A stretch of 64,000 nucleotides of DNA, from contig JAFDZV010000033.1 in NCBI GenBank assembly GCA_018266795.1, positions 1 to 64,000 on the forward strand, given 5' to 3'. The DNA comes from Bacteroidota bacterium. GTDB lineage: Bacteria > Bacteroidota > Ignavibacteria > OLB7. The notes beneath the pieces were generated by a model that saw only the letters and a program-made list of their open reading frames with translations, had not been told where the DNA came from and ran no database searches. Made by a program: the position numbers and the translations under genes. Every line of letters starts with the position of its first letter. The first letter of the stretch is position 1. Shown in pieces: positions 1 to 64,000 of this stretch.

Positions 1-2
1 TC

Positions 3-617
3 CACGCTTTCGGGGCAAGATCACTTGTACGCTCCAGCGACAGCGCGCGCATCGTACTGATCGACAGTATCGGAGTGATGCCCTGCCTCACTACCGGTGC
101 GCCGATCATCTTCGGAATGCGTCCCGTCATTGCGTTGGTGGATTGGACCGTGCCGGCTTCGCTCGATGGTGTGCGGGCATTCATGCGCGTTCGGGTACGG
201 GCACGCGGTGCCGGCGACTACTACTTCACCCGCACGGACGACCTCCGCGTTACGAAATGGCGGCAACCGCCGGATGCGTTCTATATCGAGTATATGAAAT
301 ACCTCGGGCAGGACTACACGGCAAAACCAACCAGCCCTTCCATGCCGCCGAAAGGCCCTATGCTGCTGAGCGTGCACGATGCAGGTGCCGATGACAACGT
401 CGCGATCGACTTCACCGCGGCGCCACATGGAGGCGCAACGTCGGTTGCGATCTACGATGAGGCCGGCCGGCTGCTCTTCTATCCATACAGCTCGCCGTCG
501 TCCAACGGCGAGCATCACCAGACCAGTTATCGCTTTGAATCCAGCGGCATGTACCTCGTTTCGCTGTTACATGACAATCATGTTGTCGCCACAGTTCCCA
601 TGACTATTGCCAGGTAG
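3..617 (+). CDS. C-terminal part of a secreted protein with T9SS-like sorting tail (5' truncated by window edge)
   Basis: The frame is open from base 3 to the TAG at 615-617, so the visible 204 residues are the end of a longer protein starting to the left; the internal ATG at 75 is not convincing as the true start. The last 75 or so residues have the pattern of a T9SS type A C-terminal sorting domain: a VAIYDEAGRLLF strand like the LYDxxGRxV strand of that family, then SSGMYLVSLLHD, ending VPMTIAR. Such tails direct export through the outer membrane in Bacteroidota relatives. Function of the body is not recognisable. The next gene starts 4 bp downstream, so the two are probably co-transcribed. 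Confidence 0.7.
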   Translation, partial: HAFGARSLVRSSDSARIVLIDSIGVMPCLTTGAPIIFGMRPVIALVDWTVPASLDGVRAFMRVRVRARGAGDYYFTRTDDLRVTKWRQPPDAFYIEYMKYLGQDYTAKPTSPSMPPKGPMLLSVHDAGADDNVAIDFTAAPHGGATSVAIYDEAGRLLFYPYSSPSSNGEHHQTSYRFESSGMYLVSLLHDNHVVATVPMTIAR

Positions 618-621
618 CATA

Positions 622-1131
622 ATGAAGCTCTTCATGATTCTCACCGCGATGGCGGTGGGTTGGGCCATCATTTCCTGCGATGTATTTGCGTGGGGGCAGA
701 AGATTCCGCTGCCGCCGACGTTTCAAAGTGGTAATGCCGGTGCATGGCTGGGCAGCGGACCGTTGTTCGGGTTCGATACACCGCCTGGCGAAGACTTCGG
801 CGGGTGGGGCGGTTCGTGTGGCGGTGCCGGCGGGTTCGTGTGGCGGTGCCGGCGGGTTCGTGTGGCGGTGCCGGCGGGTTCGTGTGGCGGTGCTGGCGGG
901 TTCGTGTGGGATCCGATTGGCGGCAATGGCGGAGGCGGGACAGGCAATGGCTATCCATGTCCCGGAAGCTGTTGGAAATCTGTCCCTGTTGGTCCCTGTA
1001 CGCCGATGTGTGATTGCTACACGAGCGATCAGCAAATTGGAGTGAATGAGTGCATTCGGATCGACGATCCGTTCATCGGCGAGTCAACGGATTGCAAGAA
1101 TGAATATGGGCTCGGTTGCGTAATACCGTGA
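622..1131 (+). CDS. Small secreted Cys-rich protein carrying a frame-cycling 22-bp tandem repeat
   Basis: 169 residues from ATG 622, chosen because it gives a clear signal peptide (MKLFMILTAMAVGWAIISC). It begins 4 bp after the preceding gene stops, suggesting one transcript. The centre is Gly/Trp-rich and is encoded by four 22-bp repeats (812-899), read successively in three frames, so the peptide changes from SCGGAGG to FVWRCRR to VRVAVPAG and back. The C-terminal 60 residues hold eight cysteines (CPGSC, CTPMCDC, NEC, DCK, GC), typical of a disulfide-stabilised exported domain. No family is recognised. If three repeat units (66 bp) were removed, the Gly-rich segment would read smoothly, so the Arg/Val-rich stretch is probably an expansion by-product. 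Confidence 0.6.
   Translation: MKLFMILTAMAVGWAIISCDVFAWGQKIPLPPTFQSGNAGAWLGSGPLFGFDTPPGEDFGGWGGSCGGAGGFVWRCRRVRVAVPAGSCGGAGGFVWDPIGGNGGGGTGNGYPCPGSCWKSVPVGPCTPMCDCYTSDQQIGVNECIRIDDPFIGESTDCKNEYGLGCVIP
812..909 (+). repeat. 22-bp direct tandem repeat, four full copies plus a partial fifth
   Basis: Unit gttcgtgtggcggtgccggc+gg at 812-833, 834-855, 856-877 and 878-899 (one C-to-T change in the last), followed by ten bases of a fifth unit. The unit length is not a multiple of three, so each copy is translated in a different frame inside the small Cys-rich protein gene. Confidence 0.95.
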
Positions 1132-1264
1132 GCCGGCTTGGCGGCAATTGAAGTGGGCTTCGTTGACAACAGTGTGTCGTTGAGTTCCATCGCGAATCAC
1201 CGATATACATGCGCAACGCCCTCGGAGGCCCGGTTCTGCAAAGCCTTCGAGCGGCGGCCTTCCG

Positions 1265-3775
1265 CTAGGACGAGGCTACCTGCTCCTCCTTCCACTCACG
1301 TACAAGCCGCTCGTACTCCATTGCAAGCTGCGCGGAGCGTTCACGGTCAGCCGTTTCCACAACAACGTGGAACAGCGGACGCTCCTTGTCCGGAATCAGG
1401 AGCACCCAGTCATCACCCATGAAGATCTTCACGCCGTCGATCAGCAGCCGCTCGTGCCCTTCGGTGTACTCCATGGCGCGCCGCATCACCCGTCCCTTCA
1501 GCTCCCACGGGCACTCCACGGAGCGCTCGGTAACCGCGCGCTGCGGCAGCTCGCGATGCAGCGTGCCGATGGTCATGCCGGTGAGCGCGCACATCTCCAT
1601 GATCTTCGCGGCCGCGTACATGCCGTCCACCGAGAAGAGGAAGCCGGGGAAGATGAAGCCGCCGCGCGTGCCGCCAACGAAGCTGATGTCCTTGTCGCTC
1701 GTGGCGTCCATCATCGCGGAGTGATTGTTGCGCGTGAAGACCATCTCCACATCGTACTCGGCGGCGATTCGCTCAACGTCCGTGGAGGCGAGGATCGGCA
1801 CGGCGATCTTCTTCACGGTGCCTCGGTTGGCCTCCAGGAAGAGCTTCGTGACGATGGAGAGAAGCCGGTAGTTGTGGATCGGCTCGCCGAGCTCGGAGAC
1901 GGCGGTGATCTTCTCCGCGCCCGGATCGATCAGGAAGCCGAAGTCGTAGCCGAGCGATGTCACCACCTCGCCCAGCTTCTTCGTGGCGGCCACGATCTCC
2001 TCCCGCTCGCGCGTCATGCGCGTGGGGTCCAGGTAGGCGTTGAGCGAGATCACCTCCGGCCCCAGCGCGCCCAGGATGTTCGGCAGCAGCGTGGAGGCCA
2101 CGCCGTAGGAGAAGTCGAACGCAACCTTGAACCGTGCGTCGCGGATCGCGGTCTGATCCAGCGATTCCAGGAACCGCGTTATGTAGCTCTCGTTGGTGCG
2201 CTCCGGGAAGTAGATGCTCCCCACCTCCTCGTAGCTCGCGCGCTGATACTCCTCACCGAAGAAGAGCCGCTCTATCGTCTTCGTCTTTCCGGCGGGCATA
2301 TCCTTGCCGTCGGCGCTGAAGAAGATGATATCGGTCTTGCGGCGATCGTGCGGCGACTTGCGCACATGTATGCCGGCCACCTGCTTGCCGTTGCGAAGCT
2401 CGGATCGCGTGATCGGGATCGGCGTGCTCTGCAGATCGTTCACGATCACGCCGGCACTCATCAGACCGGTGCTGATGGAGCGATGAATCATGCGCGACAC
2501 GTTGTCCGCATCGCGGCTGGTTGCCACCGCGCGTCCCTTGCCGGCGAAGGCTCCCAGGGCCGCACCCAGTTTCGCGCCGAACTCCGGGTTCATCTCGATA
2601 TTCGAGAGGCCGGTGATGCGTGCATCGGTGAAGAGCTCGCGCTGCCAGCGATCTGCCCAGACCAGACTGGAGGAGAGCGTTGCGCGCGATTCCACTTCCT
2701 TGTCCGGCCACAGCTTGATGTTTGCCAGCAGCCGTGCGCCGTCGCCGATGCGGCAGCGGTCCGCAACGAACACATTCTCGTTGATCACCACGTCGGCGCC
2801 AATCTCCACATCGCTGCAGATCACATCGTCCGTGATCTGCGTGCCGCGCCCGATGCGGGAGTGCGCCCACACCACTGAGTTGCGGATCAGCGCACCGGAA
2901 TCGATCAGGCAGCCGTCGCCGATCACGGAGTTGGCGAGCATGGCGCCGCGTCCTATCGTCACATTGTCACCCAGCACAACCGTTCCCTCGAACTGCACGT
3001 CGTCCGCAATGAACGTCCCCTCGCCCATGTGAATGTTGCCGCGCTTCTTCCCGGGCAGATCGATCTTCACCGTTCCGCGCAGCGCGTCCAGATGCGCGGT
3101 CTGGTACTCGTTCAGGTTGCCGACGTCGCGCCAGTACCCCTCGGCGATATATCCGTAAAGGCCCAGATCGTCGCGCAGCATCTGCGGGAAGAGATCCTTC
3201 GCGAAGTCGTACTCCTTCTTGTACGGGATCAGATCCAGCACCTCCGGCTCGAGGATGTAGATGCCGGTGTTGATGGTGTCGGAGAAGACCTCGCCCCACT
3301 GCGGCTTCTCCAGGAAGCGCGTGATCTTTCCCTCCTCGTTGGTCATCACCACGCCGAAGGCCAGCGGATCGGGCACGCGTGTAAGCACAACGGTGGCACG
3401 TGCCTTCTTCTCCTCGTGAAAGGCGATCGCCTTCGCGAGATTGAAGTCCGTGAGCACATCGCCGGAGATGATGATGAACCGCTCGTCCAGGAACTCGTAG
3501 GCGTTGCGCACGGAGCCGGCCGTGCCGAAGTCCGCCTCCGACTGCACGTAGTGCATGTCGATGCCGAATGCGGAACCGTTGCCGAAGTATGTCGTGATCA
3601 CCTCCGGCTGATAGTAGAGCAGCGAGAGCACCTCGCGAATGCCGAGCTTCGTCAGCAGCGTTACGATATGGCTCATCATTGGCCGATTGACCATGGGAGC
3701 CATGGGCTTGGGAACATTGCACGTAAGGGGGCGAAGTCTTGTGCCGAAGCCGCCGGCCATGATTACCGCTTTCAT
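1265..3775 (-). CDS. Sugar nucleotidyltransferase - hexapeptide - phosphomannomutase-like fusion protein
   Basis: 836 residues from the ATG at 3775, where the family signature begins (MKAVIMAGGFGTRLRPLT); the longer open frame upstream is not family-like. Residues 1-235 are an NTP-transferase domain (GFGTRLRPLT, VPKP, ISGDVLTD, EKP, NTGIYI, YWRDVGN), expected to make an NDP-sugar, most likely GDP-mannose or a glucose nucleotide, from sugar-1-phosphate. Residues 250-375 are isoleucine-patch hexapeptide repeats forming a left-handed beta-helix. Residues from about 420 to the end resemble phosphoglucomutase/phosphomannomutase, but the motifs are altered: the TASHNP serine loop reads HVRKSPHD, the DGDADR metal loop reads DPGAEK, and the GGEQSGH sugar loop reads GGTRGG. 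The mutase half is therefore probably inactive or regulatory. Similar fusions occur in cyanobacteria and other phyla. Exact sugar not determinable. Confidence 0.9.
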   Translation of the reverse strand: MKAVIMAGGFGTRLRPLTCNVPKPMAPMVNRPMMSHIVTLLTKLGIREVLSLLYYQPEVITTYFGNGSAFGIDMHYVQSEADFGTAGSVRNAYEFLDERFIIISGDVLTDFNLAKAIAFHEEKKARATVVLTRVPDPLAFGVVMTNEEGKITRFLEKPQWGEVFSDTINTGIYILEPEVLDLIPYKKEYDFAKDLFPQMLRDDLGLYGYIAEGYWRDVGNLNEYQTAHLDALRGTVKIDLPGKKRGNIHMGEGTFIADDVQFEGTVVLGDNVTIGRGAMLANSVIGDGCLIDSGALIRNSVVWAHSRIGRGTQITDDVICSDVEIGADVVINENVFVADRCRIGDGARLLANIKLWPDKEVESRATLSSSLVWADRWQRELFTDARITGLSNIEMNPEFGAKLGAALGAFAGKGRAVATSRDADNVSRMIHRSISTGLMSAGVIVNDLQSTPIPITRSELRNGKQVAGIHVRKSPHDRRKTDIIFFSADGKDMPAGKTKTIERLFFGEEYQRASYEEVGSIYFPERTNESYITRFLESLDQTAIRDARFKVAFDFSYGVASTLLPNILGALGPEVISLNAYLDPTRMTREREEIVAATKKLGEVVTSLGYDFGFLIDPGAEKITAVSELGEPIHNYRLLSIVTKLFLEANRGTVKKIAVPILASTDVERIAAEYDVEMVFTRNNHSAMMDATSDKDISFVGGTRGGFIFPGFLFSVDGMYAAAKIMEMCALTGMTIGTLHRELPQRAVTERSVECPWELKGRVMRRAMEYTEGHERLLIDGVKIFMGDDWVLLIPDKERPLFHVVVETADRERSAQLAMEYERLVREWKEEQVASS

Positions 3776-4451
3776 GGGCAAGGACCGAAATAATGAAATG
3801 AGCGCTTGGAGTTCCTGCCGTTCAGCACTGCAGAACGTGTCGGCGCTGAAGCACTGAACGTTTGCGACAGGAACGGTTCCTGTCCGCGTACTGCCACCAT
3901 ACTCGCGGCAGATTCGGGAGGGATGCACGGGGCAGCCCGTGACGGAACGGCCATTCGTTGTGAGGCATACACGGTACCGCAGGTGGAATGGTTCCCGGGA
4001 CGCCCGGCAGGCGCCGTACTCCGCCTCCCGGTGAGTGGCAGGAGGGAGCGAAGATGCAGAGCCGGGTTCCGTCTGTAAGGGGCGTCGAGAAAGTAACGGA
4101 ATTGGGCCAATCTCGGAAGCACTTGTCCCCGCAATCGTGGTGATATTGCGTAGACGTAGTGCATCCGTGCCGCGTTCGCTGTGCGATCGTCAACCGGTTA
4201 TCCCGTATCGGCGTGCAGTTGGGGTGCCGGGACCATGGATGCCTGCTGCCGCGCCCGGAAGGCTCTCCAGGTGGGGACGTCGGGTGCACCCAACACGTTG
4301 GCGGGAAGTTCCGGCAGGTTGGGCCCGTGGCACGGCGAGGCCGGGATCCATGTCGCACTCCGCCGCATGCGTTCCCCTCCATCGCTGCCTCAATACAAAG
4401 GCGCCCCGCGATGCAGGGCGCCTTCGCTGATTTCCGTCTGCCGGGCCTTCC
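3776..4451. other. Intergenic, no gene seen
   Basis: 676 bp between two minus-strand genes. Short open frames here overlap each other on both strands and lack family resemblance or signal peptides. The promoter of the nucleotidyltransferase gene and the terminator hairpin of the SBBP-repeat gene (4398-4424) must lie here; nothing else is recognised. Confidence 0.6.
4398..4424 (-). terminator. Hairpin terminator after the SBBP-repeat gene
   Basis: Perfect 9-bp stem (AAGGCGCCC / GGGCGCCTT) around a 9-nt loop, 28 bp past the stop of the minus-strand gene ending at 4452, followed on that strand by TTTG. The U-tract is short, so termination is likely but not certain. Confidence 0.6.
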
Positions 4452-7400
4452 TCAGTGCGACACCGTCAGCTTTGTCGAGCGGTGCATGCCACCGGCTTCC
4501 AGATCGACGAGATAGACCCCGCTCGGGATGCCTGCGGTGGAGAACGGGATGCTCTGATCGCCGGCCTCCATTGCCCGGTCGGCCAGTTGCGCCATCACGT
4601 TGCCGCGCATGTCCATCAGGCGTATCCGCACGTGTGCCGCGCGCTGGAGCGTGGCCAGAATGGATACGCTCCCAGAGGCCGGGTTCGGCTCCGTTGCAAG
4701 CGAGAGCACCACTGCCGAGGAGCCGCGTTCGTCCACGCTCGTAGGCTCGAACGTGACGGTGAGACGTGCGGGCTGCGTAGTATCACTGCCGCAGAAGTTG
4801 GAGAAGATTGCGCGATAGTGATAGCCGTCCTGGCTCTTCATCAGGCTGGTAAGGTGCAGCGTGGTGCCGTTGGCGGAGGGGACGCCGGTCCATCCGGTTC
4901 CATCGTCCACCTGCCAGCGGACCTGCGGTGTCGGGATGCCGCCTCCCTTCGCGGTGAACGTTGCATCGCCATCCACCACGCCGTTGGTATTCGCCGGCTG
5001 CGTTGTCACGCGTGCGATCTGGTTGATCGAGAAGAGCGAGTCGCTCGCATCACCGGTCGCCACCGTTGTCAGATCCACACGAATCACGCAGGCACCTCCG
5101 CTGAGAGCGGCGGGAATCGTCCAGACATAGAACGGACTGGTGACGCCGCGCGCGAGCGAATTCCAGGAGAGGCCGTTATCGGTGGAGTAGGAGAGATCCA
5201 CGGGGCCGTTGTTGGCAACGGTGCTCCAGCGGATCGTGTCCACGTCGCCAACGCAGAAGGTCTCGCCGCCGTTCGGCGTGATCAGCCGTACCGAAGGAAC
5301 GGTAAGCGTTGCGGAGTCGCTCGAGACAACGCGGCAGGAGTTCTTGAAGAGTGCGCGGTACTGCGCCCCGTTTCTGGAGGCGGGGATGTTCGTGAGCTTG
5401 AGCAACGACCCGGTCTCACCGGCTATATCGTTCCACACCTGCCCCGTCTTGATCTGCCACTGAATAATCGGCGGCGGCGTACCGGAGGCCGTTGCGCTGA
5501 ACGTAACGTTTCCGCCGGGAGCAACGATCTGGCTCACCGGACTCGACTGAACGATGGGCGGTCCGATAATGGTGAACGTTGTGCTCATATCGGACTCGTT
5601 GGCATTGCTCGCGGTGATCTTGATCCGGTAATTCACGCCGGGCGCCAGGCCGGGCGGGGCGAACCAGTCGTACGCGTTTCCGGTAACACTGAATGCGATC
5701 GGGGTGAATGTTTTTCCGCTATCACCCGAGAAGTAGAGATCGTAGGAGTTGGCGGGATCTCCCTGCCAGGAGATGCGCGCATCCTCGCCGGCGCAGAAAA
5801 CCTCACCTCCTCCGGGAATCAGAAGCTTGATCACTCCCACGCGCGTAACGAATGTGCCGCCGTTGCTGGTTCGGAGATACGCATTGGCCGATGTGGGATA
5901 GTTCGCGGCGAAAGTGGAGCCGGTGAGGAACACCGATCCATCGCTTCCAATCGCGAGTGCGCGTGCCGTGTCCGCTCCGGTCCCCCCCAGATACGATGCG
6001 TACACCAGTTTCGAGCCGGTGCGGTCCAGGGCAAGAATCATGGCATCGTACGTGGCGCCGCCCCGTTGCTGCTGGATGCCGTTCGGTGTTACGGGGAAAT
6101 TGTCGGAGAGCGTCACGCCCGCAATCCATGCGTTGGCATTGCCGTCCAGCGTGATGTCGAGCGCCCACTCGTCGTTGTTGCCGCCGATGTACGTGCTGAA
6201 CAGAAGCGTGGATCCATTGGGGTCCAGCTTGGACATGAAGATGTCGCCGCCTCCGCCGTTGTAGCGCGCTCCGTACGCACCCGGTGTGACGGGGAAATCC
6301 GCGGACTTCGTCCGGCCGGTCACGAACGCATCGCCGGCTGCGTCCACGGCGATGCCGTAGGCGTAGTCATCACTGGAGCCTCCGAGATAGGTGCCGTAGA
6401 GAAGCGTGTTCATGTTCGCGGTAAGCTTCACGACGAAGGCTTCGTTGTTGCCGTTGTCGGTGGCATCGTACGGAGTCGAGATGCCGTTGGTCGGGAAGTT
6501 CTGCGAATAGGTGAGTCCGGCAACGTATGCGCTGCCGGATTGATCAACTGCGATGCCGCATGCCTCTTCGTTCTTGTCGCCGCCGAGATAGGTGGAGCCC
6601 AGAATGGTGCTTCCCGTCGCGCTCAGATGCGCGATGAAGATGTCGCCGGAGGCCGAGGCGTTCGCCTGGAACGGTGTCACCGTGGGGAAGTTGTTGGATG
6701 CCGTGAGGCCCGTCACGTACACCTCGCCGTTGTGAACGGCAAGCGCCGTTGCGAAGTCCAGCGCGCTGCCCCCCAGATAGGTGCTGTACACCAGCTGCGA
6801 GGCAGGCGTGATGCCCAGCGGGTCCAGCTTCGTCACGAACGCATCGCGCACGCCGGCAAGCGTTGTCTGCGGAGCGGTCTTGATCGGGAAGTCCGTGGAA
6901 TAGGTGTAGCCGGCGATGTAGATGGCGCCGGCTGCGTCCACGGCGATGCTGGTGCCGGCGTCGTCCGTTGTTCCGCCCAGATATGTGGAATACACCAGCG
7001 TGCGGCCGTTGGAGGCAACCTTGGTGACGAACGCATCCGTGCTGGCACCGGAACGCCCGCTCTGATACGCGCCGAGAGATGTCGGAAATACCGTTGCTCC
7101 CGTGTAGCCGGTCACGTATGCGTTGTCGTTCCCGTCCACCGCGATATCGAATCCGCGGCTGTAGGCGTCGGAACAGAGGTACGTACTGTATACCAGCGGA
7201 TCGATCACCAGCGCACGAGAGCGATCGAAGGAGCCGGTACGAAAGCCGATGGAGCCGTCGCGCATCGTCGTGAAGGCGCATTGCACCTGCTCGCGCCGGC
7301 CGTTGTTGACCTGGTAGGCGTACAGCCCCTTCTGATGCACGTCGCCCAGCGAGGTGGTGACAACCAGATCGCCGGAGGCGTCAACGCGCACGCGGCTTGC

Positions 7401-8003
7401 ACCGTCGAACGCAATCCGGATCGCCGAGGGATCGGTGCCGGGAGACACCAGCAGATCGTATCTCGGCATTCCCTCCGCTGCGTCCACATACACTCGCGCT
7501 CCCACGCCCGGGTACAGGTCATGAAGTTCGACGCTCGAGTAGGAGCGCGCTCCTACTGCCCAGTGGGCCGGATCGTTGCCGATGAAATAGTTGAACACGC
7601 CGGGGAGCTGCGTTGCTCCTGCAACACCTGCATCCGCCGCCCCCACGAACCGCATCCGCATCACATGCCCATGTTCCGGCGGGGCCGCTACGCCAGCCGC
7701 GCTCCCCCTGGTAAGCGGCGCCACTGCCGCGCTCTTGCGCGTGTCCGGACGATGAAAATCGTACACCAGCCCGTTGCCGGTCACCCACATGTTGAGTCCG
7801 CTCCAGCGGGCGAGGAACCGGGCGTCGGCGTTCCACTGGCCGCGGTTCTCGATGAACGTTGCGCCGGCATCGTGCGTTGCCGCACGAAGCGCTGCCGCGC
7901 GATCGGTGCGGGCGACGCCGGTGGCCTTCTGCTGCGCGCATACCGGAAGCATGGCGAACAGAATGAGAATGATCGAGGATGGCAGGATGTATTTCTGCTT
8001 CAT
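4452..8003 (-). CDS. Large secreted SBBP-repeat beta-propeller protein with Ig-like domains and T9SS tail
   Basis: 1183 residues from ATG 8003, which opens a signal peptide (MKQKYILPSSIILILFAMLP, cleavage near VCAQQ). An ENRGQW-type N-terminal domain (about 40-250) of the kind usually placed ahead of SBBP repeats is followed by seven SBBP repeats of about 55 residues with the pattern YSTYLGG-iavD-YvtGxTxSxxFP, which should form a beta-propeller. Next come Ig/FN3-like modules in the GGE(T/V)FCxGE-PxNSYDLYFS and TPPPIIQWQ styles, and a final 85-residue T9SS type A domain (EPNP motif, MDMRGNV, GIPSGVYLVDLEAGG). The protein is expected on the cell surface or released. Its specific ligand is unknown. 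It is monocistronic: a divergent serine hydrolase gene lies upstream and a hairpin downstream. Confidence 0.88.
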   Translation of the reverse strand: MKQKYILPSSIILILFAMLPVCAQQKATGVARTDRAAALRAATHDAGATFIENRGQWNADARFLARWSGLNMWVTGNGLVYDFHRPDTRKSAAVAPLTRGSAAGVAAPPEHGHVMRMRFVGAADAGVAGATQLPGVFNYFIGNDPAHWAVGARSYSSVELHDLYPGVGARVYVDAAEGMPRYDLLVSPGTDPSAIRIAFDGASRVRVDASGDLVVTTSLGDVHQKGLYAYQVNNGRREQVQCAFTTMRDGSIGFRTGSFDRSRALVIDPLVYSTYLCSDAYSRGFDIAVDGNDNAYVTGYTGATVFPTSLGAYQSGRSGASTDAFVTKVASNGRTLVYSTYLGGTTDDAGTSIAVDAAGAIYIAGYTYSTDFPIKTAPQTTLAGVRDAFVTKLDPLGITPASQLVYSTYLGGSALDFATALAVHNGEVYVTGLTASNNFPTVTPFQANASASGDIFIAHLSATGSTILGSTYLGGDKNEEACGIAVDQSGSAYVAGLTYSQNFPTNGISTPYDATDNGNNEAFVVKLTANMNTLLYGTYLGGSSDDYAYGIAVDAAGDAFVTGRTKSADFPVTPGAYGARYNGGGGDIFMSKLDPNGSTLLFSTYIGGNNDEWALDITLDGNANAWIAGVTLSDNFPVTPNGIQQQRGGATYDAMILALDRTGSKLVYASYLGGTGADTARALAIGSDGSVFLTGSTFAANYPTSANAYLRTSNGGTFVTRVGVIKLLIPGGGEVFCAGEDARISWQGDPANSYDLYFSGDSGKTFTPIAFSVTGNAYDWFAPPGLAPGVNYRIKITASNANESDMSTTFTIIGPPIVQSSPVSQIVAPGGNVTFSATASGTPPPIIQWQIKTGQVWNDIAGETGSLLKLTNIPASRNGAQYRALFKNSCRVVSSDSATLTVPSVRLITPNGGETFCVGDVDTIRWSTVANNGPVDLSYSTDNGLSWNSLARGVTSPFYVWTIPAALSGGACVIRVDLTTVATGDASDSLFSINQIARVTTQPANTNGVVDGDATFTAKGGGIPTPQVRWQVDDGTGWTGVPSANGTTLHLTSLMKSQDGYHYRAIFSNFCGSDTTQPARLTVTFEPTSVDERGSSAVVLSLATEPNPASGSVSILATLQRAAHVRIRLMDMRGNVMAQLADRAMEAGDQSIPFSTAGIPSGVYLVDLEAGGMHRSTKLTVSH

Positions 8004-8256
8004 GGCGGGAACGATTCGTGTGCCGGCATCACACGGGATGCCGATCTGGGATTGCAAACGTACTGTGCTTCCACATTCCCGGCGCCCCGGCATAGTGCCG
8101 GAGATTCCGGGGGATATCATACAGGCGGCTCGTAACATACAAGTGAGCGCGATCCGGCGCCAGCCAAATTCGGAGCCGCGAACGATGTTGTCCGATCTGC
8201 GCGTATTGCTGTTGACCTCGATTGCCGGCCAGTGTCGCACAGCCGGCAGTTTACCG

Positions 8257-8265
8257 TAACTTCGC
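8257..8265 (+). promoter_or_regulatory. Bacteroidota-type -7 promoter element (TAACTTCGC)
   Basis: TAACTTCGC resembles the TAnnTTTG(C) -7 box used by the Bacteroidota housekeeping sigma factor, with a C for the central T as expected in GC-rich DNA. It ends exactly 5 nt before ATG 8271, so the transcript would be nearly leaderless. The same sequence with the same spacing precedes the gene at 48100. Confidence 0.45.
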
Positions 8266-8270
8266 ACCCC

Positions 8271-9569
8271 ATGCGATACCATCTTTTCCTTTTCCTGCTT
8301 CTGGCGGGTCTGGCTGTGGTGCCGGCTACGGCACAGCTTCCCGCAAACGCTTCCTCTCCGGAACTTCTCCGGCGTGTGGAGGATCTCCGGCACGTGATCA
8401 ACGGGGAGCTTGCCCCGGACTCCATCTTCACACAGCAGTTTACCTCGCAGGTGCCTCCGGCGAAGTTGCGCGAGGTGCTCTCCCAGATCGTGGATGCCAA
8501 CGGCAGATGCATCTCACTGACGGTGTCGCAGCCTGCAGGCCCGTACGCCGGCACGCTTGCGGCACGATTCGAGAAGAACATGATCGGAGAGTTGCAGATC
8601 TCCGTGGAGCGCACGAAGCCCTATCGGATATCGGGCCTCCTGTTCAAGGGGCTGAAGCCGGCTGACGGCAAGCCGGAGAATCTGGACTCGCTGGTGGCTG
8701 CATTGAAGGGCCTGCCCGGCACAACCAACCTCGAGATCGTTCGCCTGAGCGATGGAAAGGTCGTTGCCTCGCACAATGCGGAGAGGCCGCTGGCGCTCGG
8801 CTCTGCGTTCAAGCTCTACATCCTGGGGGAATTGATAGATCGTGCCAGTACCGGGCAGGCGCGCTGGAGCGATGTGATAGCGTTCGACAGCGCACGTTAC
8901 GCGCAGCCCGGGAGCACGCTCGGCAAGTGGCCCACCGGCGCGCTGGTTACCCTGCACACCGTTGCAACGCTGATGATTTCGCAGAGCGACAACACCGCAA
9001 CCGACGCTCTTCTCTTCACGCTTGGCCGCGAGGCCGTGGAGGCCAGGCTGCGGGTGATGGGGAATCATTCCATCGCGGCGAATGTTCCCTTCCTTTCCAC
9101 ACGGGAGGCGTTCAAGTTGAAGTCATCGAATGGTGCGGACCTGCTGGCGCGATTCACCGCAGGCGACAGCACGAAGCGGCGCGCGGTTCTGCGCGAGCTG
9201 GAGAGCCTGAAGGTTCAGTATGATTTCGGTGATTCGCCCGCTGCGATCGACCATGTGGAATGGTTCGCGTCCGCCAGCGACATGTGTGCTGCGATGAACT
9301 GGCTGCGACTTGCCACCCAGAAGGATTCCACCGGCCGCGGCGTGCTTGGTGTCAACCGGGGGCTCACCTTCGACGACGATCGCTGGGCCTACGTCGGGTA
9401 CAAGGGAGGCTCCGAGCCGGGTGTGCTCAACATGACCTGGCTGCTCCGCTCGAAGTCCGGGACGTGGTATGCGTTCAGTTCGGGGTGGAACAATCCGGCC
9501 GCGTCATTGAACGAAACGGCGTTTTTCAATCTGATTCAACGGATATTGAACACCGGACCGTGGGAATAG
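8271..9569 (+). CDS. Secreted serine hydrolase with class A beta-lactamase fold (LpqF/ORF12-like layout)
   Basis: 432 residues from ATG 8271, giving a signal peptide (MRYHLFLFLLLAGLAVVPAT, then AQ). Residues 25-130 form a small alpha/beta domain resembling the NTF2-like N-terminal domain of the ORF12/LpqF serine hydrolases. Residues 145-432 have the class A beta-lactamase/transpeptidase signature: S178-A-F-K181 (SxxK), S239-D240-N241 (SDN), and a KGG triad near residue 400 in place of KTG. No ExxxN omega-loop motif is obvious, so efficient penicillin hydrolysis is doubtful; a peptidase or esterase role in the periplasm is more likely. Single gene, divergent from the SBBP-repeat gene. No Shine-Dalgarno is visible, consistent with the promoter box only 5 nt upstream. 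Confidence 0.85.
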   Translation: MRYHLFLFLLLAGLAVVPATAQLPANASSPELLRRVEDLRHVINGELAPDSIFTQQFTSQVPPAKLREVLSQIVDANGRCISLTVSQPAGPYAGTLAARFEKNMIGELQISVERTKPYRISGLLFKGLKPADGKPENLDSLVAALKGLPGTTNLEIVRLSDGKVVASHNAERPLALGSAFKLYILGELIDRASTGQARWSDVIAFDSARYAQPGSTLGKWPTGALVTLHTVATLMISQSDNTATDALLFTLGREAVEARLRVMGNHSIAANVPFLSTREAFKLKSSNGADLLARFTAGDSTKRRAVLRELESLKVQYDFGDSPAAIDHVEWFASASDMCAAMNWLRLATQKDSTGRGVLGVNRGLTFDDDRWAYVGYKGGSEPGVLNMTWLLRSKSGTWYAFSSGWNNPAASLNETAFFNLIQRILNTGPWE

Positions 9570-9893
9570 GCGAGTGACGATGCTCCGGCATGCGTAGTGG
9601 GAGAGGCGGTATAGGCATTTTTTTCGATCAATGCAACGTCTAAGTGCGGTAACCATTGCATCCCCCTCCCTTGATTTTGTAATTTTAGCACGCAGATCCG
9701 ACCTTGAACAGTCTGCACGAACGCCTCCCCCGAGGCGCCGACCGAGCAAAGTATGGTGAAGATGAGCCTGCCCGTTGAGGATGCTTTACTCGGCCGTTCC
9801 CAGAGTTCCTACCATTGGGCGCTGCAAGACCTGTGACGAAATAGGTGCAACGCGGTATATGATAGGGACCATTACTTGAGCCGCGAGCCTTCA
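9570..9893. other. Intergenic, AT-richer, probable queA promoter region
   Basis: 324 bp between two plus-strand genes, clearly less GC-rich than its surroundings, with a run of seven T at about 9618-9624 and an AT-rich patch at about 9670-9690 (TTGATTTTGTAATTTTA). The patch may hold the queA promoter, but no box is convincing. No coding potential seen. Confidence 0.45.
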
Positions 9894-10937
9894 ATGAAAT
9901 TATCGGACTTCCGCTACACTGCCCCCAAGTCGATCACCGCAAAGTATCCCGCTGAACCCCGAGACCATGCCAAACTTCTTGTGCTCGACCGCAAGACTGG
10001 CGAAATGGACGATCGCATTTTCTCGGACATAACGGAATACTTCAAGAAGGGTGATTGCCTGGTGGTGAACGAATCGCGCGTCTTTCCTGCGCGGTTGATC
10101 GGAAAGAAGGAGAAGACGAACGCCCAGATCGAGGTGATGCTGCTGCGCGAGCTCTCGCAGAAGGACACTTCGTCGTTGTGGGACGTGATTGTCGATCCCG
10201 CGCGCAAGGTGCGGATCGGCAACAAGATCTACTTCGACGACGGCAAGCTTTACTGTGAGGTGATCGACAACACCACCTCGCGGGGGCGTACTGTTCGCTT
10301 CAATCACACCGGCGATCTGTTCAAGACGATCGAGCGCATCGGCCTGATGCCGCTGCCGCCGTACATCGGCCGCGAGCCAACCGGTGACGATCGCGACTAC
10401 TATCAGACGATCTTCGCGCGAGTGAACGGCTCGGTGGCCGCGCCCACGGCCGGCCTGCACTTCTCCAAGCGGCTCCTTGCACGTCTGGAGCGGAAGGGGG
10501 TGAAGATTGCACGCATCATGCTGCACATCAATCGCTCGACATTCGATCCGGTGGAGGTGGAGGATCTTACCAAGCACAAGATGCACTCGGAGTACTTCGA
10601 GATCTCCACAACGGCCGCCGATACCATCAACAGCACGATCAAGGGGAAGGGAAATGTGTTCGCGGTTGGAGCGTCGGTGGTGCGGGCGCTCGAAAGCTCC
10701 GTTCTGACCGTTGGAACCGTGAAGCCCAACCGTGCCTGGACGGACAAGTTCATCTATCCGCCGTACGACTTCAAGATCGTGGACCGGCTGATCACGAACT
10801 TCCATCCGCCGGAGAGCACGGTGCTGATGATGGTGTGTGCCTTCGCCGGCCGTGAGCGCGTCATGAAGGCCTACAAGCAGGCGATCAAGGGGGGCTACCG
10901 GTTCTACAGCTACGGTGATGCAATGCTTGTGATCTAG
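9894..10937 (+). CDS. queA: S-adenosylmethionine:tRNA ribosyltransferase-isomerase
   Basis: 347 residues from ATG 9894; a TTG at 9876 would add six residues but the family begins at MKLSDF. QueA transfers and isomerises the ribose of SAM onto 7-aminomethyl-7-deazaguanine in tRNA, giving epoxyqueuosine, the penultimate step of queuosine synthesis in the cytoplasm. Family motifs are present throughout: YPAEPRDHAKLLVL near the start, DCLVVNESRVFPARL, GLMPLPPYI, VAAPTAGLHFS, HINRSTFDPV, MHSEYFE, TNFHPPESTVLMMV and the C-terminal YGDAMLVI. Length matches the family. The gene stands alone and ends at a strong hairpin shared with the convergent HD-domain gene. No other queuosine gene is in the window. 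Confidence 0.97.
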   Translation: MKLSDFRYTAPKSITAKYPAEPRDHAKLLVLDRKTGEMDDRIFSDITEYFKKGDCLVVNESRVFPARLIGKKEKTNAQIEVMLLRELSQKDTSSLWDVIVDPARKVRIGNKIYFDDGKLYCEVIDNTTSRGRTVRFNHTGDLFKTIERIGLMPLPPYIGREPTGDDRDYYQTIFARVNGSVAAPTAGLHFSKRLLARLERKGVKIARIMLHINRSTFDPVEVEDLTKHKMHSEYFEISTTAADTINSTIKGKGNVFAVGASVVRALESSVLTVGTVKPNRAWTDKFIYPPYDFKIVDRLITNFHPPESTVLMMVCAFAGRERVMKAYKQAIKGGYRFYSYGDAMLVI

Positions 10938-11030
10938 AGATCGGTCAGTTGCTGGTAGTCAGTAGTCGGTGGAGAAAGCCTTGCAAACGACTAACGACGA
11001 ACAACTGACTGCCAATCAAGAACAGACTAC

Positions 11031-11064
11031 GAGGGGAACACTGCACATCGGTGGTGTTCCCCTC
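11031..11064. terminator. Bidirectional hairpin terminator between queA and the HD-domain gene
   Basis: Perfect 11-bp stem GAGGGGAACAC / GTGTTCCCCTC with a 12-nt loop, lying between the convergent ends at 10937 and 11112. Confidence 0.7.
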
Positions 11065-11111
11065 TCATGTTTCATCGTTCACATTTTCCAGCGCACGCGG
11101 AAGACCTGCGG

Positions 11112-11735
11112 CTACGTTGGCGGCGTCTCCGGAACCGGCATGCCACCCTGTGCATGCAGGTCCGCCAGATACTGCCACGCCTTGCGGTACTTCTCCATGC
11201 GGGCGGCGTCCTTCACCTTCATCGGACGATTGCTCCGGCGGATATCCATGTTGTCCTCCAGGTCCGCCAGCTTCACGGCGCGTGCCAGCGGGTTGGGGGC
11301 GATCCGTTCCACGAATGCGGTGTAGTACTCGCCTCGACGGCGCGTGAGACAATCCACTGCGACAACCACGTGTTCCGGAAAACCCATGCCCCGCAGATCG
11401 TCGAATGTCGTGCTGGTATCCTCCACCACATCGTGCAGGAAGGCCACGATCTTCTCCTCCGTAGACCGGCAGCGTGCTGCAACACCGAGCACGTGAAGGA
11501 TGTACGGCTGATGGTACTTGTCCACCTGGCCGCGGTGTGAATCAACCGCCAGCGCAACGGCCCGCTCTATCAGCCCCGCCTGCTTCAGTTGCGCAGTGCG
11601 CTGCGCAGGACGCTTCGTGACCCTTTTCTTCTGTGCCTGAGTCCGTGAACGTGCGGCCTGCTTGCTTGCTGCGGGCTTGCCGTTATCGGAACTTCCGCGG
11701 GCGGCCGCAATCTTTCTGGTGATCCGATTTGCCAT
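11112..11735 (-). CDS. HD-domain phosphohydrolase of the RelA/SpoT-like HD type
   Basis: 207 residues from ATG 11735, preferred over ATG 11774 because it follows a purine-rich AGAGAG about 4 nt upstream; the longer form adds 13 residues. Residues 1-55 are a Lys/Arg/Ala/Gln-rich, probably disordered basic tail. The rest is an HD metal-dependent phosphohydrolase: DSHRGQVDKYHQPYILH, then the metal-binding HD pair in FLHDVVEDT, and KLADLEDN as the distal aspartate. This arrangement matches the hydrolase half of (p)ppGpp synthetase/hydrolases, but there is no synthetase domain, so a small alarmone- or nucleotide-hydrolase is possible. Substrate not determinable. The basic tail could bind nucleic acid (inference). 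Confidence 0.8.
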   Translation of the reverse strand: MANRITRKIAAARGSSDNGKPAASKQAARSRTQAQKKRVTKRPAQRTAQLKQAGLIERAVALAVDSHRGQVDKYHQPYILHVLGVAARCRSTEEKIVAFLHDVVEDTSTTFDDLRGMGFPEHVVVAVDCLTRRRGEYYTAFVERIAPNPLARAVKLADLEDNMDIRRSNRPMKVKDAARMEKYRKAWQYLADLHAQGGMPVPETPPT

Positions 11736-11795
11736 TCGCTCTCTATCTGCCTGGGTTACGGGTCGGGATTGCATTGGCGGCGCTCGAGCCGCCGG

Positions 11796-12236
11796 TTATT
11801 CCGTGTCGTTGGCGAACTCCACGGTGTCGAAAATCTTCATGCCGCTGGCAAGCGTCTTGTGAACCGGACACCGGCCCACGATATACTCCAGACGCTTCCT
11901 CTCTGCATCGTCGAACGTGCCGCCAATCGTGATGGAGGACCGGACGCGTTCGATCATCGCATCGACATCCTCGTCGCACTGCTGGCAGTCGTGCGAGTGG
12001 ATGCGATCGAACTCGTAGCGCGTGCGAACCCATTTCAGATCGATCCCCTTGCGCTGGGCATAGAACCTGAGCGTCAGGGTGGTGCAGGCCGCAAGGCTTC
12101 CAAGAAGAAACTCGTACGGTGTAGGGCCGGTGTCCGTGCCGGCATCCTCCAGCGGCTCATCTCCATACCACGTATGGCGACCGTTGCTCAGCGTTACACG
12201 CGTACCTTCGTCGAGATGGGCGGTAATGGTTGCCAT
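11796..12236 (-). CDS. OsmC family peroxiredoxin-like protein
   Basis: 146 residues from ATG 12236. OsmC/Ohr proteins reduce organic hydroperoxides with two reactive cysteines in the cytoplasm; both are present, in SLAACTTLT (about residue 51) and RCPVHKTL (about residue 122). Other family features are GPTPYEFLLGSLAACT and the C-terminal VEFAND. An additional CQQC pair occurs around residue 84. The closest subgroup seems to be the OsmC/YhfA-like branch rather than Ohr. The gene is 60 bp downstream of the HD-domain start on the same strand and divergent from rnhA, so the control region lies in 12237-12422. Confidence 0.88.
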   Translation of the reverse strand: MATITAHLDEGTRVTLSNGRHTWYGDEPLEDAGTDTGPTPYEFLLGSLAACTTLTLRFYAQRKGIDLKWVRTRYEFDRIHSHDCQQCDEDVDAMIERVRSSITIGGTFDDAERKRLEYIVGRCPVHKTLASGMKIFDTVEFANDTE

Positions 12237-12410
12237 AGGTGTATCGAAATGAGGGTCGGCCGGTCCGATTGTCCGAACCGCACGCTCGCGGGTTCGGTTG
12301 AGAGTTGCGAACCGGAAACTTACGAAGGGAGTGCGGATGAGCGCCGGGTGCGCGCCGGAATTTCGACGCGATCCCGATTCGTTTTCGCTACCAGATTTGC
12401 CAATTCTGAC

Positions 12411-12419
12411 GAACTTTGC
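12411..12419 (+). promoter_or_regulatory. Possible -7 promoter element (GAACTTTGC) just before rnhA
   Basis: GAACTTTGC differs from the TAnnTTTGC Bacteroidota box at one position and ends 3 nt before the rnhA ATG, matching the near-leaderless arrangement seen at 8257 and 48086. No Shine-Dalgarno is present. Confidence 0.3.
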
Positions 12420-12422
12420 CGC

Positions 12423-12908
12423 ATGGCCGAACAATCCGACGTGACGATCTATACAGACGGAGCCTGCTCCGGCAACCCGGGACCCGGCGGCTACGGCGTT
12501 GTGCTGCTCGCAGGCGGCAAACGGCTGGAGCTGTCGGAGGGCTACCGCCGAACAACGAACAACCGCATGGAATTGCTTGCGGTGATCGCCGCGCTCGAGC
12601 GCCTGAACCGCCCGTGTGCCGTGCGCCTCTACAGCGATTCGCAATACGTTGTGGACTCCGTCACCAAGCGCTGGGTCTACTCATGGCAGCGGAACAACTG
12701 GCGCAAGGCGGATAAGAAACCGGCCCTGAACGTCGATCTCTGGAAGCGCCTGCTCCCCCTTCTGGAGAAGCACACCGTGGAGTTCAAATGGGTGCGCGGG
12801 CACAACAACAACGTGGAGAACGAACGCTGCGATGAACTGGCCGTGGCCGCCTCGTTCGGGACGGACCTGAAGGTGGACGAAGGTTTTGCCCCTGCCGTTC
12901 CGGCCTAG
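12423..12908 (+). CDS. rnhA: Ribonuclease HI
   Basis: 161 residues from ATG 12423 (the open frame extends far upstream, antisense to osmC, without family resemblance). RNase HI cleaves the RNA strand of RNA-DNA hybrids, removing primers and R-loops. All four catalytic acids are seen: Asp in VTIYTDGACSGNPGPGGY, Glu in TTNNRMELLAV, Asp in LYSDSQYVVDS, and Asp in the C-terminal GHNNNVENERCDELA, together with the basic WVYSWQRNNWRKADKKP loop. Length is normal for the family. It is divergent from osmC and 112 bp ahead of the methyltransferase gene. Confidence 0.97.
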   Translation: MAEQSDVTIYTDGACSGNPGPGGYGVVLLAGGKRLELSEGYRRTTNNRMELLAVIAALERLNRPCAVRLYSDSQYVVDSVTKRWVYSWQRNNWRKADKKPALNVDLWKRLLPLLEKHTVEFKWVRGHNNNVENERCDELAVAASFGTDLKVDEGFAPAVPA

Positions 12909-13020
12909 CTCCGTCCGATAACTGTCTTGTGAGCCGGTCCATATGCTGCCGTATGCACCGGGCGATGCCGGCGTGGAGCGGATCGGCGGGAACCAGGGAC
13001 TTCCAAATCAACGGACGATT

Positions 13021-13584
13021 GTGCCAGAAGAAACCTCGTCACTTTCCTATCTCCTCTCGATAGCGCAATGGTCGCCGCTGCATGCGGTGATCCTTCTCGT
13101 GATCGCACAACGCATCCTGGAACTGCGCCTCTCGAAGCGGAACGAGAAGCGGCTGCGCGAGCGGGGTGCCGTCGAAGTCGGAGCGGACCACTATCCCGCC
13201 ATCGTCACGCTCCATGTGCTCTGGTTTGCCGGGATGATCGTGGAGGTGGTGCTGCTTACCCGCTCGATCAACCCCTTCTGGCCCGCGCTGCTCGCGATCC
13301 TTCTGCTTGCACAGTGGCTTCGCTACTGGGCCATCCGTTCGCTGGGGCCCTCCTGGACAACACGCGTGCTCGTGGTGCCGAAGTCCAGGCCGGTAACGAA
13401 CGGTCCGTACAGATATCTCCGCCATCCCAACTACATCGTGGTTGCAACGGAACTCTTCGTGCTGCCGGTAATGTTCGGCGCGTACGTCACGGCCGTTACC
13501 GTCACTATCATCAACGCAATCCTTCTTCTGATTCGCATCCGTGCGGAGAACCGTGCGTGGCGGGCGATCGGGAAGGGGGGATAG
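13021..13584 (+). CDS. Isoprenylcysteine carboxyl methyltransferase (ICMT/YpbQ-like) membrane protein
   Basis: 187 residues from GTG 13021; an ATG at 12943 would add 26 polar residues that look like translated spacer, so the shorter form is preferred without strong Shine-Dalgarno support for either. About four membrane segments are visible (residues 15-30, 60-80, 83-100 and 140-165). The ICMT signature lies in GPYRYLRHPNYIVVATE (about 135-150), which binds SAM and the substrate head group, and the C-terminal RAENRAWR matches the E-R motif of the family. Bacterial members methylate small lipids or alkylpyrones; in Bacillus ypbQ sits beside a type III polyketide synthase, which is absent here. 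Substrate unknown. Confidence 0.82.
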   Translation: MPEETSSLSYLLSIAQWSPLHAVILLVIAQRILELRLSKRNEKRLRERGAVEVGADHYPAIVTLHVLWFAGMIVEVVLLTRSINPFWPALLAILLLAQWLRYWAIRSLGPSWTTRVLVVPKSRPVTNGPYRYLRHPNYIVVATELFVLPVMFGAYVTAVTVTIINAILLLIRIRAENRAWRAIGKGG

Positions 13585-13652
13585 TCATGACAATCAGGCG
13601 TCGATGAGAAGCAGACCGGCCGTGTCCGGCGAATCCGTTGCCGATGTCTACG

Positions 13653-13679
13653 GCGAGCTCCGATGAAATCGGAGCTCGC
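13653..13679. terminator. Strong bidirectional hairpin terminator
   Basis: Perfect 12-bp stem GCGAGCTCCGAT / ATCGGAGCTCGC closed by a GAA loop, between the convergent methyltransferase (ends 13584) and di-haem peroxidase (ends 13700) genes. Confidence 0.7.
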
Positions 13680-13699
13680 GTCCCAGGCGCCGGAACCTG

Positions 13700-14731
13700 C
13701 TACGGCTTGAACTTCGCGTCGGCCACGAACTGTTCGTCCGTGAGCGATGTGAGAAAGGCAATCAGGTCCGTACGTTCCTGCGGGGTAAGCACGAACGGCC
13801 GGATCACCGCATCGGCGTTGGGGTTCTGTTGCCCGCCCGAGGTGTAGTGATTCACAACGGCATCCAGCGTCTCGAACGATCCATCGTGCATGTAGGGGGC
13901 AGTGAGCGCGATGTTGCGCAGCGTCGGGACCTTGAACTTCCCCTCATCGGCAGGATCCTCCGTGATCAGCTCACGCCCCTTGTCCGCATAGGTTGCATAG
14001 ATGCCGTTGTTACGGTACCCGTTGTTGGTGAAGTTGAAGCCGATGTGGCAGTGGAAGCACTCCGCCTTCTCGCCGAAGAAGATGTTCATGCCGCGGAGTT
14101 CCGATGCCGTGAGCGCCGTGGTATCTCCCTGCTGATAGCGGTCGTACCGCGAGCGGCCGCTTACCAGCGTTCGCACGAACGATGCGATCGCCTTGGTCAC
14201 GAACTCCGGTTTGGGCTCCGAGTTGTACGCACGCCTGAACATGTCCACGTAGGCGGGGTCGGCGGAGACACGGCTCACCACCTCTCCCAGCGTCATGTTC
14301 ATCTCCAGCGGGTTGATGATCGGCTGGATTGCCTGCTGTTCCAACGTTGGAACGCCGCCATCCCAGAAGTAGCTGGTGTTGTAGACCATGTTGGCGAGTG
14401 AGGGGGCGTTCCGCTTTCCGAGCTGGCCGTTTACACCGATGCTGAGCGGTCGCGGATCGGCGAAGGCATGCTCCTGCAGGTGGCAGCTTCCGCATGCCAC
14501 CTCGCTGGTGCGCGAGAGCTGCTTATCGTAGAACAGCTTCTTGCCGAGCGCGATGCGGTCCGCCGTGAGCGCGTTGTCCTCCGGGAAGTGCGGCTGCGGA
14601 AAGCCTGCAGGAACATCGATCAACGGCGTGGCGGGCGGCCCGGACGTGCTGCACGCCGATGCCAGCACGCACGCTGCAACCAGCACCAGTGCGCGGCGCC
14701 CGTATCGAAGATGCATGCGCCGATTCATCAT
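13700..14731 (-). CDS. Di-haem cytochrome c peroxidase / MauG-MbnH-like lipoprotein
   Basis: 343 residues from ATG 14731, preceded by GGGAG at good spacing. The N-terminus is a lipoprotein signal (lipobox LASAC). Two CxxCH haem-c sites are present: CGSCH (about residue 80) and CFHCH (about 228), each followed by family features (FADPRPLSIGVNG, KRNAPSLANMVYN, FWDGG, NPLEMNMT, KVPTLRNIALTAPYMHDGSFETLDAVVNHY). This is the bacterial di-haem peroxidase/MauG superfamily, periplasmic. The gene lies 15 bp after an MbnP-like gene in one operon. In studied MbnP/MbnH pairs the MauG-like partner oxidises a tryptophan of MbnP to kynurenine, so the same job is inferred here; a plain H2O2-reducing peroxidase is the alternative. 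Confidence 0.9.
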   Translation of the reverse strand: MMNRRMHLRYGRRALVLVAACVLASACSTSGPPATPLIDVPAGFPQPHFPEDNALTADRIALGKKLFYDKQLSRTSEVACGSCHLQEHAFADPRPLSIGVNGQLGKRNAPSLANMVYNTSYFWDGGVPTLEQQAIQPIINPLEMNMTLGEVVSRVSADPAYVDMFRRAYNSEPKPEFVTKAIASFVRTLVSGRSRYDRYQQGDTTALTASELRGMNIFFGEKAECFHCHIGFNFTNNGYRNNGIYATYADKGRELITEDPADEGKFKVPTLRNIALTAPYMHDGSFETLDAVVNHYTSGGQQNPNADAVIRPFVLTPQERTDLIAFLTSLTDEQFVADAKFKP

Positions 14732-14746
14732 GCCAATGCTCCCACG

Positions 14747-15598
14747 CTACTGTTGAATGGTGATGAAGCCGGACTTCTGGCCGTTGATCACGAGCGAGTC
14801 CGCCGGGCCGCCACTGTTGGCAACGCGATCCGCCAGATCGCCTGCCAGATTCGGCAGGTAGTTGCCGGCGGGAGTCACGAAGAGTCTGTTGATGTTCGCC
14901 TTCAGGTGCAGTTGTCCGGTGCTGTCGCCCGGCACGCTTACCGAACCGCTGGCAACGATATTCATCATCCGCTTGTCCTCGCCGATGTGATAGACGAATT
15001 GCTCCCATTGCTTCGCCACGAAGGAGAACCCTTCGATCTTCAGGAAGATATACCCCGGTTTCCATCCCCAGTACATGTCCGCATCCACATCAAGGGGCGG
15101 CAGATGAGTGGAGGCGTCGCCATGATTCAGCGAGCTGCCATCGAAGGCGAGCCGGGGAACGCCGATCGCCATGGAGATGCCGTTGTACCTGCCTCGCTTG
15201 GTGAGCACGCGCAACACGTTCGATCCGCGGATGCTGTAGTCCACGAGTGCGATCCCGTATGTGGCGGGCTGCATCGCGGAGTCCAGCAGCGTCACGGGAA
15301 CGTGAGCGCCGGAGCTGTCTATCAGTTCCAACTGTGAGACGTAGAATCGCAGACGCTGCACCTTGTACTGGATGCTGTTCTCCGTGGTCATCACCGTGTC
15401 CAGAAGGAACGGTGCATTCCCTGCAACCGCGTTGAACGTGATCGCGAGCGGAACGGCGGCGGTGTCGTTCCCGGCGGGAGCAGGGGGGCCGTTGGGCGTA
15501 TCCTTCCTGCAGCCTGCAACCAGTAGTGCACTCAGCAGCAGTGCTGCCGGCAATGCGAAGACGATCTGGTATCTGTGTCGGATGCGAATCATAGCCAT
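14747..15598 (-). CDS. MbnP-like periplasmic lipoprotein (putative copper-binding partner of the di-haem protein)
   Basis: 283 residues from ATG 15598, giving a lipoprotein signal (hydrophobic core then LLVAGC). The mature protein has the MbnP pattern: VPLAITFNAVAGNAPF at the start, YKVQRLRFYVSQLEL, the conserved aromatic block DADMYWGWKPGYIFLKIEG (about 200-218), FVYHIGE and a C-terminal LKANINRLF. MbnP proteins bind copper after a tryptophan is converted to kynurenine by MbnH; candidate tryptophans here are the two in YWGW. First gene of a two-gene operon with the MauG/MbnH-like gene. No methanobactin biosynthesis gene is present, in keeping with the wide occurrence of stand-alone pairs. 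Family assignment is from motifs only. Confidence 0.82.
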   Translation of the reverse strand: MAMIRIRHRYQIVFALPAALLLSALLVAGCRKDTPNGPPAPAGNDTAAVPLAITFNAVAGNAPFLLDTVMTTENSIQYKVQRLRFYVSQLELIDSSGAHVPVTLLDSAMQPATYGIALVDYSIRGSNVLRVLTKRGRYNGISMAIGVPRLAFDGSSLNHGDASTHLPPLDVDADMYWGWKPGYIFLKIEGFSFVAKQWEQFVYHIGEDKRMMNIVASGSVSVPGDSTGQLHLKANINRLFVTPAGNYLPNLAGDLADRVANSGGPADSLVINGQKSGFITIQQ

Positions 15599-16019
15599 CG
15601 GTGCGCCGGGCATTGTTTGATTGGTTCGGTCGCCATCGGGCTGCGCGTAGTGCGCGGTGCCTTCCTGTTTCGCATGCCGTCGGAAGCTGCATACCGGGGA
15701 GCGACATGCAACGAGGCGCAGCGTGCCGGTCTGCAGCCCGCGGTCCCGGAGGCGATGCGAGCGGCAGCCGCGTTCTGCGCGGCCGGGTGCCGTGTACTCT
15801 CCGGCATCCACGGTTGGGGGGTCGAACTCCGGCAGGGTTCTCGGGGGCCTTCAGTGCCTGCCGGCAGGAACTCCATGTCGCGGTACGAAACGGGAACGCG
15901 CCAAATTGCAAAACCCGTGTGAACGGAGCAATGCAGCCTCGGCAACGGACCGGAATCGTATTTTGACCGGTCATGACGGCAACGGGGCCATGCAAGCGGA
16001 TCAGTGCAACGGAGAAGTG
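15599..16019. other. Divergent intergenic region, no gene seen
   Basis: 421 bp between the divergent MbnP-like and HAD genes. Long open frames run through it on both strands but show no family resemblance and are extensions of the flanking genes. A GGAGAAG Shine-Dalgarno at about 16011-16017 serves the HAD gene. Promoters for both directions must lie here; none could be assigned. Confidence 0.55.
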
Positions 16020-16724
16020 ATGATCAAGGCGGTCGTGTTCGATCTGGACAACACACTGGTTGATTTCACGGCGATGAAACGCCAGGCGATCGATGCAGCC
16101 ATCGGCGCGATGATCGATGCCGGCTTGAACATGAGCTACGCCGATGTGCGAGGGCACATCGACAAGATCTACGGCGAGCAGGGGATCGAGTATCAGAAGG
16201 TGTTCGACGAATTGCTGCAGAACATCCTCGGCCGGATCGACTTCAAGATGCTCTCTGCGGGGATCGTTGCCTACCGTCGTGCGCGCGAGGCGGCGCTGAA
16301 GCCATTTCCGCATGTCTCCGCAACGCTGATGGAGCTTGTGAAGCACGGCGTGAAACTGGCGGTGGTCTCCGATGCTCCAACGCGCGAAGCGTGGCTGCGT
16401 CTCTGCTACATCAACTTCCATCACATCTTCGATCACGTTGTGACCTTCGACGACACAGGCCTTCGCAAGCCGGACCCCGCGCCGTTTCAACTCGCGCTTG
16501 CACGGTTGAACGTTCAACCCGGCGAGGCACTGATGGTTGGCGACTGGGCGGAACGCGACATGGTTGGCGCGGCGGCGATCGGAATGACAACTGCCTTCGC
16601 AAAGTACGGCGATGCGTTCGGCAATCAGACCGTGACTGCGGATTACGTTCTCAACGACATCAAGGATCTGCTGACGATCGTGCTGGGCCATGAAGGACGT
16701 ACCATCATCGAGGAGGAAGTATGA
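16020..16724 (+). CDS. HAD-superfamily hydrolase (phosphatase)
   Basis: 234 residues from ATG 16020, which follows GGAGAAG and begins exactly at the HAD motif I (MIKAVVFDLDNTLVDF). Motif II is VVSDAPTREAW (about 118), motif III Lys is in LRKPDP (about 153), and motif IV is MVGDWAERDMVGA (about 178). The helical cap between motifs I and II (residues 15-90) is of the C1 type, as in phosphoglycolate phosphatases and YjjG-like nucleotidases. A cytoplasmic phosphomonoesterase is expected; substrate unknown. The stop overlaps the acpS start by 4 bp (ATGA), so translation is probably coupled. Confidence 0.87.
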   Translation: MIKAVVFDLDNTLVDFTAMKRQAIDAAIGAMIDAGLNMSYADVRGHIDKIYGEQGIEYQKVFDELLQNILGRIDFKMLSAGIVAYRRAREAALKPFPHVSATLMELVKHGVKLAVVSDAPTREAWLRLCYINFHHIFDHVVTFDDTGLRKPDPAPFQLALARLNVQPGEALMVGDWAERDMVGAAAIGMTTAFAKYGDAFGNQTVTADYVLNDIKDLLTIVLGHEGRTIIEEEV

Positions 16725-17095
16725 TCGTTGGGATCGGCACCGATCTGGCGGAGGTGGAGAGGATTGCGCGGGCGCTTGCGACGTACGGCGAACAGTTCGA
16801 GCGGCGTGTGTTCAGCGCCGGGGAGATCGCATACTGCCGCAGCACCCCGGGCCGGATGGCCGAGCGCTACGCGGCACGCTTCGCCGCGAAGGAAGCCTTC
16901 TCCAAGGCGCTCGGCACGGGAATGCGCATGGGTGTGGCCTGGCGCGACATCGTGGTGCGCCGCGCAATGGGGGGGCGCCCGATGCTGGAGCTGCACGGCC
17001 GCGCTGCCCAGCTTGCCGTCGGCATGCGCACGCATCTTTCGCTTACGCACACGGACACCACCGCGATGGCGGTGGTGGTGCTGGAGCAGGATTAG
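16721..17095 (+). CDS. acpS: Holo-[acyl-carrier-protein] synthase
   Basis: 124 residues, start ATG 16721 overlapping the HAD stop. AcpS transfers the 4'-phosphopantetheine arm of CoA to the serine of apo-ACP, activating fatty acid synthesis. The signature is intact: GIGTDLAEVERI with the metal-binding Asp8, and FAAKEAFSKALG with the metal-binding Glu, then a GRPMLELHG strand and HLSLTHTDTTAMAVVVLE near the end. Length is normal for AcpS. It is followed by over 400 bp without genes before the surface-protein array. Confidence 0.96.
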   Translation: MIVGIGTDLAEVERIARALATYGEQFERRVFSAGEIAYCRSTPGRMAERYAARFAAKEAFSKALGTGMRMGVAWRDIVVRRAMGGRPMLELHGRAAQLAVGMRTHLSLTHTDTTAMAVVVLEQD

Positions 17096-17523
17096 GCTCT
17101 GCCTGATAATAGTTCCGTGAGCCGGTCGCGAGCGCCGGCGTTCGGCGCGGTACGCGACATGCGTGCGGAGGCGCCGTTCGGACCCCGTTGAAATCGGAGC
17201 GTGCACACGTCGTCGCGCGAACCCCGCCAAGCCGGGCCGATGCGATCCGGCGGATACCACGCATCCGGACGCGAACCGCATACGCATCATCACAACCACA
17301 TCTCCACATCCTCCGTCAGATTGAACGTTCCCGGTGAACCGGCTTCCCCCGCTGTTTCGCTGCGCATGGCGTGAAGCGTTGTCCCGGCCATGCGTAGTAA
17401 ATGAGTAGTGCCTTCCCACGACCCGCCCGATATGTTATGGATCCTGCGATTTGCCGCCCGCTCAACCTCCGTGAGCGTTCGGCGCGCGCACTTCCTGCGA
17501 TGTCGGCAACTACGATTTCGATC
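17096..17523. other. Intergenic before the surface-protein array, no gene seen
   Basis: 428 bp. The first array gene has an open frame back to 17401 but the signal peptide begins at or after 17500. No promoter, hairpin with U-tract, RNA gene or coding stretch could be supported. Confidence 0.5.
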
Positions 17524-20052
17524 ATGATGGCAACTATCGGCTTCTCATACAGTCGCGTACGGGCGCGGAGATTTCTTTTCTGGGCGGTGATTGCGGTCTG
17601 CATGCTTGCGGTGCAGGCGGCGCCGGCTCAACGAGCGGTTCCGCCGCTGGATCAGGCAACGGGCGGCACACGCTACATCATCGCCTTCCCCGATACGATT
17701 GCCACAAGCCTGGACAGCCGATACCCGAACACGCGGGTGCAGGGGGAAACCTCCGTGTGGATCTACTCCGAGAAGAAGAACGACGTAAGCATCGTCGAGT
17801 ATCAGTCCGGAAGCAGAACGGATCTGACGCTCCAGCCTGGTGAGATGAAGCACGTGGTGCTTGCACCGGGAACCGTTGTGGCAGAGATGAACCGGGTTGT
17901 GCATCGCCCGGTGTACAACGTCGCGTCGCGATTTCCGGTTGTGCTCTACTGCTTCATTGCAACGATACAGGGAATGGAGGCCTGGACCCCTGCACCGCTC
18001 GAGCAGTGGGGGATGCGATACTACGCAGCGGCCGTGCCGGGGGAGGTTGTGAACGATGTTCTGCCAACCGGCGGGCCGCATCAGATCGATCATCTGCAGC
18101 GTGAGTCCGGGGGGGAGATCCTGATCATCGGCTCGCGGAACGGAACGCACGTCTCGATCATCCCGCCCGCTGCTGCAAGCCTTGCAGGAAGCCCGTCCTA
18201 CTCGGTGGTGCTGAATGAAGGCGAGGTCTATCAGGTCACCAGTCTGGTTGACACATCTGCGGAGGCGGGCGGCCAGAGCGATCTGGCTGCAACACTCATC
18301 GAGTCCGACAAGCCGGTCGGCGTAGTGAGCGGCAACCGGCGCGCGCGCGTGCTTCCGGAACCCACCGGCATTCTGAACAATGTGTACGGCAATCTGCTTG
18401 CCGAGTGGGTGCCGCCGGTTCGGATGCATGGAACGGAGTTCGTCTTCCTTCCAACGTGGGACATGCTCCGGCCCGGGCAGGGAGGGAAACCGGAGCGTTC
18501 GCGCGAGTTCGTTCGTTTCTACAACACCAGCGGCGCCGGGACCAGCAGTAACTATTACGTGGTGCCGGGGGGCGTTGCGCATGTCCCGTTCTCTACGCGA
18601 ACTGATACGCTGAGCGAGCTTGCGCTCGGAATGCCGGCGGCCGTGTACTTCAGAAGCAGCCTGCCCGCCATGGCGATGATGCACTCCTCCTGCGTTGTAG
18701 GGTTCGAGGGGACAACGCCATGTGCCGACGGAATTCCATGCGTCACCTACACCGGGTGGGCGCCCTACATGGCGGAGTTGATTCCGCGCGAGCGATGGGG
18801 AAGCTTCGCGCCGTTCTTCATCCCCGCAAGCCCGGGCGGGATGCAGGGGATCGTGAGCGTGGTGGCGGACAGCGCCGACGCGCGAAGAATCTATCGCGAC
18901 GATGGTTCACCGTTTCCCTTCACGCGAAGCATCGTGGGAACGCGGCTGGTATGGGGAACCGATACGGCGCCTGCTCCGGGCGGTCACTGGATCGAGGGCC
19001 GCAACGGAGCACGCTTCACCGGCATCGTGTATGGTTCCATGCCGGGAAGCGAACAGTTCCGGCCGCAGAGCAGCGGGAAGGCACAGTACGAGGAATACAA
19101 CGCCCTCTCCTACGGCTACCCGCTTGTCCCGCGCTTCACATGGACGGGCCCGCCGGACTCCATGAGGATCGACATCAGCGGCTGCAGATGCTGCCGGGAG
19201 ATGTCTGTGAGCATTGTGGAGTTCAATGCAAACCCGGGCGGGCTTGCGTCGATCACACTCGATCCCGCAACACTGAACAATGCGCAGCTGGTGATGATGA
19301 ACCCCGCTCTTTCTGAGGACATCCCCGGAAGCACAAGCGCGTTGGTGAAGATTGTCGTGGTCGATCCGTCGAAGCCCGCGCATGCCGATCTCGTTATCAG
19401 AGCTCATACCGGCAAAACCATCGCACTGCCGCCGTACGATTATTCCGGTCAGGACATTGCGACGACGCCTGCGCGCGGGCTGGACTTCGGAACCGTGAAG
19501 CAGGGGAGTACGGCCGCGAAGATCTTCACGCTGACCAACATGCTGAACGACAGCCTTGTCGTGACCGGGATGACTCTGTATCACGGCGCCACCTCAGGCT
19601 TCACACCCCCCGCAATCCAGTTTCCATTCATCCTCAATCCGGGAGCGTCCTACGATCTCAGCGTCGGCTTTCAGGCAAACGGTGCCGGCGGAAGCGCCGT
19701 GGACACGTTGAGCATACAGAGTCCCTGCGGCGACCTGTTGCTGCCGCTCGAGGCGCGGCTTACAACCGCAGCAGGCGTGGCAGCGGAAGGGGATGCGGAG
19801 TTCGGCTGCAGCATTGCCGGGGGCGGCAGTCCGCATCTGGACCTGCGGCTGAGTGAACGCACGGAGGTCGCAGCGGAGTTGTACGATCTGCTGGGGAATC
19901 GCCTCCGCATCCTTGCTTCTGGCATCATGGAGCCGGGAGAACGCTCCATTGCGATCGATCGCGCCGGGCTTGCCGGCGGCATCTACTACTGCCTGGTAGT
20001 AACTCACAGCGGGCGGCGCGTGCTTCGGGTGGTGATGCGCGGGGATGAGTGA
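17524..20052 (+). CDS. Surface-protein array member 1: IgGFc-binding-like head, Ig-like module, T9SS-type tail
   Basis: 842 residues from ATG 17524; ATGs at 17500 and 17527 are equally possible, all leading into the signal peptide RRFLFWAVIAVCMLAVQAAPA. The head (about 37-530) carries the array motifs: LDQATGGTRYIIAFPDT, IQGMEAWTPAPLEQWG, VGVVSGNRR, MMHSSCVVGFEG, a PCADGIPC loop, GWAPYMAEL, HWIEGRNGARF and YEEYNALSYGYPL. This pattern resembles the N-terminal domain of the IgGFc-binding protein family. One Ig-like (ASH-like) module follows (GLDFGTVKQGSTAAKIFTLTN), then a C-terminal domain of T9SS type (ELYDLLGNRLRIL, GLAGGIYYCLVVTHSG), lacking the usual terminal Arg. Most divergent of the upstream members. 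Probably exported and surface-anchored; ligand unknown. Confidence 0.85.
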   Translation: MMATIGFSYSRVRARRFLFWAVIAVCMLAVQAAPAQRAVPPLDQATGGTRYIIAFPDTIATSLDSRYPNTRVQGETSVWIYSEKKNDVSIVEYQSGSRTDLTLQPGEMKHVVLAPGTVVAEMNRVVHRPVYNVASRFPVVLYCFIATIQGMEAWTPAPLEQWGMRYYAAAVPGEVVNDVLPTGGPHQIDHLQRESGGEILIIGSRNGTHVSIIPPAAASLAGSPSYSVVLNEGEVYQVTSLVDTSAEAGGQSDLAATLIESDKPVGVVSGNRRARVLPEPTGILNNVYGNLLAEWVPPVRMHGTEFVFLPTWDMLRPGQGGKPERSREFVRFYNTSGAGTSSNYYVVPGGVAHVPFSTRTDTLSELALGMPAAVYFRSSLPAMAMMHSSCVVGFEGTTPCADGIPCVTYTGWAPYMAELIPRERWGSFAPFFIPASPGGMQGIVSVVADSADARRIYRDDGSPFPFTRSIVGTRLVWGTDTAPAPGGHWIEGRNGARFTGIVYGSMPGSEQFRPQSSGKAQYEEYNALSYGYPLVPRFTWTGPPDSMRIDISGCRCCREMSVSIVEFNANPGGLASITLDPATLNNAQLVMMNPALSEDIPGSTSALVKIVVVDPSKPAHADLVIRAHTGKTIALPPYDYSGQDIATTPARGLDFGTVKQGSTAAKIFTLTNMLNDSLVVTGMTLYHGATSGFTPPAIQFPFILNPGASYDLSVGFQANGAGGSAVDTLSIQSPCGDLLLPLEARLTTAAGVAAEGDAEFGCSIAGGGSPHLDLRLSERTEVAAELYDLLGNRLRILASGIMEPGERSIAIDRAGLAGGIYYCLVVTHSGRRVLRVVMRGDE

Positions 20053-20170
20053 CGGCGCGCCGCGGGCCACTCCTGTTGAAGCCCGCATGCACGCAGGGGA
20101 ACAGGATCTCTCACGCGATGTGCCACGGCCGTGCGGCCGGGCGCGTACACAAGACTTTCTCTAACATCTC

Positions 20171-23080
20171 ATGAAGACATGTGTTAGCACGCTGCCGGCG
20201 CGAATCGCGCTTCTCACGATACTTCTGTGCGCCTTCTGCGCTCCAGCGCTTCTTCGCTCGCAAAGTACGCCGGTGCTGGACCCCGCCGCGAGTGGAACGC
20301 TCTACTATGTGGCGTTTCCCGATACGACTTCCAACGTTATCGATCCGCGTTATCCGAACCAGCGTGTGACGCCGGAGGTATCGCTCTTCATCTTCTCCGC
20401 CGTGAATACGCATGTCCGGATCACGGCGCCTCCCTCCTACACGAACACGGTGACGCTGCAGGCGGGCACGGTGGCCGCCGTTACGCTGCCGGCGAACTCC
20501 TACGTCACCACGATCAACAACGTGGCGACAAAGGTATACAGGGTGCAGGCGGACGATCCGATCGTGCTCTACTGCTACATGGCAACCACGCAGGGCGCGG
20601 AGGCGTGGACGCCGGCTCCGGTATCGTCGTGGGGGAAGAGTTATCGCTCCGCGTCGATCCAGGGTGAAACCGTGCAGGATATCGGCGTTGCCGGCACGGT
20701 GGAGATACCGAGCACGCCGAAGGGAGCACCGGCGGAGATGCTGGTGCTCGCGGCATACGACAGCACTGTTGTCACGCTCTCGCCGCCGAGGGGCGTATCG
20801 TTTGCCGGGAATCCGCCGCTGGCATTCACGCTGAACGCCGGCCAGGCATTCCAGGTGCAGAGCCGGGTGACGGTTGTTTCGCGTGATACGGTTCAGGACG
20901 ATATCGCCGGCACACGCATCATGGCCAACCATCCCATCGGTGTGATCAGCGGCAACACGCGCACACAGACGGAGCCGGACAACGTTATCGGTGGCCCTGG
21001 AATCAAGGGGAACATTTATCGCGCCCCTCTCTTCGAATGGCTTTCGCCGGCCGAGGAGTACGGCACACGGTTCGTCTATCTGCCGACGTGGGACAGCCAT
21101 CGTTCGGGGATCGGAAGCAGCGCCGAACGCCTTCGCGAGCATGTACGCATCTACAACGACTACGACACCACGTTGAGGGGAAGTTATTATATGTCGTCGA
21201 GCGGGGCAGCGTCCGTTCCGTTCGTCATCCCCACCGATTCATCGCTGCTTCTGAGCGTGGTGGGCAATACCGCGTTGCTGTTTACCACCGATGGGCCGGC
21301 GCAGGCATTCATGCATTCATCCGCCATCATCAAGTTCGAGGGCTCCACGCCATGCTACGGCGGCGTGCCATGCACCGACTGGTCCGGCTGGGCGCCGTAC
21401 ATGGCGGAGATGACGCCGCGCGAACAATGGACCAGCTTCGCGCCCTACTACGCGCCGGTCAATCCCGGCAACATGCTCCACTACATCAATGTTGTGGCGG
21501 ATACGGTCTCGGCACAAAACATCGTGCGCGAGGATGGGTCAACATTTCCGTTCACTCGCAGAATTGCCGGAACGGATCTCATCTGGGGCTCGATGGCCGT
21601 GTCGCCGGGGGGGACGCACTGGCTGCGGGGACGTTTCGGTGCGCGCTTCGCGGGGGTGGTCTACGGGCTGATGCAGGGAGAGGAGGCGTACCGGCCCAGT
21701 GCCATCCGGAAGAAGGATGATGGAAGCGCAGTTGCCGGCGGCGGCTCGCATGCTCCCGGCGCGCAGGCGGCAGAATACGAGGAGTACAACGCGGTCTCCT
21801 ACGGCTATCCGCTCGCTCCGCGCCGCAACCTGAACGGGGTTGGTGACACGATGAAGGTGGACACCACATGGAACTGTGAGACGCTTGCGATCTCGGTACG
21901 GGCAATCAGCGCCAACCCTGTTGGATTGCGATGGGTGGAGTTCGAGGACGGGACGGCGGTCAACGCAACCATCGTTGGAAGCGATCCGCCGTTGCTGGCG
22001 AATCTTGCCGGGCGTACGAACGCCACCGTGCTGGTGAAACCGGTGGATCGCAGTCGCGATGCATCGGGCATCGTGGACATCATCGATCGCACCGGACATG
22101 CCGCCAAGGTGCTCTACATCTATCAGCATGACGCGCTCCATGCTGCCCCCGCAGCCGGCGTGCCGGCGTTCGGCAACGTCGAGGCCGGTGACTCCGCCAG
22201 TGCGAACGTTGCGTTCACGAACAACACCGGCCATGCGATTCATGTGAGGGAGGTGAAGCTGCAGAAGGGCATTCACCAGTTCACGATCACGTCCGCCACA
22301 CCCGCAATGCCGCCGCTGGATCTCGCTCCGGGGCAGGCTCTCCGGCTTGTAGTGAAGGCTCGCCCCGATGCGCGCGACACGCTCTACAGCGACAGCATCA
22401 TCTGCCGCTTCGGTTGCGACTCCATGTTCGTACCGCTTCGTGTTACGGCGGCAGAGCCGTGCGTTGCAATCGGTGATCTCGTGTTCGGCACATTCCGCAG
22501 CGGAGCCGCGCCTGCGAAGGCGCTCAGCCTCGCGATCTCCAATCACGGCAACGGCGTCATGACCTTCCACAATCCCGTAGTCGTGTTCTCCGATACGAGC
22601 TTCTCAATGCCGCAGTCAGAGCGTGCCAGGCTGTTGCCACCGTTCAGGCTGGCGCCGGGAGAGAATACGGCGATCGACGTCACGTTCACACCGCCGTCCG
22701 CGTTGGGGAGCTACAGAACCGTTGCCACGTTCTTTACGGACGCAACATGCGGGCGCGACTCGTCGATCTGGAGTGCGGACGTGGTGGCCTCCTCCTCCGT
22801 GAACGCCGCGATCCAGGATGCCCGGGGATACCGGTTGACCGTGGAGCGTGATGGAGATGCGAACGCCGTGGTGCACTATGCGCTGCCCGGCGGAGTGCGC
22901 GGATCGCTGCATGTGTACGACGGCAACGGAATGGAAGTCCCGGGGCTTGCGATGACGATCGAGGAGGGAGGCGAGCGGATCGTTGTGTGGAACACTGCCG
23001 GCCTTGCCAGCGGTCTCTACTACTGCGTGATGACAACCGGCAGCGGCAGCCGGGTGGCCCCCTTCGTGATCGTGCGCTAG
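20171..23080 (+). CDS. Surface-protein array member 2: IgGFc-binding-like head, two Ig-like modules, T9SS-type tail
   Basis: 969 residues; ATG 20171 opens a signal peptide (ARIALLTILLCAFCAPALLRSQ) and no better start exists. Head about 30-545 with LDPAASGTLYYVAFPDTTSN, YCYMATTQGAEAWTPAPV, VISGNTRT, HSSAIIKFEGSTPC, the PCYGGVPC loop, GWAPYMAEMTPREQW, HYINVVADT and YEEYNAVSYGYPLAP. A linker with NPVGLRW and DIIDRTGHA repeats in all long members. Two ASH-like Ig modules (about 660-870: FGNVEAGDSASANVAFTNN and LVFGTFRSGAAPAKALSLAI, each with a Cys pair) precede the C-terminal sorting-type domain (877-969; VYDGNGMEV, LASGLYYCVMTTGSG, ending APFVIVR). Nearest relative in the array is member 3, the next gene. 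Spacing to member 3 is 290 bp with no evident terminator. Confidence 0.88.
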   Translation: MKTCVSTLPARIALLTILLCAFCAPALLRSQSTPVLDPAASGTLYYVAFPDTTSNVIDPRYPNQRVTPEVSLFIFSAVNTHVRITAPPSYTNTVTLQAGTVAAVTLPANSYVTTINNVATKVYRVQADDPIVLYCYMATTQGAEAWTPAPVSSWGKSYRSASIQGETVQDIGVAGTVEIPSTPKGAPAEMLVLAAYDSTVVTLSPPRGVSFAGNPPLAFTLNAGQAFQVQSRVTVVSRDTVQDDIAGTRIMANHPIGVISGNTRTQTEPDNVIGGPGIKGNIYRAPLFEWLSPAEEYGTRFVYLPTWDSHRSGIGSSAERLREHVRIYNDYDTTLRGSYYMSSSGAASVPFVIPTDSSLLLSVVGNTALLFTTDGPAQAFMHSSAIIKFEGSTPCYGGVPCTDWSGWAPYMAEMTPREQWTSFAPYYAPVNPGNMLHYINVVADTVSAQNIVREDGSTFPFTRRIAGTDLIWGSMAVSPGGTHWLRGRFGARFAGVVYGLMQGEEAYRPSAIRKKDDGSAVAGGGSHAPGAQAAEYEEYNAVSYGYPLAPRRNLNGVGDTMKVDTTWNCETLAISVRAISANPVGLRWVEFEDGTAVNATIVGSDPPLLANLAGRTNATVLVKPVDRSRDASGIVDIIDRTGHAAKVLYIYQHDALHAAPAAGVPAFGNVEAGDSASANVAFTNNTGHAIHVREVKLQKGIHQFTITSATPAMPPLDLAPGQALRLVVKARPDARDTLYSDSIICRFGCDSMFVPLRVTAAEPCVAIGDLVFGTFRSGAAPAKALSLAISNHGNGVMTFHNPVVVFSDTSFSMPQSERARLLPPFRLAPGENTAIDVTFTPPSALGSYRTVATFFTDATCGRDSSIWSADVVASSSVNAAIQDARGYRLTVERDGDANAVVHYALPGGVRGSLHVYDGNGMEVPGLAMTIEEGGERIVVWNTAGLASGLYYCVMTTGSGSRVAPFVIVR

Positions 23081-23370
23081 GCGTTGGCGCCGTTGGAGCT
23101 TCATCGTCCGGGCCGTCTGTGGTCAGCCAACGATCGTCACAATGGCGGCATGCCTTCGTTCGGAATAGTGCGGAATCGGATGCGCTTCCGTTGGTGCAGC
23201 GGGGCGCATCTGCAACCTTGTGGCATCGGCCGTGTTATGCAAATAACGATGCGCATCTGCGATGCATCGCATCATCCATCCGGCATACCCGAAACACGTT
23301 CGCTGAAGAGATCCGGCTTCATGCGCGCAAGCGCCGATGCCGTACCATGCTCTGACGGCAACCTCATTCC

Positions 23371-26298
23371 ATGATCGTACAGAAGATTCCCATGAGTACA
23401 GATGCGATTACGATACTACTGCGACGTGTTGCGTTGGCGACGTTGCTCCTGATCACTTCGGCATGCCACATGTTGCATGCACAGGCCCCCGATCCGGTGA
23501 TGGATCCCAGCGCAAGCGGAATGCTCTACTACGTGGCCTTCCCGGCAACGGTCTCCAATACGCTCGATTCACGGTATCCGAACATTCGAGTACGTCCGGA
23601 GACGGCGTTGTTCATGTTCTCCGCCGTGAAGACACGTGTCAGGATCACCGGTCCTTCCTACTCGAATGTGGTGAGTCTGAATCCCGGCACGTTGACGTCG
23701 TTCGACCTTCCAGCGAATATTTCAATCACCACGATCAACAAGGCGTCGCCGAGTGTGTTCAAGGTGCAGGCGGACGATCCCATCGTTCTCTACTGCTACA
23801 TCGCGGACATACAGAGTACGGAGGCATGGGCGCCGGCGCCGGTTGCATCATGGGGAACCAGTTATTGTTCCGCCTCCATTCCGGGCGCGGTGGTGCAGGA
23901 CATCGGTATCGCCGGTGAGACCGAAATCCCAACCACCCCGAAGGCGGCGCCGGCGGAGATCGTGGTGCTTGCCGCGTACGACAGCACAGTGGTTACCGTG
24001 GAGCCACCGACCGGTATTTCGCTGGTCGGGAATCCGCCGATGACATTCGTGCTGAATGCGGGGGAGGCGTTCCAGGTGCAGAGCCGTGTCACGGCAACCC
24101 AGCACGATACTGTTCAGGACGATATTGCCGGCACGCGCATCAGTGCCAGCCATCCGGTTGGCGTCCTCAGCGGCAACACGCGCACGCAGGCAGGGCCGGA
24201 CAGCGCCATCGGCGGACCAGGTCTCAAGGGGAATGTCTATCGGGGCTGCCTCTTCGAATGGCTCGCGTCGGTTGACGAATACGGCAAGCACTTCGCCTAT
24301 CTCCCCACATGGGACAATCATCGTGCGGGAATCAACTCCTCGGCGGAACGTACGCTGGAACACGTGCGCATCTACAACGCCGGCAAGGCGCTTCTGACAG
24401 GGCGCTATCTGGCGGCGAACGGATCGGGGCCCGTTCCATTCTCGGTGGCGACGGATTCATCGCTCCTTCTGGATGTTCGCGATGATGCGGCTCTGCAGTT
24501 CGTTACCGATGCGCCCGCGCAGTTGATGATGCATTCATCCGCCATCATCAAGTTCGAAGGCTCTTCGCCATGCTTCCGCGGCATTCCGTGCACCGACTGG
24601 TCCGGCTGGACGCCATACATGGTGGAGATGACGCCGCGCGAACAGTGGACCACCTTCGCGCCCTATTACGCGCCGACCAACCCGGGCAACATGCAGCACT
24701 ACATCGGTGCTGTTACGGACACGGTCTCGGCGAAGAACATCGTGCGAGAGAATGGGGCGGCGTTTCCGTTCACCAGGAAGATTCCCGGGACGGATCTGAT
24801 CTGGGGCTCGATGTCCGTATCGCCGGGGGAGACACACTGGCTGCAAGGCAAGAACGGTGCGCGATTCGCGGGGACGGTCTATGGGTTCATGCAGGGCGCC
24901 GAAGCATATCGCCCGGGGGTGATCAGGAAGAAGGATGGTGGAAGCGCGATCGCCGGCGGCGGCACGCGCGTGCCGGGCGAGCTGCATCCGGCCGAGTACG
25001 AGGAATACAACGCCGTGGCGTACGGTTATCCGCTTGCTCCGTGCAGGTACGTGATCCGGACCGGAGACACGATGAGGATCGACACGTCGTGGAACTGCGA
25101 GACGCTCACCATCAACATGCATACGATCAGTGCCAATCCGGTTGGGCTGCAGTCGGTTTCCTTCCAGCCGGGCACGGCGGTCAATGCAATGCTTGTCGGG
25201 AGCGACCCGGCTCTTCTGTCGGACATTCCGGGCCGCACGAAGGTGACCGTCCTGGTGAAGCCGATCGATCGGAGGAAGGACGCATCGGGCATCGTGAACC
25301 TGATGGACCGTACCGGCAAGACCGACCGGGTGCCGTATGTGTATCTGCACGACGAGCTTGCGACCACGCCGGCCAACGGGCGGCTGGACTTCGGCAATGT
25401 GCTTCTGGGGAGTTCCACTCCGGCGGATCTCACGCTCGCGAACAACACCACGCATGTGATTCACGTGGCCGATCTGCGCATGGTGAAGGGGCTGCGGCAG
25501 TTCGCGATCTCCACCATCAAGCCCGGCAGGCCGCCGTTGGACCTGGCTCCCGGGCAGAGCCTGACGCTCACGCTCCTGGCGGCGCCGGACCAGCGTGGCG
25601 GTATCTACGAGGATACCGTTCTCTGCCTGTTCGGATGCGACTCGGTTCAGGTTCCGGTTCGTGTTGTCACCGCCGTGCCCTGCGTCTATGTGGGCGATCT
25701 CGCGTTCGGAGCGTTCCACTCCGGCGTCACACCGGCCAGGACTCTCAGCCTGAAGATCTCCAACCACGGCAATGGGAGGATGACGTTCCGCAATCCGGTG
25801 GTGACGTTCTCGAGCCCGGACTTCTCTGTGACGCAGGCGGAGAAGAACAAGCTTCTGCCGCCGTTCGTTCTCCTTCCCGGACAGGACGCCACGATCGATG
25901 TCACCTTCCAGCCGCCGGCGGCGCTTGGTGTGTACAGTACCGTTGCCACGTTCTATACCGATGCAACGTGCGATCGCGACACGTCGGTCTGGACCGCCGA
26001 GGTTGTGCAGGCTTCGTCCGTTGGTGCAACGCTGTCCGATGCCGAGGGGTACCGGTTGGAAGCGGAGAGTCATGAAGGGCGGAGCGTTGTGATACGCTAC
26101 GCGATGCCGCGCGGTGTTCATGGGTCGCTGGATGTGTATGACGCGGCAGGAAAGCAGATTGCTGGGCTTGCGGCGGAGATCGATGAAGGAAGCCAGAGCC
26201 TGGTGTGGAACACTGCCGGGCTGGCCGGCGGAACATACTACTGTGTGATGACCACAAGGGGCGGAAGCCGTATGGCGCCGTTCGTTGTTGCGCGTTAG
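23371..26298 (+). CDS. Surface-protein array member 3: IgGFc-binding-like head, two Ig-like modules, T9SS-type tail
   Basis: 975 residues from ATG 23371; ATG 23392 (MSTDAIT) would shorten it by seven residues and keeps the signal peptide (RRVALATLLLITSACHMLHAQ). The architecture equals member 2 almost position by position: head with LYYVAFPATVSN, YCYIADIQSTEAWAPAPV, VLSGNTRT, SSPCFRGIPCTDWSGW, PREQWTTFAPYYAP, GTDLIWGS and YEEYNAVAYGYPLAP; two Ig-like modules (LDFGNVLLGSSTPADLTLAN and LAFGAFHSGVTPARTLSLKI); tail VYDAAGKQIAGL, LAGGTYYCVMTTRGG, ending APFVVAR. Members 2 and 3 are therefore the product of a full-length duplication, later diverged. A strong stem-loop (26338-26372) follows 40 bp after the stop. 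Expected to be exported. Confidence 0.88.
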   Translation: MIVQKIPMSTDAITILLRRVALATLLLITSACHMLHAQAPDPVMDPSASGMLYYVAFPATVSNTLDSRYPNIRVRPETALFMFSAVKTRVRITGPSYSNVVSLNPGTLTSFDLPANISITTINKASPSVFKVQADDPIVLYCYIADIQSTEAWAPAPVASWGTSYCSASIPGAVVQDIGIAGETEIPTTPKAAPAEIVVLAAYDSTVVTVEPPTGISLVGNPPMTFVLNAGEAFQVQSRVTATQHDTVQDDIAGTRISASHPVGVLSGNTRTQAGPDSAIGGPGLKGNVYRGCLFEWLASVDEYGKHFAYLPTWDNHRAGINSSAERTLEHVRIYNAGKALLTGRYLAANGSGPVPFSVATDSSLLLDVRDDAALQFVTDAPAQLMMHSSAIIKFEGSSPCFRGIPCTDWSGWTPYMVEMTPREQWTTFAPYYAPTNPGNMQHYIGAVTDTVSAKNIVRENGAAFPFTRKIPGTDLIWGSMSVSPGETHWLQGKNGARFAGTVYGFMQGAEAYRPGVIRKKDGGSAIAGGGTRVPGELHPAEYEEYNAVAYGYPLAPCRYVIRTGDTMRIDTSWNCETLTINMHTISANPVGLQSVSFQPGTAVNAMLVGSDPALLSDIPGRTKVTVLVKPIDRRKDASGIVNLMDRTGKTDRVPYVYLHDELATTPANGRLDFGNVLLGSSTPADLTLANNTTHVIHVADLRMVKGLRQFAISTIKPGRPPLDLAPGQSLTLTLLAAPDQRGGIYEDTVLCLFGCDSVQVPVRVVTAVPCVYVGDLAFGAFHSGVTPARTLSLKISNHGNGRMTFRNPVVTFSSPDFSVTQAEKNKLLPPFVLLPGQDATIDVTFQPPAALGVYSTVATFYTDATCDRDTSVWTAEVVQASSVGATLSDAEGYRLEAESHEGRSVVIRYAMPRGVHGSLDVYDAAGKQIAGLAAEIDEGSQSLVWNTAGLAGGTYYCVMTTRGGSRMAPFVVAR

Positions 26299-26387
26299 CG
26301 TGGTTGAAGGAACGTTCCGCATACCCGCGGCAATGATGCGAGCCGTGTTCCCGAGGAGGGAGCACGGCTCGCTTCGTGTAACACTCC
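26298..26387 (+). repeat. Intergenic repeat copy 1 (90 bp), duplicated upstream of array member 5
   Basis: Ungapped match to 28988-29077 with 84 of 90 identical bases by eye. Contains the long stem-loop 26338-26372. It marks the left boundary of a duplicated segment that includes array member 4 and its copy, member 5. Confidence 0.9.
26338..26372 (+). terminator. Long stem-loop after array member 3
   Basis: GCGAGCCGTGTTCCC pairs with GGGAGCACGGCTCGC (15 bp with one G-U) around a GAGGA loop, 40 bp past the stop codon. It is followed by TTCGTGT rather than a clean U-tract, so it may act as a terminator or as a transcript-stabilising hairpin. Confidence 0.5.
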
Positions 26388-26488
26388 TCCGGCAACAAGG
26401 TCTTGCTGAACATACCACTCCGGCAACAACGCTCCCTCTGGGAGTATGTTCTTCATTGTGGCAGTCATAATTCATGTACGGAGCAGGC

Positions 26489-28453
26489 ATGTTGGTAACA
26501 GTCATGCGGGCGGCAGTTCGCACCATTCTCCTCATTGCACTTTCCGGTGTGGCGGCCGTGCAATCCTCCCGAATGTATGCGCAGGGCGTGCCGCAGCTGG
26601 ATCCCGCGGCATCGGGGAAATATTTCGTGGTCGCGTTTCCGGACACGGTGCACAACACACTGGATGTGCGCTATCCGAACAATCGCGTGCAGGATGAGCT
26701 TACGTTGTGGCTCTTCTCTTCAGTAGGAACGAAGGTAACCATCATCAGCGGCGTTGGAACGGTCAATGCTGTCCAACTGGCGGCCCACGAGTTCACGGCG
26801 TTCAAGACCTCCGCCTTTTCACCCGTCATCACCTTCAACCAGGCCTCGCGCAACACACTCCGGGTGATGGCGGATACGCCCATCGTGGTGTACAGCTACG
26901 TGGCGAGCATTCAGGGATTGGAGGCGTGGACGCCGATCCCCGTGGATCGATGGGGAACGTCGTATCGTGTTGCATCGCTCCCCGGAACCAAGGTGGAGAA
27001 CGTTGGTATTGCCGGTGAAACAACGGTGCCGACCATACCTGCCCCCGCCCCGGCAACGGCGCTGGTGATCGCCGGGTACGACGGTACGCACGTGAGCTTC
27101 CATCCTCCGAACGGCACCATGCTCAACGGAAACCCGCCGCTGAGTGTTACGCTCAACGAGGGTGAAGCCTTCCAGATCGCGAGCATTGCCGATACAAGCG
27201 GGGACAGGAATGTGATGCAGGAGGATATCGCAGGGATGGAGATCAGCGCTGACAAACCGATCGGCGTCATCAGCGGCAACACGCGCACGCAGACAGCCGC
27301 CGACAGCATGATCGGTGGTCCCGGCTTCCTGGGAAATGCGTACAAGGGAATGCAGATGGAATGGCTTGCACCTGTTGATCAGTACGGCATGCACTTCATG
27401 CACACGCCGACGTGGGATGAGTATCGCCCCGGCCTCAGCTCGCGACTCGAACGTAGTCATGAGTTCGTTCGCGTGTACAATCCCACGAAGGCGTCGATGA
27501 ACGTGCGCTATCGCATGACGAGCAATGCATCCGCCGTATCACTCACGATACCGGCGGAGTCATCACGCGTGCTGGAGCTTGCTTCGGACGATCGCGGAGA
27601 GATCGTGACCGATGCGCCCGCGCAGGTGATCATGCATTCATCGAGCACAATCGGCCCAATCGACAGCACTCCGTGCTTCCGCGGCATCCCCTGCAAATCC
27701 TATTCGGGGTTGGCGGGGTACATGGCCTCGGAAACTCCGCGGGAACAGTGGACAACGTTCGCACCCTACTATGCGCCGGCGAACCCGGCCGGGATGCAGC
27801 ACTACATCAACGTTGTCACCGATACCAACAGTGCCTCGAACATCGTTCGTGAGGATGGCAGTCCCTTTCCGTTCACCGGCCGCATTCCGGGCACGGATCT
27901 GACATGGGGATCAACGGCCGTTACGCCGGGGCAGACACACTGGCTTCAGGGACGCAACGGCGCGCGCTTCGCGGGGATGGTGTACGGCCTCACCAAGGGT
28001 TTCGAGGATTACCGGCCGGGGGCCACGCGCCGGAAGGACGATGGCGTGCAGGTTGCCGGGGCGGGCGCGCATGCCCCGAACCCGCAGCATCCATGTGAGT
28101 ACGAGGAGTACAGCGCCGTATCCTACGGCTATCCGCTTGCTCCGCGCCGCAACGTAGTGGCCGGGCCGTCGTCGGTGATGCCGGGCGCCGCGGTATCAGC
28201 CGGCTATCAACTCGATGCGGTACGCGACGGAGAGAACGTTCACATCCGCTACGCATTCCCGGAGGGGCTTCACGGTGCGCTTGGCGTCTACGACATTCTC
28301 GGCAGGCAGGTAACGGCGTTTGCTGCTCCGACCGCCGGCGCGGGCGATCACAACGTCCTGTGGAATACGCAGGGCATGCCGGCGGGCACATACTACATCA
28401 CACTTGGAACGGAGTCCGGTGCTCGAACCATTCCGATCGTGGTGACGCGTTAA
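26489..28453 (+). CDS. Surface-protein array member 4 (short form): IgGFc-binding-like head joined directly to T9SS-type tail
   Basis: 654 residues from ATG 26489, chosen because CGGAGCAGGC just upstream gives a Shine-Dalgarno at the same place as in its sister gene (29184); ATG 26474 would overlap that motif. Signal peptide core is RTILLIALSGVAAVQ. Head about 30-550: LDPAASGKYFVVAFPDTVHN, YSYVASIQGLEAWTPIPV, VISGNTRTQ, STPCFRGIPC, PREQWTTFAPYYAP, HWLQGRNGARFAG and YEEYSAVSYGYPLAP. Unlike the long members it has no Ig-like modules: 30 residues after the head comes the tail (570-654; VYDILGRQVTAF, MPAGTYYITLGTESG, ending PIVVTR). It is the sister of member 5 and both share duplicated flanks. 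Presumably exported like the others. Confidence 0.86.
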   Translation: MLVTVMRAAVRTILLIALSGVAAVQSSRMYAQGVPQLDPAASGKYFVVAFPDTVHNTLDVRYPNNRVQDELTLWLFSSVGTKVTIISGVGTVNAVQLAAHEFTAFKTSAFSPVITFNQASRNTLRVMADTPIVVYSYVASIQGLEAWTPIPVDRWGTSYRVASLPGTKVENVGIAGETTVPTIPAPAPATALVIAGYDGTHVSFHPPNGTMLNGNPPLSVTLNEGEAFQIASIADTSGDRNVMQEDIAGMEISADKPIGVISGNTRTQTAADSMIGGPGFLGNAYKGMQMEWLAPVDQYGMHFMHTPTWDEYRPGLSSRLERSHEFVRVYNPTKASMNVRYRMTSNASAVSLTIPAESSRVLELASDDRGEIVTDAPAQVIMHSSSTIGPIDSTPCFRGIPCKSYSGLAGYMASETPREQWTTFAPYYAPANPAGMQHYINVVTDTNSASNIVREDGSPFPFTGRIPGTDLTWGSTAVTPGQTHWLQGRNGARFAGMVYGLTKGFEDYRPGATRRKDDGVQVAGAGAHAPNPQHPCEYEEYSAVSYGYPLAPRRNVVAGPSSVMPGAAVSAGYQLDAVRDGENVHIRYAFPEGLHGALGVYDILGRQVTAFAAPTAGAGDHNVLWNTQGMPAGTYYITLGTESGARTIPIVVTR

Positions 28454-28538
28454 GGCCGCAGTCCTGAAACCGGTGTCGAGACGGCCATGCACGTTTCTCC
28501 GCACCGCGCGGAACCCGTTGTGGGCTTCGAATACATGC

Positions 28539-28603
28539 CGACGATATTCCCGGGCCGCATTGCAGCAGCGATGCGGCCCGATGCATTTGCCGGCGCGAGG
28601 TGA
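28539..28603 (+). repeat. Intergenic repeat after array member 4 (65 bp), copy of 31490-31554
   Basis: 61 of 65 bases match the segment 31490-31554 that lies before member 6. Includes a perfect 10-bp hairpin, CGGGCCGCAT / ATGCGGCCCG, at 28551-28580. It marks the right boundary of the duplicated unit. Confidence 0.88.
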
Positions 28604-28987
28604 TTATTTCAACCGGTGAATTACTGCGTTGCCACAGACTGTTCAACAACGGTCAGATGCAAGGCGGCCGTGATGGCGGTAGTGACTCGGTTTGCCGGAG
28701 GACGTGCGCCGAATGGATTGCGCCTATGGTGCTTGTTCACGTTGAACGTGCGCATGCTACCGACGGGTCGTGCCTGACGGCGCTTGCAATACCCGGCATT
28801 GGTGCAGCCGGTCATGCTATCGAGCCGCGTTGCGACGTCCCATCGGTAGGATACGAGCGTATGCAAATCTTCAAGCTCCGGCGGCCCCAGCCCTGCATGC
28901 AGGCACAGACTACTCCCATCGAAATGCAAAGTGAGTCACTACCGTGATGGTCAACGTGTGCCGATGACGTTGTTCAACGGTCTGTTC

Positions 28988-29077
28988 GCGTGGTTGAAGG
29001 AACGTTCCGCATACCTGCGGCAGCGATGCGAGCCGTGTTCCCGTGGAGGGGGCACGGCTCGCTCCGTGTAACACTCC
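28988..29077 (+). repeat. Intergenic repeat copy 2 (90 bp) upstream of array member 5
   Basis: Ungapped copy of 26298-26387 with six substitutions. Its stem-loop (29028-29062) is kept: the changed positions are in the loop or preserve pairing (a G-T pair remains at the internal position). Confidence 0.9.
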
Positions 29078-29183
29078 GGCTGCGCCAAGGTCTAGATGGC
29101 ATTCCCATTCCGGCGGATGAGTTCGTTGCAGGAGTAATGTGTGTGGGGATTTTTCAATCACGTATCCATGCGGAGCCGGCATC

Positions 29184-31127
29184 ATGTCGCGTAAGGTTCT
29201 GTTCCCAATCGCAAGACGCGCCATCCTCCCGTTCATTCTCCTGAGCGCCATGATTGTGCCCGCTTCGGTGGCGTATGCGCAGGGGGGCCCGCAGCTCGAT
29301 CCTGCCGCGTCAGGGAAGTACTTCATGGTCGCGTTTCCGGACACGGTGCACAACACACTGGATGTGCGCTATCCGAACAATCGCGTGCAGGATGAGCTGA
29401 CGTTGTGGTTGTACTCTCCAGTGGCAACAAATGCAACGATCATCAACGGCGTTGGAACGGTCAATGTTGTCCAACTGGCGGCCAATGAATTCACGGCGTT
29501 CAAGCCCTCTGCCTTTTCGCCCGTCATCACCTTCAACCAGATCTCTCGCAACACACTCCGGGTGATGGCGGACACGTCCATCGTTCTCTACTGCTATCTC
29601 GCGAGCGCTCAATGCCTGGAGGCGTGGACGCCGATCCCCGTGGCCGGCTGGGGCGCCACCTATCGGGTCGCCGCGCTTCCCGGGGCCACTGTGGAGGATA
29701 TCGGCACAGCGGGCATAACGGAGGTGCCGAGCACACCGAAGCCCGCGCCGGCGATTGCGCTGGTGGTCGCCGCGCACGACAGCACGCATGTCACGTTTCA
29801 TCCTGCGTTGGGCGTGCGGCTTCTGGGCAATCCCTCGCTGGCGGTTACGTTGAATGAGGGGGATACATACCAGGTGGCGAGCTACGTGGACACATCGCTG
29901 CAGGCGGTGCAGGATGACATCGGAGGAATGGAGATCACGGCCGACAAACCGATCGGCGTTATCAGCGGCAATACGCGCACGCAGACTGCCGGCGACAGCC
30001 TTGTAGGGTTGAGGCTCAAAGGGAACGCCTACAAGGGGCTGCAGATGGAGTGGCTTGCGCCGGTCGAACAATACGGCCGGCGATTCGTTCATACCCCGAC
30101 GTGGGATTCCTATCGTACCGGACTCGGTTCATCGATCGAACGAAAGAGCGAGTTCGTTCGGATCTACAACCCTGCGAACGTTCCGATGAACGGCAGCTAT
30201 CGCATGGAAGGGGACGCAGCCCGCACTCTGTTTTCGGTGGCGCCTGGATCCTCATCCATTCTGCAACTGTCGTCCGCGGCGTTCGGCGAGATCGTCACCG
30301 ATCGTCCCGCGCAGGTGATGATGCATTCCATCAGCGCGATCGGTCCATCCAGGAACGGCTCCGACATTCCCGGCGTGGTGGATCTCGTGTACGAAGGAAT
30401 TACCGGGTACATGGCAACGGAAACGCCGTACGAGCAGTGGACCTCATTTGCTCCGTACTATGCACCGATCGCTCCACAGGGGATGCAGCATCGGGTCAAC
30501 GTTGTCACCGATTCCCTCTCCGCGGCGGACATCATTCGCGAGGATGGAACGCCGTTCGTCTTCTCCAATCACATATCGGGCACGGGCCTTGTGTTCGGAT
30601 CGATGACGGTTACGCCGGGGCAGACCCACTGGCTCCAGGGACGCAATGGCGCGCGCTTCGCCGGAACGGTGTACGGCGTCATGATGGGGACGGAGGAGTA
30701 TCGCCCCGGACATGTAACTCGCAGGAAGGATGGCGGCGAGCAACCTGCCGGCAACGCACAGGTGCCCAGTGAGTACGAGGAGTACAGCGCCGTATCCTAC
30801 GGCTATCCGCTTGCTCCGCGCCGGGACGTGGTGGCCGGGCCGTCGTCGGTGACGCCGGGCGCCGCGGCAGCGGCCGGCTATCTGCTCGATGCGGTGCGCG
30901 ACGGAGAGAACATTCGCATCCGCTATGCGCTCCCGGATGGTCTTCACGGCGTGCTTGCCGTCTACGACATCCTCGGCAGGCCGGTGGCAGCGTTTGCCGC
31001 TCCGGCCGCCGGTGCCGGCGATCACAGTGTCCTGTGGGCTACGCAGGGCATGCCGGCGGGCGCCTACTACATCACACTTGGAACGGAGTCCGGCATGAGG
31101 GTAGTTCCGTACGTGATAGCTCGATAG
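29184..31127 (+). CDS. Surface-protein array member 5 (short form): IgGFc-binding-like head joined directly to T9SS-type tail
   Basis: 647 residues from ATG 29184, preceded by CGGAGCCGGC (Shine-Dalgarno); the open frame from 29139 adds 15 implausible residues. Signal peptide: RRAILPFILLSAMIVPASVAYAQ. The head follows member 4 closely at the start (LDPAASGKYFMVAFPDTVHN, identical run of bases around 29330-29400) but diverges in the middle; the conserved Cys loop is replaced by RNGSDIPGVVDL, so the two cysteines are lost. Tail (565-647): VYDILGRPVAAF, MPAGAYYITLGTESG, ending PYVIAR. No Ig-like modules. Members 4 and 5 together with their flanks are a segmental duplication; the changed central loop suggests divergence of a binding surface (inference). 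Confidence 0.86.
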   Translation: MSRKVLFPIARRAILPFILLSAMIVPASVAYAQGGPQLDPAASGKYFMVAFPDTVHNTLDVRYPNNRVQDELTLWLYSPVATNATIINGVGTVNVVQLAANEFTAFKPSAFSPVITFNQISRNTLRVMADTSIVLYCYLASAQCLEAWTPIPVAGWGATYRVAALPGATVEDIGTAGITEVPSTPKPAPAIALVVAAHDSTHVTFHPALGVRLLGNPSLAVTLNEGDTYQVASYVDTSLQAVQDDIGGMEITADKPIGVISGNTRTQTAGDSLVGLRLKGNAYKGLQMEWLAPVEQYGRRFVHTPTWDSYRTGLGSSIERKSEFVRIYNPANVPMNGSYRMEGDAARTLFSVAPGSSSILQLSSAAFGEIVTDRPAQVMMHSISAIGPSRNGSDIPGVVDLVYEGITGYMATETPYEQWTSFAPYYAPIAPQGMQHRVNVVTDSLSAADIIREDGTPFVFSNHISGTGLVFGSMTVTPGQTHWLQGRNGARFAGTVYGVMMGTEEYRPGHVTRRKDGGEQPAGNAQVPSEYEEYSAVSYGYPLAPRRDVVAGPSSVTPGAAAAAGYLLDAVRDGENIRIRYALPDGLHGVLAVYDILGRPVAAFAAPAAGAGDHSVLWATQGMPAGAYYITLGTESGMRVVPYVIAR

Positions 31128-31218
31128 GCGGCGTCTGATCGTCTGATGTGCCACTGTGAGAGGGTCCGGATTGAGCAAGCTCCGTAAGAGCGGCCTCACT
31201 GTCACCATGGAAGCATGG

Positions 31219-31244
31219 GCCGCTCCCTGCGGGGAGCTTCGATC
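31219..31244 (+). repeat. REP-like palindromic unit, copy 1
   Basis: GCCGCTCCCTGCGGGGAGCT+TCGATC; stem GCTCCC / GGGAGC with TGCG loop. 25 of 26 bases equal copy 2 at 31447-31472. Confidence 0.8.
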
Positions 31245-31446
31245 CGGTGGAAGGTGCGGCGACGCTACAGATGGGACGCTCTGAGACCGAAGCACGGCGC
31301 CGTACAACGTTGATGCACTGCGCCGCCATTGGTGACGTGAACAACACGGCGACGGCCGTACACGCATCGTATCGAATGGCCGTGAACACTTCCCATCGGT
31401 TCGTTGTCGCAGAGTTTGCTCCGCGACGAACCCGGGAATGCAGCCG

Positions 31447-31472
31447 GCCGCTCCCCGCGGGGAGCTTCGATC
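31447..31472 (+). repeat. REP-like palindromic unit, copy 2
   Basis: Same 26-nt unit as 31219-31244 with one T-to-C change that turns the core into a perfect 16-nt palindrome (GCTCCCCGCGGGGAGC). Confidence 0.8.
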
Positions 31473-31489
31473 TGAGAACCATTACTCCG

Positions 31490-31554
31490 CGACGATATCC
31501 CCGGGCCGCATTGCAGCAGCGATGCGGCCCGATGCATTCCCGGGCGCGAGGTGA
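31490..31554 (+). repeat. Duplicated 65-bp intergenic segment with hairpin
   Basis: Copy of 28539-28603 (61/65). The 10-bp stem CGGGCCGCAT / ATGCGGCCCG at 31502-31531 is identical in both copies. Confidence 0.88.
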
Positions 31555-31741
31555 GTGTTCCGCCGGGCGGATTCCACTGGACGCGGATGCGGTTCCCGCC
31601 GTAGGTTGCGGTTCAACGTGCGCCGGCCGCTCAACGCCGGCTGCTCGCGACCCGCGACGTACGCCGCCTGTATCGCAATACGATATTCCGGCATGCGTCC
31701 GCCCGGACCGATCTGCGCCTTCAACCCGAGACCGCATTCAT

Positions 31742-34558
31742 ATGAGTATGAGTTCCAATCGTACGCGCTTCCTACAGTGGTCGGCCGCGTGTGCGTTTCC
31801 GCTGCTGTTCTGGCTTACACTCTTCGCGTCGGGACATGCGCAGGCGGTTGAGCCGGTGCTGGACCCGGATGCTGCGGGAACGTCGTATCTGATCGCCTTC
31901 CCGGACACCACCGGCAACAGGATCGATCCGCGCTTCCCGAACAACCAGGTGCAGACGGAGGCCTCGATCTGGATCTTCACCGCCGTCGCCAACACGGTCA
32001 CGATCACACGCGACGGCGTGCAGACCGTTCTTCGGCTTGCTCCCGGGGCGTTCCAGCAGTATCTGTTCCAGCCGCAGGATCTGGTGGACTCCATCAACAG
32101 GCCAACGCGGCCGATGTGCAGCGTGAAGTCCGAATATCCGGTGGTGATCTACTGCTTCTACATCAGCGCGCAGAGCATGGAGGCATGGACACCGATGCCT
32201 GTGGAGACGTGGGGTACGGAGTACCACTGTGCGATGGCGCCGTGGCAGTTCGTGAAGAATGTGGACTCGCTCACCAGGACGAAGGTGATCACGAAGCAGA
32301 AGCCTGCCCCGTCGGAGTTGCTGGTGATTGCAGCGTTCGACAGCACCCATGTCAACTTCGTGCTCCCGGCCACCGGCACATGGGCGAAGGCGCCGAGCGG
32401 TACCATTACGTTGATGAGCGGACAGGCGTATCAACTGCAGAGCGGGACGGACAGCACGCTCCAGAATCTGGATGGCGCCATCGTGCAGGCGGACAGGCCG
32501 GTGAGCGTGGTGAGCGGCAACACGCGCGCGAAGTTCTCCGCCGATGAATCCGTTACCAGCAATGCGGCGAAGGGTATGCTGGCGGAGGCGATGACGCCGG
32601 TTGAACAGATGGGGCGCCGCTTTCTCTTCATGCCGGACTGGGACGCGCATCGCCCCGGAATCGGCGCCGCCGCGGAGCGGACGCTGGAGTACGTACATCT
32701 CTGCAACGCTCTCGGTGCACCGGACAGCGGCTACTATCTGCAGCCCGGAGGGGCCAACCGTGTGAAGTTCAACGCAGGACCCAATGCAGTTGCGGAGTTC
32801 AGTCTGAGCCAGGCGCTGGCAACGTACTACGAAACCGCGAGGCCCGTGCAGGCAGTGCAGTATGCAGGCGACATCGTACACTTCGACGGCTCCACGCCGT
32901 GCGGCGGCGGCCCGTGTGTGAGCTACAGCACATGGGCGCCCTACATGGTTACGATGGTTCCGCGCGAGCAATGGGTAACGTTTGCTCCGTTCATTGCCCC
33001 GGCGAGCCCTGGCACCATGGTGCACTACATCAATGTTGTTGCCGATACCAATTCGTTTGCAGGCATCGTGATGGAGGATGGAACGCCCTTTCCGTTCACG
33101 CGGAGAGTGACGGGAACCGATCTGATCTGGGGGAGCAGAGGGTTGAGCCCGGGCGAGGCGCACTATCTGACATCGACCAACGGCGCCAGGTTCTGGGGCT
33201 TCGTATACGGCGAGGCGGATGGCGCCGAGGACTTCCGCCCTGGAACCACGGCCGAGTACGAGGAACGCTCCGCGCTCTCCTATGCCTATCCGCTTTCCCC
33301 TTCGCGGAACTCGCTTCTTCCGCTGGACAGTGTGGCCATCGACTCCTCCTATCAGACATGCATGAGGGGGATTCTGCACTATCATTCCGTGAAGGGTACA
33401 GCCGTTGGCCTTCGCTCCGTCCGCCTCGATACGGGGTCTGCCAATGCACGGCTGATCGTTGTGCTTCCCGCACGGGAGGACGAGGTGGTTGGCCGCTCGG
33501 ATGTCACGGTGATGGTTGTGCCGCTGGATACTCTTCAACCGGTCAACGCGCACGTGATCTTCACCGATCGCACGGGGCGCACGATTCGCCGGACCTTCGC
33601 GGCCCGGCCATACGGCGCTCCTGCAAGCCCCAACCTGCTCACTTTCGACAGCCTCGCCGTTGCGAGCGGTCTTCGCAGGACCGTCACGTTCACCAGCAGT
33701 GCGCCGGGGAACGTTATCGCATCATCGGTGAACCTGTTGCACGGCGATACGCACTTCGTGATCGTATCCACGTCGCCACCGCTTCCGGCAACCGTGCCTC
33801 CAGGCGGATCGGTCACGGTAACCGTCGAGACCGTGAACGCGGCAACCGCAGTTGGTGCAGGCGACACGCTTGCACTGCACCTGGATTGCCAGGAGACCCG
33901 TGTGCCGCTTGCCATCGTGAAGTACGATGGCGCCGTGATCCAGGTCCCCGATCTGGACTTCGGAGTCTTCCGCTACGGCGTCGATGGCTCGCGTTCGATT
34001 CCTCTGAAGATCTGCAACGTCGGCGCGGGGCAGATCGGCTTCAGCAATCCGAACGATCCCGCCCGGCCGATCACCTGGGATGACCAGAAGCATTTCTCCA
34101 TTGCTCCCGCGGATCTGAGTGCCCTGGCGATTACGCTGCTCCATGCGGGCGAATGCATATCGCTCGATGTCTTCTGCGCACCGGCGGATACCGGCCGCGT
34201 CACCACCACGGCAAGGATCTGGGGAACAACGCGTCTGGAGCGTGACACATCGGTATGGACAGCCGTTATACATACTGGGGCGGGAGTGAATTCCGATCGT
34301 GTGTGGGGCGGACGGCTGGACGTGAGCCCCACACTGGAAGCGCTGCGCATCGACTATGCACTCGAAGCGGCCACAACTGTGCGGCTGGAAGTATTCGACA
34401 TGCAAGGCATCCGCCTGACTGTTCTCGCGGACGGGCGCATGGAGCCCGGCGAGCATCATGCCGTGTGGAGCACCGCCGGCATGCCGAGCGGCATCTACTA
34501 CGTGCGCCTTGCCGGCACTGGAGCCCACCGTGTTGTCTCCTGCATCGTCGTGCGCTGA
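31742..34558 (+). CDS. Surface-protein array member 6: IgGFc-binding-like head, two Ig-like modules, T9SS-type tail
   Basis: 938 residues from ATG 31742 (or 31748), which opens the signal peptide (FLQWSAACAFPLLFWLTLFA, cleavage after GHAQA). Head about 37-515: LDPDAAGTSYLIAFPDTTGN, IYCFYISAQSMEAWTPMPV, VVSGNTRAK, STPCGGGPC, MVPREQWVTFAPF, HYINVVADTNSF, GTDLIWGS and YEERSALSYAYPLSP. Middle: DRTGRTI linker and two Ig-like modules (LTFDSLAVASGLRRTVTFTS and LDFGVFRYGVDGSRSIPLKI, the latter with SNPNDPARPITWDD). Tail (853-938): VFDMQGIRLTVLADGRMEPG, GMPSGIYYVRLAG, ending CIVVR. The TWDD/TW(P)D insertion in the second Ig module is shared with member 7, suggesting these two are closer relatives. Exported; ligand unknown. 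Confidence 0.87.
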   Translation: MSMSSNRTRFLQWSAACAFPLLFWLTLFASGHAQAVEPVLDPDAAGTSYLIAFPDTTGNRIDPRFPNNQVQTEASIWIFTAVANTVTITRDGVQTVLRLAPGAFQQYLFQPQDLVDSINRPTRPMCSVKSEYPVVIYCFYISAQSMEAWTPMPVETWGTEYHCAMAPWQFVKNVDSLTRTKVITKQKPAPSELLVIAAFDSTHVNFVLPATGTWAKAPSGTITLMSGQAYQLQSGTDSTLQNLDGAIVQADRPVSVVSGNTRAKFSADESVTSNAAKGMLAEAMTPVEQMGRRFLFMPDWDAHRPGIGAAAERTLEYVHLCNALGAPDSGYYLQPGGANRVKFNAGPNAVAEFSLSQALATYYETARPVQAVQYAGDIVHFDGSTPCGGGPCVSYSTWAPYMVTMVPREQWVTFAPFIAPASPGTMVHYINVVADTNSFAGIVMEDGTPFPFTRRVTGTDLIWGSRGLSPGEAHYLTSTNGARFWGFVYGEADGAEDFRPGTTAEYEERSALSYAYPLSPSRNSLLPLDSVAIDSSYQTCMRGILHYHSVKGTAVGLRSVRLDTGSANARLIVVLPAREDEVVGRSDVTVMVVPLDTLQPVNAHVIFTDRTGRTIRRTFAARPYGAPASPNLLTFDSLAVASGLRRTVTFTSSAPGNVIASSVNLLHGDTHFVIVSTSPPLPATVPPGGSVTVTVETVNAATAVGAGDTLALHLDCQETRVPLAIVKYDGAVIQVPDLDFGVFRYGVDGSRSIPLKICNVGAGQIGFSNPNDPARPITWDDQKHFSIAPADLSALAITLLHAGECISLDVFCAPADTGRVTTTARIWGTTRLERDTSVWTAVIHTGAGVNSDRVWGGRLDVSPTLEALRIDYALEAATTVRLEVFDMQGIRLTVLADGRMEPGEHHAVWSTAGMPSGIYYVRLAGTGAHRVVSCIVVR

Positions 34559-34952
34559 TGTTGAAATACCCGGCCGTCGCAATGGGAGCATTGTGAATGA
34601 TGGAACCACATGCTTTGCATTGCCGTGCGACCATTTGCACCGATGCGGGTCTTGGTGTCCACGGGCCGGAACGAAGGATCGTCCCACATCTTCGTGACGC
34701 TCACGCGGCGAACCTCCGCGCGTGATTCCCGCTCGTGTACTCCGGCGCATCATGGCTTCCAGCGTGAGCGCTGCTACGCCATGAAGAACATGGCATGCAG
34801 TCCGCTTCCGCCGGCCGCCGCAACAACAGTTCCTGTCAACATCGAGATGTGCCTCGGAGCCTGCAGGCTTTGTAGCGCCCAACGATAGGAACCCCAAGGT
34901 CGAGGCAGCCGCTTCGATGTCTATCCACTCTTGCAGAGTAATAGGTTCTGCC
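34559..34952. other. Intergenic, no gene seen
   Basis: 394 bp between array members 6 and 7. Overlapping open frames on both strands have no family resemblance. No hairpin with U-tract and no promoter box could be supported. Confidence 0.5.
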
Positions 34953-37745
34953 ATGTCACACCCGCGACGGCATTGCACTGCCATCATTGCAGTTGCGGCA
35001 ACGATGTCATTTCTGATGCTTGCCCTGTGCGGCGAGATCGTTGCTCAGAATCAGATCCTGCGACTCGATCAGTCCACGGCCGGACGAGTCTACTACATCG
35101 CCTTTCCCGATACCACGAACAATACTGTCGATCCCAAGTATCCGATCAATGGGACAGAGAACGAGGCTTCCGTCTGGCTTTTCTCCGACGTAGCCAATCA
35201 CGTCGTCATCTCCAGCAAGGGGCAGCAGATCGATGCCGTGGATCTGGAGCCGGGAGTAATGAAGGTCTACACCTTCAGGCAGTCGGCGGTTGTGACGGAC
35301 ATCAACCAGTCGAGCTCGCCGGTGTTTCGGGTGGAGGCGGCAAAGCCGGTGGTGCTGTATGCATACCTCGCAACGAAGCAGGGGCTGGAAGCCTGGACCC
35401 CGATCCCGGTGGAGATGTGGGGAACCAGGTACTACGCCGCTGCAACCCCGTGGCAGTACGTGCAGGATTACGATGCGAAAGTCGGCATACCGAAGCCTGC
35501 ACCATCGGAGATCCTGATCATCGCGGCGCACGACAGCACGCAGGTCAGCATCGTCCGGGCTGCCGGCGGCGATCTGTACGGCAATCCAACCGTTGTGACG
35601 CTGAACCAGGGGGAGGCATTTCAGGTACAGAGCGGCGACGACTCGCTGCATCGCGACATCGCGGCAACCATCATTCAGTCCAGCAGGCCCGTCGGCGTCA
35701 TTTCCGGCAACACACGCGCCAGTTTTGGAAGCGATCATGCCATACGGGACAACGCGCAGAAGGGGATGCTGATGGAGTGGCTTACACCTGTCGATCAGCA
35801 CGGCAAGGAATTCGTCTATCTCCCGACAACGGACGAGCATACCTACAGTGCTCCGGTTCCGCGCGTGAACGAGTACGTGCGTGTCTACAACACGTCGGGG
35901 AATCAGATCAACGGAACCATCAAGGACAACAGCGCCGGCCCAGCTGCGTTCACGGTGAAACGCGATTCGCTTCAGGAGTTCAGGCTCTTCACATCCTTCG
36001 CTCTGCGGATCACGACGCAGGCTCCTGCGCAGGTGATGATGCACTCCTCCGATGTGGTCAACCTGCATGCAACGCTGCAGATCGGGAACGGCGGGCTTGC
36101 CTACGATTACTACCAGTGGGCGCCATACATGGCGGAGCTTACTCCGCGCGAGCAGTGGACCCGCTTCGCTCCGTACTATGCCCCCACCAATCCATCCACC
36201 ATGCAGCACTACATCGGCGTAGTTGCCGACACGGTGACGGCCCGTGGAGTTGTGATGGAGGACGGCACGGCGTTCCCCTTCTCGCATCGCATCAACGGCA
36301 CGGATCTGATCTGGGGATCGGCTCCGGTACAGCCCGGTAGGACGCACTGGCTTGCCTCCACGAGCGGCGGGAAGTTTACAGGCGTTGTATATGGGTTGAT
36401 GAGAGGTGAGGAATATTATTACGCCGAGGGAAACTACTATGTGGAGACCGAAGCGCTCTCCTACGGATACCCGCTCTCTCCGCATCGAAACGTTCTCGCG
36501 CCGCACGATTCGCTCCGCGTCGACAGTACGCGCAGCGGATGTTCGCAGATCACCTACAACGTTCGTGCAGTCAACTCCTCACCGGTCGGCCTGCGGTTCG
36601 CCGAGCTGGACACCTCATCGGTGAACGCGCGGCTGGTCCGGATCGATCCGCTCAGTGCCGAGGATGTTCTTGGCCGCTCGTCAGTAACGTTGAAGGTGAT
36701 GGCGGTGGACAGCACGCGCCCGATTCATGCGCGGCTGGTGTTCACCGATCGCACCGGAGCCTCCTCTGCCGTTACGTTCGATGCCAGGCCCGATTCGATC
36801 GCGTTCAACCCTTCGTCGGCCCTGCTCTTCGGCAGCACGGACGTTGGCTCCGTTGTCCATCGCGAGGTGACCATCACCAACACGCTTGCGCGCACCGTGG
36901 TGATAAGCCATGTGGATGTGAAAGGGGATACCGGTGTCTTCTCGGTCGTCTCCTCCATTCCCAGACTTCCCGCCACGCTGAAACCGGGTGAGGATCTCAC
37001 GGTAACGGTGGCCATGAACGCCAAGGAGGAGCGTTATTACTACGACACGCTTCTGGTGCCGATCGAATGCAGCACGATGTCCCTGCCGATGAATGGCGGT
37101 GTGAAGATCACGAGCATTCAGACCGGCGATGTGGACTTCGGCGTGAAGGCGCACGTGAGCACAACGACGGAGTACATGGAGATCACGAACGCCGGCACGC
37201 TTCCGCTTACGTTCAGCAACCCGGGCGATCCCGCACATCCCATTACCTGGCCGGACGCCGTGAACTTCAGTATCGCCCAGGCCTGGCAGGACAGCGTGCG
37301 CAATCTCGTGCTCGCCCCGAAGACCACGTTCCGCGTGCCGGTGAACTTCATTCCAACCGTGCCGGGTACGTATCGCACCGTGGCCCGCATCTGGGCCAGC
37401 ACACGCGACCTTCGCGATACCTCTGTCTGGACCGGTGTGCTCCGCGATTCAACAACGGGCGTTCGCGGCACGTGTGCTGAACCCGGAGTTTCGTCCGGGC
37501 GCTTGAGCGCATGGACGGAGGGGAGCATCCTCGATGTGCGATACGATGGTGTCGCAACCGGCCCGCTCCGGATCGAGCTCTACAATGCGCTCGGCCAGCA
37601 GCTTCGCGCCGCCGTGGCCGATGCTGTCGGGACAGAACGCTACGAGGTGCAATGGGATCTCACCGGCCTTCCCTCCGGCCGGTATTACTGTCGCGTTCTG
37701 GACGGCCCGTACACCGTGGTGCAGCCCATACCGGTAAGCTGGTAG
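34953..37745 (+). CDS. Surface-protein array member 7: IgGFc-binding-like head, two Ig-like modules, T9SS-type tail
   Basis: 930 residues from ATG 34953 (MSHPRRH), giving a compact signal peptide (AVAATMSFLMLALCGEIVAQ); ATG 34917 would add 12 residues. Head about 30-500: LDQSTAGRVYYIAFPDTTNN, YAYLATKQGLEAWTPIPVEMWG, VISGNTRAS, YYQWAPYMAELTPREQW, HYIGVVADT, GTDLIWGS and ALSYGYPLSP. The PCxxxPC loop of other members is missing (replaced by LHATLQIGNGGLAYD). Two Ig-like modules (LLFGSTDVGSVVHREVTITN; VDFGVKAHVSTTTEYMEITN with SNPGDPAHPITWPD) precede the tail (845-930; LYNALGQQLRAAV, LPSGRYYCRVLDG, ending PIPVSW). Probably exported and attached at the surface. Sequence otherwise unremarkable for the array. 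Confidence 0.87.
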   Translation: MSHPRRHCTAIIAVAATMSFLMLALCGEIVAQNQILRLDQSTAGRVYYIAFPDTTNNTVDPKYPINGTENEASVWLFSDVANHVVISSKGQQIDAVDLEPGVMKVYTFRQSAVVTDINQSSSPVFRVEAAKPVVLYAYLATKQGLEAWTPIPVEMWGTRYYAAATPWQYVQDYDAKVGIPKPAPSEILIIAAHDSTQVSIVRAAGGDLYGNPTVVTLNQGEAFQVQSGDDSLHRDIAATIIQSSRPVGVISGNTRASFGSDHAIRDNAQKGMLMEWLTPVDQHGKEFVYLPTTDEHTYSAPVPRVNEYVRVYNTSGNQINGTIKDNSAGPAAFTVKRDSLQEFRLFTSFALRITTQAPAQVMMHSSDVVNLHATLQIGNGGLAYDYYQWAPYMAELTPREQWTRFAPYYAPTNPSTMQHYIGVVADTVTARGVVMEDGTAFPFSHRINGTDLIWGSAPVQPGRTHWLASTSGGKFTGVVYGLMRGEEYYYAEGNYYVETEALSYGYPLSPHRNVLAPHDSLRVDSTRSGCSQITYNVRAVNSSPVGLRFAELDTSSVNARLVRIDPLSAEDVLGRSSVTLKVMAVDSTRPIHARLVFTDRTGASSAVTFDARPDSIAFNPSSALLFGSTDVGSVVHREVTITNTLARTVVISHVDVKGDTGVFSVVSSIPRLPATLKPGEDLTVTVAMNAKEERYYYDTLLVPIECSTMSLPMNGGVKITSIQTGDVDFGVKAHVSTTTEYMEITNAGTLPLTFSNPGDPAHPITWPDAVNFSIAQAWQDSVRNLVLAPKTTFRVPVNFIPTVPGTYRTVARIWASTRDLRDTSVWTGVLRDSTTGVRGTCAEPGVSSGRLSAWTEGSILDVRYDGVATGPLRIELYNALGQQLRAAVADAVGTERYEVQWDLTGLPSGRYYCRVLDGPYTVVQPIPVSW

Positions 37746-38184
37746 TTGGTTTCGTGGGATGAGCCGCAGCATGCCCCGGAACGATACGGGTTCGTGTGCC
37801 GTGGTGCCTGCGAAGGCGGCATTCCGCGTCCCGGGGTTCTTCGATTGGCGCGGATTTCTGCGCAGAATGCCGTGCCGGCACCGCCATCGTCGGTTTTTTT
37901 CAGTTGCCGCCGCGACGAAAACGCGGGCGGCGGGTCTTGTCATGCACAACGTAATGGATCACTCCCGCCCGGAGACCACTCGCCGGGCTTGCTCGCCAGC
38001 GGAAGTCTTCTGTTACCTATCTCGTCGTCGACCAATCATACAACAGGGACCATTGCAGTTGTTTTCGCCGATCGCGTAAACAGCATGCTGGACTATGCGC
38101 ACGAATTGCGATAAATTTGTGGTTCGGCCCTCATCCCAAGACGGCCTGTTGTTCAATCAAGACTCGCAAGGCGGAGAAGCTCTC
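37746..38184. other. Intergenic with probable promoter for array member 8
   Basis: 439 bp. The right part is less GC-rich and contains a perfect TAnnTTTG box (38112-38119). Open frames around 37750-38110 on the plus strand have no recognisable product. Confidence 0.5.
38112..38119 (+). promoter_or_regulatory. Bacteroidota -7 promoter box (TAAATTTG)
   Basis: Exact TAnnTTTG match, 65 nt before the start of array member 8. No clear TTG at the -33 position was found, so the call is provisional. It suggests member 8 can be transcribed separately from the rest of the array. Confidence 0.4.
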
Positions 38185-41043
38185 ATGCACGCACGTCGAT
38201 TGCTTCCCGGATGCTCGCCCCGGATATCGGTCCTATCCCTTCTGCTGGCGATTACCATGGTCACCGTGGCATCGGCCCAGTCACCCGCGCTCGATCCTAC
38301 GAGTTCCGGCACCAGTTTCATTATCGCCTTCCCCGATACAACAACCACGATCACCGATCCGCGCTATGTGAATCCGCTTCAGGACCAGATCGCGCTGTTC
38401 ATATACTCTGCGGTGGATAACCAGGTGCACGTCCACGGGCTGCGCCTCGATACGCTTGTATATCCAAAGGCGGGCAAGTTCCTGACTGTCCCGATCCAGA
38501 CCAACAACTTCACGACGGACAGCTCCTTTCTGGTCAACGCCGGAACCACGTCCAACAATGTGTTCCACGTTGATGCGCGCTCGCCGATCGTGATGTACTG
38601 TTATGTGATGACGAAGTTCGGCGGCGAGATGTGGACGCCGATGCCGGTGGAGAACTGGGGGAAGCAGTACTACGTAACCGGTACTCCGGGTGAGATCGTT
38701 GTCGATATGAAGCAGGTGCAGCGGAGCTATCAGCGGCAGAACCGCATGGGCTCGGTGAGCGTCGTGATCCTTGCCGCATACGACACAACGAACGTTACCA
38801 TCTATCCCACCGGTACATTCCTGAACGCGCCGCTGAAGGTAACGCTGAACGCAGGTGACGCCTACGAGATGGAGAGTCTGGTTGATACCATCGCCTCGCA
38901 CAGCGGGCTGCCGCAGCCGGATGTCGGCGGCTCGTTGATCACCTCCAACCGGCCCATCGGGGTGATCTCAGGCAACTCGCGCGCGCAGGTTATCAGCGAT
39001 GTCACCGCGGCAACCGGGAACTCGCTCAAGAATTGCGGGTACGAGTGGCTTGCGCCTTCCGAACAGTTCGGCACCACCTTCGTGTACATGCCCACCATGG
39101 ATTCCCGGCACCTTACCGGTGTTCGCAACGAGAAGGTGAGCGAGAAGCGCGGCTTCGAACAGGTGCGGGCCTATGGTGCATCGCAGGGCCTTTCGCGCAT
39201 CTACTATCAGGTGGACAGTGTCCATTACGACACCTCCATGCTCTCCAGCACGCGCATCATGGATTACAAGATCGAGGCCGTGAAGGCACGTGTCATCCGC
39301 GCGGACAAGCCCACGCAGGTGCTGCTGCATTCCTCCGCGGTATCGCGATACAACGGGACGGGAAAGCCCACGCCGAGCGTGGGCAACTACACCACATGGG
39401 GAGCCTACACCGTTCAGTTGATGCCGCGAGAACAGTGGACCACGTTCGCACCCTACTTCGCGCCGAGTTACCCGTTCGAGACGGCGCACTATATCAATGT
39501 GGTGGCGGACACGAGCCAGTTGGACAAGATCTACAACGAGGACGGTTCCCCGTTCGAGTTCAACATGGGGCAGATTCCCGGAACGGATCTGATGTGGGGC
39601 ACCGCGCAGATCACGACCGGCACCACGCACTACCTTGAAGGGCGCAACGGGGCCCGGTTCTATGCATATGCCTATGGAACACGCGAGGGGCTGGAGAACC
39701 AGACCACGATTACCAGTCTGGACTATCAGGAGGTGGTGGCGCTTTCCTACGGATATCCGCTCGCGCCGGGATACCGGATTCTTCGTGGATCCGATTCGGT
39801 GAAGATCGACACAAACCGTACGCCGTGCGGCCTTCATGTGAAGGCGCAGGCCGTGAACACCGATCCGCTGGGCTTCAGAAGCGCGAAGCTGGACAGCGCG
39901 AACAACCTCGCGCTGCAGTTCGTGGCGCCCGCCTCGGCGCCGGAGTTGATCGGCTACGGATCGGGCGAGTTCATGCTTGTGCCGGTGGATCCGCAGAAGA
40001 ATGCATCGGGCGTGCTGGTGCTTTCCGATCGGTCCGGAAAAACATGGCGCGTTCCGTACGGGTTCACCGCTGCCTCTGTCTCCGTCAATGCCGGTGTGGT
40101 GTTCGATCTGGGCAACGTGAACGTGAACGAGACGAAGGATACCGTGGTGGAGATCACCAACACGCAGACCTTCCCGGTCACCGTATCGCGCGTTCGTCTT
40201 GCTCTGGGCAATCAGTTGATGACGATCGACAGCACGGAGCCGGATGGCCCCGCGCGCATCCCGGCGGTGCCGGTAACGCTGGCACCGGGAGAGAAGCTGC
40301 GGGTGCATGTGCTGGCAACTCCGCATGTGAAGGATCGTGTCTACAGCGATACCCTTCGCGTCTCGCTCTCCTGCTACGACTTCCCGTTGCCGCTTCGTAT
40401 GGGCGCCGTTGGTCCGTGCATCCAGGTTTCGGATCTGGACTTCGGCGAGCTTACGCTGAATCAGTCGCGCACGCTGGTGCTGCGCATCTGCAATCAGGGC
40501 GGCGGCGTTGTGACGTTGAACAATCCTTCCGGTGATTCGGTGATCACATGGCTTCTCGCGAACTTCTCGATCACGCGCTCCGCGCTGGACAGCCTTCGCA
40601 ATGTTCAACTGGGTCCGGGTGCATGCCTGAATGTGCCGGTAACCTTCGTCTCCGCGGTGCCCGGGACGTTCGAGATCACGGCCCGCATATGGGCAAGCAC
40701 GCGCGATTGCCGCGATACTTCCATATGGCATGCAGTGGTAAAGAAGCCGCAGTCGCAGGGGGTCCCGGCGAGCACCGGTGCCGGCTATGCGATCACGTCC
40801 GTGCGACCCAATCCGTTCAGCAACCGGAGCGAGATCGGCTTCACGGTTGGCTCAGCGGGCGAGACCACCGTGGAGATCTACAACGCGGTTGGTGAGCGTA
40901 TGGCACTTCTCTACTCCGGCCGTCTCTCCGCCGGCGAGCATGCCGCGATCTGGGATGCGGCCGGCTTCCCCTCCGGAGTGTATCATTGCCGCATCACCTC
41001 CGGCGCCTGGGCGGCATCGCGCATGCTGATACTCGCGCGGTAG
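38185..41043 (+). CDS. Surface-protein array member 8: IgGFc-binding-like head, two Ig-like modules, classic T9SS tail
   Basis: 952 residues from ATG 38185, after GCGGAGAAG (Shine-Dalgarno); the open frame from 38095 is not signal-peptide-like. Signal peptide: SVLSLLLAITMVTVASAQ. Head about 32-520: LDPTSSGTSFIIAFPDTTTT, YCYVMTKFGGEMWTPMPVENWG, VISGNSRAQ, LMPREQWTTFAPYFAP, HYINVVADT, HYLEGRNGARF and ALSYGYPLAP. The Cys loop is absent (NGTGKPTPSVGNY). Two Ig-like modules (VFDLGNVNVNETKDTVVEIT; LDFGELTLNQSRTLVLRI). The tail has the clearest T9SS type A signature of the array: SVRPNPFSNRSEIGFTV, then IYNAVGERMALL, FPSGVYHCRI, ending LILAR. This supports the same export route for the whole family. 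Last gene of the array, ended by a strong terminator. Confidence 0.9.
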   Translation: MHARRLLPGCSPRISVLSLLLAITMVTVASAQSPALDPTSSGTSFIIAFPDTTTTITDPRYVNPLQDQIALFIYSAVDNQVHVHGLRLDTLVYPKAGKFLTVPIQTNNFTTDSSFLVNAGTTSNNVFHVDARSPIVMYCYVMTKFGGEMWTPMPVENWGKQYYVTGTPGEIVVDMKQVQRSYQRQNRMGSVSVVILAAYDTTNVTIYPTGTFLNAPLKVTLNAGDAYEMESLVDTIASHSGLPQPDVGGSLITSNRPIGVISGNSRAQVISDVTAATGNSLKNCGYEWLAPSEQFGTTFVYMPTMDSRHLTGVRNEKVSEKRGFEQVRAYGASQGLSRIYYQVDSVHYDTSMLSSTRIMDYKIEAVKARVIRADKPTQVLLHSSAVSRYNGTGKPTPSVGNYTTWGAYTVQLMPREQWTTFAPYFAPSYPFETAHYINVVADTSQLDKIYNEDGSPFEFNMGQIPGTDLMWGTAQITTGTTHYLEGRNGARFYAYAYGTREGLENQTTITSLDYQEVVALSYGYPLAPGYRILRGSDSVKIDTNRTPCGLHVKAQAVNTDPLGFRSAKLDSANNLALQFVAPASAPELIGYGSGEFMLVPVDPQKNASGVLVLSDRSGKTWRVPYGFTAASVSVNAGVVFDLGNVNVNETKDTVVEITNTQTFPVTVSRVRLALGNQLMTIDSTEPDGPARIPAVPVTLAPGEKLRVHVLATPHVKDRVYSDTLRVSLSCYDFPLPLRMGAVGPCIQVSDLDFGELTLNQSRTLVLRICNQGGGVVTLNNPSGDSVITWLLANFSITRSALDSLRNVQLGPGACLNVPVTFVSAVPGTFEITARIWASTRDCRDTSIWHAVVKKPQSQGVPASTGAGYAITSVRPNPFSNRSEIGFTVGSAGETTVEIYNAVGERMALLYSGRLSAGEHAAIWDAAGFPSGVYHCRITSGAWAASRMLILAR

Positions 41044-41080
41044 TGAGCAGCTCCGTCGGCATGCGCGCAAACCGGAATTC

Positions 41081-41109
41081 AACAAGGCTACGCATTGCGT
41101 AGCCTTGTT
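41081..41109 (+). terminator. Intrinsic terminator closing the surface-protein array
   Basis: Perfect 13-bp stem AACAAGGCTACGC / GCGTAGCCTTGTT with an ATT loop, 37 bp after the stop of member 8, followed by CTTTTCT. The clearest terminator in the array region. Confidence 0.88.
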
Positions 41110-41414
41110 CTTTTCTCCACTTCGTGCACGCGGTTGTTTCTGTTCGGGCATACTAAATGAATCCGCCAAGGCGTTCCGTTCGTGCGGGATGACTCCGGTG
41201 ACATATCGGAACAGAGAGGTCCCTCCTGGCGGAGCTCGCTGGCGGACGGGAAGGGACGTGGTTGCTACAGATGGGACGGCCGGCGTTCGATGCCGATCGG
41301 AGGTGCCGCGTGCGGCGGTACGATGCGCCGGCATCGATGGGTGATGCCACCGTGCCATCCGCGCAGGTTCCGCACAACGGCCTGGATTCCGATTCGCAAC
41401 GGGTCCTGCCGGTC
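41110..41414. other. Intergenic between array and E1 gene, no gene seen
   Basis: 305 bp between convergent genes. Contains a 15-nt repeat (GCTACAGATGGGACG, 41264-41278) also found at 31264-31278. Nothing else supported. Confidence 0.5.
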
Positions 41415-43421
41415 TCAATACCGCATCAACCTCTCCACGGTTGATCGCAGCCGGCTCTTGGCGAGGAACTGTTCTTCGAGTGCACGATTGAACGGCACCG
41501 GCGTATCAAGCGATCCGCATCGCATCACCGGTGCGTCCAGCCACTGAAAGCACTCCTCCCCGATGCGCGCGGCGATCTCCCCGCCGAAGCCTCCGGTTAT
41601 CGTATCCTCGTGCAGTACAAGGCAGCGGGCGGTCTTGCGCACGGAACTCACAACCGTCTGCACATCCCACGGCAGCAGCGTTCTCAGGTCGATCACCTCC
41701 ACTCCGGCATCCGGCATCTCCTCCGCCAGCTTCAGCGCCCAGTGAACGCCCATGCCGTAGGTTACGATGGTAAGGCCGGCGCCGGCGCGCGCAATCCGCG
41801 CAACGCCGAACGGTATCGTGTAGTAGCCCTCCGGCACCATCTCGCGAATGCTGCGATAGAGCGCCTTGTGCTCGAAGTAGAGAACGGGGTTGGGATCAGC
41901 GAGCGAGGTGGCAAGCAATCCCTTCGCATCGGACGGCGTTGAAGGGTACACCACCTTCAGTCCGGCGACATGCGTGAACCACGCCTCGTCGCTCTGCGAA
42001 TGAAACGGGCCGGCTCCCATTCCCGCGCCGGTTGGCATGCGCACGGTAACATTTACCGGCTCGCCCCAGCGGTAATGAGTCTTCGCGAGGTTGTTCACGA
42101 TCTGATTGAACCCGCAGGCCACGAAGTCCGCGAACTGCATCTCCACCATGGAAGCGCGGCCGCGCAGGGCAAGCCCCAGCGAGGCGCCCAGGATTGCGGA
42201 CTCGCAGAGCGGGGTGTTTCGCACGCGCTCCGAACCGAACTCCTCGGCGAATCCCTCGGTAACCTTGAACACGCCGCCGTACTCCGCGATGTCCTGTCCC
42301 ATCAGCACCAGCTTTCCATCCCGGCGCATCGATTCGCGAAGGCCGTCGGCGACGGCATCCACGAAGCGCCGTTCGTCTGCGGCGTCGCCCGGAGGCTCCC
42401 AGGCGTCGGCGTTCGAAGGTGCGTAGACGTCCGCCAGCTCCGCAGCCTGGTTCGGGACGATCTCCGGTTCGCTCAACATCCGTTCCACGCCGACTTCGAT
42501 CATGCCCGTGATGCGCGCACGCATCTCGCGCACCATTCGATCGCTTACAACGCCGCTCTCCCGCAGGTAGCGTTCGTAGTTGATCACCGGATCGAACCTT
42601 GCCCAGTGTTCCAGCAGCTCCTTCGGAACATATGCGGTTCCCGACGCCTCCTCGTGTCCGCGCATGCGGAACGTCATCGCCTCCACGATCACCGGCGTGC
42701 GATCGGCGCGCATCCGCTCCGCTACGTCGGCAATCGTTCTGTGCACCTCCAGCACGTTGTTGCCGTCCACCTTCACACCGCGGATGCCGTAGCCGATGGC
42801 CTTGTCGATGAACTGGGCAAAGCGGAACTGTTCGCGGCTCGGCGTGCTGAGACCGTAGCCGTTGTTCTCGATGAGAAAGATCACCGGCAGATTCCATACG
42901 GCCGCAACGTTGAGCGCCTCGTGAAAGTCACCCTCGCTGGCGCCGCCGTCGCCGGAGAACACCATCGCGATCCGGTTGTCGCGATCGAGATTGCTTGCCA
43001 GCGCAATGCCGTCCGCCACGCCGAGCATCGCGCCGAGATGCGAGATCATGCCGATGATGCCGTACTCGAGCGTGCCGAAGTGGAATGAGCGGTCGCGCCC
43101 CTTGGTGAATCCGGGCATCGTTCCCTGCCACTGGCAGAAGAGTCTGTCCAGCGGCATCGCACGCGATGTGAACACACCCAGGTTGCGATGGAGCGGAAGG
43201 ATGAAGTCGTTGCGAGTAAGCGCCTTCGTTGCACCAACGGCGATCGCCTCCTGGCCGATGCCGGAGAACCACTTGCTGATGCGTCCCTGTCGCAGAAGGA
43301 GCAGCATCTTCTCCTCGATCATGCGAGGGAGGAGCAATGCCTCGAGCAGATCGATCAGATCCGCATTGTTGTAACGGGTGCGGTCGTACGTGATGGCAGG
43401 CGGGCTGTCTGTCTGTTGCAT
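41415..43421 (-). CDS. 2-oxoacid dehydrogenase E1, alpha and beta subunits fused
   Basis: 668 residues from ATG 43421 (the open frame to 43646 is spacer). Residues 1-330 are the thiamine-diphosphate-binding alpha part: MLLLLRQGRISKWFSGIGQEA, RNLGVF, and the TPP motif SGDGGASEGDFHEALN...IENN. Residues 350-668 are the beta part: GQDIAEYGGVFKVTEGF, TPLCESAILGASLGLALRG, PTGAGMGAGPFHSQS, VYPSTPSDAKGLL and DLRTLLPWD. The enzyme decarboxylates a 2-oxoacid and passes the acyl group to a lipoyl E2. The pattern is that of branched-chain 2-oxoacid or pyruvate E1; alpha-beta fusions are common in Bacteroidota relatives. E2 and E3 are not in the window. A possible TATACT promoter lies about 90 bp upstream. 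Confidence 0.93.
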   Translation of the reverse strand: MQQTDSPPAITYDRTRYNNADLIDLLEALLLPRMIEEKMLLLLRQGRISKWFSGIGQEAIAVGATKALTRNDFILPLHRNLGVFTSRAMPLDRLFCQWQGTMPGFTKGRDRSFHFGTLEYGIIGMISHLGAMLGVADGIALASNLDRDNRIAMVFSGDGGASEGDFHEALNVAAVWNLPVIFLIENNGYGLSTPSREQFRFAQFIDKAIGYGIRGVKVDGNNVLEVHRTIADVAERMRADRTPVIVEAMTFRMRGHEEASGTAYVPKELLEHWARFDPVINYERYLRESGVVSDRMVREMRARITGMIEVGVERMLSEPEIVPNQAAELADVYAPSNADAWEPPGDAADERRFVDAVADGLRESMRRDGKLVLMGQDIAEYGGVFKVTEGFAEEFGSERVRNTPLCESAILGASLGLALRGRASMVEMQFADFVACGFNQIVNNLAKTHYRWGEPVNVTVRMPTGAGMGAGPFHSQSDEAWFTHVAGLKVVYPSTPSDAKGLLATSLADPNPVLYFEHKALYRSIREMVPEGYYTIPFGVARIARAGAGLTIVTYGMGVHWALKLAEEMPDAGVEVIDLRTLLPWDVQTVVSSVRKTARCLVLHEDTITGGFGGEIAARIGEECFQWLDAPVMRCGSLDTPVPFNRALEEQFLAKSRLRSTVERLMRY

Positions 43422-43620
43422 CGGTATCGTTTCTCGAATACGGGAATCGTGTCGAGTACTGGAATCGCATCGAGGATATGAATCGCGGCCGCCGTTCCTC
43501 GCGGTTGCGGCCGCATAGTATAACAGTTCCTGATGAACCTGGCGGGCTCGTTGCGCCGCACGGGAGCCGGATGCTCCCCGGCAGCCCTTGCCGTACAGGC
43601 CTGTGGAGGTCCGCTGAACG

Positions 43621-43658
43621 GGCAAGCCCCCGATGCCGGAATGCATCGGGGGCTTGCC
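43621..43658 (-). terminator. Strong hairpin terminator after trxA
   Basis: Perfect 16-bp stem GGCAAGCCCCCGATGC / GCATCGGGGGCTTGCC with a 6-nt loop, 30 bp after the trxA stop on the minus strand. No U-tract, but the stem is among the longest in the window. Confidence 0.65.
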
Positions 43659-43688
43659 ATCGTTGAAACCGGGAGATCTTCAGGCAGC

Positions 43689-44027
43689 TTACGCTGTTGT
43701 CGTGGCCATGTGGTTTTCCAGTGCGTCCACCAGCTTCTGCTTCGGCACTGCGCCAACGATCTGCTCCACAACCTGGCCATCCTTGAAGACGAGGACCGTC
43801 GGGATCGACATGATGCCGTACTTGATGGGAACGTTCGGGTTGTTGTCGATATCCATCTTGCCGACAATCGCGCGCCCGGCGTATTCTGTAGCCAATTCCT
43901 CCACCGACGGAGCAATCTGGCGGCACGGTCCGCACCATACGGCCCAGAAGTCTACCAACACGGGCATATGTGTCTGCAGTACCAGTTCATCGAAGTTGCC
44001 GTCGGTGATCTCGAGCGGTGTAGCCAT
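43689..44027 (-). CDS. trxA: Thioredoxin
   Basis: 112 residues from ATG 44027, preceded by AGGAGATTCCC (Shine-Dalgarno). Small cytoplasmic protein-disulfide reductase: [16 protein letters not shown] carries the redox pair WCGPC (about residues 31-35), followed by the structural cis-proline in [13 protein letters not shown] and the C-terminal [12 protein letters not shown] helix. Normal length. Flanked by E1 (downstream, separated by a hairpin) and the FabG-like gene upstream on the same strand, about 190 bp away. Could also reduce periplasmic or peroxidase partners such as OsmC elsewhere in the window (inference). Confidence 0.97.
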
Positions 44028-44215
44028 GGGAATCTCCTATGAAAGATGTGTTTGCGAATTTGCCTTGGTAGTCTCGCGGGCACGTTGGAGTACGTGGAGG
44101 GGAGCCTGCCTGTCGAGGGATTGCGGCATCTCGAAGCCGCATATCGTCTGGTCGCGGATAATCTACGGCAAATGGCTGAAACGAATGTACACTCGTTGCG
44201 CCTTCGCGTTGCGCA

Positions 44216-44980
44216 TCAAAGCACCGATCCGCCGTTGACATTCAGCACCGCGCCGGTGATGTACGATGCCTGCCGCGACGCCAGAAACACCACTGCAGCC
44301 GCTACCTCATCCGGTTCACCAGGACGTCCCAGAGGAACGCTGGATTGGATCGCCTTACGCGTTGTTGCATCCGCCAGTGCGTCCGCCGTCATATCCGTGC
44401 GAACCCAGCCCGGAGCAACGCAGTTCACCGTGATGCCGTGCGGGGCAAGCTCCACGGCGAGTGACTTGGTCATGGCAATCATTCCCCCTTTCGTGGCGGC
44501 GTAGTGCGAATAGAATGCTTCACCGCGAATGCCGGAAGTTGAGGAGATGAAGATGATCCGTTTCGGCGCCGATGATTCCCCCATCGTCAGGAGACGCAGC
44601 GCCTCGTTGGCAACAACGAATGCGCCGGTAAGATTGGTTCCGATCGTTTCACGCCAATCCGACAGCGACATCTTCCCGAGTTCGCCGCGCTGCCATATGC
44701 CTGCGTTCAGCACCAGGAGATCCAGGCCGCTCCACGATTCCTCGATCCGCCGCATCATGGTGCCGACGGAGCGCTCCTGATTGACATCGGCCTTCAGCAT
44801 CATATGCTCGAAGTGCCGTTCACCAAGTTCCCTGCCGAAGCTCTCGGCCGATTCGGAATGGCTTCGATAGTTCACTGCAACGCGGGCGCCGCTCGATGCA
44901 AGTGCAAGGGTGATTGCCCGTCCGATTCCCCGGGTGCCTCCTGTCACGAGCGCACGAACACCACTCAGATCAAGAACCAT
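44216..44980 (-). CDS. Short-chain dehydrogenase/reductase, FabG-like
   Basis: 254 residues from ATG 44980, preceded by GCGAGGATACGG (Shine-Dalgarno at good spacing). Classical SDR: cofactor loop TGGTRGIGRA (residues 10-19), NAG motif in LVLNAGIW (about 90), catalytic Ser in IISSTSGIRGEAF (about 143), Tyr-xxx-Lys in YSHYAATKGG (about 156-160), and the C-terminal ITGAVLNVNGGS typical of 3-oxoacyl-ACP reductases. An NADP(H) preference is suggested by the Arg in the TGGTRG loop. Whether it is the main FabG of fatty acid synthesis cannot be decided, because no fab cluster is present; a stand-alone SDR is the alternative. Confidence 0.9.
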   Translation of the reverse strand: MVLDLSGVRALVTGGTRGIGRAITLALASSGARVAVNYRSHSESAESFGRELGERHFEHMMLKADVNQERSVGTMMRRIEESWSGLDLLVLNAGIWQRGELGKMSLSDWRETIGTNLTGAFVVANEALRLLTMGESSAPKRIIFISSTSGIRGEAFYSHYAATKGGMIAMTKSLAVELAPHGITVNCVAPGWVRTDMTADALADATTRKAIQSSVPLGRPGEPDEVAAAVVFLASRQASYITGAVLNVNGGSVL

Positions 44981-45438
44981 GGCCGTATCCTCGCGTGATA
45001 CAGACTGCGCCCCCGGCAAGTGTTGTCGGCGCCAACGCGACGCGCGAGCGCAACACGCTCCTGCCGGGAGCAATGAATGTGCCGGAATGTTCGGGCTGGC
45101 TCCGGTGGGATGATTTGCAGGGAAGTATCCAGGCCGCGCCGAATTGCCGAAAGGGTAATCTAACGATTCAGATGGCGATTTGCGATGATATGATGGTGTT
45201 GCCGTTTGAGCCTGGCAGGATGATTTGCCGGACTTCTACCGAAGGGGTGTCCGTTCCAATCCATTCGATGTCCCGATATCGACGGGATCGGCCACTGAAG
45301 GGAGGGAGCCGCGAAAGGCGGATCTGGCAAGGGATACAGGGCGGCTTCGGCGAGGAACGGCCTCCAACGGGCTGCACGCAGGCGGCTGCACGTCGTCATA
45401 AGGCCGTGCAGTCGGCCGGCCCATCCACAACATTCAGT
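44981..45438. other. Intergenic, no gene seen
   Basis: 458 bp between two minus-strand genes. Overlapping open frames of 60-90 codons on both strands have no family features. No hairpin with U-tract or promoter box supported. Confidence 0.5.
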
Positions 45439-45909
45439 TCATGATGTTGCGTCCTGGCCATGTCCTACATCATCTCCCTGGTCCGTATGCGGCTGATGCT
45501 TGCGTTCGTTCTGAACCGACTTCAGAACGCCGAGGTCGTGCGCCAGGTCGATGAGGTTGCGCAGGCTTCCCTGTGTGGCGGCGTAGTAGTGAATCTCGAA
45601 CCGCTGAATATGCTCCTCGTCGGCATCGGCGAGCAGATGGGCAAGACGGTCGCGCAGCGTCTCCACCGCAGCAGTGAACTCGTGCTCCACCTTTGCATAT
45701 CCCTCGGCTCCGGAGGAGGCACGCCTCAGCGTGCCGTACAGATTGTGGAGCACGCGGCCGTGGAAGATCAGCTCGTTCATCTCCTCGTGCCGGTCGAACT
45801 CGATTGCCAGTTCCAGCAAGGTCCCCAGGTCGTTCCGTTTGTGCAATCCCTGCCCGGCTGCCTGATCCAGGAAGTTCAGCACGTGCTCGATGTCTTCGGA
45901 AAAGGGCAT
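45439..45909 (-). CDS. Hypothetical helical protein
   Basis: 156 residues from ATG 45909. No family recognised. Acidic and predicted to be almost entirely helical (HVLNFLDQAAGQ, LGTLLELAIEF, AAVETLRDRLAHLLADAD), without signal peptide, membrane segment or cysteine, so probably cytoplasmic. The last 20 residues (KHQPHTDQGDDVGHGQDATS) are polar and likely disordered. Codon use appears ordinary and the reading frame is the only sensible one in this interval; it lies 116 bp downstream of dnaB in the same direction and may share its transcript. No function is proposed. Confidence 0.7.
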   Translation of the reverse strand: MPFSEDIEHVLNFLDQAAGQGLHKRNDLGTLLELAIEFDRHEEMNELIFHGRVLHNLYGTLRRASSGAEGYAKVEHEFTAAVETLRDRLAHLLADADEEHIQRFEIHYYAATQGSLRNLIDLAHDLGVLKSVQNERKHQPHTDQGDDVGHGQDATS

Positions 45910-46025
45910 GGGTTCTTCTCGGCGTAGATACGTTGGCCCGGATGATGAACGCCGGAGGCTCTCAGCATCGCTCGCAGGGCAGAACTCCGCGGGATTCCCT
46001 GGGGCCCTGTTCGCCGGCCATGCTG

Positions 46026-47531
46026 TTAGAACGGAGCTTCCTCGATCGCTGACGGCGGCAGATACTGCGCGGCATTGTCGTGATGATACGCAAGATTCTC
46101 GAAGCGTGCGTACTCGTTCAGGAAGGCGGTCTTCGCAATGCCGGTTGGGCCGTTACGCTGCTTGCCGATGATCACCTCCGCCATTCCCTGCGTGGGATGG
46201 CCGTCCTCGTCAACGTTGATGCCGTAGTACTCCGGACGATGAACGAACATCACAACGTCGGCATCCTGCTCGATACTGCCGGACTCGCGAAGGTCGGAAA
46301 GCATGGGGCGCTTGTCGCCGCGCGATTCCACGGAGCGGTTCAACTGCGAGAGCGCGATGATCGGGATATCCAGCTCCTTGGCGAGCTGCTTCAGGCCTCT
46401 GGAGATCATGGAGATTTCTCGCTCGCGACTCTCCGCCTTCGGCGCATGCATCAACTGGAGATAATCCACCACCAGCATCTCGATGTTGTGCTCGCGCTTC
46501 ATCAGGCGCGCGCGCGCGCGCAGTTCCATGATGCCGAGCGCAGGCGTATCGTCGATGTAGAGAGGCGAGTCCACGAGATGATGAATCTTCGAGACAAGCG
46601 TCTGCCACTCCTCATCCTTCAGGTCGCCGTTGCGCAACTGTTGTGCGTTGATCCTGGACTCCGCCGCAAGCAGACGTACCACGAGCTGCAGCGCCGCCAT
46701 TTCGAGCGAGAAGAACGCGACGCCCTTCTTGTAATCGATGGCCGCGTTGCGGGCGATGGTCATCGCCAGGGCGGTCTTTCCCATGGAGGGGCGGGCCGCC
46801 AGGATAATCAGGTCCGACTTCTGGAAGCCGCCTGTAAGACCGTCCAGGGAGATGAGGCCGGAGGGCACACCGAGAATGGTGTTCCCTTCCTTGCGCCGTG
46901 CGTGGATGGACTCCAGCATTTCCACTGTCTCGATCGCCAGACGCTTGATCGAGTGATAGCTGCGGGTGTTCCGGTTCTCGGCGATCTCGAAGATTCGCTG
47001 CTCCGCATGGTCCACCTCCTCGAATGCGTCGGTGGTCTCGTTGAAGCAGTTCCCGATGATCTCCGTGGCGGCATGAATCAGACGGCGCTTCAGCGACTTT
47101 TCGAAGACGATGCGGGCATGATGCTCAACGTTCGCCGCGGTCGGCGTGCGCAGGTTGAGCTCGGAGAGGTAGTGCGATCCACCAACGTCCGCAAGCTTGC
47201 CGATGCGCCGCAGCTCATCATTGAGCGTGATGATGTCGATCGGCTGGTTGCGCTCGGCGAGCGCGAGCATGGCCTGATAGATGATCCGGTGTGCCTCGCG
47301 ATAGAAGGCGTCGGGGGGCAGGATCTGAATAACCTTGCTCCCGGCCTCCTTCTCCAGCATCATCGCGCCGAGGACGGCCATCTCCGCGTCGTTCGAGTGC
47401 GGAGGGACGCGGTCCTGCTGCCCCGACGTGAGCGGAACGATCTTCCGATCGCTGCGCTTGCCGGAGGCTGGACGATCGTGCCCATACTCACTTTCGCTGA
47501 ACCCTTCGTTGAGTATGCCGCCGCCTGTCAC
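46026..47531 (-). CDS. dnaB: Replicative DNA helicase DnaB
   Basis: 501 residues from GTG 47531, which follows GCGAGGC at suitable spacing; no in-frame ATG exists before the conserved region. N-terminal primase-interacting domain (VPPHSNDAEMAVLGAMML at about 43-60, then PPDAFYREAHRIIYQAM), linker, and RecA-like ATPase domain from about 195: SGLISLDGLTGGFQKSDLII, Walker A ARPSMGKTALA (about 238-248), FFSLEM, Walker B MLVVDYLQLM, IIALSQLNR and ESGSIEQDADVVMF. No intein. DnaB is the hexameric helicase that unwinds DNA at the fork. DnaA boxes lie 310 bp upstream. Length is typical. Confidence 0.97.
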   Translation of the reverse strand: MTGGGILNEGFSESEYGHDRPASGKRSDRKIVPLTSGQQDRVPPHSNDAEMAVLGAMMLEKEAGSKVIQILPPDAFYREAHRIIYQAMLALAERNQPIDIITLNDELRRIGKLADVGGSHYLSELNLRTPTAANVEHHARIVFEKSLKRRLIHAATEIIGNCFNETTDAFEEVDHAEQRIFEIAENRNTRSYHSIKRLAIETVEMLESIHARRKEGNTILGVPSGLISLDGLTGGFQKSDLIILAARPSMGKTALAMTIARNAAIDYKKGVAFFSLEMAALQLVVRLLAAESRINAQQLRNGDLKDEEWQTLVSKIHHLVDSPLYIDDTPALGIMELRARARLMKREHNIEMLVVDYLQLMHAPKAESREREISMISRGLKQLAKELDIPIIALSQLNRSVESRGDKRPMLSDLRESGSIEQDADVVMFVHRPEYYGINVDEDGHPTQGMAEVIIGKQRNGPTGIAKTAFLNEYARFENLAYHHDNAAQYLPPSAIEEAPF

Positions 47532-47840
47532 GGTGTGTGCCTCGCTAGCTGATGATCCGTTTCCGGATGGTCTCGTTCCAGGCCGTGGCCGGCGGGATGC
47601 TCATACCGCTCAATGGAACGTTGGGGAAGTTGGAGTTCCTGACATTCGGGCCGCAATGCCTGTCGGCTCTGAGATGCAAACCGGTTTTTGATAGGAACTG
47701 TCATGCTCGCGCTTGCGCGATGCAGAAATGAGGGGCGCAATGTTACGCGGATTGCCCGGGAATACCATGTGCTGCGGGCGGCTTTCTTTCCACAAGTTGT
47801 GAAAGGGGTTATCCTCTTGCGCCGGGCGGCTGTGCACGAG

Positions 47841-47872
47841 TTATCCACAACATTATCCACCGCTGTGGATTA
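47841..47872. promoter_or_regulatory. Cluster of three DnaA boxes upstream of dnaB
   Basis: TTATCCACA at 47841-47849 is a perfect high-affinity DnaA box; TTATCCACC at 47853-47861 has one mismatch; TGTGGATTA at 47864-47872 is the reverse complement of TAATCCACA (one mismatch from TTATCCACA). Spacers are 3 and 2 nt. This could be a DnaA-controlled dnaB promoter or part of an origin of replication. Confidence 0.6.
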
Positions 47873-48085
47873 CTTGAAGTACCGCTTGATGTGCGTAACT
47901 TACGCTTTCCATTTCCGGAGAACAAGGTCCTATGTACCATGCTCTGAAGTAAGTCTTGAGAGTCTGGTGGTTGGGTGAGCACCATGAGTGCACAGGTGCC
48001 CGGCACGGTATTCCACATCCCCGTTCCGGAGACGTGGCGATGCATGGAAAGGGCTGCCTGCCTCGCCCGTTCGTTGTGGATGTGC

Positions 48086-48094
48086 TAACTTCGC
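48086..48094 (+). promoter_or_regulatory. Bacteroidota-type -7 promoter element (TAACTTCGC)
   Basis: Same nine bases as at 8257-8265 and the same 5-nt distance to the ATG (48100). Suggests a near-leaderless transcript for the lipoprotein gene. Confidence 0.45.
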
Positions 48095-48099
48095 CGACA

Positions 48100-48840
48100 A
48101 TGAGATCACACTTCATCCTGCCCGTTCTGATCCTCGCCTGCGGCATCGTGGCGGGCGGCTGCAGCGGCAATTCGCCCATCGGCAACGTGCAGCCATCGCC
48201 GATACCGTTCGAATTGACCATTCCGCCGAATCGTCCGGCCGCGGACTACTACGCAATCAGCGGTGTGGCAACCACCACGCAGCTGGAGCGGATCGGTGAC
48301 AGCCTGATCGAGAGCCCGATCCCGAGCTTCTATGCCCAGTTCACGCATGCGGCTGGAGTCGCGGCACCGGCATCGGTGCAGTTGAACGGCAATTCGCTCT
48401 CGCGCAATCTCGGCACGGACACACTCCGGCTGGAGACGGCCGGTTCCAACGTGTTCGGGAACAACACCTGGGCCCTTACCGACGGCACCGGAAACCGCGT
48501 TCTGTTCCAGATGCCATCCATCACGGTGCTCGATTCGGTGGGCCCCTTCGCGCAGAAGAAGAACTTTCGGAGCGATACCAGCCTGACGGTGACGTGGAAG
48601 GTGCCCGGGCCCGGCTCCAGCGGGATCTATCTGATCTGGACAACGCCGCAGGACACACTCACGATTCCGATGGTGGATGACTTCGGCCAGGGGGTGCTGA
48701 GCGCGGCAAACATGACCCGTCTGCGCGGGAAGGGGCGCGTGCTTCTGGTTCGATACGCAACGAGCGAGCAGACATTCAACGGCCGGACGCTGATCCTCAC
48801 GCGAATCGCGCAGCATGCATACGATGTCACAGTGGATTGA
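48100..48840 (+). CDS. Lipoprotein of unknown function
   Basis: 246 residues from ATG 48100, giving a lipoprotein signal (SHFILPVLILACGIVAGGC, lipobox AGGC, cysteine about 22). The mature protein looks all-beta (QLNGNSLSRNLGTDTLRLE, SDTSLTVTWKVPGPGSSGIY, GRTLILTRIAQH) but matches no family known to me. A six-residue stretch PIPFEL begins a putative first strand, and the ending YDVTVD is strand-like. It is directly followed by the outer-membrane barrel gene (the stop TGA abuts the next ATG), so the two proteins probably work together at the cell envelope. The lipid anchor could be on either membrane. Confidence 0.78.
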   Translation: MRSHFILPVLILACGIVAGGCSGNSPIGNVQPSPIPFELTIPPNRPAADYYAISGVATTTQLERIGDSLIESPIPSFYAQFTHAAGVAAPASVQLNGNSLSRNLGTDTLRLETAGSNVFGNNTWALTDGTGNRVLFQMPSITVLDSVGPFAQKKNFRSDTSLTVTWKVPGPGSSGIYLIWTTPQDTLTIPMVDDFGQGVLSAANMTRLRGKGRVLLVRYATSEQTFNGRTLILTRIAQHAYDVTVD

Positions 48841-49800
48841 ATGATCCCGTCGATCCATATCGAGCGCGGATGCACTACGCGGCGCGGAGCTGCGCGCATA
48901 GCGGCCCGCGGGGCCGTGTTGAAGTACCGTGCGGGCTTGATACTCCTGCTGCTCTGCTCTGCCGTGCCGGCCATCGCCGGGGGAGGCGCATGGAACATGG
49001 AGGAAGGGAAGTACTACGGCAAGGTGGAACTCTCCTCGCTTACCGCAACGCATCAGTACGGGCTTCGAGGCCAGGTGGCGCTGATCTACGGCGATACATC
49101 GAACTTCCGCAACACGGACTACGGCACAACGGACATCAGTTTCTACGGAGAGCTGGGCTTCAACGACTGGCTGACCGGCGTCGCCTCAACGGAGTACAAG
49201 GTGGCCGTGCTTAAATCCTTCTACCGCCCAACGGGGCGCGATTCCACCGCGTCGGCCAGCGGGCTCGGCGACCTGTGGCTGGGGGCACGCATCCGCCTGC
49301 TGCCGCTGGACAAGGATTATGCCGCCGCCGTCACGGTCGGATTCAAACTCCCGACCGGCTCCCCGCTCCAGGCGATACCGCTCGGTACGGGCGTGGTGGA
49401 TTACGAACTGGCGGCGGCCGTTGGGTCCAGCTTCGTTGCGCCGGGCGAGATGCAGGGCTATGCCCAGCTCTCCGGCGGCTACCGGCTGCGCAACGGCAAG
49501 GCGAGCGATGAGTTGAACTATCAGGCGGAGGTGGGGGCCCATCTGGGGGAGCTGTTCGTTGCACGGGCCGTGCTGGACGGCGTTCACTCCTTCGCCACAT
49601 TGAACGAGGATCCGAATCATCCCGACGATTTCAGGACGCAGGATCTGGTTGGCAACCAATCCTATACGCGCTTCGGCCTGGGTGTGGTCTACAATGTCAA
49701 TCCCGGCATGGAGCTCAACGTTGGGTATCACTGGAACACCGGCGGCCGCAACGCGCTGCAGCTCTCCGGGCTCTCCGTCGGGATCGCGTGGAAGAACTAA
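48841..49800 (+). CDS. Outer-membrane beta-barrel protein (transporter/porin-like)
   Basis: 319 residues from ATG 48841, which touches the preceding stop (TGAATG) and is presumably translationally coupled. A signal peptide core (LILLLLCSAVPAIAGG) ends near residue 47; the rather long Arg-rich start is unusual, so a GTG or TTG near 48916 is an alternative. The mature part alternates Gly/aromatic strands (YYGKVELSSLTATHQYGLRG, FYGELGFNDWLTGV, GDLWLGARIRLL, TVGFKLPTGSP, YAQLSGGYRL, LNVGYHW) and ends in the outer-membrane-typical terminal strand ...SVGIAWKN. FKLPTGSP resembles the MetA-pathway/phenol-degradation transporter-like barrels. A partner of the upstream lipoprotein (inference). Substrate unknown. 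Confidence 0.82.
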   Translation: MIPSIHIERGCTTRRGAARIAARGAVLKYRAGLILLLLCSAVPAIAGGGAWNMEEGKYYGKVELSSLTATHQYGLRGQVALIYGDTSNFRNTDYGTTDISFYGELGFNDWLTGVASTEYKVAVLKSFYRPTGRDSTASASGLGDLWLGARIRLLPLDKDYAAAVTVGFKLPTGSPLQAIPLGTGVVDYELAAAVGSSFVAPGEMQGYAQLSGGYRLRNGKASDELNYQAEVGAHLGELFVARAVLDGVHSFATLNEDPNHPDDFRTQDLVGNQSYTRFGLGVVYNVNPGMELNVGYHWNTGGRNALQLSGLSVGIAWKN

Positions 49801-49813
49801 GGGTTCCTGACAG

Positions 49814-49905
49814 AACGGCCTCGAACATCATCAACGGCCGTTGGCAACCAGGGGCCTGGTTCTTTGTACGCTCGCCTTCGGCTCGCTGTAGATCTTGGTC
49901 GGTTA
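49814..49905 (+). repeat. Two-hairpin structured element, copy 1
   Basis: Starts 13 bp after the barrel gene stops. Stem 1: AACGGCC (49814-49820) / GGCCGTT (49836-49842) with a 15-nt loop. After 3 nt, stem 2: AACCAG (49846-49851) / CTGGTT (49856-49861) with a 4-nt loop, then a conserved tail around TGTACGCTCGCC and CTTGGTC. The same layout, with the same loop and spacer lengths, occurs at 63255-63347. Here it may also serve as the transcription terminator of the plus-strand operon (CTTTG follows stem 2). Confidence 0.75.
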
Positions 49906-49920
49906 CTCCTCCTGTGTTAT

Positions 49921-49979
49921 CGCGGAGCTTACTCCGCGATCTCCATTCGGAGGAAGGGGCCTGAGTACAACTCAGGCCC
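49921..49979. repeat. Pair of strong palindromes in the convergent intergenic region
   Basis: CGCGGAG ctta CTCCGCG at 49921-49938 and GGGCCTGAGT aca ACTCAGGCCC at 49957-49979. With the element at 49814, four perfect stems lie within 170 bp between two convergent genes, probably acting as a two-way transcription stop. Confidence 0.7.
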
Positions 49980-50051
49980 AACGTGCGCCGGTGTCATCGA
50001 TCTCCCCGCAAGTCGCCGTTCGGCAGAGAGCCGCCGGATGTTCCGGATCGG

Positions 50052-50681
50052 CTACTCCTGCTGCGATCCATCATCGCCATCGTCTGCGTCATCCAGATCG
50101 TTGCCGGCATAGGGATTGTTCGCCAGCTTCCACACGCCGCCAACGCGAACGGCACGCACCAGCCATTCGTCCACCTGACCGGAATCGCCCAGCGGTACGG
50201 AGATCATCGCCTCCGCCGTGGTGCTGTCCGCCTTGAAGTCCACGATCTCCGTCTCGTCGTAGTTGCTCACATCGCCGTCCTCCACATCGTCCATCCACAG
50301 CTTGCCGTCGTGCTCCCGCACGCCGAAGTCCGCAAGGATGGAGTCCGCGGCCGCATTGGTGAACACCTGCTCCAGCTTCGTGCGGAGGGTTTTCAGGTTC
50401 GGCGCCTTCGCGGGGTCCATGCGCACAAGCGTCTCGTTCCCAACCGTGCCGGTCTCTTTCGTTCCCATCGATCCCACCTCCCAGTACAGCTTGTAGCCCT
50501 GTACCAGCAGCGAACGCAGCTGTGCCTGATCCAGCGACGACGTGGTTACCGGTGAGGGGGCCGCGGCAGGAGCCTTCGGCGTTTCGGGATGTTTCTCCGG
50601 ATTGTTCTTCTTGCAAGCGCCCAGCGCGAGCAACGGGAGCAGCAGGAGTGCGAGGCCGGACCGGAACGGAAACGTGTTCAT
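50052..50681 (-). CDS. Lipoprotein resembling the IseA/YoeB endopeptidase-inhibitor family
   Basis: 209 residues from ATG 50681; lipoprotein signal (GLALLLLPLLALGAC). After a Pro/Ala/Glu/Lys-rich linker (KHPETPKAPAAAP), the globular part (about 55-200) has the run YKLYWEV, LKTLRTKLEQVFTNAAADSI, HDGKLWMDDVEDGD, EAMISVPLGDSG and WLVRAVRVGGVWKL, which reminds me of IseA-type proteins that block cell-wall DL-endopeptidases. This assignment is from pattern memory only. It ends in an acidic tail (NDLDDADDGDDGSQQ). The protein would sit in the periplasm or inner leaflet of the outer membrane. It is downstream of the DUF445 gene on the same strand, 160 bp away, and convergent with the barrel operon. 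Confidence 0.68.
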   Translation of the reverse strand: MNTFPFRSGLALLLLPLLALGACKKNNPEKHPETPKAPAAAPSPVTTSSLDQAQLRSLLVQGYKLYWEVGSMGTKETGTVGNETLVRMDPAKAPNLKTLRTKLEQVFTNAAADSILADFGVREHDGKLWMDDVEDGDVSNYDETEIVDFKADSTTAEAMISVPLGDSGQVDEWLVRAVRVGGVWKLANNPYAGNDLDDADDGDDGSQQE

Positions 50682-50844
50682 GGTATCTGTTGATAATACG
50701 GGGAGATATCGAGCGGCAGTGGTCGGGAGTTCGTTTGCCAGCAGCCATCCACCGCCGAATATCCGGTGCTCCTTTGCCACTGACAACTGATCAGGACGAC
50801 TGACGTTCTCACAATCTATCGCAGCACGACATTCCGGCAATCGG

Positions 50845-52119
50845 CTATCGCAGCAGGTGGATCAGCAGGCCCACGATGCCGCCGATGACGGTGCCGTTCA
50901 GACGGATGTATTGCAGATCGCGCCCAAGGTTCAACTCCAGCTCGCGCGAAAGCTGCTCTGCATCCCATGCATCCACTACGCGCTGGATCAACGACCCTAT
51001 TGCGTGGTGATTGTTGGCAAGGAGCATGATCGCCGTTTCACGCAGACGCAGGTCGATCGTTTCCTGCATACCCGGATCGTTCTCCAGCCGAGTTTGAAAC
51101 GCTGTCACCGCATTGCAGGCATACCGCGACAGCGAGGAATCCGGGTTGGCGGCATCCCGAAGAATGCGCTCCTTGGTCTGCGCCCAGAACTCGCCGATGG
51201 CGGCGCGTACCCGCGGATGTTCAACGGCCTCATCCTTCAGTCTGTTCACGCGCTCGATCCACTCCGGATCGTTCTTCAGCCGATCGGCCCACTCCTGAAC
51301 GCGCGCGTTCAGGTCCGCGCGCAGCGGATGGTCCGGATTGTTCGCGGCCGCCGTCAGCACATCGATCAGCGCTGTCAGTGTCTGGTCCGTTGCGCGATCG
51401 ATCATCGAGCTCGGAACCAGGCGGCTTCCCCACTTCAGGGTGCGCTCCACGGAGTGCTCGATGAACTCCTCCACGGTATCGCGATGCGATGGGGCCCACG
51501 CGGCAACCTGGCGCAGTATCTGATTGATCAGGCGTTCGTGCTGCCCGCTTGCAATCACCGCATCCAGACCGCGCCCCAACAGGCCGGAAGCGTTCAGCCC
51601 CTTCAGCTTCTCGGTGGCCGCATCGCCGATCAGCTTCTCCACCTGCTCGTCGTCCAGCCCTCGAACAAGTGCGCCAAGTCCTTCCAGCAGCCAGGATGCC
51701 GCCCTCGTACGATGCTCCTCGGCGGAGAGGTAGGAGATGATCGATTTCGAAATCGAGAACCGGCCGATCTCGCGCGTCAGATTCTCTATGGAGAGAAGCC
51801 GTGTCTCCACGAACGTTCCAAGGTTGCGCCCGATCTCGTTCTTCTTCCGCGGAATGATCGCCGTATGCCAGATGGGAATGCCGAGCGGGTGGCGAAAGAG
51901 TGCGACCACGGCGAACCAGTCGGCAAGCGCGCCCACCATGGACGCCTCAGCGAATGCGTTCACGTGATCCCACCGTATCAACCAGAATATCGTGTTCGTG
52001 CCCAGCCGCTCGGTGAGAAGGAACACCGCCGTCATCAGGAGAAATGCCCCGGTCGCGATTGCCTTCATGCGCCTGAGCGCGCGAAGCTTCTCGTCGGCAT
52101 TCGGAGTGAACGTTGCCAT
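50845..52119 (-). CDS. DUF445 family membrane protein
   Basis: 424 residues from ATG 52119. The N-terminus has a membrane segment (about 21-40: IATGAFLLMTAVFLLTERL) followed by the DUF445 hallmark FAEASMVGALADWFAVVALFRHPLG (first half about 60-80) and PIWHTAIIPRKKNEIG. The long central part (100-390) is helical and ends with a second membrane segment (GTVIGGIVGLLIHLL). E. coli YjiN belongs to this family; no biochemical function is established, although a structural envelope role is commonly suggested. Single gene upstream of the IseA-like lipoprotein. No Shine-Dalgarno is visible. Confidence 0.9.
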   Translation of the reverse strand: MATFTPNADEKLRALRRMKAIATGAFLLMTAVFLLTERLGTNTIFWLIRWDHVNAFAEASMVGALADWFAVVALFRHPLGIPIWHTAIIPRKKNEIGRNLGTFVETRLLSIENLTREIGRFSISKSIISYLSAEEHRTRAASWLLEGLGALVRGLDDEQVEKLIGDAATEKLKGLNASGLLGRGLDAVIASGQHERLINQILRQVAAWAPSHRDTVEEFIEHSVERTLKWGSRLVPSSMIDRATDQTLTALIDVLTAAANNPDHPLRADLNARVQEWADRLKNDPEWIERVNRLKDEAVEHPRVRAAIGEFWAQTKERILRDAANPDSSLSRYACNAVTAFQTRLENDPGMQETIDLRLRETAIMLLANNHHAIGSLIQRVVDAWDAEQLSRELELNLGRDLQYIRLNGTVIGGIVGLLIHLLR

Positions 52120-52503
52120 GGTTATCGAAAGAACATCTTGGAGCCCTGAGCGATCGATCGCGCCGTTGCGCTCGCACCTCGGTGTTCCACCTGTTCGGAT
52201 TCCGAATGCGCGATGTCGCAAGTGTGAGCTATCGAAGCCGTCCGGGTTCGTGGAATGTGCGGGCTCACGATGCGTATATGACGTACATGTCCCGATGTTT
52301 CACGTGTTACGCAGCCAGGCGGAACCCAGGGGGATGTTGGTGTACGTGGTGGCGGCATAATACCGGGTGCATGATCGTTCCGCGCCGGGTGTCCGACACG
52401 CGAGGTCGTCTGCGGACATGGCTCGTCCTGAGCTTCAGGATATCGAGGCAGCCCGTTCGTCCCGGAGAAGCTGATGCGGCGTTCAACGTCCGCGCAGAGC
52501 CGA
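52120..52503. other. Intergenic, no gene seen
   Basis: 384 bp between nusB and the DUF445 gene, both on the minus strand. Open frames on both strands are short and featureless; no promoter box or U-tailed hairpin could be assigned. Confidence 0.5.
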
Positions 52504-53007
52504 TCAGTCGCCGATCAGCCCGCGGCCTGATTTGTTGAGGCGTCCCTCGTTCTTCAGCTTGGCCAGGGCCGCATCCAGAACACCGTTCAGAAAGAGGCCG
52601 CTCTTGTCGGTAGAGTAGCGCTTGGCGATCTCGATCGCCTCGTTGATCGTCACCTTGGTCGGTATCTCGGGGAAGAAGAGCATCTCCGTGATGCCGATCC
52701 GTAGAAGAACCTTGTCGATCGGGGCAATGCGATGGAAGTCCCAATTCTCCGCGAGCGACTTGATGATCGTGTCGCATTCGTCGCAGTTGTTGAAGACACG
52801 CAGCATCAACTTCTCTGCGAACTCCAGCAGCTCGCTGTTACCCCTGAACTCGGGGTAGACGAGGCGTGAGGCAAGGAAGTCGATGGATTCGCCGCCTACG
52901 TTATGACCTATCTCGTACGCATAGAGCGCCTGCATGGCCCGCTCGCGTACCAGTCTGCGGTTTGGAACCGGGCGTTCCTGTTCGTCGTCGTCAAATGGTG
53001 TGCTCAT
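52504..53007 (-). CDS. nusB: Transcription antitermination factor NusB
   Basis: 167 residues from ATG 53007 (MSTPFDDDE), longer open frame to 53088 discarded. NusB binds rRNA boxA with NusE(S10) and supports antitermination at ribosomal RNA operons. Family features: RRLVRERAMQALYAYEIG (helix 1), LRVFNNCDECDTIIKSLAENW, DFHRIAPIDKVLLRIGITEML, IPTKVTINEAIEIAKRYSTD and SGLFLNGVLDAA. The acidic N-terminus and Cys pair CDEC are not part of the core. Normal length. It lies alone between DUF445 and the YdcF-like gene. Confidence 0.95.
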   Translation of the reverse strand: MSTPFDDDEQERPVPNRRLVRERAMQALYAYEIGHNVGGESIDFLASRLVYPEFRGNSELLEFAEKLMLRVFNNCDECDTIIKSLAENWDFHRIAPIDKVLLRIGITEMLFFPEIPTKVTINEAIEIAKRYSTDKSGLFLNGVLDAALAKLKNEGRLNKSGRGLIGD

Positions 53008-53240
53008 ATCGATGCCGCACGTCATCTGTGCGCTCTCGTGGCGCCAGAATGTGTGAAGGGGGAGGCATGCACAAGAACGTGACCACAAAGTACAGCTTTG
53101 GTCGAAATCGAAATTGCGAGCGTGCTCACTGTGCGATGCTGCGAATAGCTACAGGTTGAACGGACCCGAAGCGCAACGGACCGGGCTCGCACATGATAGC
53201 ACTTCCGTTCATCTTCTCCGTTACCTGGATCGGGTTGTAC

Positions 53241-53278
53241 AAAAAAACAGAGCATGGTCACGAAACGGCTTCATGCTC
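53241..53278 (-). terminator. Intrinsic terminator after the YdcF-like gene
   Basis: On the minus strand the 7-bp stem GAGCATG / CATGCTC, overlapping the end of the gene, is followed by seven consecutive T. Textbook rho-independent layout. Confidence 0.85.
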
Positions 53279-54317
53279 CGAACAGCCAGTACAGAATCAG
53301 CGCCCCGCTTTCGCGCAGATGGTACAGCGCAAGGTTCTGCGGGCCCAGGGGGGACTCCGATGAAACGCCGAGCGCGTCGATCTCGTTGAACTGGCATATC
53401 TCCAGCGCGCGTTTCAGATGAAACTGATCCGAGACGATCACGAACGACGTCCAGCCCTGCTTCCTCTTCAACTGATCGCGGATGAACAGGATCTGCTGCA
53501 GCGTGGAACTGGTATGAGTCTCCAGCACGATGCGGGTAGGATCGGCGCCCTGCTTGAGCAACTCGCGCCGCGCCACCTCCGCCTCCGGCAGTTCGTTCGG
53601 CGCATGCCCGCCGGTAAGCACAAGGAACTGCACCGTGCCGTTCTTCAGAAGGTCGTACCCCTTGTTGATCCGCTCTCTGAGCACGGGGCTGGGCCGATCG
53701 CCGCTCCAGACCGCGGCACCCAGGATGACACCGGCGTCGTAGACCTGCCGGGGTTGATCGGTGATGGACGACCCGATCGGGCTGACGAGAACCGCGGAGA
53801 CAACTGCCACGAACACCGCGCAGACAATCGCGGCGGCCGCACCAACGGATTGAAGCGCCAGACGCCACACCGTTCGGCGCGGACGGCGAAAGATGGTTGC
53901 AAACGCTCCAAGCTCGATCGCCTTCAATCCGAGGAAGATCAGATAGCCCGTGTACGAAGTAGTACGGTCCGTGGATTGTATCGCCGGCGCGATCATCAGC
54001 GCAACCAGGCCGGCACAGCAGAAGCCGGCGGCCAGCAGTGCGATGCGAAGCGTATGGAAGCGCCGTACAAACGTCAGTGTGCCGAACAGAAGGATGAACG
54101 GCAATTCGAAGAGCAGGCCTACCAGATTGGCCGTCTTCGTCAGGTCCAGAAACTGTATCGGCATCTCCTGGCCATGATAACGGAACACTGTCATCAACAG
54201 GAGAGTTACAATTTCACCAAAGGCCGCCGTGGCCAGGAGTGCTGGGCACAGCCACTGGGTGCGTGCGCTCTCCGGAGCATCCGCCGGATTCCTATGGAGC
54301 GCCGGGGCTTCAGCCAT
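53271..54317 (-). CDS. Membrane protein with C-terminal DUF218 (YdcF-like) domain
   Basis: 348 residues from ATG 54317, overlapping the end of the ABC ATPase gene by 8 bp; ATG 54335 (MSGIRTM) is an alternative. The first half has five to six membrane segments (about 25-185). The C-terminal half is a DUF218 domain: DAGVILGAAVWSGDRPSPVLRERINKG, VLTGGHAP, EAEVARRELLKQGADPTRIVLE, SSTLQQILFIRDQL and VIVSDQFHLKRAL. Members include E. coli YdcF/SanA/ElyC, linked to envelope maintenance at low temperature or vancomycin resistance; a SAM or nucleotide binding pocket is proposed for some. Translationally coupled to the ATPase gene. Ends in a clear terminator. Confidence 0.85.
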   Translation of the reverse strand: MAEAPALHRNPADAPESARTQWLCPALLATAAFGEIVTLLLMTVFRYHGQEMPIQFLDLTKTANLVGLLFELPFILLFGTLTFVRRFHTLRIALLAAGFCCAGLVALMIAPAIQSTDRTTSYTGYLIFLGLKAIELGAFATIFRRPRRTVWRLALQSVGAAAAIVCAVFVAVVSAVLVSPIGSSITDQPRQVYDAGVILGAAVWSGDRPSPVLRERINKGYDLLKNGTVQFLVLTGGHAPNELPEAEVARRELLKQGADPTRIVLETHTSSTLQQILFIRDQLKRKQGWTSFVIVSDQFHLKRALEICQFNEIDALGVSSESPLGPQNLALYHLRESGALILYWLFGA

Positions 54318-55122
54318 GGTTCGGATTCCGGACATGATTCTCGCGCCGGTACCGGTAGCGGACTGCCGGCGCCTCGCCGTATGCAGCCGGTTCCACCACC
54401 ATATCGGCTCCGAACGTCTCGGCAAGCAACCCCTCGCGCAGCACATCGGCCGGCGCGCCCTGTGCAGTCACCGTTCCGCCGCGCATCATCACCAGCCGGT
54501 CGCTGAAGATCGAGGCAAGGTTCAGATCGTGGATTGATGCGATAACGCACAGGCCTTCATCCTGGGCGTGCCGCCGCACGATCTCCAGCACGCGCAACTG
54601 ATGGCCGATGTCGAGATGCGTATTCGGCTCGTCGAGAATGATGGTGCCGGTGGATTGCGCCAGAGCCTTGGCGATCATCACCCGTTGCAGCTCGCCGCCG
54701 GAGAGGCGCGTAATCGTTTCATGACGCAGCGGCTCCAGTTCCATCAATTGAATCGCGCTCTCCGCCGCTGCGATATCATCCGCTTTCTCGAACCCTCCGC
54801 CCATTCCACGATACGGCATGCGGCCCATCAACACGGTCTGCTCCACAGTGAATGCAAATGTCGGGAGGTGGCTCTGCGGCACATAGGCCATATGCCGGGC
54901 GCGCCGATTCCAGGAATAGGAATCCAGCGGCTCGCCATCCAGCACGATCGTTCCCTGCCGAAGCGGGAGCAGCCCGAACAGCAGCTTGAGCAGCGTGCTC
55001 TTGCCCGATCCGTTCGCTCCGATGATTCCAACGCATTCGCCGCGTCCGGCGGTAAAGCGTGGAACGGCAAGGGTGAAACGCGGGCCGAAGCTGAACGCGA
55101 TGTCGTTTGCCTGGATTGCCAT
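54310..55122 (-). CDS. ABC transporter ATP-binding protein of the iron-siderophore/cobalamin (FecE/BtuD) type
   Basis: 270 residues from ATG 55122. Walker A GANGSGKSTLL (about 36-46), Q-loop MAYVPQSH, signature LSGGELQRV (about 138), Walker B GTIILDEPNTHLDIG, and switch His in SIHDLNLASIF. The subfamily feel (VLMGRMPYRGMGGGF insertion, HLDIGHQLRVLEIV) is that of ATPases feeding haem, siderophore or cobalamin permeases. No permease or binding protein gene accompanies it in the window; the next gene downstream is a YdcF-like membrane protein, so its membrane partner must be encoded elsewhere. A structured leader-like segment precedes the gene (55188-55260). Confidence 0.92.
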   Translation of the reverse strand: MAIQANDIAFSFGPRFTLAVPRFTAGRGECVGIIGANGSGKSTLLKLLFGLLPLRQGTIVLDGEPLDSYSWNRRARHMAYVPQSHLPTFAFTVEQTVLMGRMPYRGMGGGFEKADDIAAAESAIQLMELEPLRHETITRLSGGELQRVMIAKALAQSTGTIILDEPNTHLDIGHQLRVLEIVRRHAQDEGLCVIASIHDLNLASIFSDRLVMMRGGTVTAQGAPADVLREGLLAETFGADMVVEPAAYGEAPAVRYRYRRENHVRNPNHG

Positions 55123-55187
55123 GACGTTATGCCGCTCCGGGGATGCGGCCTCCGGAATCCCGAGGACGATGTTGGCCTACAAGCCGT

Positions 55188-55260
55188 GGGTGGCCCATGA
55201 TGCCTGCGGCACATGCCTTGTCGATGCCAGGTTGCCGCAAGTCCGGGGCGGGGCGCACCC
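55188..55260 (-). ncRNA. Candidate structured RNA leader of the ABC ATPase gene
   Basis: On the minus strand the segment can close with an outer stem GGGCGCACCC / GGGTGGCCC (one bulge) enclosing an inner stem TTGCGGCA / TGCCGCAG (9 bp with a G-U), 65 nt before the start codon. The layout looks like a riboswitch or attenuator, but no known class (cobalamin, TPP, SAM) could be matched. Confidence 0.3.
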
Positions 55261-55423
55261 AAACGGGGCGACAACTTACGCATAACCAGCTGATCGGGGC
55301 GTGACAAGGCTGCACGGTTGGCAATCCGTTGCATGATCGGCCGCACCAGCTTTCCGGCATCGGGGGCTCCGCCGAACGAGCCGGTTCCCGGGCCGCCCCG
55401 AGTGCCGTTCCGACACATCTTCA

Positions 55424-55432
55424 TAGCTTCGC
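55424..55432 (+). promoter_or_regulatory. Possible -7 promoter element (TAGCTTCGC) for the glucokinase gene
   Basis: Resembles TAACTTCGC found at 8257 and 48086, but with a 29-nt leader to the ATG at 55462. Confidence 0.35.
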
Positions 55433-55461
55433 ATTCATTCCTGAACACTACCGGATACTTG

Positions 55462-56454
55462 ATGCAGCACATTCTTGCGGTGGACATCGGCGGAACGAAG
55501 ATCGCGGTTGGGATCGCGGAGCGTTCCGTGTTCGCTGAACGTGGCACCCTCGCTCGGATCGTGACCGAACGTGTGCCGGCTCCGGGCACGCCGGCAGCGG
55601 TTGTTCCCCGCGTGATCGCCATTGCCCGGGAGCTTCTGGGCGAGCTCTCGGATCCGGACCCGTTGCTCTCCGGAATCGGGATCGCGATCGGCGGACCGCT
55701 GGATCATCGGGAGGGAGTGGTGATCAACTTCCCCCATCTTCCCGAATGGAGGAACGTCCCGCTGCGCGACATGCTGAGCGATGCTCTTGGGGTGCCGGCG
55801 CTCCTGGACAACGATGCCAACCTCGGCGCGCTTGGCGAGCACGCCTGGGGAGCGGGCCGTGGTGTTGACGACATGGTGTACATGACCATCAGCACCGGGA
55901 TCGGTGGTGGGGTGATCGTTGGCGGGCGGCTGCTGCACGGCGTAGGATCTGCGGCCGGAGAGGTGGGGCATATCACCGTTCAGACTGGCGGACCGCGCTG
56001 CCCGTGCGGTAATGCGGGCTGTCTCGAGATGATGGCGAGCGGCACGGCGATTGCCCGGCGCGCGCGCCAGGCGGTTGCGGAATTCCCCGATGCCGGCGCT
56101 GGTATTCTGGAGCAGGCGGGGGGTGACCCTCTGAGCATCCGGGCCGAAGGGGTGTGGGCCGCTGCCCTCGAAGGGGACGCACTGGCAATCGGGCTCTGGG
56201 AGGAGACGGCGGAGTATCTTGCAATCGGTCTGGCCGCCATCGTTCACGTTCTCGCGCCCCAGGTCATGGTGCTGGGGGGCGGTGTGGCGCAGACGGACGA
56301 GCGATTCCTCGATGCCGTCCGTTCCAGAATGCGCGATCATGTGGGATACGTGCCATTGGAACGGATTTCCGTGGTTCGCTCGGCCCTGGGAAGCAACAGT
56401 CCGCTGATCGGTGCCGCCGTGCTGGCCCTCGAAGCGGGGCGCGATCGGCAGTGA
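55462..56454 (+). CDS. ROK-family sugar kinase (glucokinase-like)
   Basis: 330 residues from ATG 55462; the longer open frame to 55318 is spacer. ROK kinases phosphorylate glucose, N-acetylmannosamine or related sugars in the cytoplasm. Features: phosphate loop DIGGTKIAVGI (about 8-18), GIAIGGPLDHREG, LDNDANLGALGEHAWGAGR with the catalytic Asp, GTG-like STGIGGGVI, and the zinc-binding ROK signature GHITVQTGGPRCPCGNAGCLE (about 170-190) with three Cys. Strong resemblance to glucokinases. Single gene, divergent from the ABC ATPase, ended by a U-tailed hairpin. Confidence 0.92.
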   Translation: MQHILAVDIGGTKIAVGIAERSVFAERGTLARIVTERVPAPGTPAAVVPRVIAIARELLGELSDPDPLLSGIGIAIGGPLDHREGVVINFPHLPEWRNVPLRDMLSDALGVPALLDNDANLGALGEHAWGAGRGVDDMVYMTISTGIGGGVIVGGRLLHGVGSAAGEVGHITVQTGGPRCPCGNAGCLEMMASGTAIARRARQAVAEFPDAGAGILEQAGGDPLSIRAEGVWAAALEGDALAIGLWEETAEYLAIGLAAIVHVLAPQVMVLGGGVAQTDERFLDAVRSRMRDHVGYVPLERISVVRSALGSNSPLIGAAVLALEAGRDRQ

Positions 56455-56486
56455 GGCTTTCGGGTTGAGTGGTTGCGGGGAGTGCC

Positions 56487-56515
56487 GTTCCGGCCGAGGG
56501 GGGAACTTTTTTTTT
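56487..56515 (+). terminator. Intrinsic terminator after the ROK kinase
   Basis: 5-bp stem GTTCC / GGAAC followed immediately by nine consecutive T (56507-56515), 50 bp after the stop codon. Confidence 0.65.
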
Positions 56516-56670
56516 CACCCGCTGTAACCGGCATTACGTCGAGGTGTTCTGTCTCTGCCTCCGCGCAATGTCCAGACATGCGGAGCCGAAACACGCTGGG
56601 CGAGGCTCGAGAACGATGCCCGCCGGATAGCATGATGGATGATGATACATCTTTATCTCGGAGCCTGTCT

Positions 56671-58446
56671 ATGAAAACGCTACTGATCCTACGCCGGATC
56701 GTACTGCCGATGTTGGCGTTCTGTCTCCTGGCGCTCGGCGCCGTGCTCAGCTCCTGCGAGGAGCCGGCAACCGGCCCTGGTCCCTCCGGCGGTGCCACTG
56801 TAACGGGCATCCTGAATGACGAGCAGGGACATATCGTTCCCGGCGCCACCGTTGCAGCGATCGGCGCCAGCGACAAGAAACTTTCAACCGTGGTCACCAA
56901 TGACGAGGGCGCATTCGCCATCTCCGGCCTGCCGAGCGATCTGAACGGCGTCCGGCTTCAGGTGACTCACCAGGATTTCAAGCCATACGCGAATACGATC
57001 AACGAGATCATCAGCCAGTCCGGCGGCATCACGGGTGTGCTCGTGAACATGATGCATGCCGACAGCTGCTGCGCCACGCTGACGCTCGATGTAACGGGCA
57101 CCAACGGTGTGCCGCTGGCCAACGTGGAGGTTCGCCTGCGCCGCGGCGATCTGTTGATCACCATGTCGCGTACGGACTCCAACGGCCGCGTGGTGTTCAA
57201 CAACGTCTGCGCCGGTGAGTACAACATTCGCCTCTCTCGCGACGGCTATGCCGTACTGGAGCGGGGTGGCATCACGGTTCACGGCTGCGAGCCCACCCAC
57301 CTCGAGGCCGGCATGCATGCCAACGGCGACAATCAGCATGGCGCCGATTCCTGCTGCCGCGGCTATCTCCGCATCATTCCGAAGGATTCCAACGGCGTCA
57401 ACCTGTCCGGTGCAACGGTGCGCATCACCAAGACCGGTATGAATCCGCGTACACTGGTTTCCAACGGTGATGGAGCGATCTTCCACGAGATGTGCGACGG
57501 CACGTACGTTGTGCACATCACGAAGGACGGCTACCGTCCCATCGAGTTCACCGTGACGCTTCACTGCAACGACAGCGTTGTAACCGATCGCCGGATGGAT
57601 CATGTCCCGGCCAACAACAACGACAGCTGCTGCAACGGCCGTCTGCAGGTGAACACGCACGACTCAACGACCAATGCCAACGTGAACGGCGCCTCCGTGG
57701 TTCTTCGCAAGGCCGGTGTGGTTGTTGGAACGGCCACCTCCGCCGAAGGCCATGTGGTGTTCGAGCATCTCTGCACCGGCGACTACACGGTAGTGATCGA
57801 GAAGGACGGCTATGTACGTCAGGAGTTCACGGTTCATCTGGATTGCAACGGTCACGTCGAGGTCACGAGAAGTCTTGCCCCGAGCGGCGGCAATCAGGAT
57901 ACCTGCTGCCACGGCCGGATCACGGTTACCGTACGTGACTCCGTCACCAACGCGGTGCTCGCCAACACTACCGTTCGCATCTGGAAGAACGGCACGCTGA
58001 TTGCCACGCGCACTACCGATGCCAACGGCCATGCGGTGTTCGAGAACCTCTGCGCCGGCACCTACGCCTTCGACTTCTCGCACGACGGTTACGCCGCGCG
58101 TGAGATGGGTGGGGTCACGATCCAGTGCAACGGCACGGCCGAGGTCTCCAAGCAGCTCGTTCACAACCCCGATAACTGCTGCACGGCTGTCTTCCGTTTC
58201 CATGTGAAGGATTCGGCGGTGGCTGACGGTGGATGGATTTCGGGTGTGACGGTGACGATCACCAGCGGCAACGATACCTGGACCGGCACTACCAATGGTG
58301 ACGGCACGTACGTCCGCGAGGCACTGTGCGGTCACAAGACCTACACGATCACCTTCTCGAAGGACGGCTTCCACACGAAGAGCATCACGATCCAGCTCAC
58401 GGACTGCCGTACCGCGGAGGAGACGATCATGCTGACACGACTATAG
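56671..58446 (+). CDS. Lipoprotein with five cysteine-rich CnaB/carboxypeptidase-regulatory-like repeats
   Basis: 591 residues from ATG 56671, preceded by CGGAGCC; the open frame to 56473 is spacer. Lipoprotein signal (LPMLAFCLLALGAVLSSC). The first module (about 35-125) is a Cys-free carboxypeptidase-regulatory-like domain (GILNDEQGHIVPGATVAAIG). Then five repeats of about 90 residues each start with D(S/T/N)CC, contain a third Cys in the pattern (N/H/E)xxC(A/T/D)G(T/E/D)Y and a fourth near the end (VHGC, LHCN, LDCN, IQCN, LTDC). The GATVRI and DGY motifs mark an Ig-like prealbumin fold. With four Cys per repeat, disulfide-stabilised stacking is likely (inference). The protein probably extends from the membrane. 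Ends at a UUCG-loop terminator. Confidence 0.88.
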   Translation: MKTLLILRRIVLPMLAFCLLALGAVLSSCEEPATGPGPSGGATVTGILNDEQGHIVPGATVAAIGASDKKLSTVVTNDEGAFAISGLPSDLNGVRLQVTHQDFKPYANTINEIISQSGGITGVLVNMMHADSCCATLTLDVTGTNGVPLANVEVRLRRGDLLITMSRTDSNGRVVFNNVCAGEYNIRLSRDGYAVLERGGITVHGCEPTHLEAGMHANGDNQHGADSCCRGYLRIIPKDSNGVNLSGATVRITKTGMNPRTLVSNGDGAIFHEMCDGTYVVHITKDGYRPIEFTVTLHCNDSVVTDRRMDHVPANNNDSCCNGRLQVNTHDSTTNANVNGASVVLRKAGVVVGTATSAEGHVVFEHLCTGDYTVVIEKDGYVRQEFTVHLDCNGHVEVTRSLAPSGGNQDTCCHGRITVTVRDSVTNAVLANTTVRIWKNGTLIATRTTDANGHAVFENLCAGTYAFDFSHDGYAAREMGGVTIQCNGTAEVSKQLVHNPDNCCTAVFRFHVKDSAVADGGWISGVTVTITSGNDTWTGTTNGDGTYVREALCGHKTYTITFSKDGFHTKSITIQLTDCRTAEETIMLTRL

Positions 58447-58500
58447 TGTCTTCATGAGAACAGCCAGAGATGGACAGGTGTTTGAGAGTGTCCATTTACG

Positions 58501-58536
58501 ATCGGGCGGGGCTTCGGCTCCGCCCGATTGTGTTTT
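58501..58536 (+). terminator. Intrinsic terminator with UUCG tetraloop
   Basis: 12-bp stem ATCGGGCGGGGC / GCTCCGCCCGAT (one G-U pair) closed by TTCG and followed by TGTGTTTT, 55 bp after the Cys-rich-repeat lipoprotein. Confidence 0.88.
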
Positions 58537-58658
58537 CGAACCGCCCGCTTCGTACATGTGCATGCGACATCGCAGCAGGCCAGGGGTCGTTGACTGTATC
58601 CGGCAATGAGCGTTCAACGCTCGCAACGATCATCGTTCACGCAGCATGGCGAGGTAGT

Positions 58659-59540
58659 ATGTACTCTTCATCGCACGGCCGGCATTCCATTCGCACCTGC
58701 ATCCGTCCGAACGTCGTTGTACTGATAGGGCCTGTTCTACTGATGGGGCTTGTTCTGTCGATCGCTGCTCCCATTCTCCGGGCGCAGGATGGCGATCCCG
58801 CGCCGACGCTTCGCGCTTCCTATCGGCTGGCCAAGCCGCAGTCCGGCGGGGAGATTCTGGATTACTCACAACCGGACACCGTACTCTTCATCTGCTCCGA
58901 CGGCGGAACCCCCGCGGTTCAGCGCGTGATCGAGGTGCGGCGCAACGGAAAGGTGGTGCGGGTGGGCATTACCGCAGGCGGCGCGTACAGCGTTGTGCTG
59001 CCGCATGACGGCGGCTGGGACCGCAACGGCGACACTGCCATCAGCGATCCGGTTCCGTATCAGGCCCAGCTGGTGCTTCGTTCGCGCGACGGCCGGGAGT
59101 ATCGCTCCAATGTGATATCGATTCCGGTGCGCCTTTCGGACAGCCGTTTCGAGCATCATGCCTACAGGCCGGGGCTGCGTGTCAACCGCTATGCTCTCTC
59201 GCTGTTCCGTTTCGACCGGGCAGACCTCACACCGATGAACGAGCGCATCCTGAGCCAGTATGTGTACGAGGATATCACGAACAACGCGGAGGTGGAAGTG
59301 ATCGGCCACATGGATACCATCGGCCTGCCGCAGCACAACATGAAGCTCTCCGAGCACAGGGCGGCTGCCGTTGCCGGTGCGATACGCGAACACGTGCCGG
59401 CCGGTGGCTGGCTTGTTATCGAGGAACGCGGCGTTGGCTCGGGGGGGCGCCTCTATACCAATGCGCTTCCGGAAGGGCGCTTCTATAACCGGACCACGCA
59501 GATCATCGTGTACCGGGAGCAGGAGCCGCGCTTGAATTGA
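58659..59540 (+). CDS. OmpA-family C-terminal domain protein, secreted
   Basis: 293 residues from ATG 58659, preceded by GAGG; the open frame from 58470 would contain the upstream terminator. Signal peptide or N-terminal anchor VVLIGPVLLMGLVLSIAAPI, cleavage near LRAQD. A beta-rich middle domain (about 55-170: LFICSDGGTPAVQRVIEVRR, RDGREYRSNVISIPV) precedes an OmpA-like peptidoglycan-binding domain (about 180-290: LFRFDRADLTPMNERILSQY, then GHMDTIGLPQHNMKLSEHRA). The Asp and Arg that contact diaminopimelate in OmpA correspond to GHMD and SEHR. Probably links outer membrane to cell wall. No barrel domain is present. Followed by a bulged-stem terminator. Confidence 0.85.
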   Translation: MYSSSHGRHSIRTCIRPNVVVLIGPVLLMGLVLSIAAPILRAQDGDPAPTLRASYRLAKPQSGGEILDYSQPDTVLFICSDGGTPAVQRVIEVRRNGKVVRVGITAGGAYSVVLPHDGGWDRNGDTAISDPVPYQAQLVLRSRDGREYRSNVISIPVRLSDSRFEHHAYRPGLRVNRYALSLFRFDRADLTPMNERILSQYVYEDITNNAEVEVIGHMDTIGLPQHNMKLSEHRAAAVAGAIREHVPAGGWLVIEERGVGSGGRLYTNALPEGRFYNRTTQIIVYREQEPRLN

Positions 59541-59631
59541 TCGGTGTGCGTCCGGTACATCATTCCCGGGTGTAGCGCGCACTTGCACGACGACGGCGGG
59601 CTGATGAATCTCCTGGGAGCCGTTGCCGTGC

Positions 59632-59672
59632 AAACGAGGAAGCCCCGACTGCAGAGCCGGGGCTTCGCGTTT
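59632..59672 (+). terminator. Intrinsic terminator after the OmpA-like gene
   Basis: 9-bp stem GAAGCCCCG / CGGGGCTTC extended below a small bulge by AAACG / CGTTT, then GTTTC. About 90 bp past the stop codon and close to the end of the convergent oppF gene. Confidence 0.8.
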
Positions 59673-59728
59673 GTTTCATGGTTCTGCCGTGCCGTGATCC
59701 CGAGGCGGCGTGGTTCTTTCCGCAAGGG

Positions 59729-60787
59729 TCAGGAGAACGGGCATGCCGCCCAGTGATCCGGGCTCTTTTCCACGAAGTCCGGGAACTTCTCCGCGCAGCT
59801 CGGGCGGGCGATCGGGCATCGTGTACGGAACGGACAGCCGGAGGGCTTGGCCAGTGGCGTCGGCACGTCGCCGCTCAGCATCACGCGGGCTGCGCGATGG
59901 CTGTCGGGATCGGCAAGCGGTACGGCCGAGAGGAGTGCCTGGCTGTACGGGTGCTTCGGTTCGAAGTAGACTTCCTCGCTCGGACCGTATTCCACCATGT
60001 GGCCCAGATACATCACGGCAATCCGGGAGCTGATATGCTCCACAACCGAGAGGTCGTGCGCGATGAAGAGGAGCGAGAGGCCGAACTCCTCCTGAAGATC
60101 CTGCATCAGATTGATTACCTGTGCCTGGATGGAAACGTCCAGAGCGGAGACCGGCTCGTCGCAGATGATGAGATCCGGATGCGTTGCAAGCGCGCGGGCG
60201 ATGCCGATGCGCTGGCGCTGGCCGCCGGAGAACTCGTGCGGGAACCGTGCGGCCTGCTCCGGCCGCATGCCCACCTTGTCCAGCAGCCAGCCAACGCGGT
60301 CGCGCATCTCCGCCTTGCTCATCGACGTGTGCAGGCGCAGCGGCTCCTCGATGATCTGTGCAACAGTCAGCCGAGGGTTGAGCGAGGAGTATGGATCCTG
60401 GAAGATCATCTGGATCTTCGAGCGATACGCACGCATCTCCGACGTACTGAGCCTGTTGAAGTCCACAACCGTGCCGTCCGCGGCATGATACAGAATCTCG
60501 CCGTGGACCTCCGCCTCCGGGCTGATGTTCCGGATGATGTTGATCAGCGAGCGGCCTATTGTTGTCTTGCCGCAGCCGGACTCACCCACCATGCCGAGCG
60601 TTTCGCCGCGATAGACAGTGAACGACACGCCGTCCACGGCCTTCACGGTTGCCACGCGCCGTCTGAGCAGGCCGCCCAGCACGGGGAAGTGCACCTGCAG
60701 ATTCCTCACCTCGAGCAGCACGTCGCCCTTGGCATGTGCCGGCGATGCGGTGGCCGCCGGTGCTGCTGTCATATCGGTTGTGCTCAT
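59729..60787 (-). CDS. oppF: Peptide/nickel-type ABC transporter ATPase, OppF/DppF-like
   Basis: 352 residues from ATG 60787. Walker A GESGCGKTTIGR (about 69-80), Q-loop IQMIFQDPYSSLNPR, signature FSGGQRQRIGIARAL (about 173), Walker B LIICDEPVSALDVSIQAQ, and the family-specific C-terminal oligopeptide-ATPase region HPYSQALLSAVP and GCPFRTRCPIARPSCAE, whose cysteines may bind an iron-sulfur cluster as in related DppD/F proteins. It energises uptake of oligo- or dipeptides together with OppD and the OppB/C permease. It lies downstream of a glycosyltransferase gene that separates it from oppD. Exact substrate not deducible. Confidence 0.93.
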   Translation of the reverse strand: MSTTDMTAAPAATASPAHAKGDVLLEVRNLQVHFPVLGGLLRRRVATVKAVDGVSFTVYRGETLGMVGESGCGKTTIGRSLINIIRNISPEAEVHGEILYHAADGTVVDFNRLSTSEMRAYRSKIQMIFQDPYSSLNPRLTVAQIIEEPLRLHTSMSKAEMRDRVGWLLDKVGMRPEQAARFPHEFSGGQRQRIGIARALATHPDLIICDEPVSALDVSIQAQVINLMQDLQEEFGLSLLFIAHDLSVVEHISSRIAVMYLGHMVEYGPSEEVYFEPKHPYSQALLSAVPLADPDSHRAARVMLSGDVPTPLAKPSGCPFRTRCPIARPSCAEKFPDFVEKSPDHWAACPFS

Positions 60788-60855
60788 TGTCGTCAGCCTT
60801 CAGGTCAGTATGCGATCGGGATGCCCTTCGGCGCCGATCGAAATCGTCTCAGTCT

Positions 60856-62214
60856 CTATGCCGTCCGGGAAATTCCTCCGGCACTGCGTTCGCGCCGGCC
60901 AAGCAACTCCGCTGCGAACATCGCGGCCGGGAGAACAATCCACGGCGTTGCCGGGAAGTGAAAACGGCTGTCGCCGAAATAGACCAGCGGGATCGCCGTG
61001 AACAGTAGCATCATCGCAGTCGCAAGCCGTATCGCGTCGCGCGTATCGGTTCTGCGGCGCAGCCGTGCAAGCGTCGGGAGCCCCGCGAGCAGCGTTGCCA
61101 GCACGATCACCCACCACCCTTCGGCGAGAAGGAACATGGCGCCCATCCATGCGCCGCCCGATGCTTCCGGGTCCGGCAGCGAGAGCCGGTTCAACCTCAC
61201 ACCATCCACGTCCGAGCGATAGAGATACCACAGCTTGTGCGGCAGTCGCATCGCCGTTGCCAGCGGCTCCGAGGTCATGTAGGCGATGGCCAGCGAGCGT
61301 GCCCGTGCGTTCCGTTCGTACTCGCCGCCGTTTCCGTACGCTGCCTCCATCTCGTCATCCAGCAGATAGGTGCCGTTGGCTCGCGGGTTGTTGCCGATGT
61401 AGAGATTGATCCCGTCGTTGTTCGCAATGATTCCGGGATGTCCGAACAGCTCCTGGTTCCTGAGCGTCCAGGGAAGCAGGATCGCGGCGGCGATCAACGC
61501 CACGCACCCGGCGCGCAGGGCAAGGATCCCGGGGCTGGGCCGGCCCAGCCGGAGAGCAAGTACGGCAACAAGAGGCACCAGCGCAAGCTGCGGCTTCACC
61601 AGGGCTGCAAGCCCTGCCAGCACGCCCGCAACAACGCTGCGCCATGAGACGCGGCGTTCTTCGAGCAGCGGAAGCGCGGCCGCAAGCGAAAGAAGCAGCG
61701 CAAGGGGTTCGCTCAGCAGCAGCGAGCTGTACGCTATGCCGTTGGGCTCCAGAGCGAGCGCGAGCAGTGTAATGCGTGCGGCCGGCTCGTTGCCGTTCAG
61801 CAGCGTGCGGCAGATGCGATACATGACAAAGAGCGCTGTGCATCCGAGGAGTGCGTTTGCCAGCATGGCGGCAAGCGGCGAGACCCCGGTTGCCGTGAAC
61901 AGGCCCGCCAGAAAAGCCGGGTATCCCACGGGCCAGTAGGCCGTTGGGCCTGTTGCGATGCGATATCCCTGGCCCTCTGCTATCCCGGCCGCGCGGGCCA
62001 GATACCAGGCGGCATCGCTCGACGGATGAACGCCCGCGTGCGCGGCCCAGATGATCCATCCGATGCGAAACGCAAAAGCCGTGGCCATGACAAGCGGCAC
62101 GAATCCGCGCCACATCAGGGCTCGCACTGCCGGTGAACGATTGCCCGGAGCCTGCCCGGCCGGTTCACCACCGTTCTCGCCGCACGAAGCGGCCGGCAAC
62201 GGTTCGGCGCGCAT
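60856..62214 (-). CDS. GT-C fold membrane glycosyltransferase (ArnT/PMT-like, GT39-related)
   Basis: 452 residues from ATG 62214, 3 bp after the oppD stop. About ten to twelve membrane segments. The first extracytoplasmic loop holds the acidic catalytic motif of GT-C enzymes (HPSSDAAWYLARAAGIAEGQGYRI, with the aspartate of SDA), followed by TAYWPVGYPAFLAGLF, as in ArnT/PMT-type transferases using polyprenyl-phosphate sugars. A large loop (about 270-340: NNDGINLYIGNNPRANGTYLL, RLPHKLWYLYRSDVDG) precedes the last segments. It transfers a sugar to a lipid, protein or glycan at the periplasmic face; acceptor unknown. Its place inside a peptide-transporter operon is unusual. It ends 68 bp before oppF. 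Confidence 0.85.
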   Translation of the reverse strand: MRAEPLPAASCGENGGEPAGQAPGNRSPAVRALMWRGFVPLVMATAFAFRIGWIIWAAHAGVHPSSDAAWYLARAAGIAEGQGYRIATGPTAYWPVGYPAFLAGLFTATGVSPLAAMLANALLGCTALFVMYRICRTLLNGNEPAARITLLALALEPNGIAYSSLLLSEPLALLLSLAAALPLLEERRVSWRSVVAGVLAGLAALVKPQLALVPLVAVLALRLGRPSPGILALRAGCVALIAAAILLPWTLRNQELFGHPGIIANNDGINLYIGNNPRANGTYLLDDEMEAAYGNGGEYERNARARSLAIAYMTSEPLATAMRLPHKLWYLYRSDVDGVRLNRLSLPDPEASGGAWMGAMFLLAEGWWVIVLATLLAGLPTLARLRRRTDTRDAIRLATAMMLLFTAIPLVYFGDSRFHFPATPWIVLPAAMFAAELLGRRERSAGGISRTA

Positions 62215-62217
62215 CCC

Positions 62218-63213
62218 CTACATCCGTGTGGGCTGCGGGTAGAGATGGCAGCGCACAAAGTGGCCGGGTTCCATCTCCACCAACTCCGGCTCAACGGCGA
62301 AGCAGATCTCCATTGCCCGGTTGCACCGTGAATTGAACTTGCAGGCGGCCGGCATCTGAAGAATGTTCGGCACCATGCCCGGGATGGCTCTCAGCCGGTG
62401 AAGCCGTTCGCCGCGCTTCGGGCGCGGAATGGAATCCAGCAGGCCCTGTGTGTATGGATGCAGTGCGTTGTTGAAGATCTGCCGTACCGATCCGATCTCC
62501 TGAACCTTTCCGCCGTACATCACCACGATGCGCTGGCACATCTCGGCAACCACCGCAAGGTCGTGCGTGATCAGCACGATCGCCGAGTCCTTCCGCTCCT
62601 CCTTCAGGTTGATCATCAACTCCAGAATCTGCGCCTGGATCGTGACGTCGAGTGCGGTGGTGGGTTCGTCCGCGATGAGAAGCGAGGGATTGCAGGCCAG
62701 CGCCATCGCGATCATCACACGCTGCCGCATGCCGCCGGAGAACTGATGCGGATAGTCGTTCATCCGCCTGCGTGCGTCCGGGATGCCCACCAGATCGAGC
62801 ATCTCCACGGCACGATCGAACGCTTCGTTCTTGGAGACCGCCTTGTGCTGCAGCACCGTTTCCATCACCTGCGTGCCGATCCTGTAGACCGGGTTCAGCG
62901 ATGTCATCGGCTCCTGGAAGATCATGCCGATGTCGTGGCCGCGAAGCTTTCGCATCTCGGGAAGCGGGAGCTTCAGCAGATCGACACCGTTCATCGTGAT
63001 GCTCCCTCCCACGATCTCGCCCGGCGGATTCGGGATCAGTCGCATGATGGAGAGGGCCGTCACCGACTTGCCGGAGCCTGACTCGCCCACCACGCCAAGC
63101 ACTTCGCCCTTGTTGATATCGAACGAGACGCCGTCCACCGCCTTGGCGATGCCGCCCTCGGTGTTGAAGTAGGTGCGGAGATCACGAATCTCGAGTAGTG
63201 TATCGTTCGTCAC
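62218..63213 (-). CDS. oppD: Peptide/nickel-type ABC transporter ATPase, OppD/DppD-like
   Basis: 331 residues from GTG 63213 ([12 protein letters not shown]), where family members begin; the TTG at 63255 would add 14 residues overlapping the structured element at 63255. Walker [16 protein letters not shown] (about 42-56), Q-loop [14 protein letters not shown], signature [15 protein letters not shown] (about 155), Walker [19 protein letters not shown], and C-terminal [12 protein letters not shown] with the [14 protein letters not shown] cysteine cluster. It pairs with OppF. The operon order on this strand is permease - oppD - glycosyltransferase - oppF. Confidence 0.93.
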
Positions 63214-63254
63214 GATGCTGATTCCGGTCGTTGGAGATATAAGGGGTCCTACCA

Positions 63255-63347
63255 AAAGGCCGATCGCGTTATCAGCGGCCTTTCATAACCAGGCATCTGG
63301 TTCATTGTACGCTCGCCTGCGGCTTGCCGAGAGTTCTTGGTCAGTTG
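63255..63347 (+). repeat. Two-hairpin structured element, copy 2
   Basis: Stem 1: AAAGGCC (63255-63261) / GGCCTTT (63277-63283), 15-nt loop; after 3 nt, stem 2: AACCAG (63287-63292) / CTGGTT (63297-63302), 4-nt loop; then TTGTACGCTCGCC and TTCTTGGTC. Compared with 49814-49905 the stem 1 pair C-G has become A-T on both arms, keeping the pairing. It lies between oppC and oppD, pointing against transcription. Confidence 0.75.
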
Positions 63348-63457
63348 CAGAAACAGGCCAGGCGAACGGGCGCAACCGGCATGGGAAGCACGGCTTCCGC
63401 GGCCGCCACGGTTGCCGGTCCGCCTGCAGGCCATGCTGCACACGGCCTTGAACGCCG

Positions 63458-64000
63458 TCAGCGCAGGCGCGAGAAGACGCGCGGATCGAATGCTTCGCGA
63501 ACGGCCTCGCCGATGAACGTGATCAGCAGAAGCGTTACGAACATTGCCCCGAGCGGCGTGGCAATCAGCCATGTCTTGTCGATATTCTTCAGTCCCACCT
63601 CCAGCATCTGGCCCCAGCTTGGCGTTGGAGCCGGAAGCCCGAAGCCGAGGAAGTCCAGCGCAACAAGGCTCTGGATATTGCCGACGATGGTGAACGGGAG
63701 GAAGGCGATCAGCGGCGTGAGCGAGTTCGGCAGGATGTGCTTGAACATGATCTGCCGGTTGGTTGCGCCCAGTGCGATTGCCGCCGCCACGTAATCCTTT
63801 CCCTTCTCGCGATAGAACTCGCCGCGCATATAGTAGCTGGTTCCCACCCAGTTGAAGAGGGTGATCACGAAGATCAGCACCATGAAGTTGGGAACCAGGA
63901 TGGAGCTGACAATGATCACCGTGTAGAGAAACGGAATGGTGCTCCATACTTCCACGACTCGCTGGCCGATCAGGTCCAGTTTCCCGCCGAAGAACGCCAT
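63458..64000 (-). CDS. oppC: Peptide/nickel-type ABC transporter permease, OppC/DppC-like (5' truncated by window edge)
   Basis: Only the last 180 residues are inside the window; the frame is open to the edge and the ATG at 64000 looks internal. The visible part has the BPD transporter inner-membrane signature: four membrane segments (about 22-50, 98-118, 155-172 and more) and the EAA loop EFYREKGKDYVAAAIALGATNRQIMFKHILPNSL, which contacts the ATPases. The C-terminal GQMLEVGLKNIDKTWLIATPLGAMFVTLLLITFIGEAVREAFDPR is typical of OppC. First visible gene of the minus-strand opp/dpp operon. A 240-bp gap before oppD contains the two-hairpin element. Confidence 0.9.
   Translation of the reverse strand: MAFFGGKLDLIGQRVVEVWSTIPFLYTVIIVSSILVPNFMVLIFVITLFNWVGTSYYMRGEFYREKGKDYVAAAIALGATNRQIMFKHILPNSLTPLIAFLPFTIVGNIQSLVALDFLGFGLPAPTPSWGQMLEVGLKNIDKTWLIATPLGAMFVTLLLITFIGEAVREAFDPRVFSRLR

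Follow-up and report, generated by a model that had tools for sequence, protein, structure and literature searches.

A tandem array of eight IgGFc-binding-domain genes in an Ignavibacteria genome: candidate T9SS-exported surface binding proteins

The occurrence of eight neighbouring paralogous genes in a single bacterial locus raises the question of what their products do and how the array arose. The window analysed here, a 64,000-nt stretch of DNA, belongs to a 5.97-Mb genome of a Bacteroidota bacterium of the class Ignavibacteria. At positions 17401 to 41043 of the window, eight consecutive genes (g1 to g8) are found on the plus strand, all of which are long, intact and uninterrupted open reading frames. 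This run had already been recognized in a sequence-only reading, which placed its start at 17524, an alternative start of g1, and which interpreted the genes as a locally expanded family of surface adhesins or matrix proteins. The reading favoured here, for which we consider the chances evenly balanced, is that the array encodes locally duplicated outer-surface binding proteins, which are exported via T9SS, possess a four-module head with an ASRAH fold and probably function as adhesins.

Layout, history and distribution of the array

The features of the locus are listed in Table 1. Spacers of 118 to ~690 bp separate the eight genes. The sequence-only reading had stated that there are no intervening genes, which holds true for the spacers as far as genes are concerned, but a MITE-like dispersed repeat is located between g4 and g5. 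This repeat (28677-28944, within 28634-28985) has a length of ~267 bp and 19-nt inverted ends, and a search of the genome yielded 27 matches, about a dozen of which are nearly full length at 79-87% identity. It is flanked by a second inverted pair (28634-28651/28968-28985), the ends of which recur alone elsewhere; the arrangement looks like the insertion of one repeat into another. The start of g6 is placed at ~31742 and not at the opening of the reading frame at 31247, because the segment 31490-31573 matches the spacer after g4. Sites resembling the hairpin past g8 occur at a similar frequency in shuffled sequence. Sigma-70-type promoters and terminators do not exceed the level of shuffled sequence, the promoter pattern TTG/TAnnTTTG has no full match, and no Rfam family matches within the window.

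Table 1. Coordinates of the array genes, spacer repeats and neighbouring genes (positions in the window)
Feature	Position	Strand	Description
HAD gene (left neighbour)	core ~16017-16721	+	haloacid-dehalogenase-like
g1	17401-20052	+	start either 17401 or 17524; predicted signal peptide; PF17517 head 17647-19131; one ASH/choice-of-anchor D domain; short, divergent T9SS tail
g2	20171-23080	+	predicted signal peptide; head 20276-21820; two Ig-like stalk domains; T9SS tail
g3	23371-26298	+	predicted signal peptide; head 23500-25041 (modelled); two Ig-like stalk domains; T9SS tail
Spacer before g4	26294-26424	+	recurs before g5 at 28984-29114 (85%)
g4	26474-28453	+	predicted signal peptide; head 26597-28144; without stalk; T9SS tail above curated cut-off
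Spacer after g4	28539-28622	+	recurs after g5 at 31490-31573 (86%); contains GC-rich hairpin
g5	29139-31127	+	GTG start at 29139 uncertain; head 29295-30818; without stalk; T9SS tail; nearest paralogue g4
g6	31742-34558	+	predicted signal peptide; head 31859-33301; stalk; T9SS tail
g7	34917-37745	+	predicted signal peptide; head 35064-36482; two Ig-like stalk domains; T9SS tail
g8	38095-41043	+	head 38290-39768; stalk; canonical RPNPF T9SS tail above curated cut-off
Terminator-like hairpin	41081-41109	+	13 pairs; directly past g8, the end of the array
Dehydrogenase E1 gene (right neighbour)	41415-43646	-	

The closest heads are those of the pairs g2-g3 and g4-g5 with ~68-69% identity, and g8 is the most divergent of the eight copies. 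Since spacer pieces on both sides of g4 recur around g5, the unit that was duplicated comprised a gene plus its spacer, ~2.7 kb. In a tree of 30 heads, g1 to g7 cluster with C46 and C19, two copies dispersed elsewhere in their genome (95/98), five of the seven copies of a sister species (G001) form a separate group (92/97), and g8 clusters with two sister-species copies (100/99). In the sister species, the head copies are spread over several contigs, often at contig ends. The orthologous site beside the HAD gene (G001:C33, ~300-1400) contains a decayed copy followed by the start of another one; in the decayed copy, module A of the head is joined to stalk sequence, most of the head is missing and the frame is lost near the tail. 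The right-hand neighbour of the array is not shared by the two species. Given the lineage-wise grouping in the tree, the repeated spacers and the decayed copy at the same site, independent local duplication and loss explains the history of the array, while homogenisation between copies would be an alternative reading compatible with the tree. The spacers and the tree thereby support the local expansion proposed before.

The protein kind itself is common. PF17517 (IgGFc_binding) has 21 matches in the genome of the array and, at E 1e-6, is found in 55 of the 247 genomes sampled from the phylum; among the matches listed, 23 genomes of the same class carry it, often with at least six copies. As a first look at the same-class genomes listed gave ~6 to 25 candidates per genome, of which at most nine per genome were scored, 21 copies are within the usual range of the class. 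The head subfamily is narrower: at E 1e-30 each of the five genomes of the order has it, compared to none of ~294 other sampled genomes of the phylum. Elsewhere in the phylum, PF17517 genes form tandem pairs and triples (e.g. in G080, G115 and G197), compared to eight genes here, and no other run of eight was seen in the phylum survey, the design of which did not target runs. Counting paralogues and comparing synteny, as suggested with the sequence-only reading, thus speaks for a local array with a decayed counterpart in the sister species, but not for a family that is rare in the class; judged from these sequence comparisons, the array appears to be an unusually long instance of a common protein kind with an order-level head subfamily. 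Two contigs labelled 'Armatimonadetes bacterium', JADZEY010000057 and JADZEY010000021, carry array-type genes, and these genes and the position of the genome among the relatives place the record in this order; its label is probably wrong.

Export signals and the Ig-like stalk

Hydropathy analysis agrees with the signal peptides claimed for all eight proteins: the N-termini combine a basic start with a hydrophobic core (Kyte-Doolittle values of 2.1-2.9 across 12 residues), which is followed by an AxAQ-like end in most copies. The C-terminal sorting-type domain, including the RPNPF motif of g8, could be confirmed as well, although only two tails exceed the curated cut-off of 23 for TIGR04183, namely those of g4 (23.4) and g8 (24.2). 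The other six lie below it; g2, g5, g6 and g7 score 13.9-20.2, g1 and g3 are not among the listed matches, and several tails lack a PNPF motif. A profile built solely from the tails of relatives recognizes all eight tails with 27-114 bits (E 1e-34 to 2e-7), whereas the maximum among 400 shuffled decoys is 5 bits. In a full-length model of g8 (pLDDT 84.9, pTM 0.67), the tail can be superimposed on the PorU C-terminal domain (6za2; Z 9.1, 85 residues, 2.4 A). The T9SS machinery was assessed by its SprA component: the genome encodes a SprA/Sov translocon with 941 bits (cut-off 200), whose neighbours are in frame, and at least 150 TIGR04183 tails. Signal-peptide-like starts and a T9SS component, the lack of which the sequence-only reading had named as an argument against its proposal, are thus both present. 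Based on the homology of the tails, the PorU-like tail model of g8 and the presence of SprA/Sov together with at least 150 TIGR04183 tails, export of the proteins via T9SS is likely.

An Ig-like stalk of the ASH/choice-of-anchor D type is found in six of the eight copies, while the head is directly joined to the tail in g4 and g5; both the stalk and its absence from these two copies had been missed in the sequence-only reading. The stalk of g1 has one recognizable Ig-like domain, whereas those of g2, g3, g6, g7 and g8 have up to two. With NF012200 (choice-of-anchor D, threshold 45), g3 and g7 score 47.0 and 51.3, g1, g2, g6 and g8 score 26.7-42.9, and g4 and g5 give no match. The modelled stalk of g8 superposes on SPD-2/ASH and PapD-like domains. 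The proteins resemble T9SS type A cargo with a choice-of-anchor D/ASH stalk in their signal peptide, Ig-like stalk and PorU-like C-terminal beta-sandwich; however, they differ from it in the six tails below the TIGR04183 score and in the lack of PNPF in several of them.

The IgGFc-binding head and its fold

The heads comprise 473-516 amino acids, share 34-69% identity and contain the motifs LDxxxSG, EAWTPxPVxxWG, VISGNTR, PREQW, HYINVV, GTDLIWGS, NGARF and SYGYPL, in line with the ~500-residue head and the motifs quoted earlier. The likeness to the IgGFc-binding domain is borne out by a Pfam profile search: all eight proteins match PF17517 over nearly the full profile (positions 6/7-297) with 76.8-102.9 bits, and chance is excluded, as all matches exceed the gathering score of 25.6 bits at E-values of 2e-21 to 3e-29. 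The profile matches of the eight proteins include no enzyme family, in agreement with the absence of enzyme-like residues noted before. PF17517 proteins of Bacteroidota-related genomes share with those of the array the head family, which is matched along almost the entire profile, a similar size and a signal peptide. A literature search, the coverage of which did not extend to subscription journals, found essentially nothing on bacterial PF17517 proteins. PF17517 takes its name from binding to the Fc region of IgG, a property not expected from a free-living bacterium.

In animals, FCGBP and the frog PRIT glue proteins, which carry an N-terminal IgGFc-binding domain, are extracellular components of mucus or glue (PMC9354016, PMC11237159). 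In frog skin glue, the IgGFc-domain protein is a major component, and a role in rigidity rather than in ligand binding has been suggested for its IgGFc domain (PMC11237159). The animal proteins and the array belong to a commonly named domain family, a likeness drawn from the family name and not from a comparison of animal sequences; in contrast to the array proteins, the animal proteins contain VWD or disordered repeats and lack a T9SS tail. Compared with viral models, the head matches best with FirrV-1-C4 from Feldmannia irregularis virus a (Q6XLX4), with a TM of ~0.43 across nearly the whole head at 9% identity; FirrV-1-C4 is possibly an IgGFc-type protein in a brown-alga virus.

Sequence searches revealed no solved relatives of g3 and none for the head profile at E 10. 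The AlphaFold2 model of the g3 head, which is based on 20 sequences, is confidently all-beta (pLDDT 88.7, pTM 0.88) and consists of tandem beta-sandwich modules, four of which are suggested by strand order: A (1-105), B (106-230), C (249-346) and D (347-475), with boundaries drawn by eye. Profile comparisons among 83 heads of the order relate A to B (E 4e-8), B to C (E 2e-10) and A to C (E 1.5e-7), with observed scores of 40-57 compared to 13-17 for the best column shuffles. A-D and C-D also score above shuffles, B-D barely so; judged from the profiles, A, B and C are clear internal repeats and D is a weaker one.

A comparison of the whole head with the PDB by Foldseek returned only chance-level global matches (TM ~0.1). 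When the chains ranked by Foldseek were aligned by VIA-align, the top four were all ASRT-family entries with Z 11.0 to 8.2, followed by 7.2, to be read against a background of ~7 here, Z 7-8 being frequent by chance. The best match is that of the predicted module C to 1nc7 (TM1070), with a Z of 11.0 over 104 residues and an rmsd of 4.1; the local Foldseek probability for 1nc7 is 0.99-1.00. Compared to a profile of ten ASRT sequences, modules A, B and C reach marginal E-values of 0.0017, 0.0026 and 0.012, align end to end in register and exceed all 60 shuffles each, whereas module D performs no better than shuffles. Module profiles of 20 rows were not significant in this comparison and became marginal once 83 rows were used. 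PF07100 (ASRT) has no match in the genome at E 1 and is not among the Pfam hits of the eight proteins.

De Souza and colleagues argued that members of the ASRT/ASRAH superfamily bind sugars and are arranged as dyads or tetrads within secreted proteins (PMC2739507). In TM1070, ligand contacts come from a His and a Cys in strand 2, and these residues of the SHEshChhN strand are also replaced in other ASRAH families (PMC2739507). In the array, the strand reads E-x-V-R/H-x-Y/C-N, in which the Glu and Asn are kept in g1 to g7 while His and Cys are replaced; by our reading of the alignment, the position of the ligand-contacting Cys is taken by an arginine (R290 in g3) that is conserved in 94% of the 83 heads. 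The full SHEshChhN strand of the ASRT-like family is absent. Taken together, the array shares with ASRT/ASRAH proteins the beta-sandwich fold of module C and the repetition of modules in secreted proteins, but differs from them in the replaced ligand-contact residues, in the marginal sequence similarity and in the lack of a PF07100 match. The modelled head fold resembles ASRAH, but without a match to PF07100 membership in the superfamily is not established. ASRT genes of Natrononativus and Deinococcus plasmids adjoin genes for D-arabinono-1,4-lactone oxidase, which fits the proposed link of ASRT to sugars.

Possible functions and competing explanations

In the favoured reading, each array protein would carry a Sec signal peptide and leave the cell via T9SS through its C-terminal domain, after which it would be anchored at the surface or released. 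The exposed head would form a string of four related beta-sandwich modules of the ASRT/ASRAH fold, kept away from the cell by the Ig-like stalk in the six copies that have one. Adhesion is their most probable function: the modules could bind polysaccharides or glycoproteins of the biofilm matrix, the own cell surface or neighbouring cells, and tandem duplication and loss would have produced paralogues whose heads have diverged and whose stalks differ in length. Secretion and the position at the surface are inferred, as are the class of ligand and the role in adhesion, and an adhesin or matrix protein is the best guess, helped by the predicted head fold. Glycan binding is suggested by the proximity of module C to ASRT/TM1070, a predicted sugar-binding superfamily that occurs in tetrads, and makes a reasonable, if unproven, case. 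A bolder version is that the PF17517 head is a tetrad of ASRAH-type sandwiches, that PF17517 proteins are generally multivalent lectins and that the array is a lectin set displayed by T9SS; this is a tentative idea, which we regard as clearly less probable than the favoured reading. For a widespread extracellular domain, the repeat structure, the ASRT-like fold and the conserved arginine at the expected pocket provide a concrete sugar-binding hypothesis, and the array supplies heads that have diverged in nature, as well as stalk-less variants of a single protein, for binding comparisons. It also exemplifies lineage-specific duplication and loss in T9SS cargo.

The proteins could instead be structural components of a matrix or coat, in which beta-rich modules provide an extracellular matrix or surface layer with rigidity or self-association without recognizing a specific glycan and copies are kept for dosage. 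The beta-rich modular head with its Ig stalk and the rigidity proposed for the frog-glue domain (PMC11237159) would suit this explanation, and purifying selection and the architecture common to the copies would agree with a mechanical role of all of them; however, the heads differ in 31-66% of their amino acids, which goes beyond the needs of dosage, and the module fold resembles ligand-binding domains, so that we consider this unlikely. Less probable still, and quite unlikely, is that duplication and loss were selectively near-neutral in a genome with many repeats and much T9SS cargo, and that the array as such has no special role. The decayed copy in the sister species, the frequency of PF17517 across the class, the more than 20 MITE-like repeat copies in the genome and the divergence of several tails point in this direction, but all eight copies are intact long reading frames under purifying selection.

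The latter is indicated by pairwise dN/dS ratios of 0.24-0.54 for all 28 head pairs, averages that may hide single sites and that were obtained at high, partly saturated dS values of 0.8 to 2.1. These ratios also bear on the proposal that the copies are alternative or recombining surface proteins serving phage evasion or antigenic change. Eight diverged paralogues in tandem, the clustering of copies by species in the tree and the uneven synonymous identity of g4 and g5, which is high at both gene ends and suggests patchy exchange (p 0.003-0.017 depending on the penalty), are in keeping with such a variation cassette. However, a gene conversion scan of the 28 pairs gave no other clear tract and only weak values, and a scan of IMG/VR confirmed no head relatives. 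The array contains no homopolymer of at least 8, no tandem repeat above a score of 33 and no inverted pair of at least 40 nt, and thus lacks the switching repeats or invertible segments of phase-variable surface loci. We therefore regard a variation cassette as highly improbable. The sequence-only reading had also considered selection for diversity and phage evasion, both of which remain unsupported in view of the dN/dS ratios, the absence of phase-variation repeats and gene conversion limited to one pair.

Several genes upstream of the array are worth mentioning. Adjoining minus-strand genes at 13700-15811 encode a CCP_MauG di-haem peroxidase and an MbnP family protein, a pair that resembles MbnH/MbnP; a MauG-type gene adjoins the HAD gene in the sister species, too. 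A single reading frame at 1265-3928 encodes an 887-aa fusion of nucleotidyltransferase, hexapeptide repeat and phosphoglucomutase/phosphomannomutase domains. The gene at 4452-8393 encodes a protein of 1313 aa, which combines DUF7948 with SBBP beta-propeller repeats, an Ig domain and a T9SS tail.
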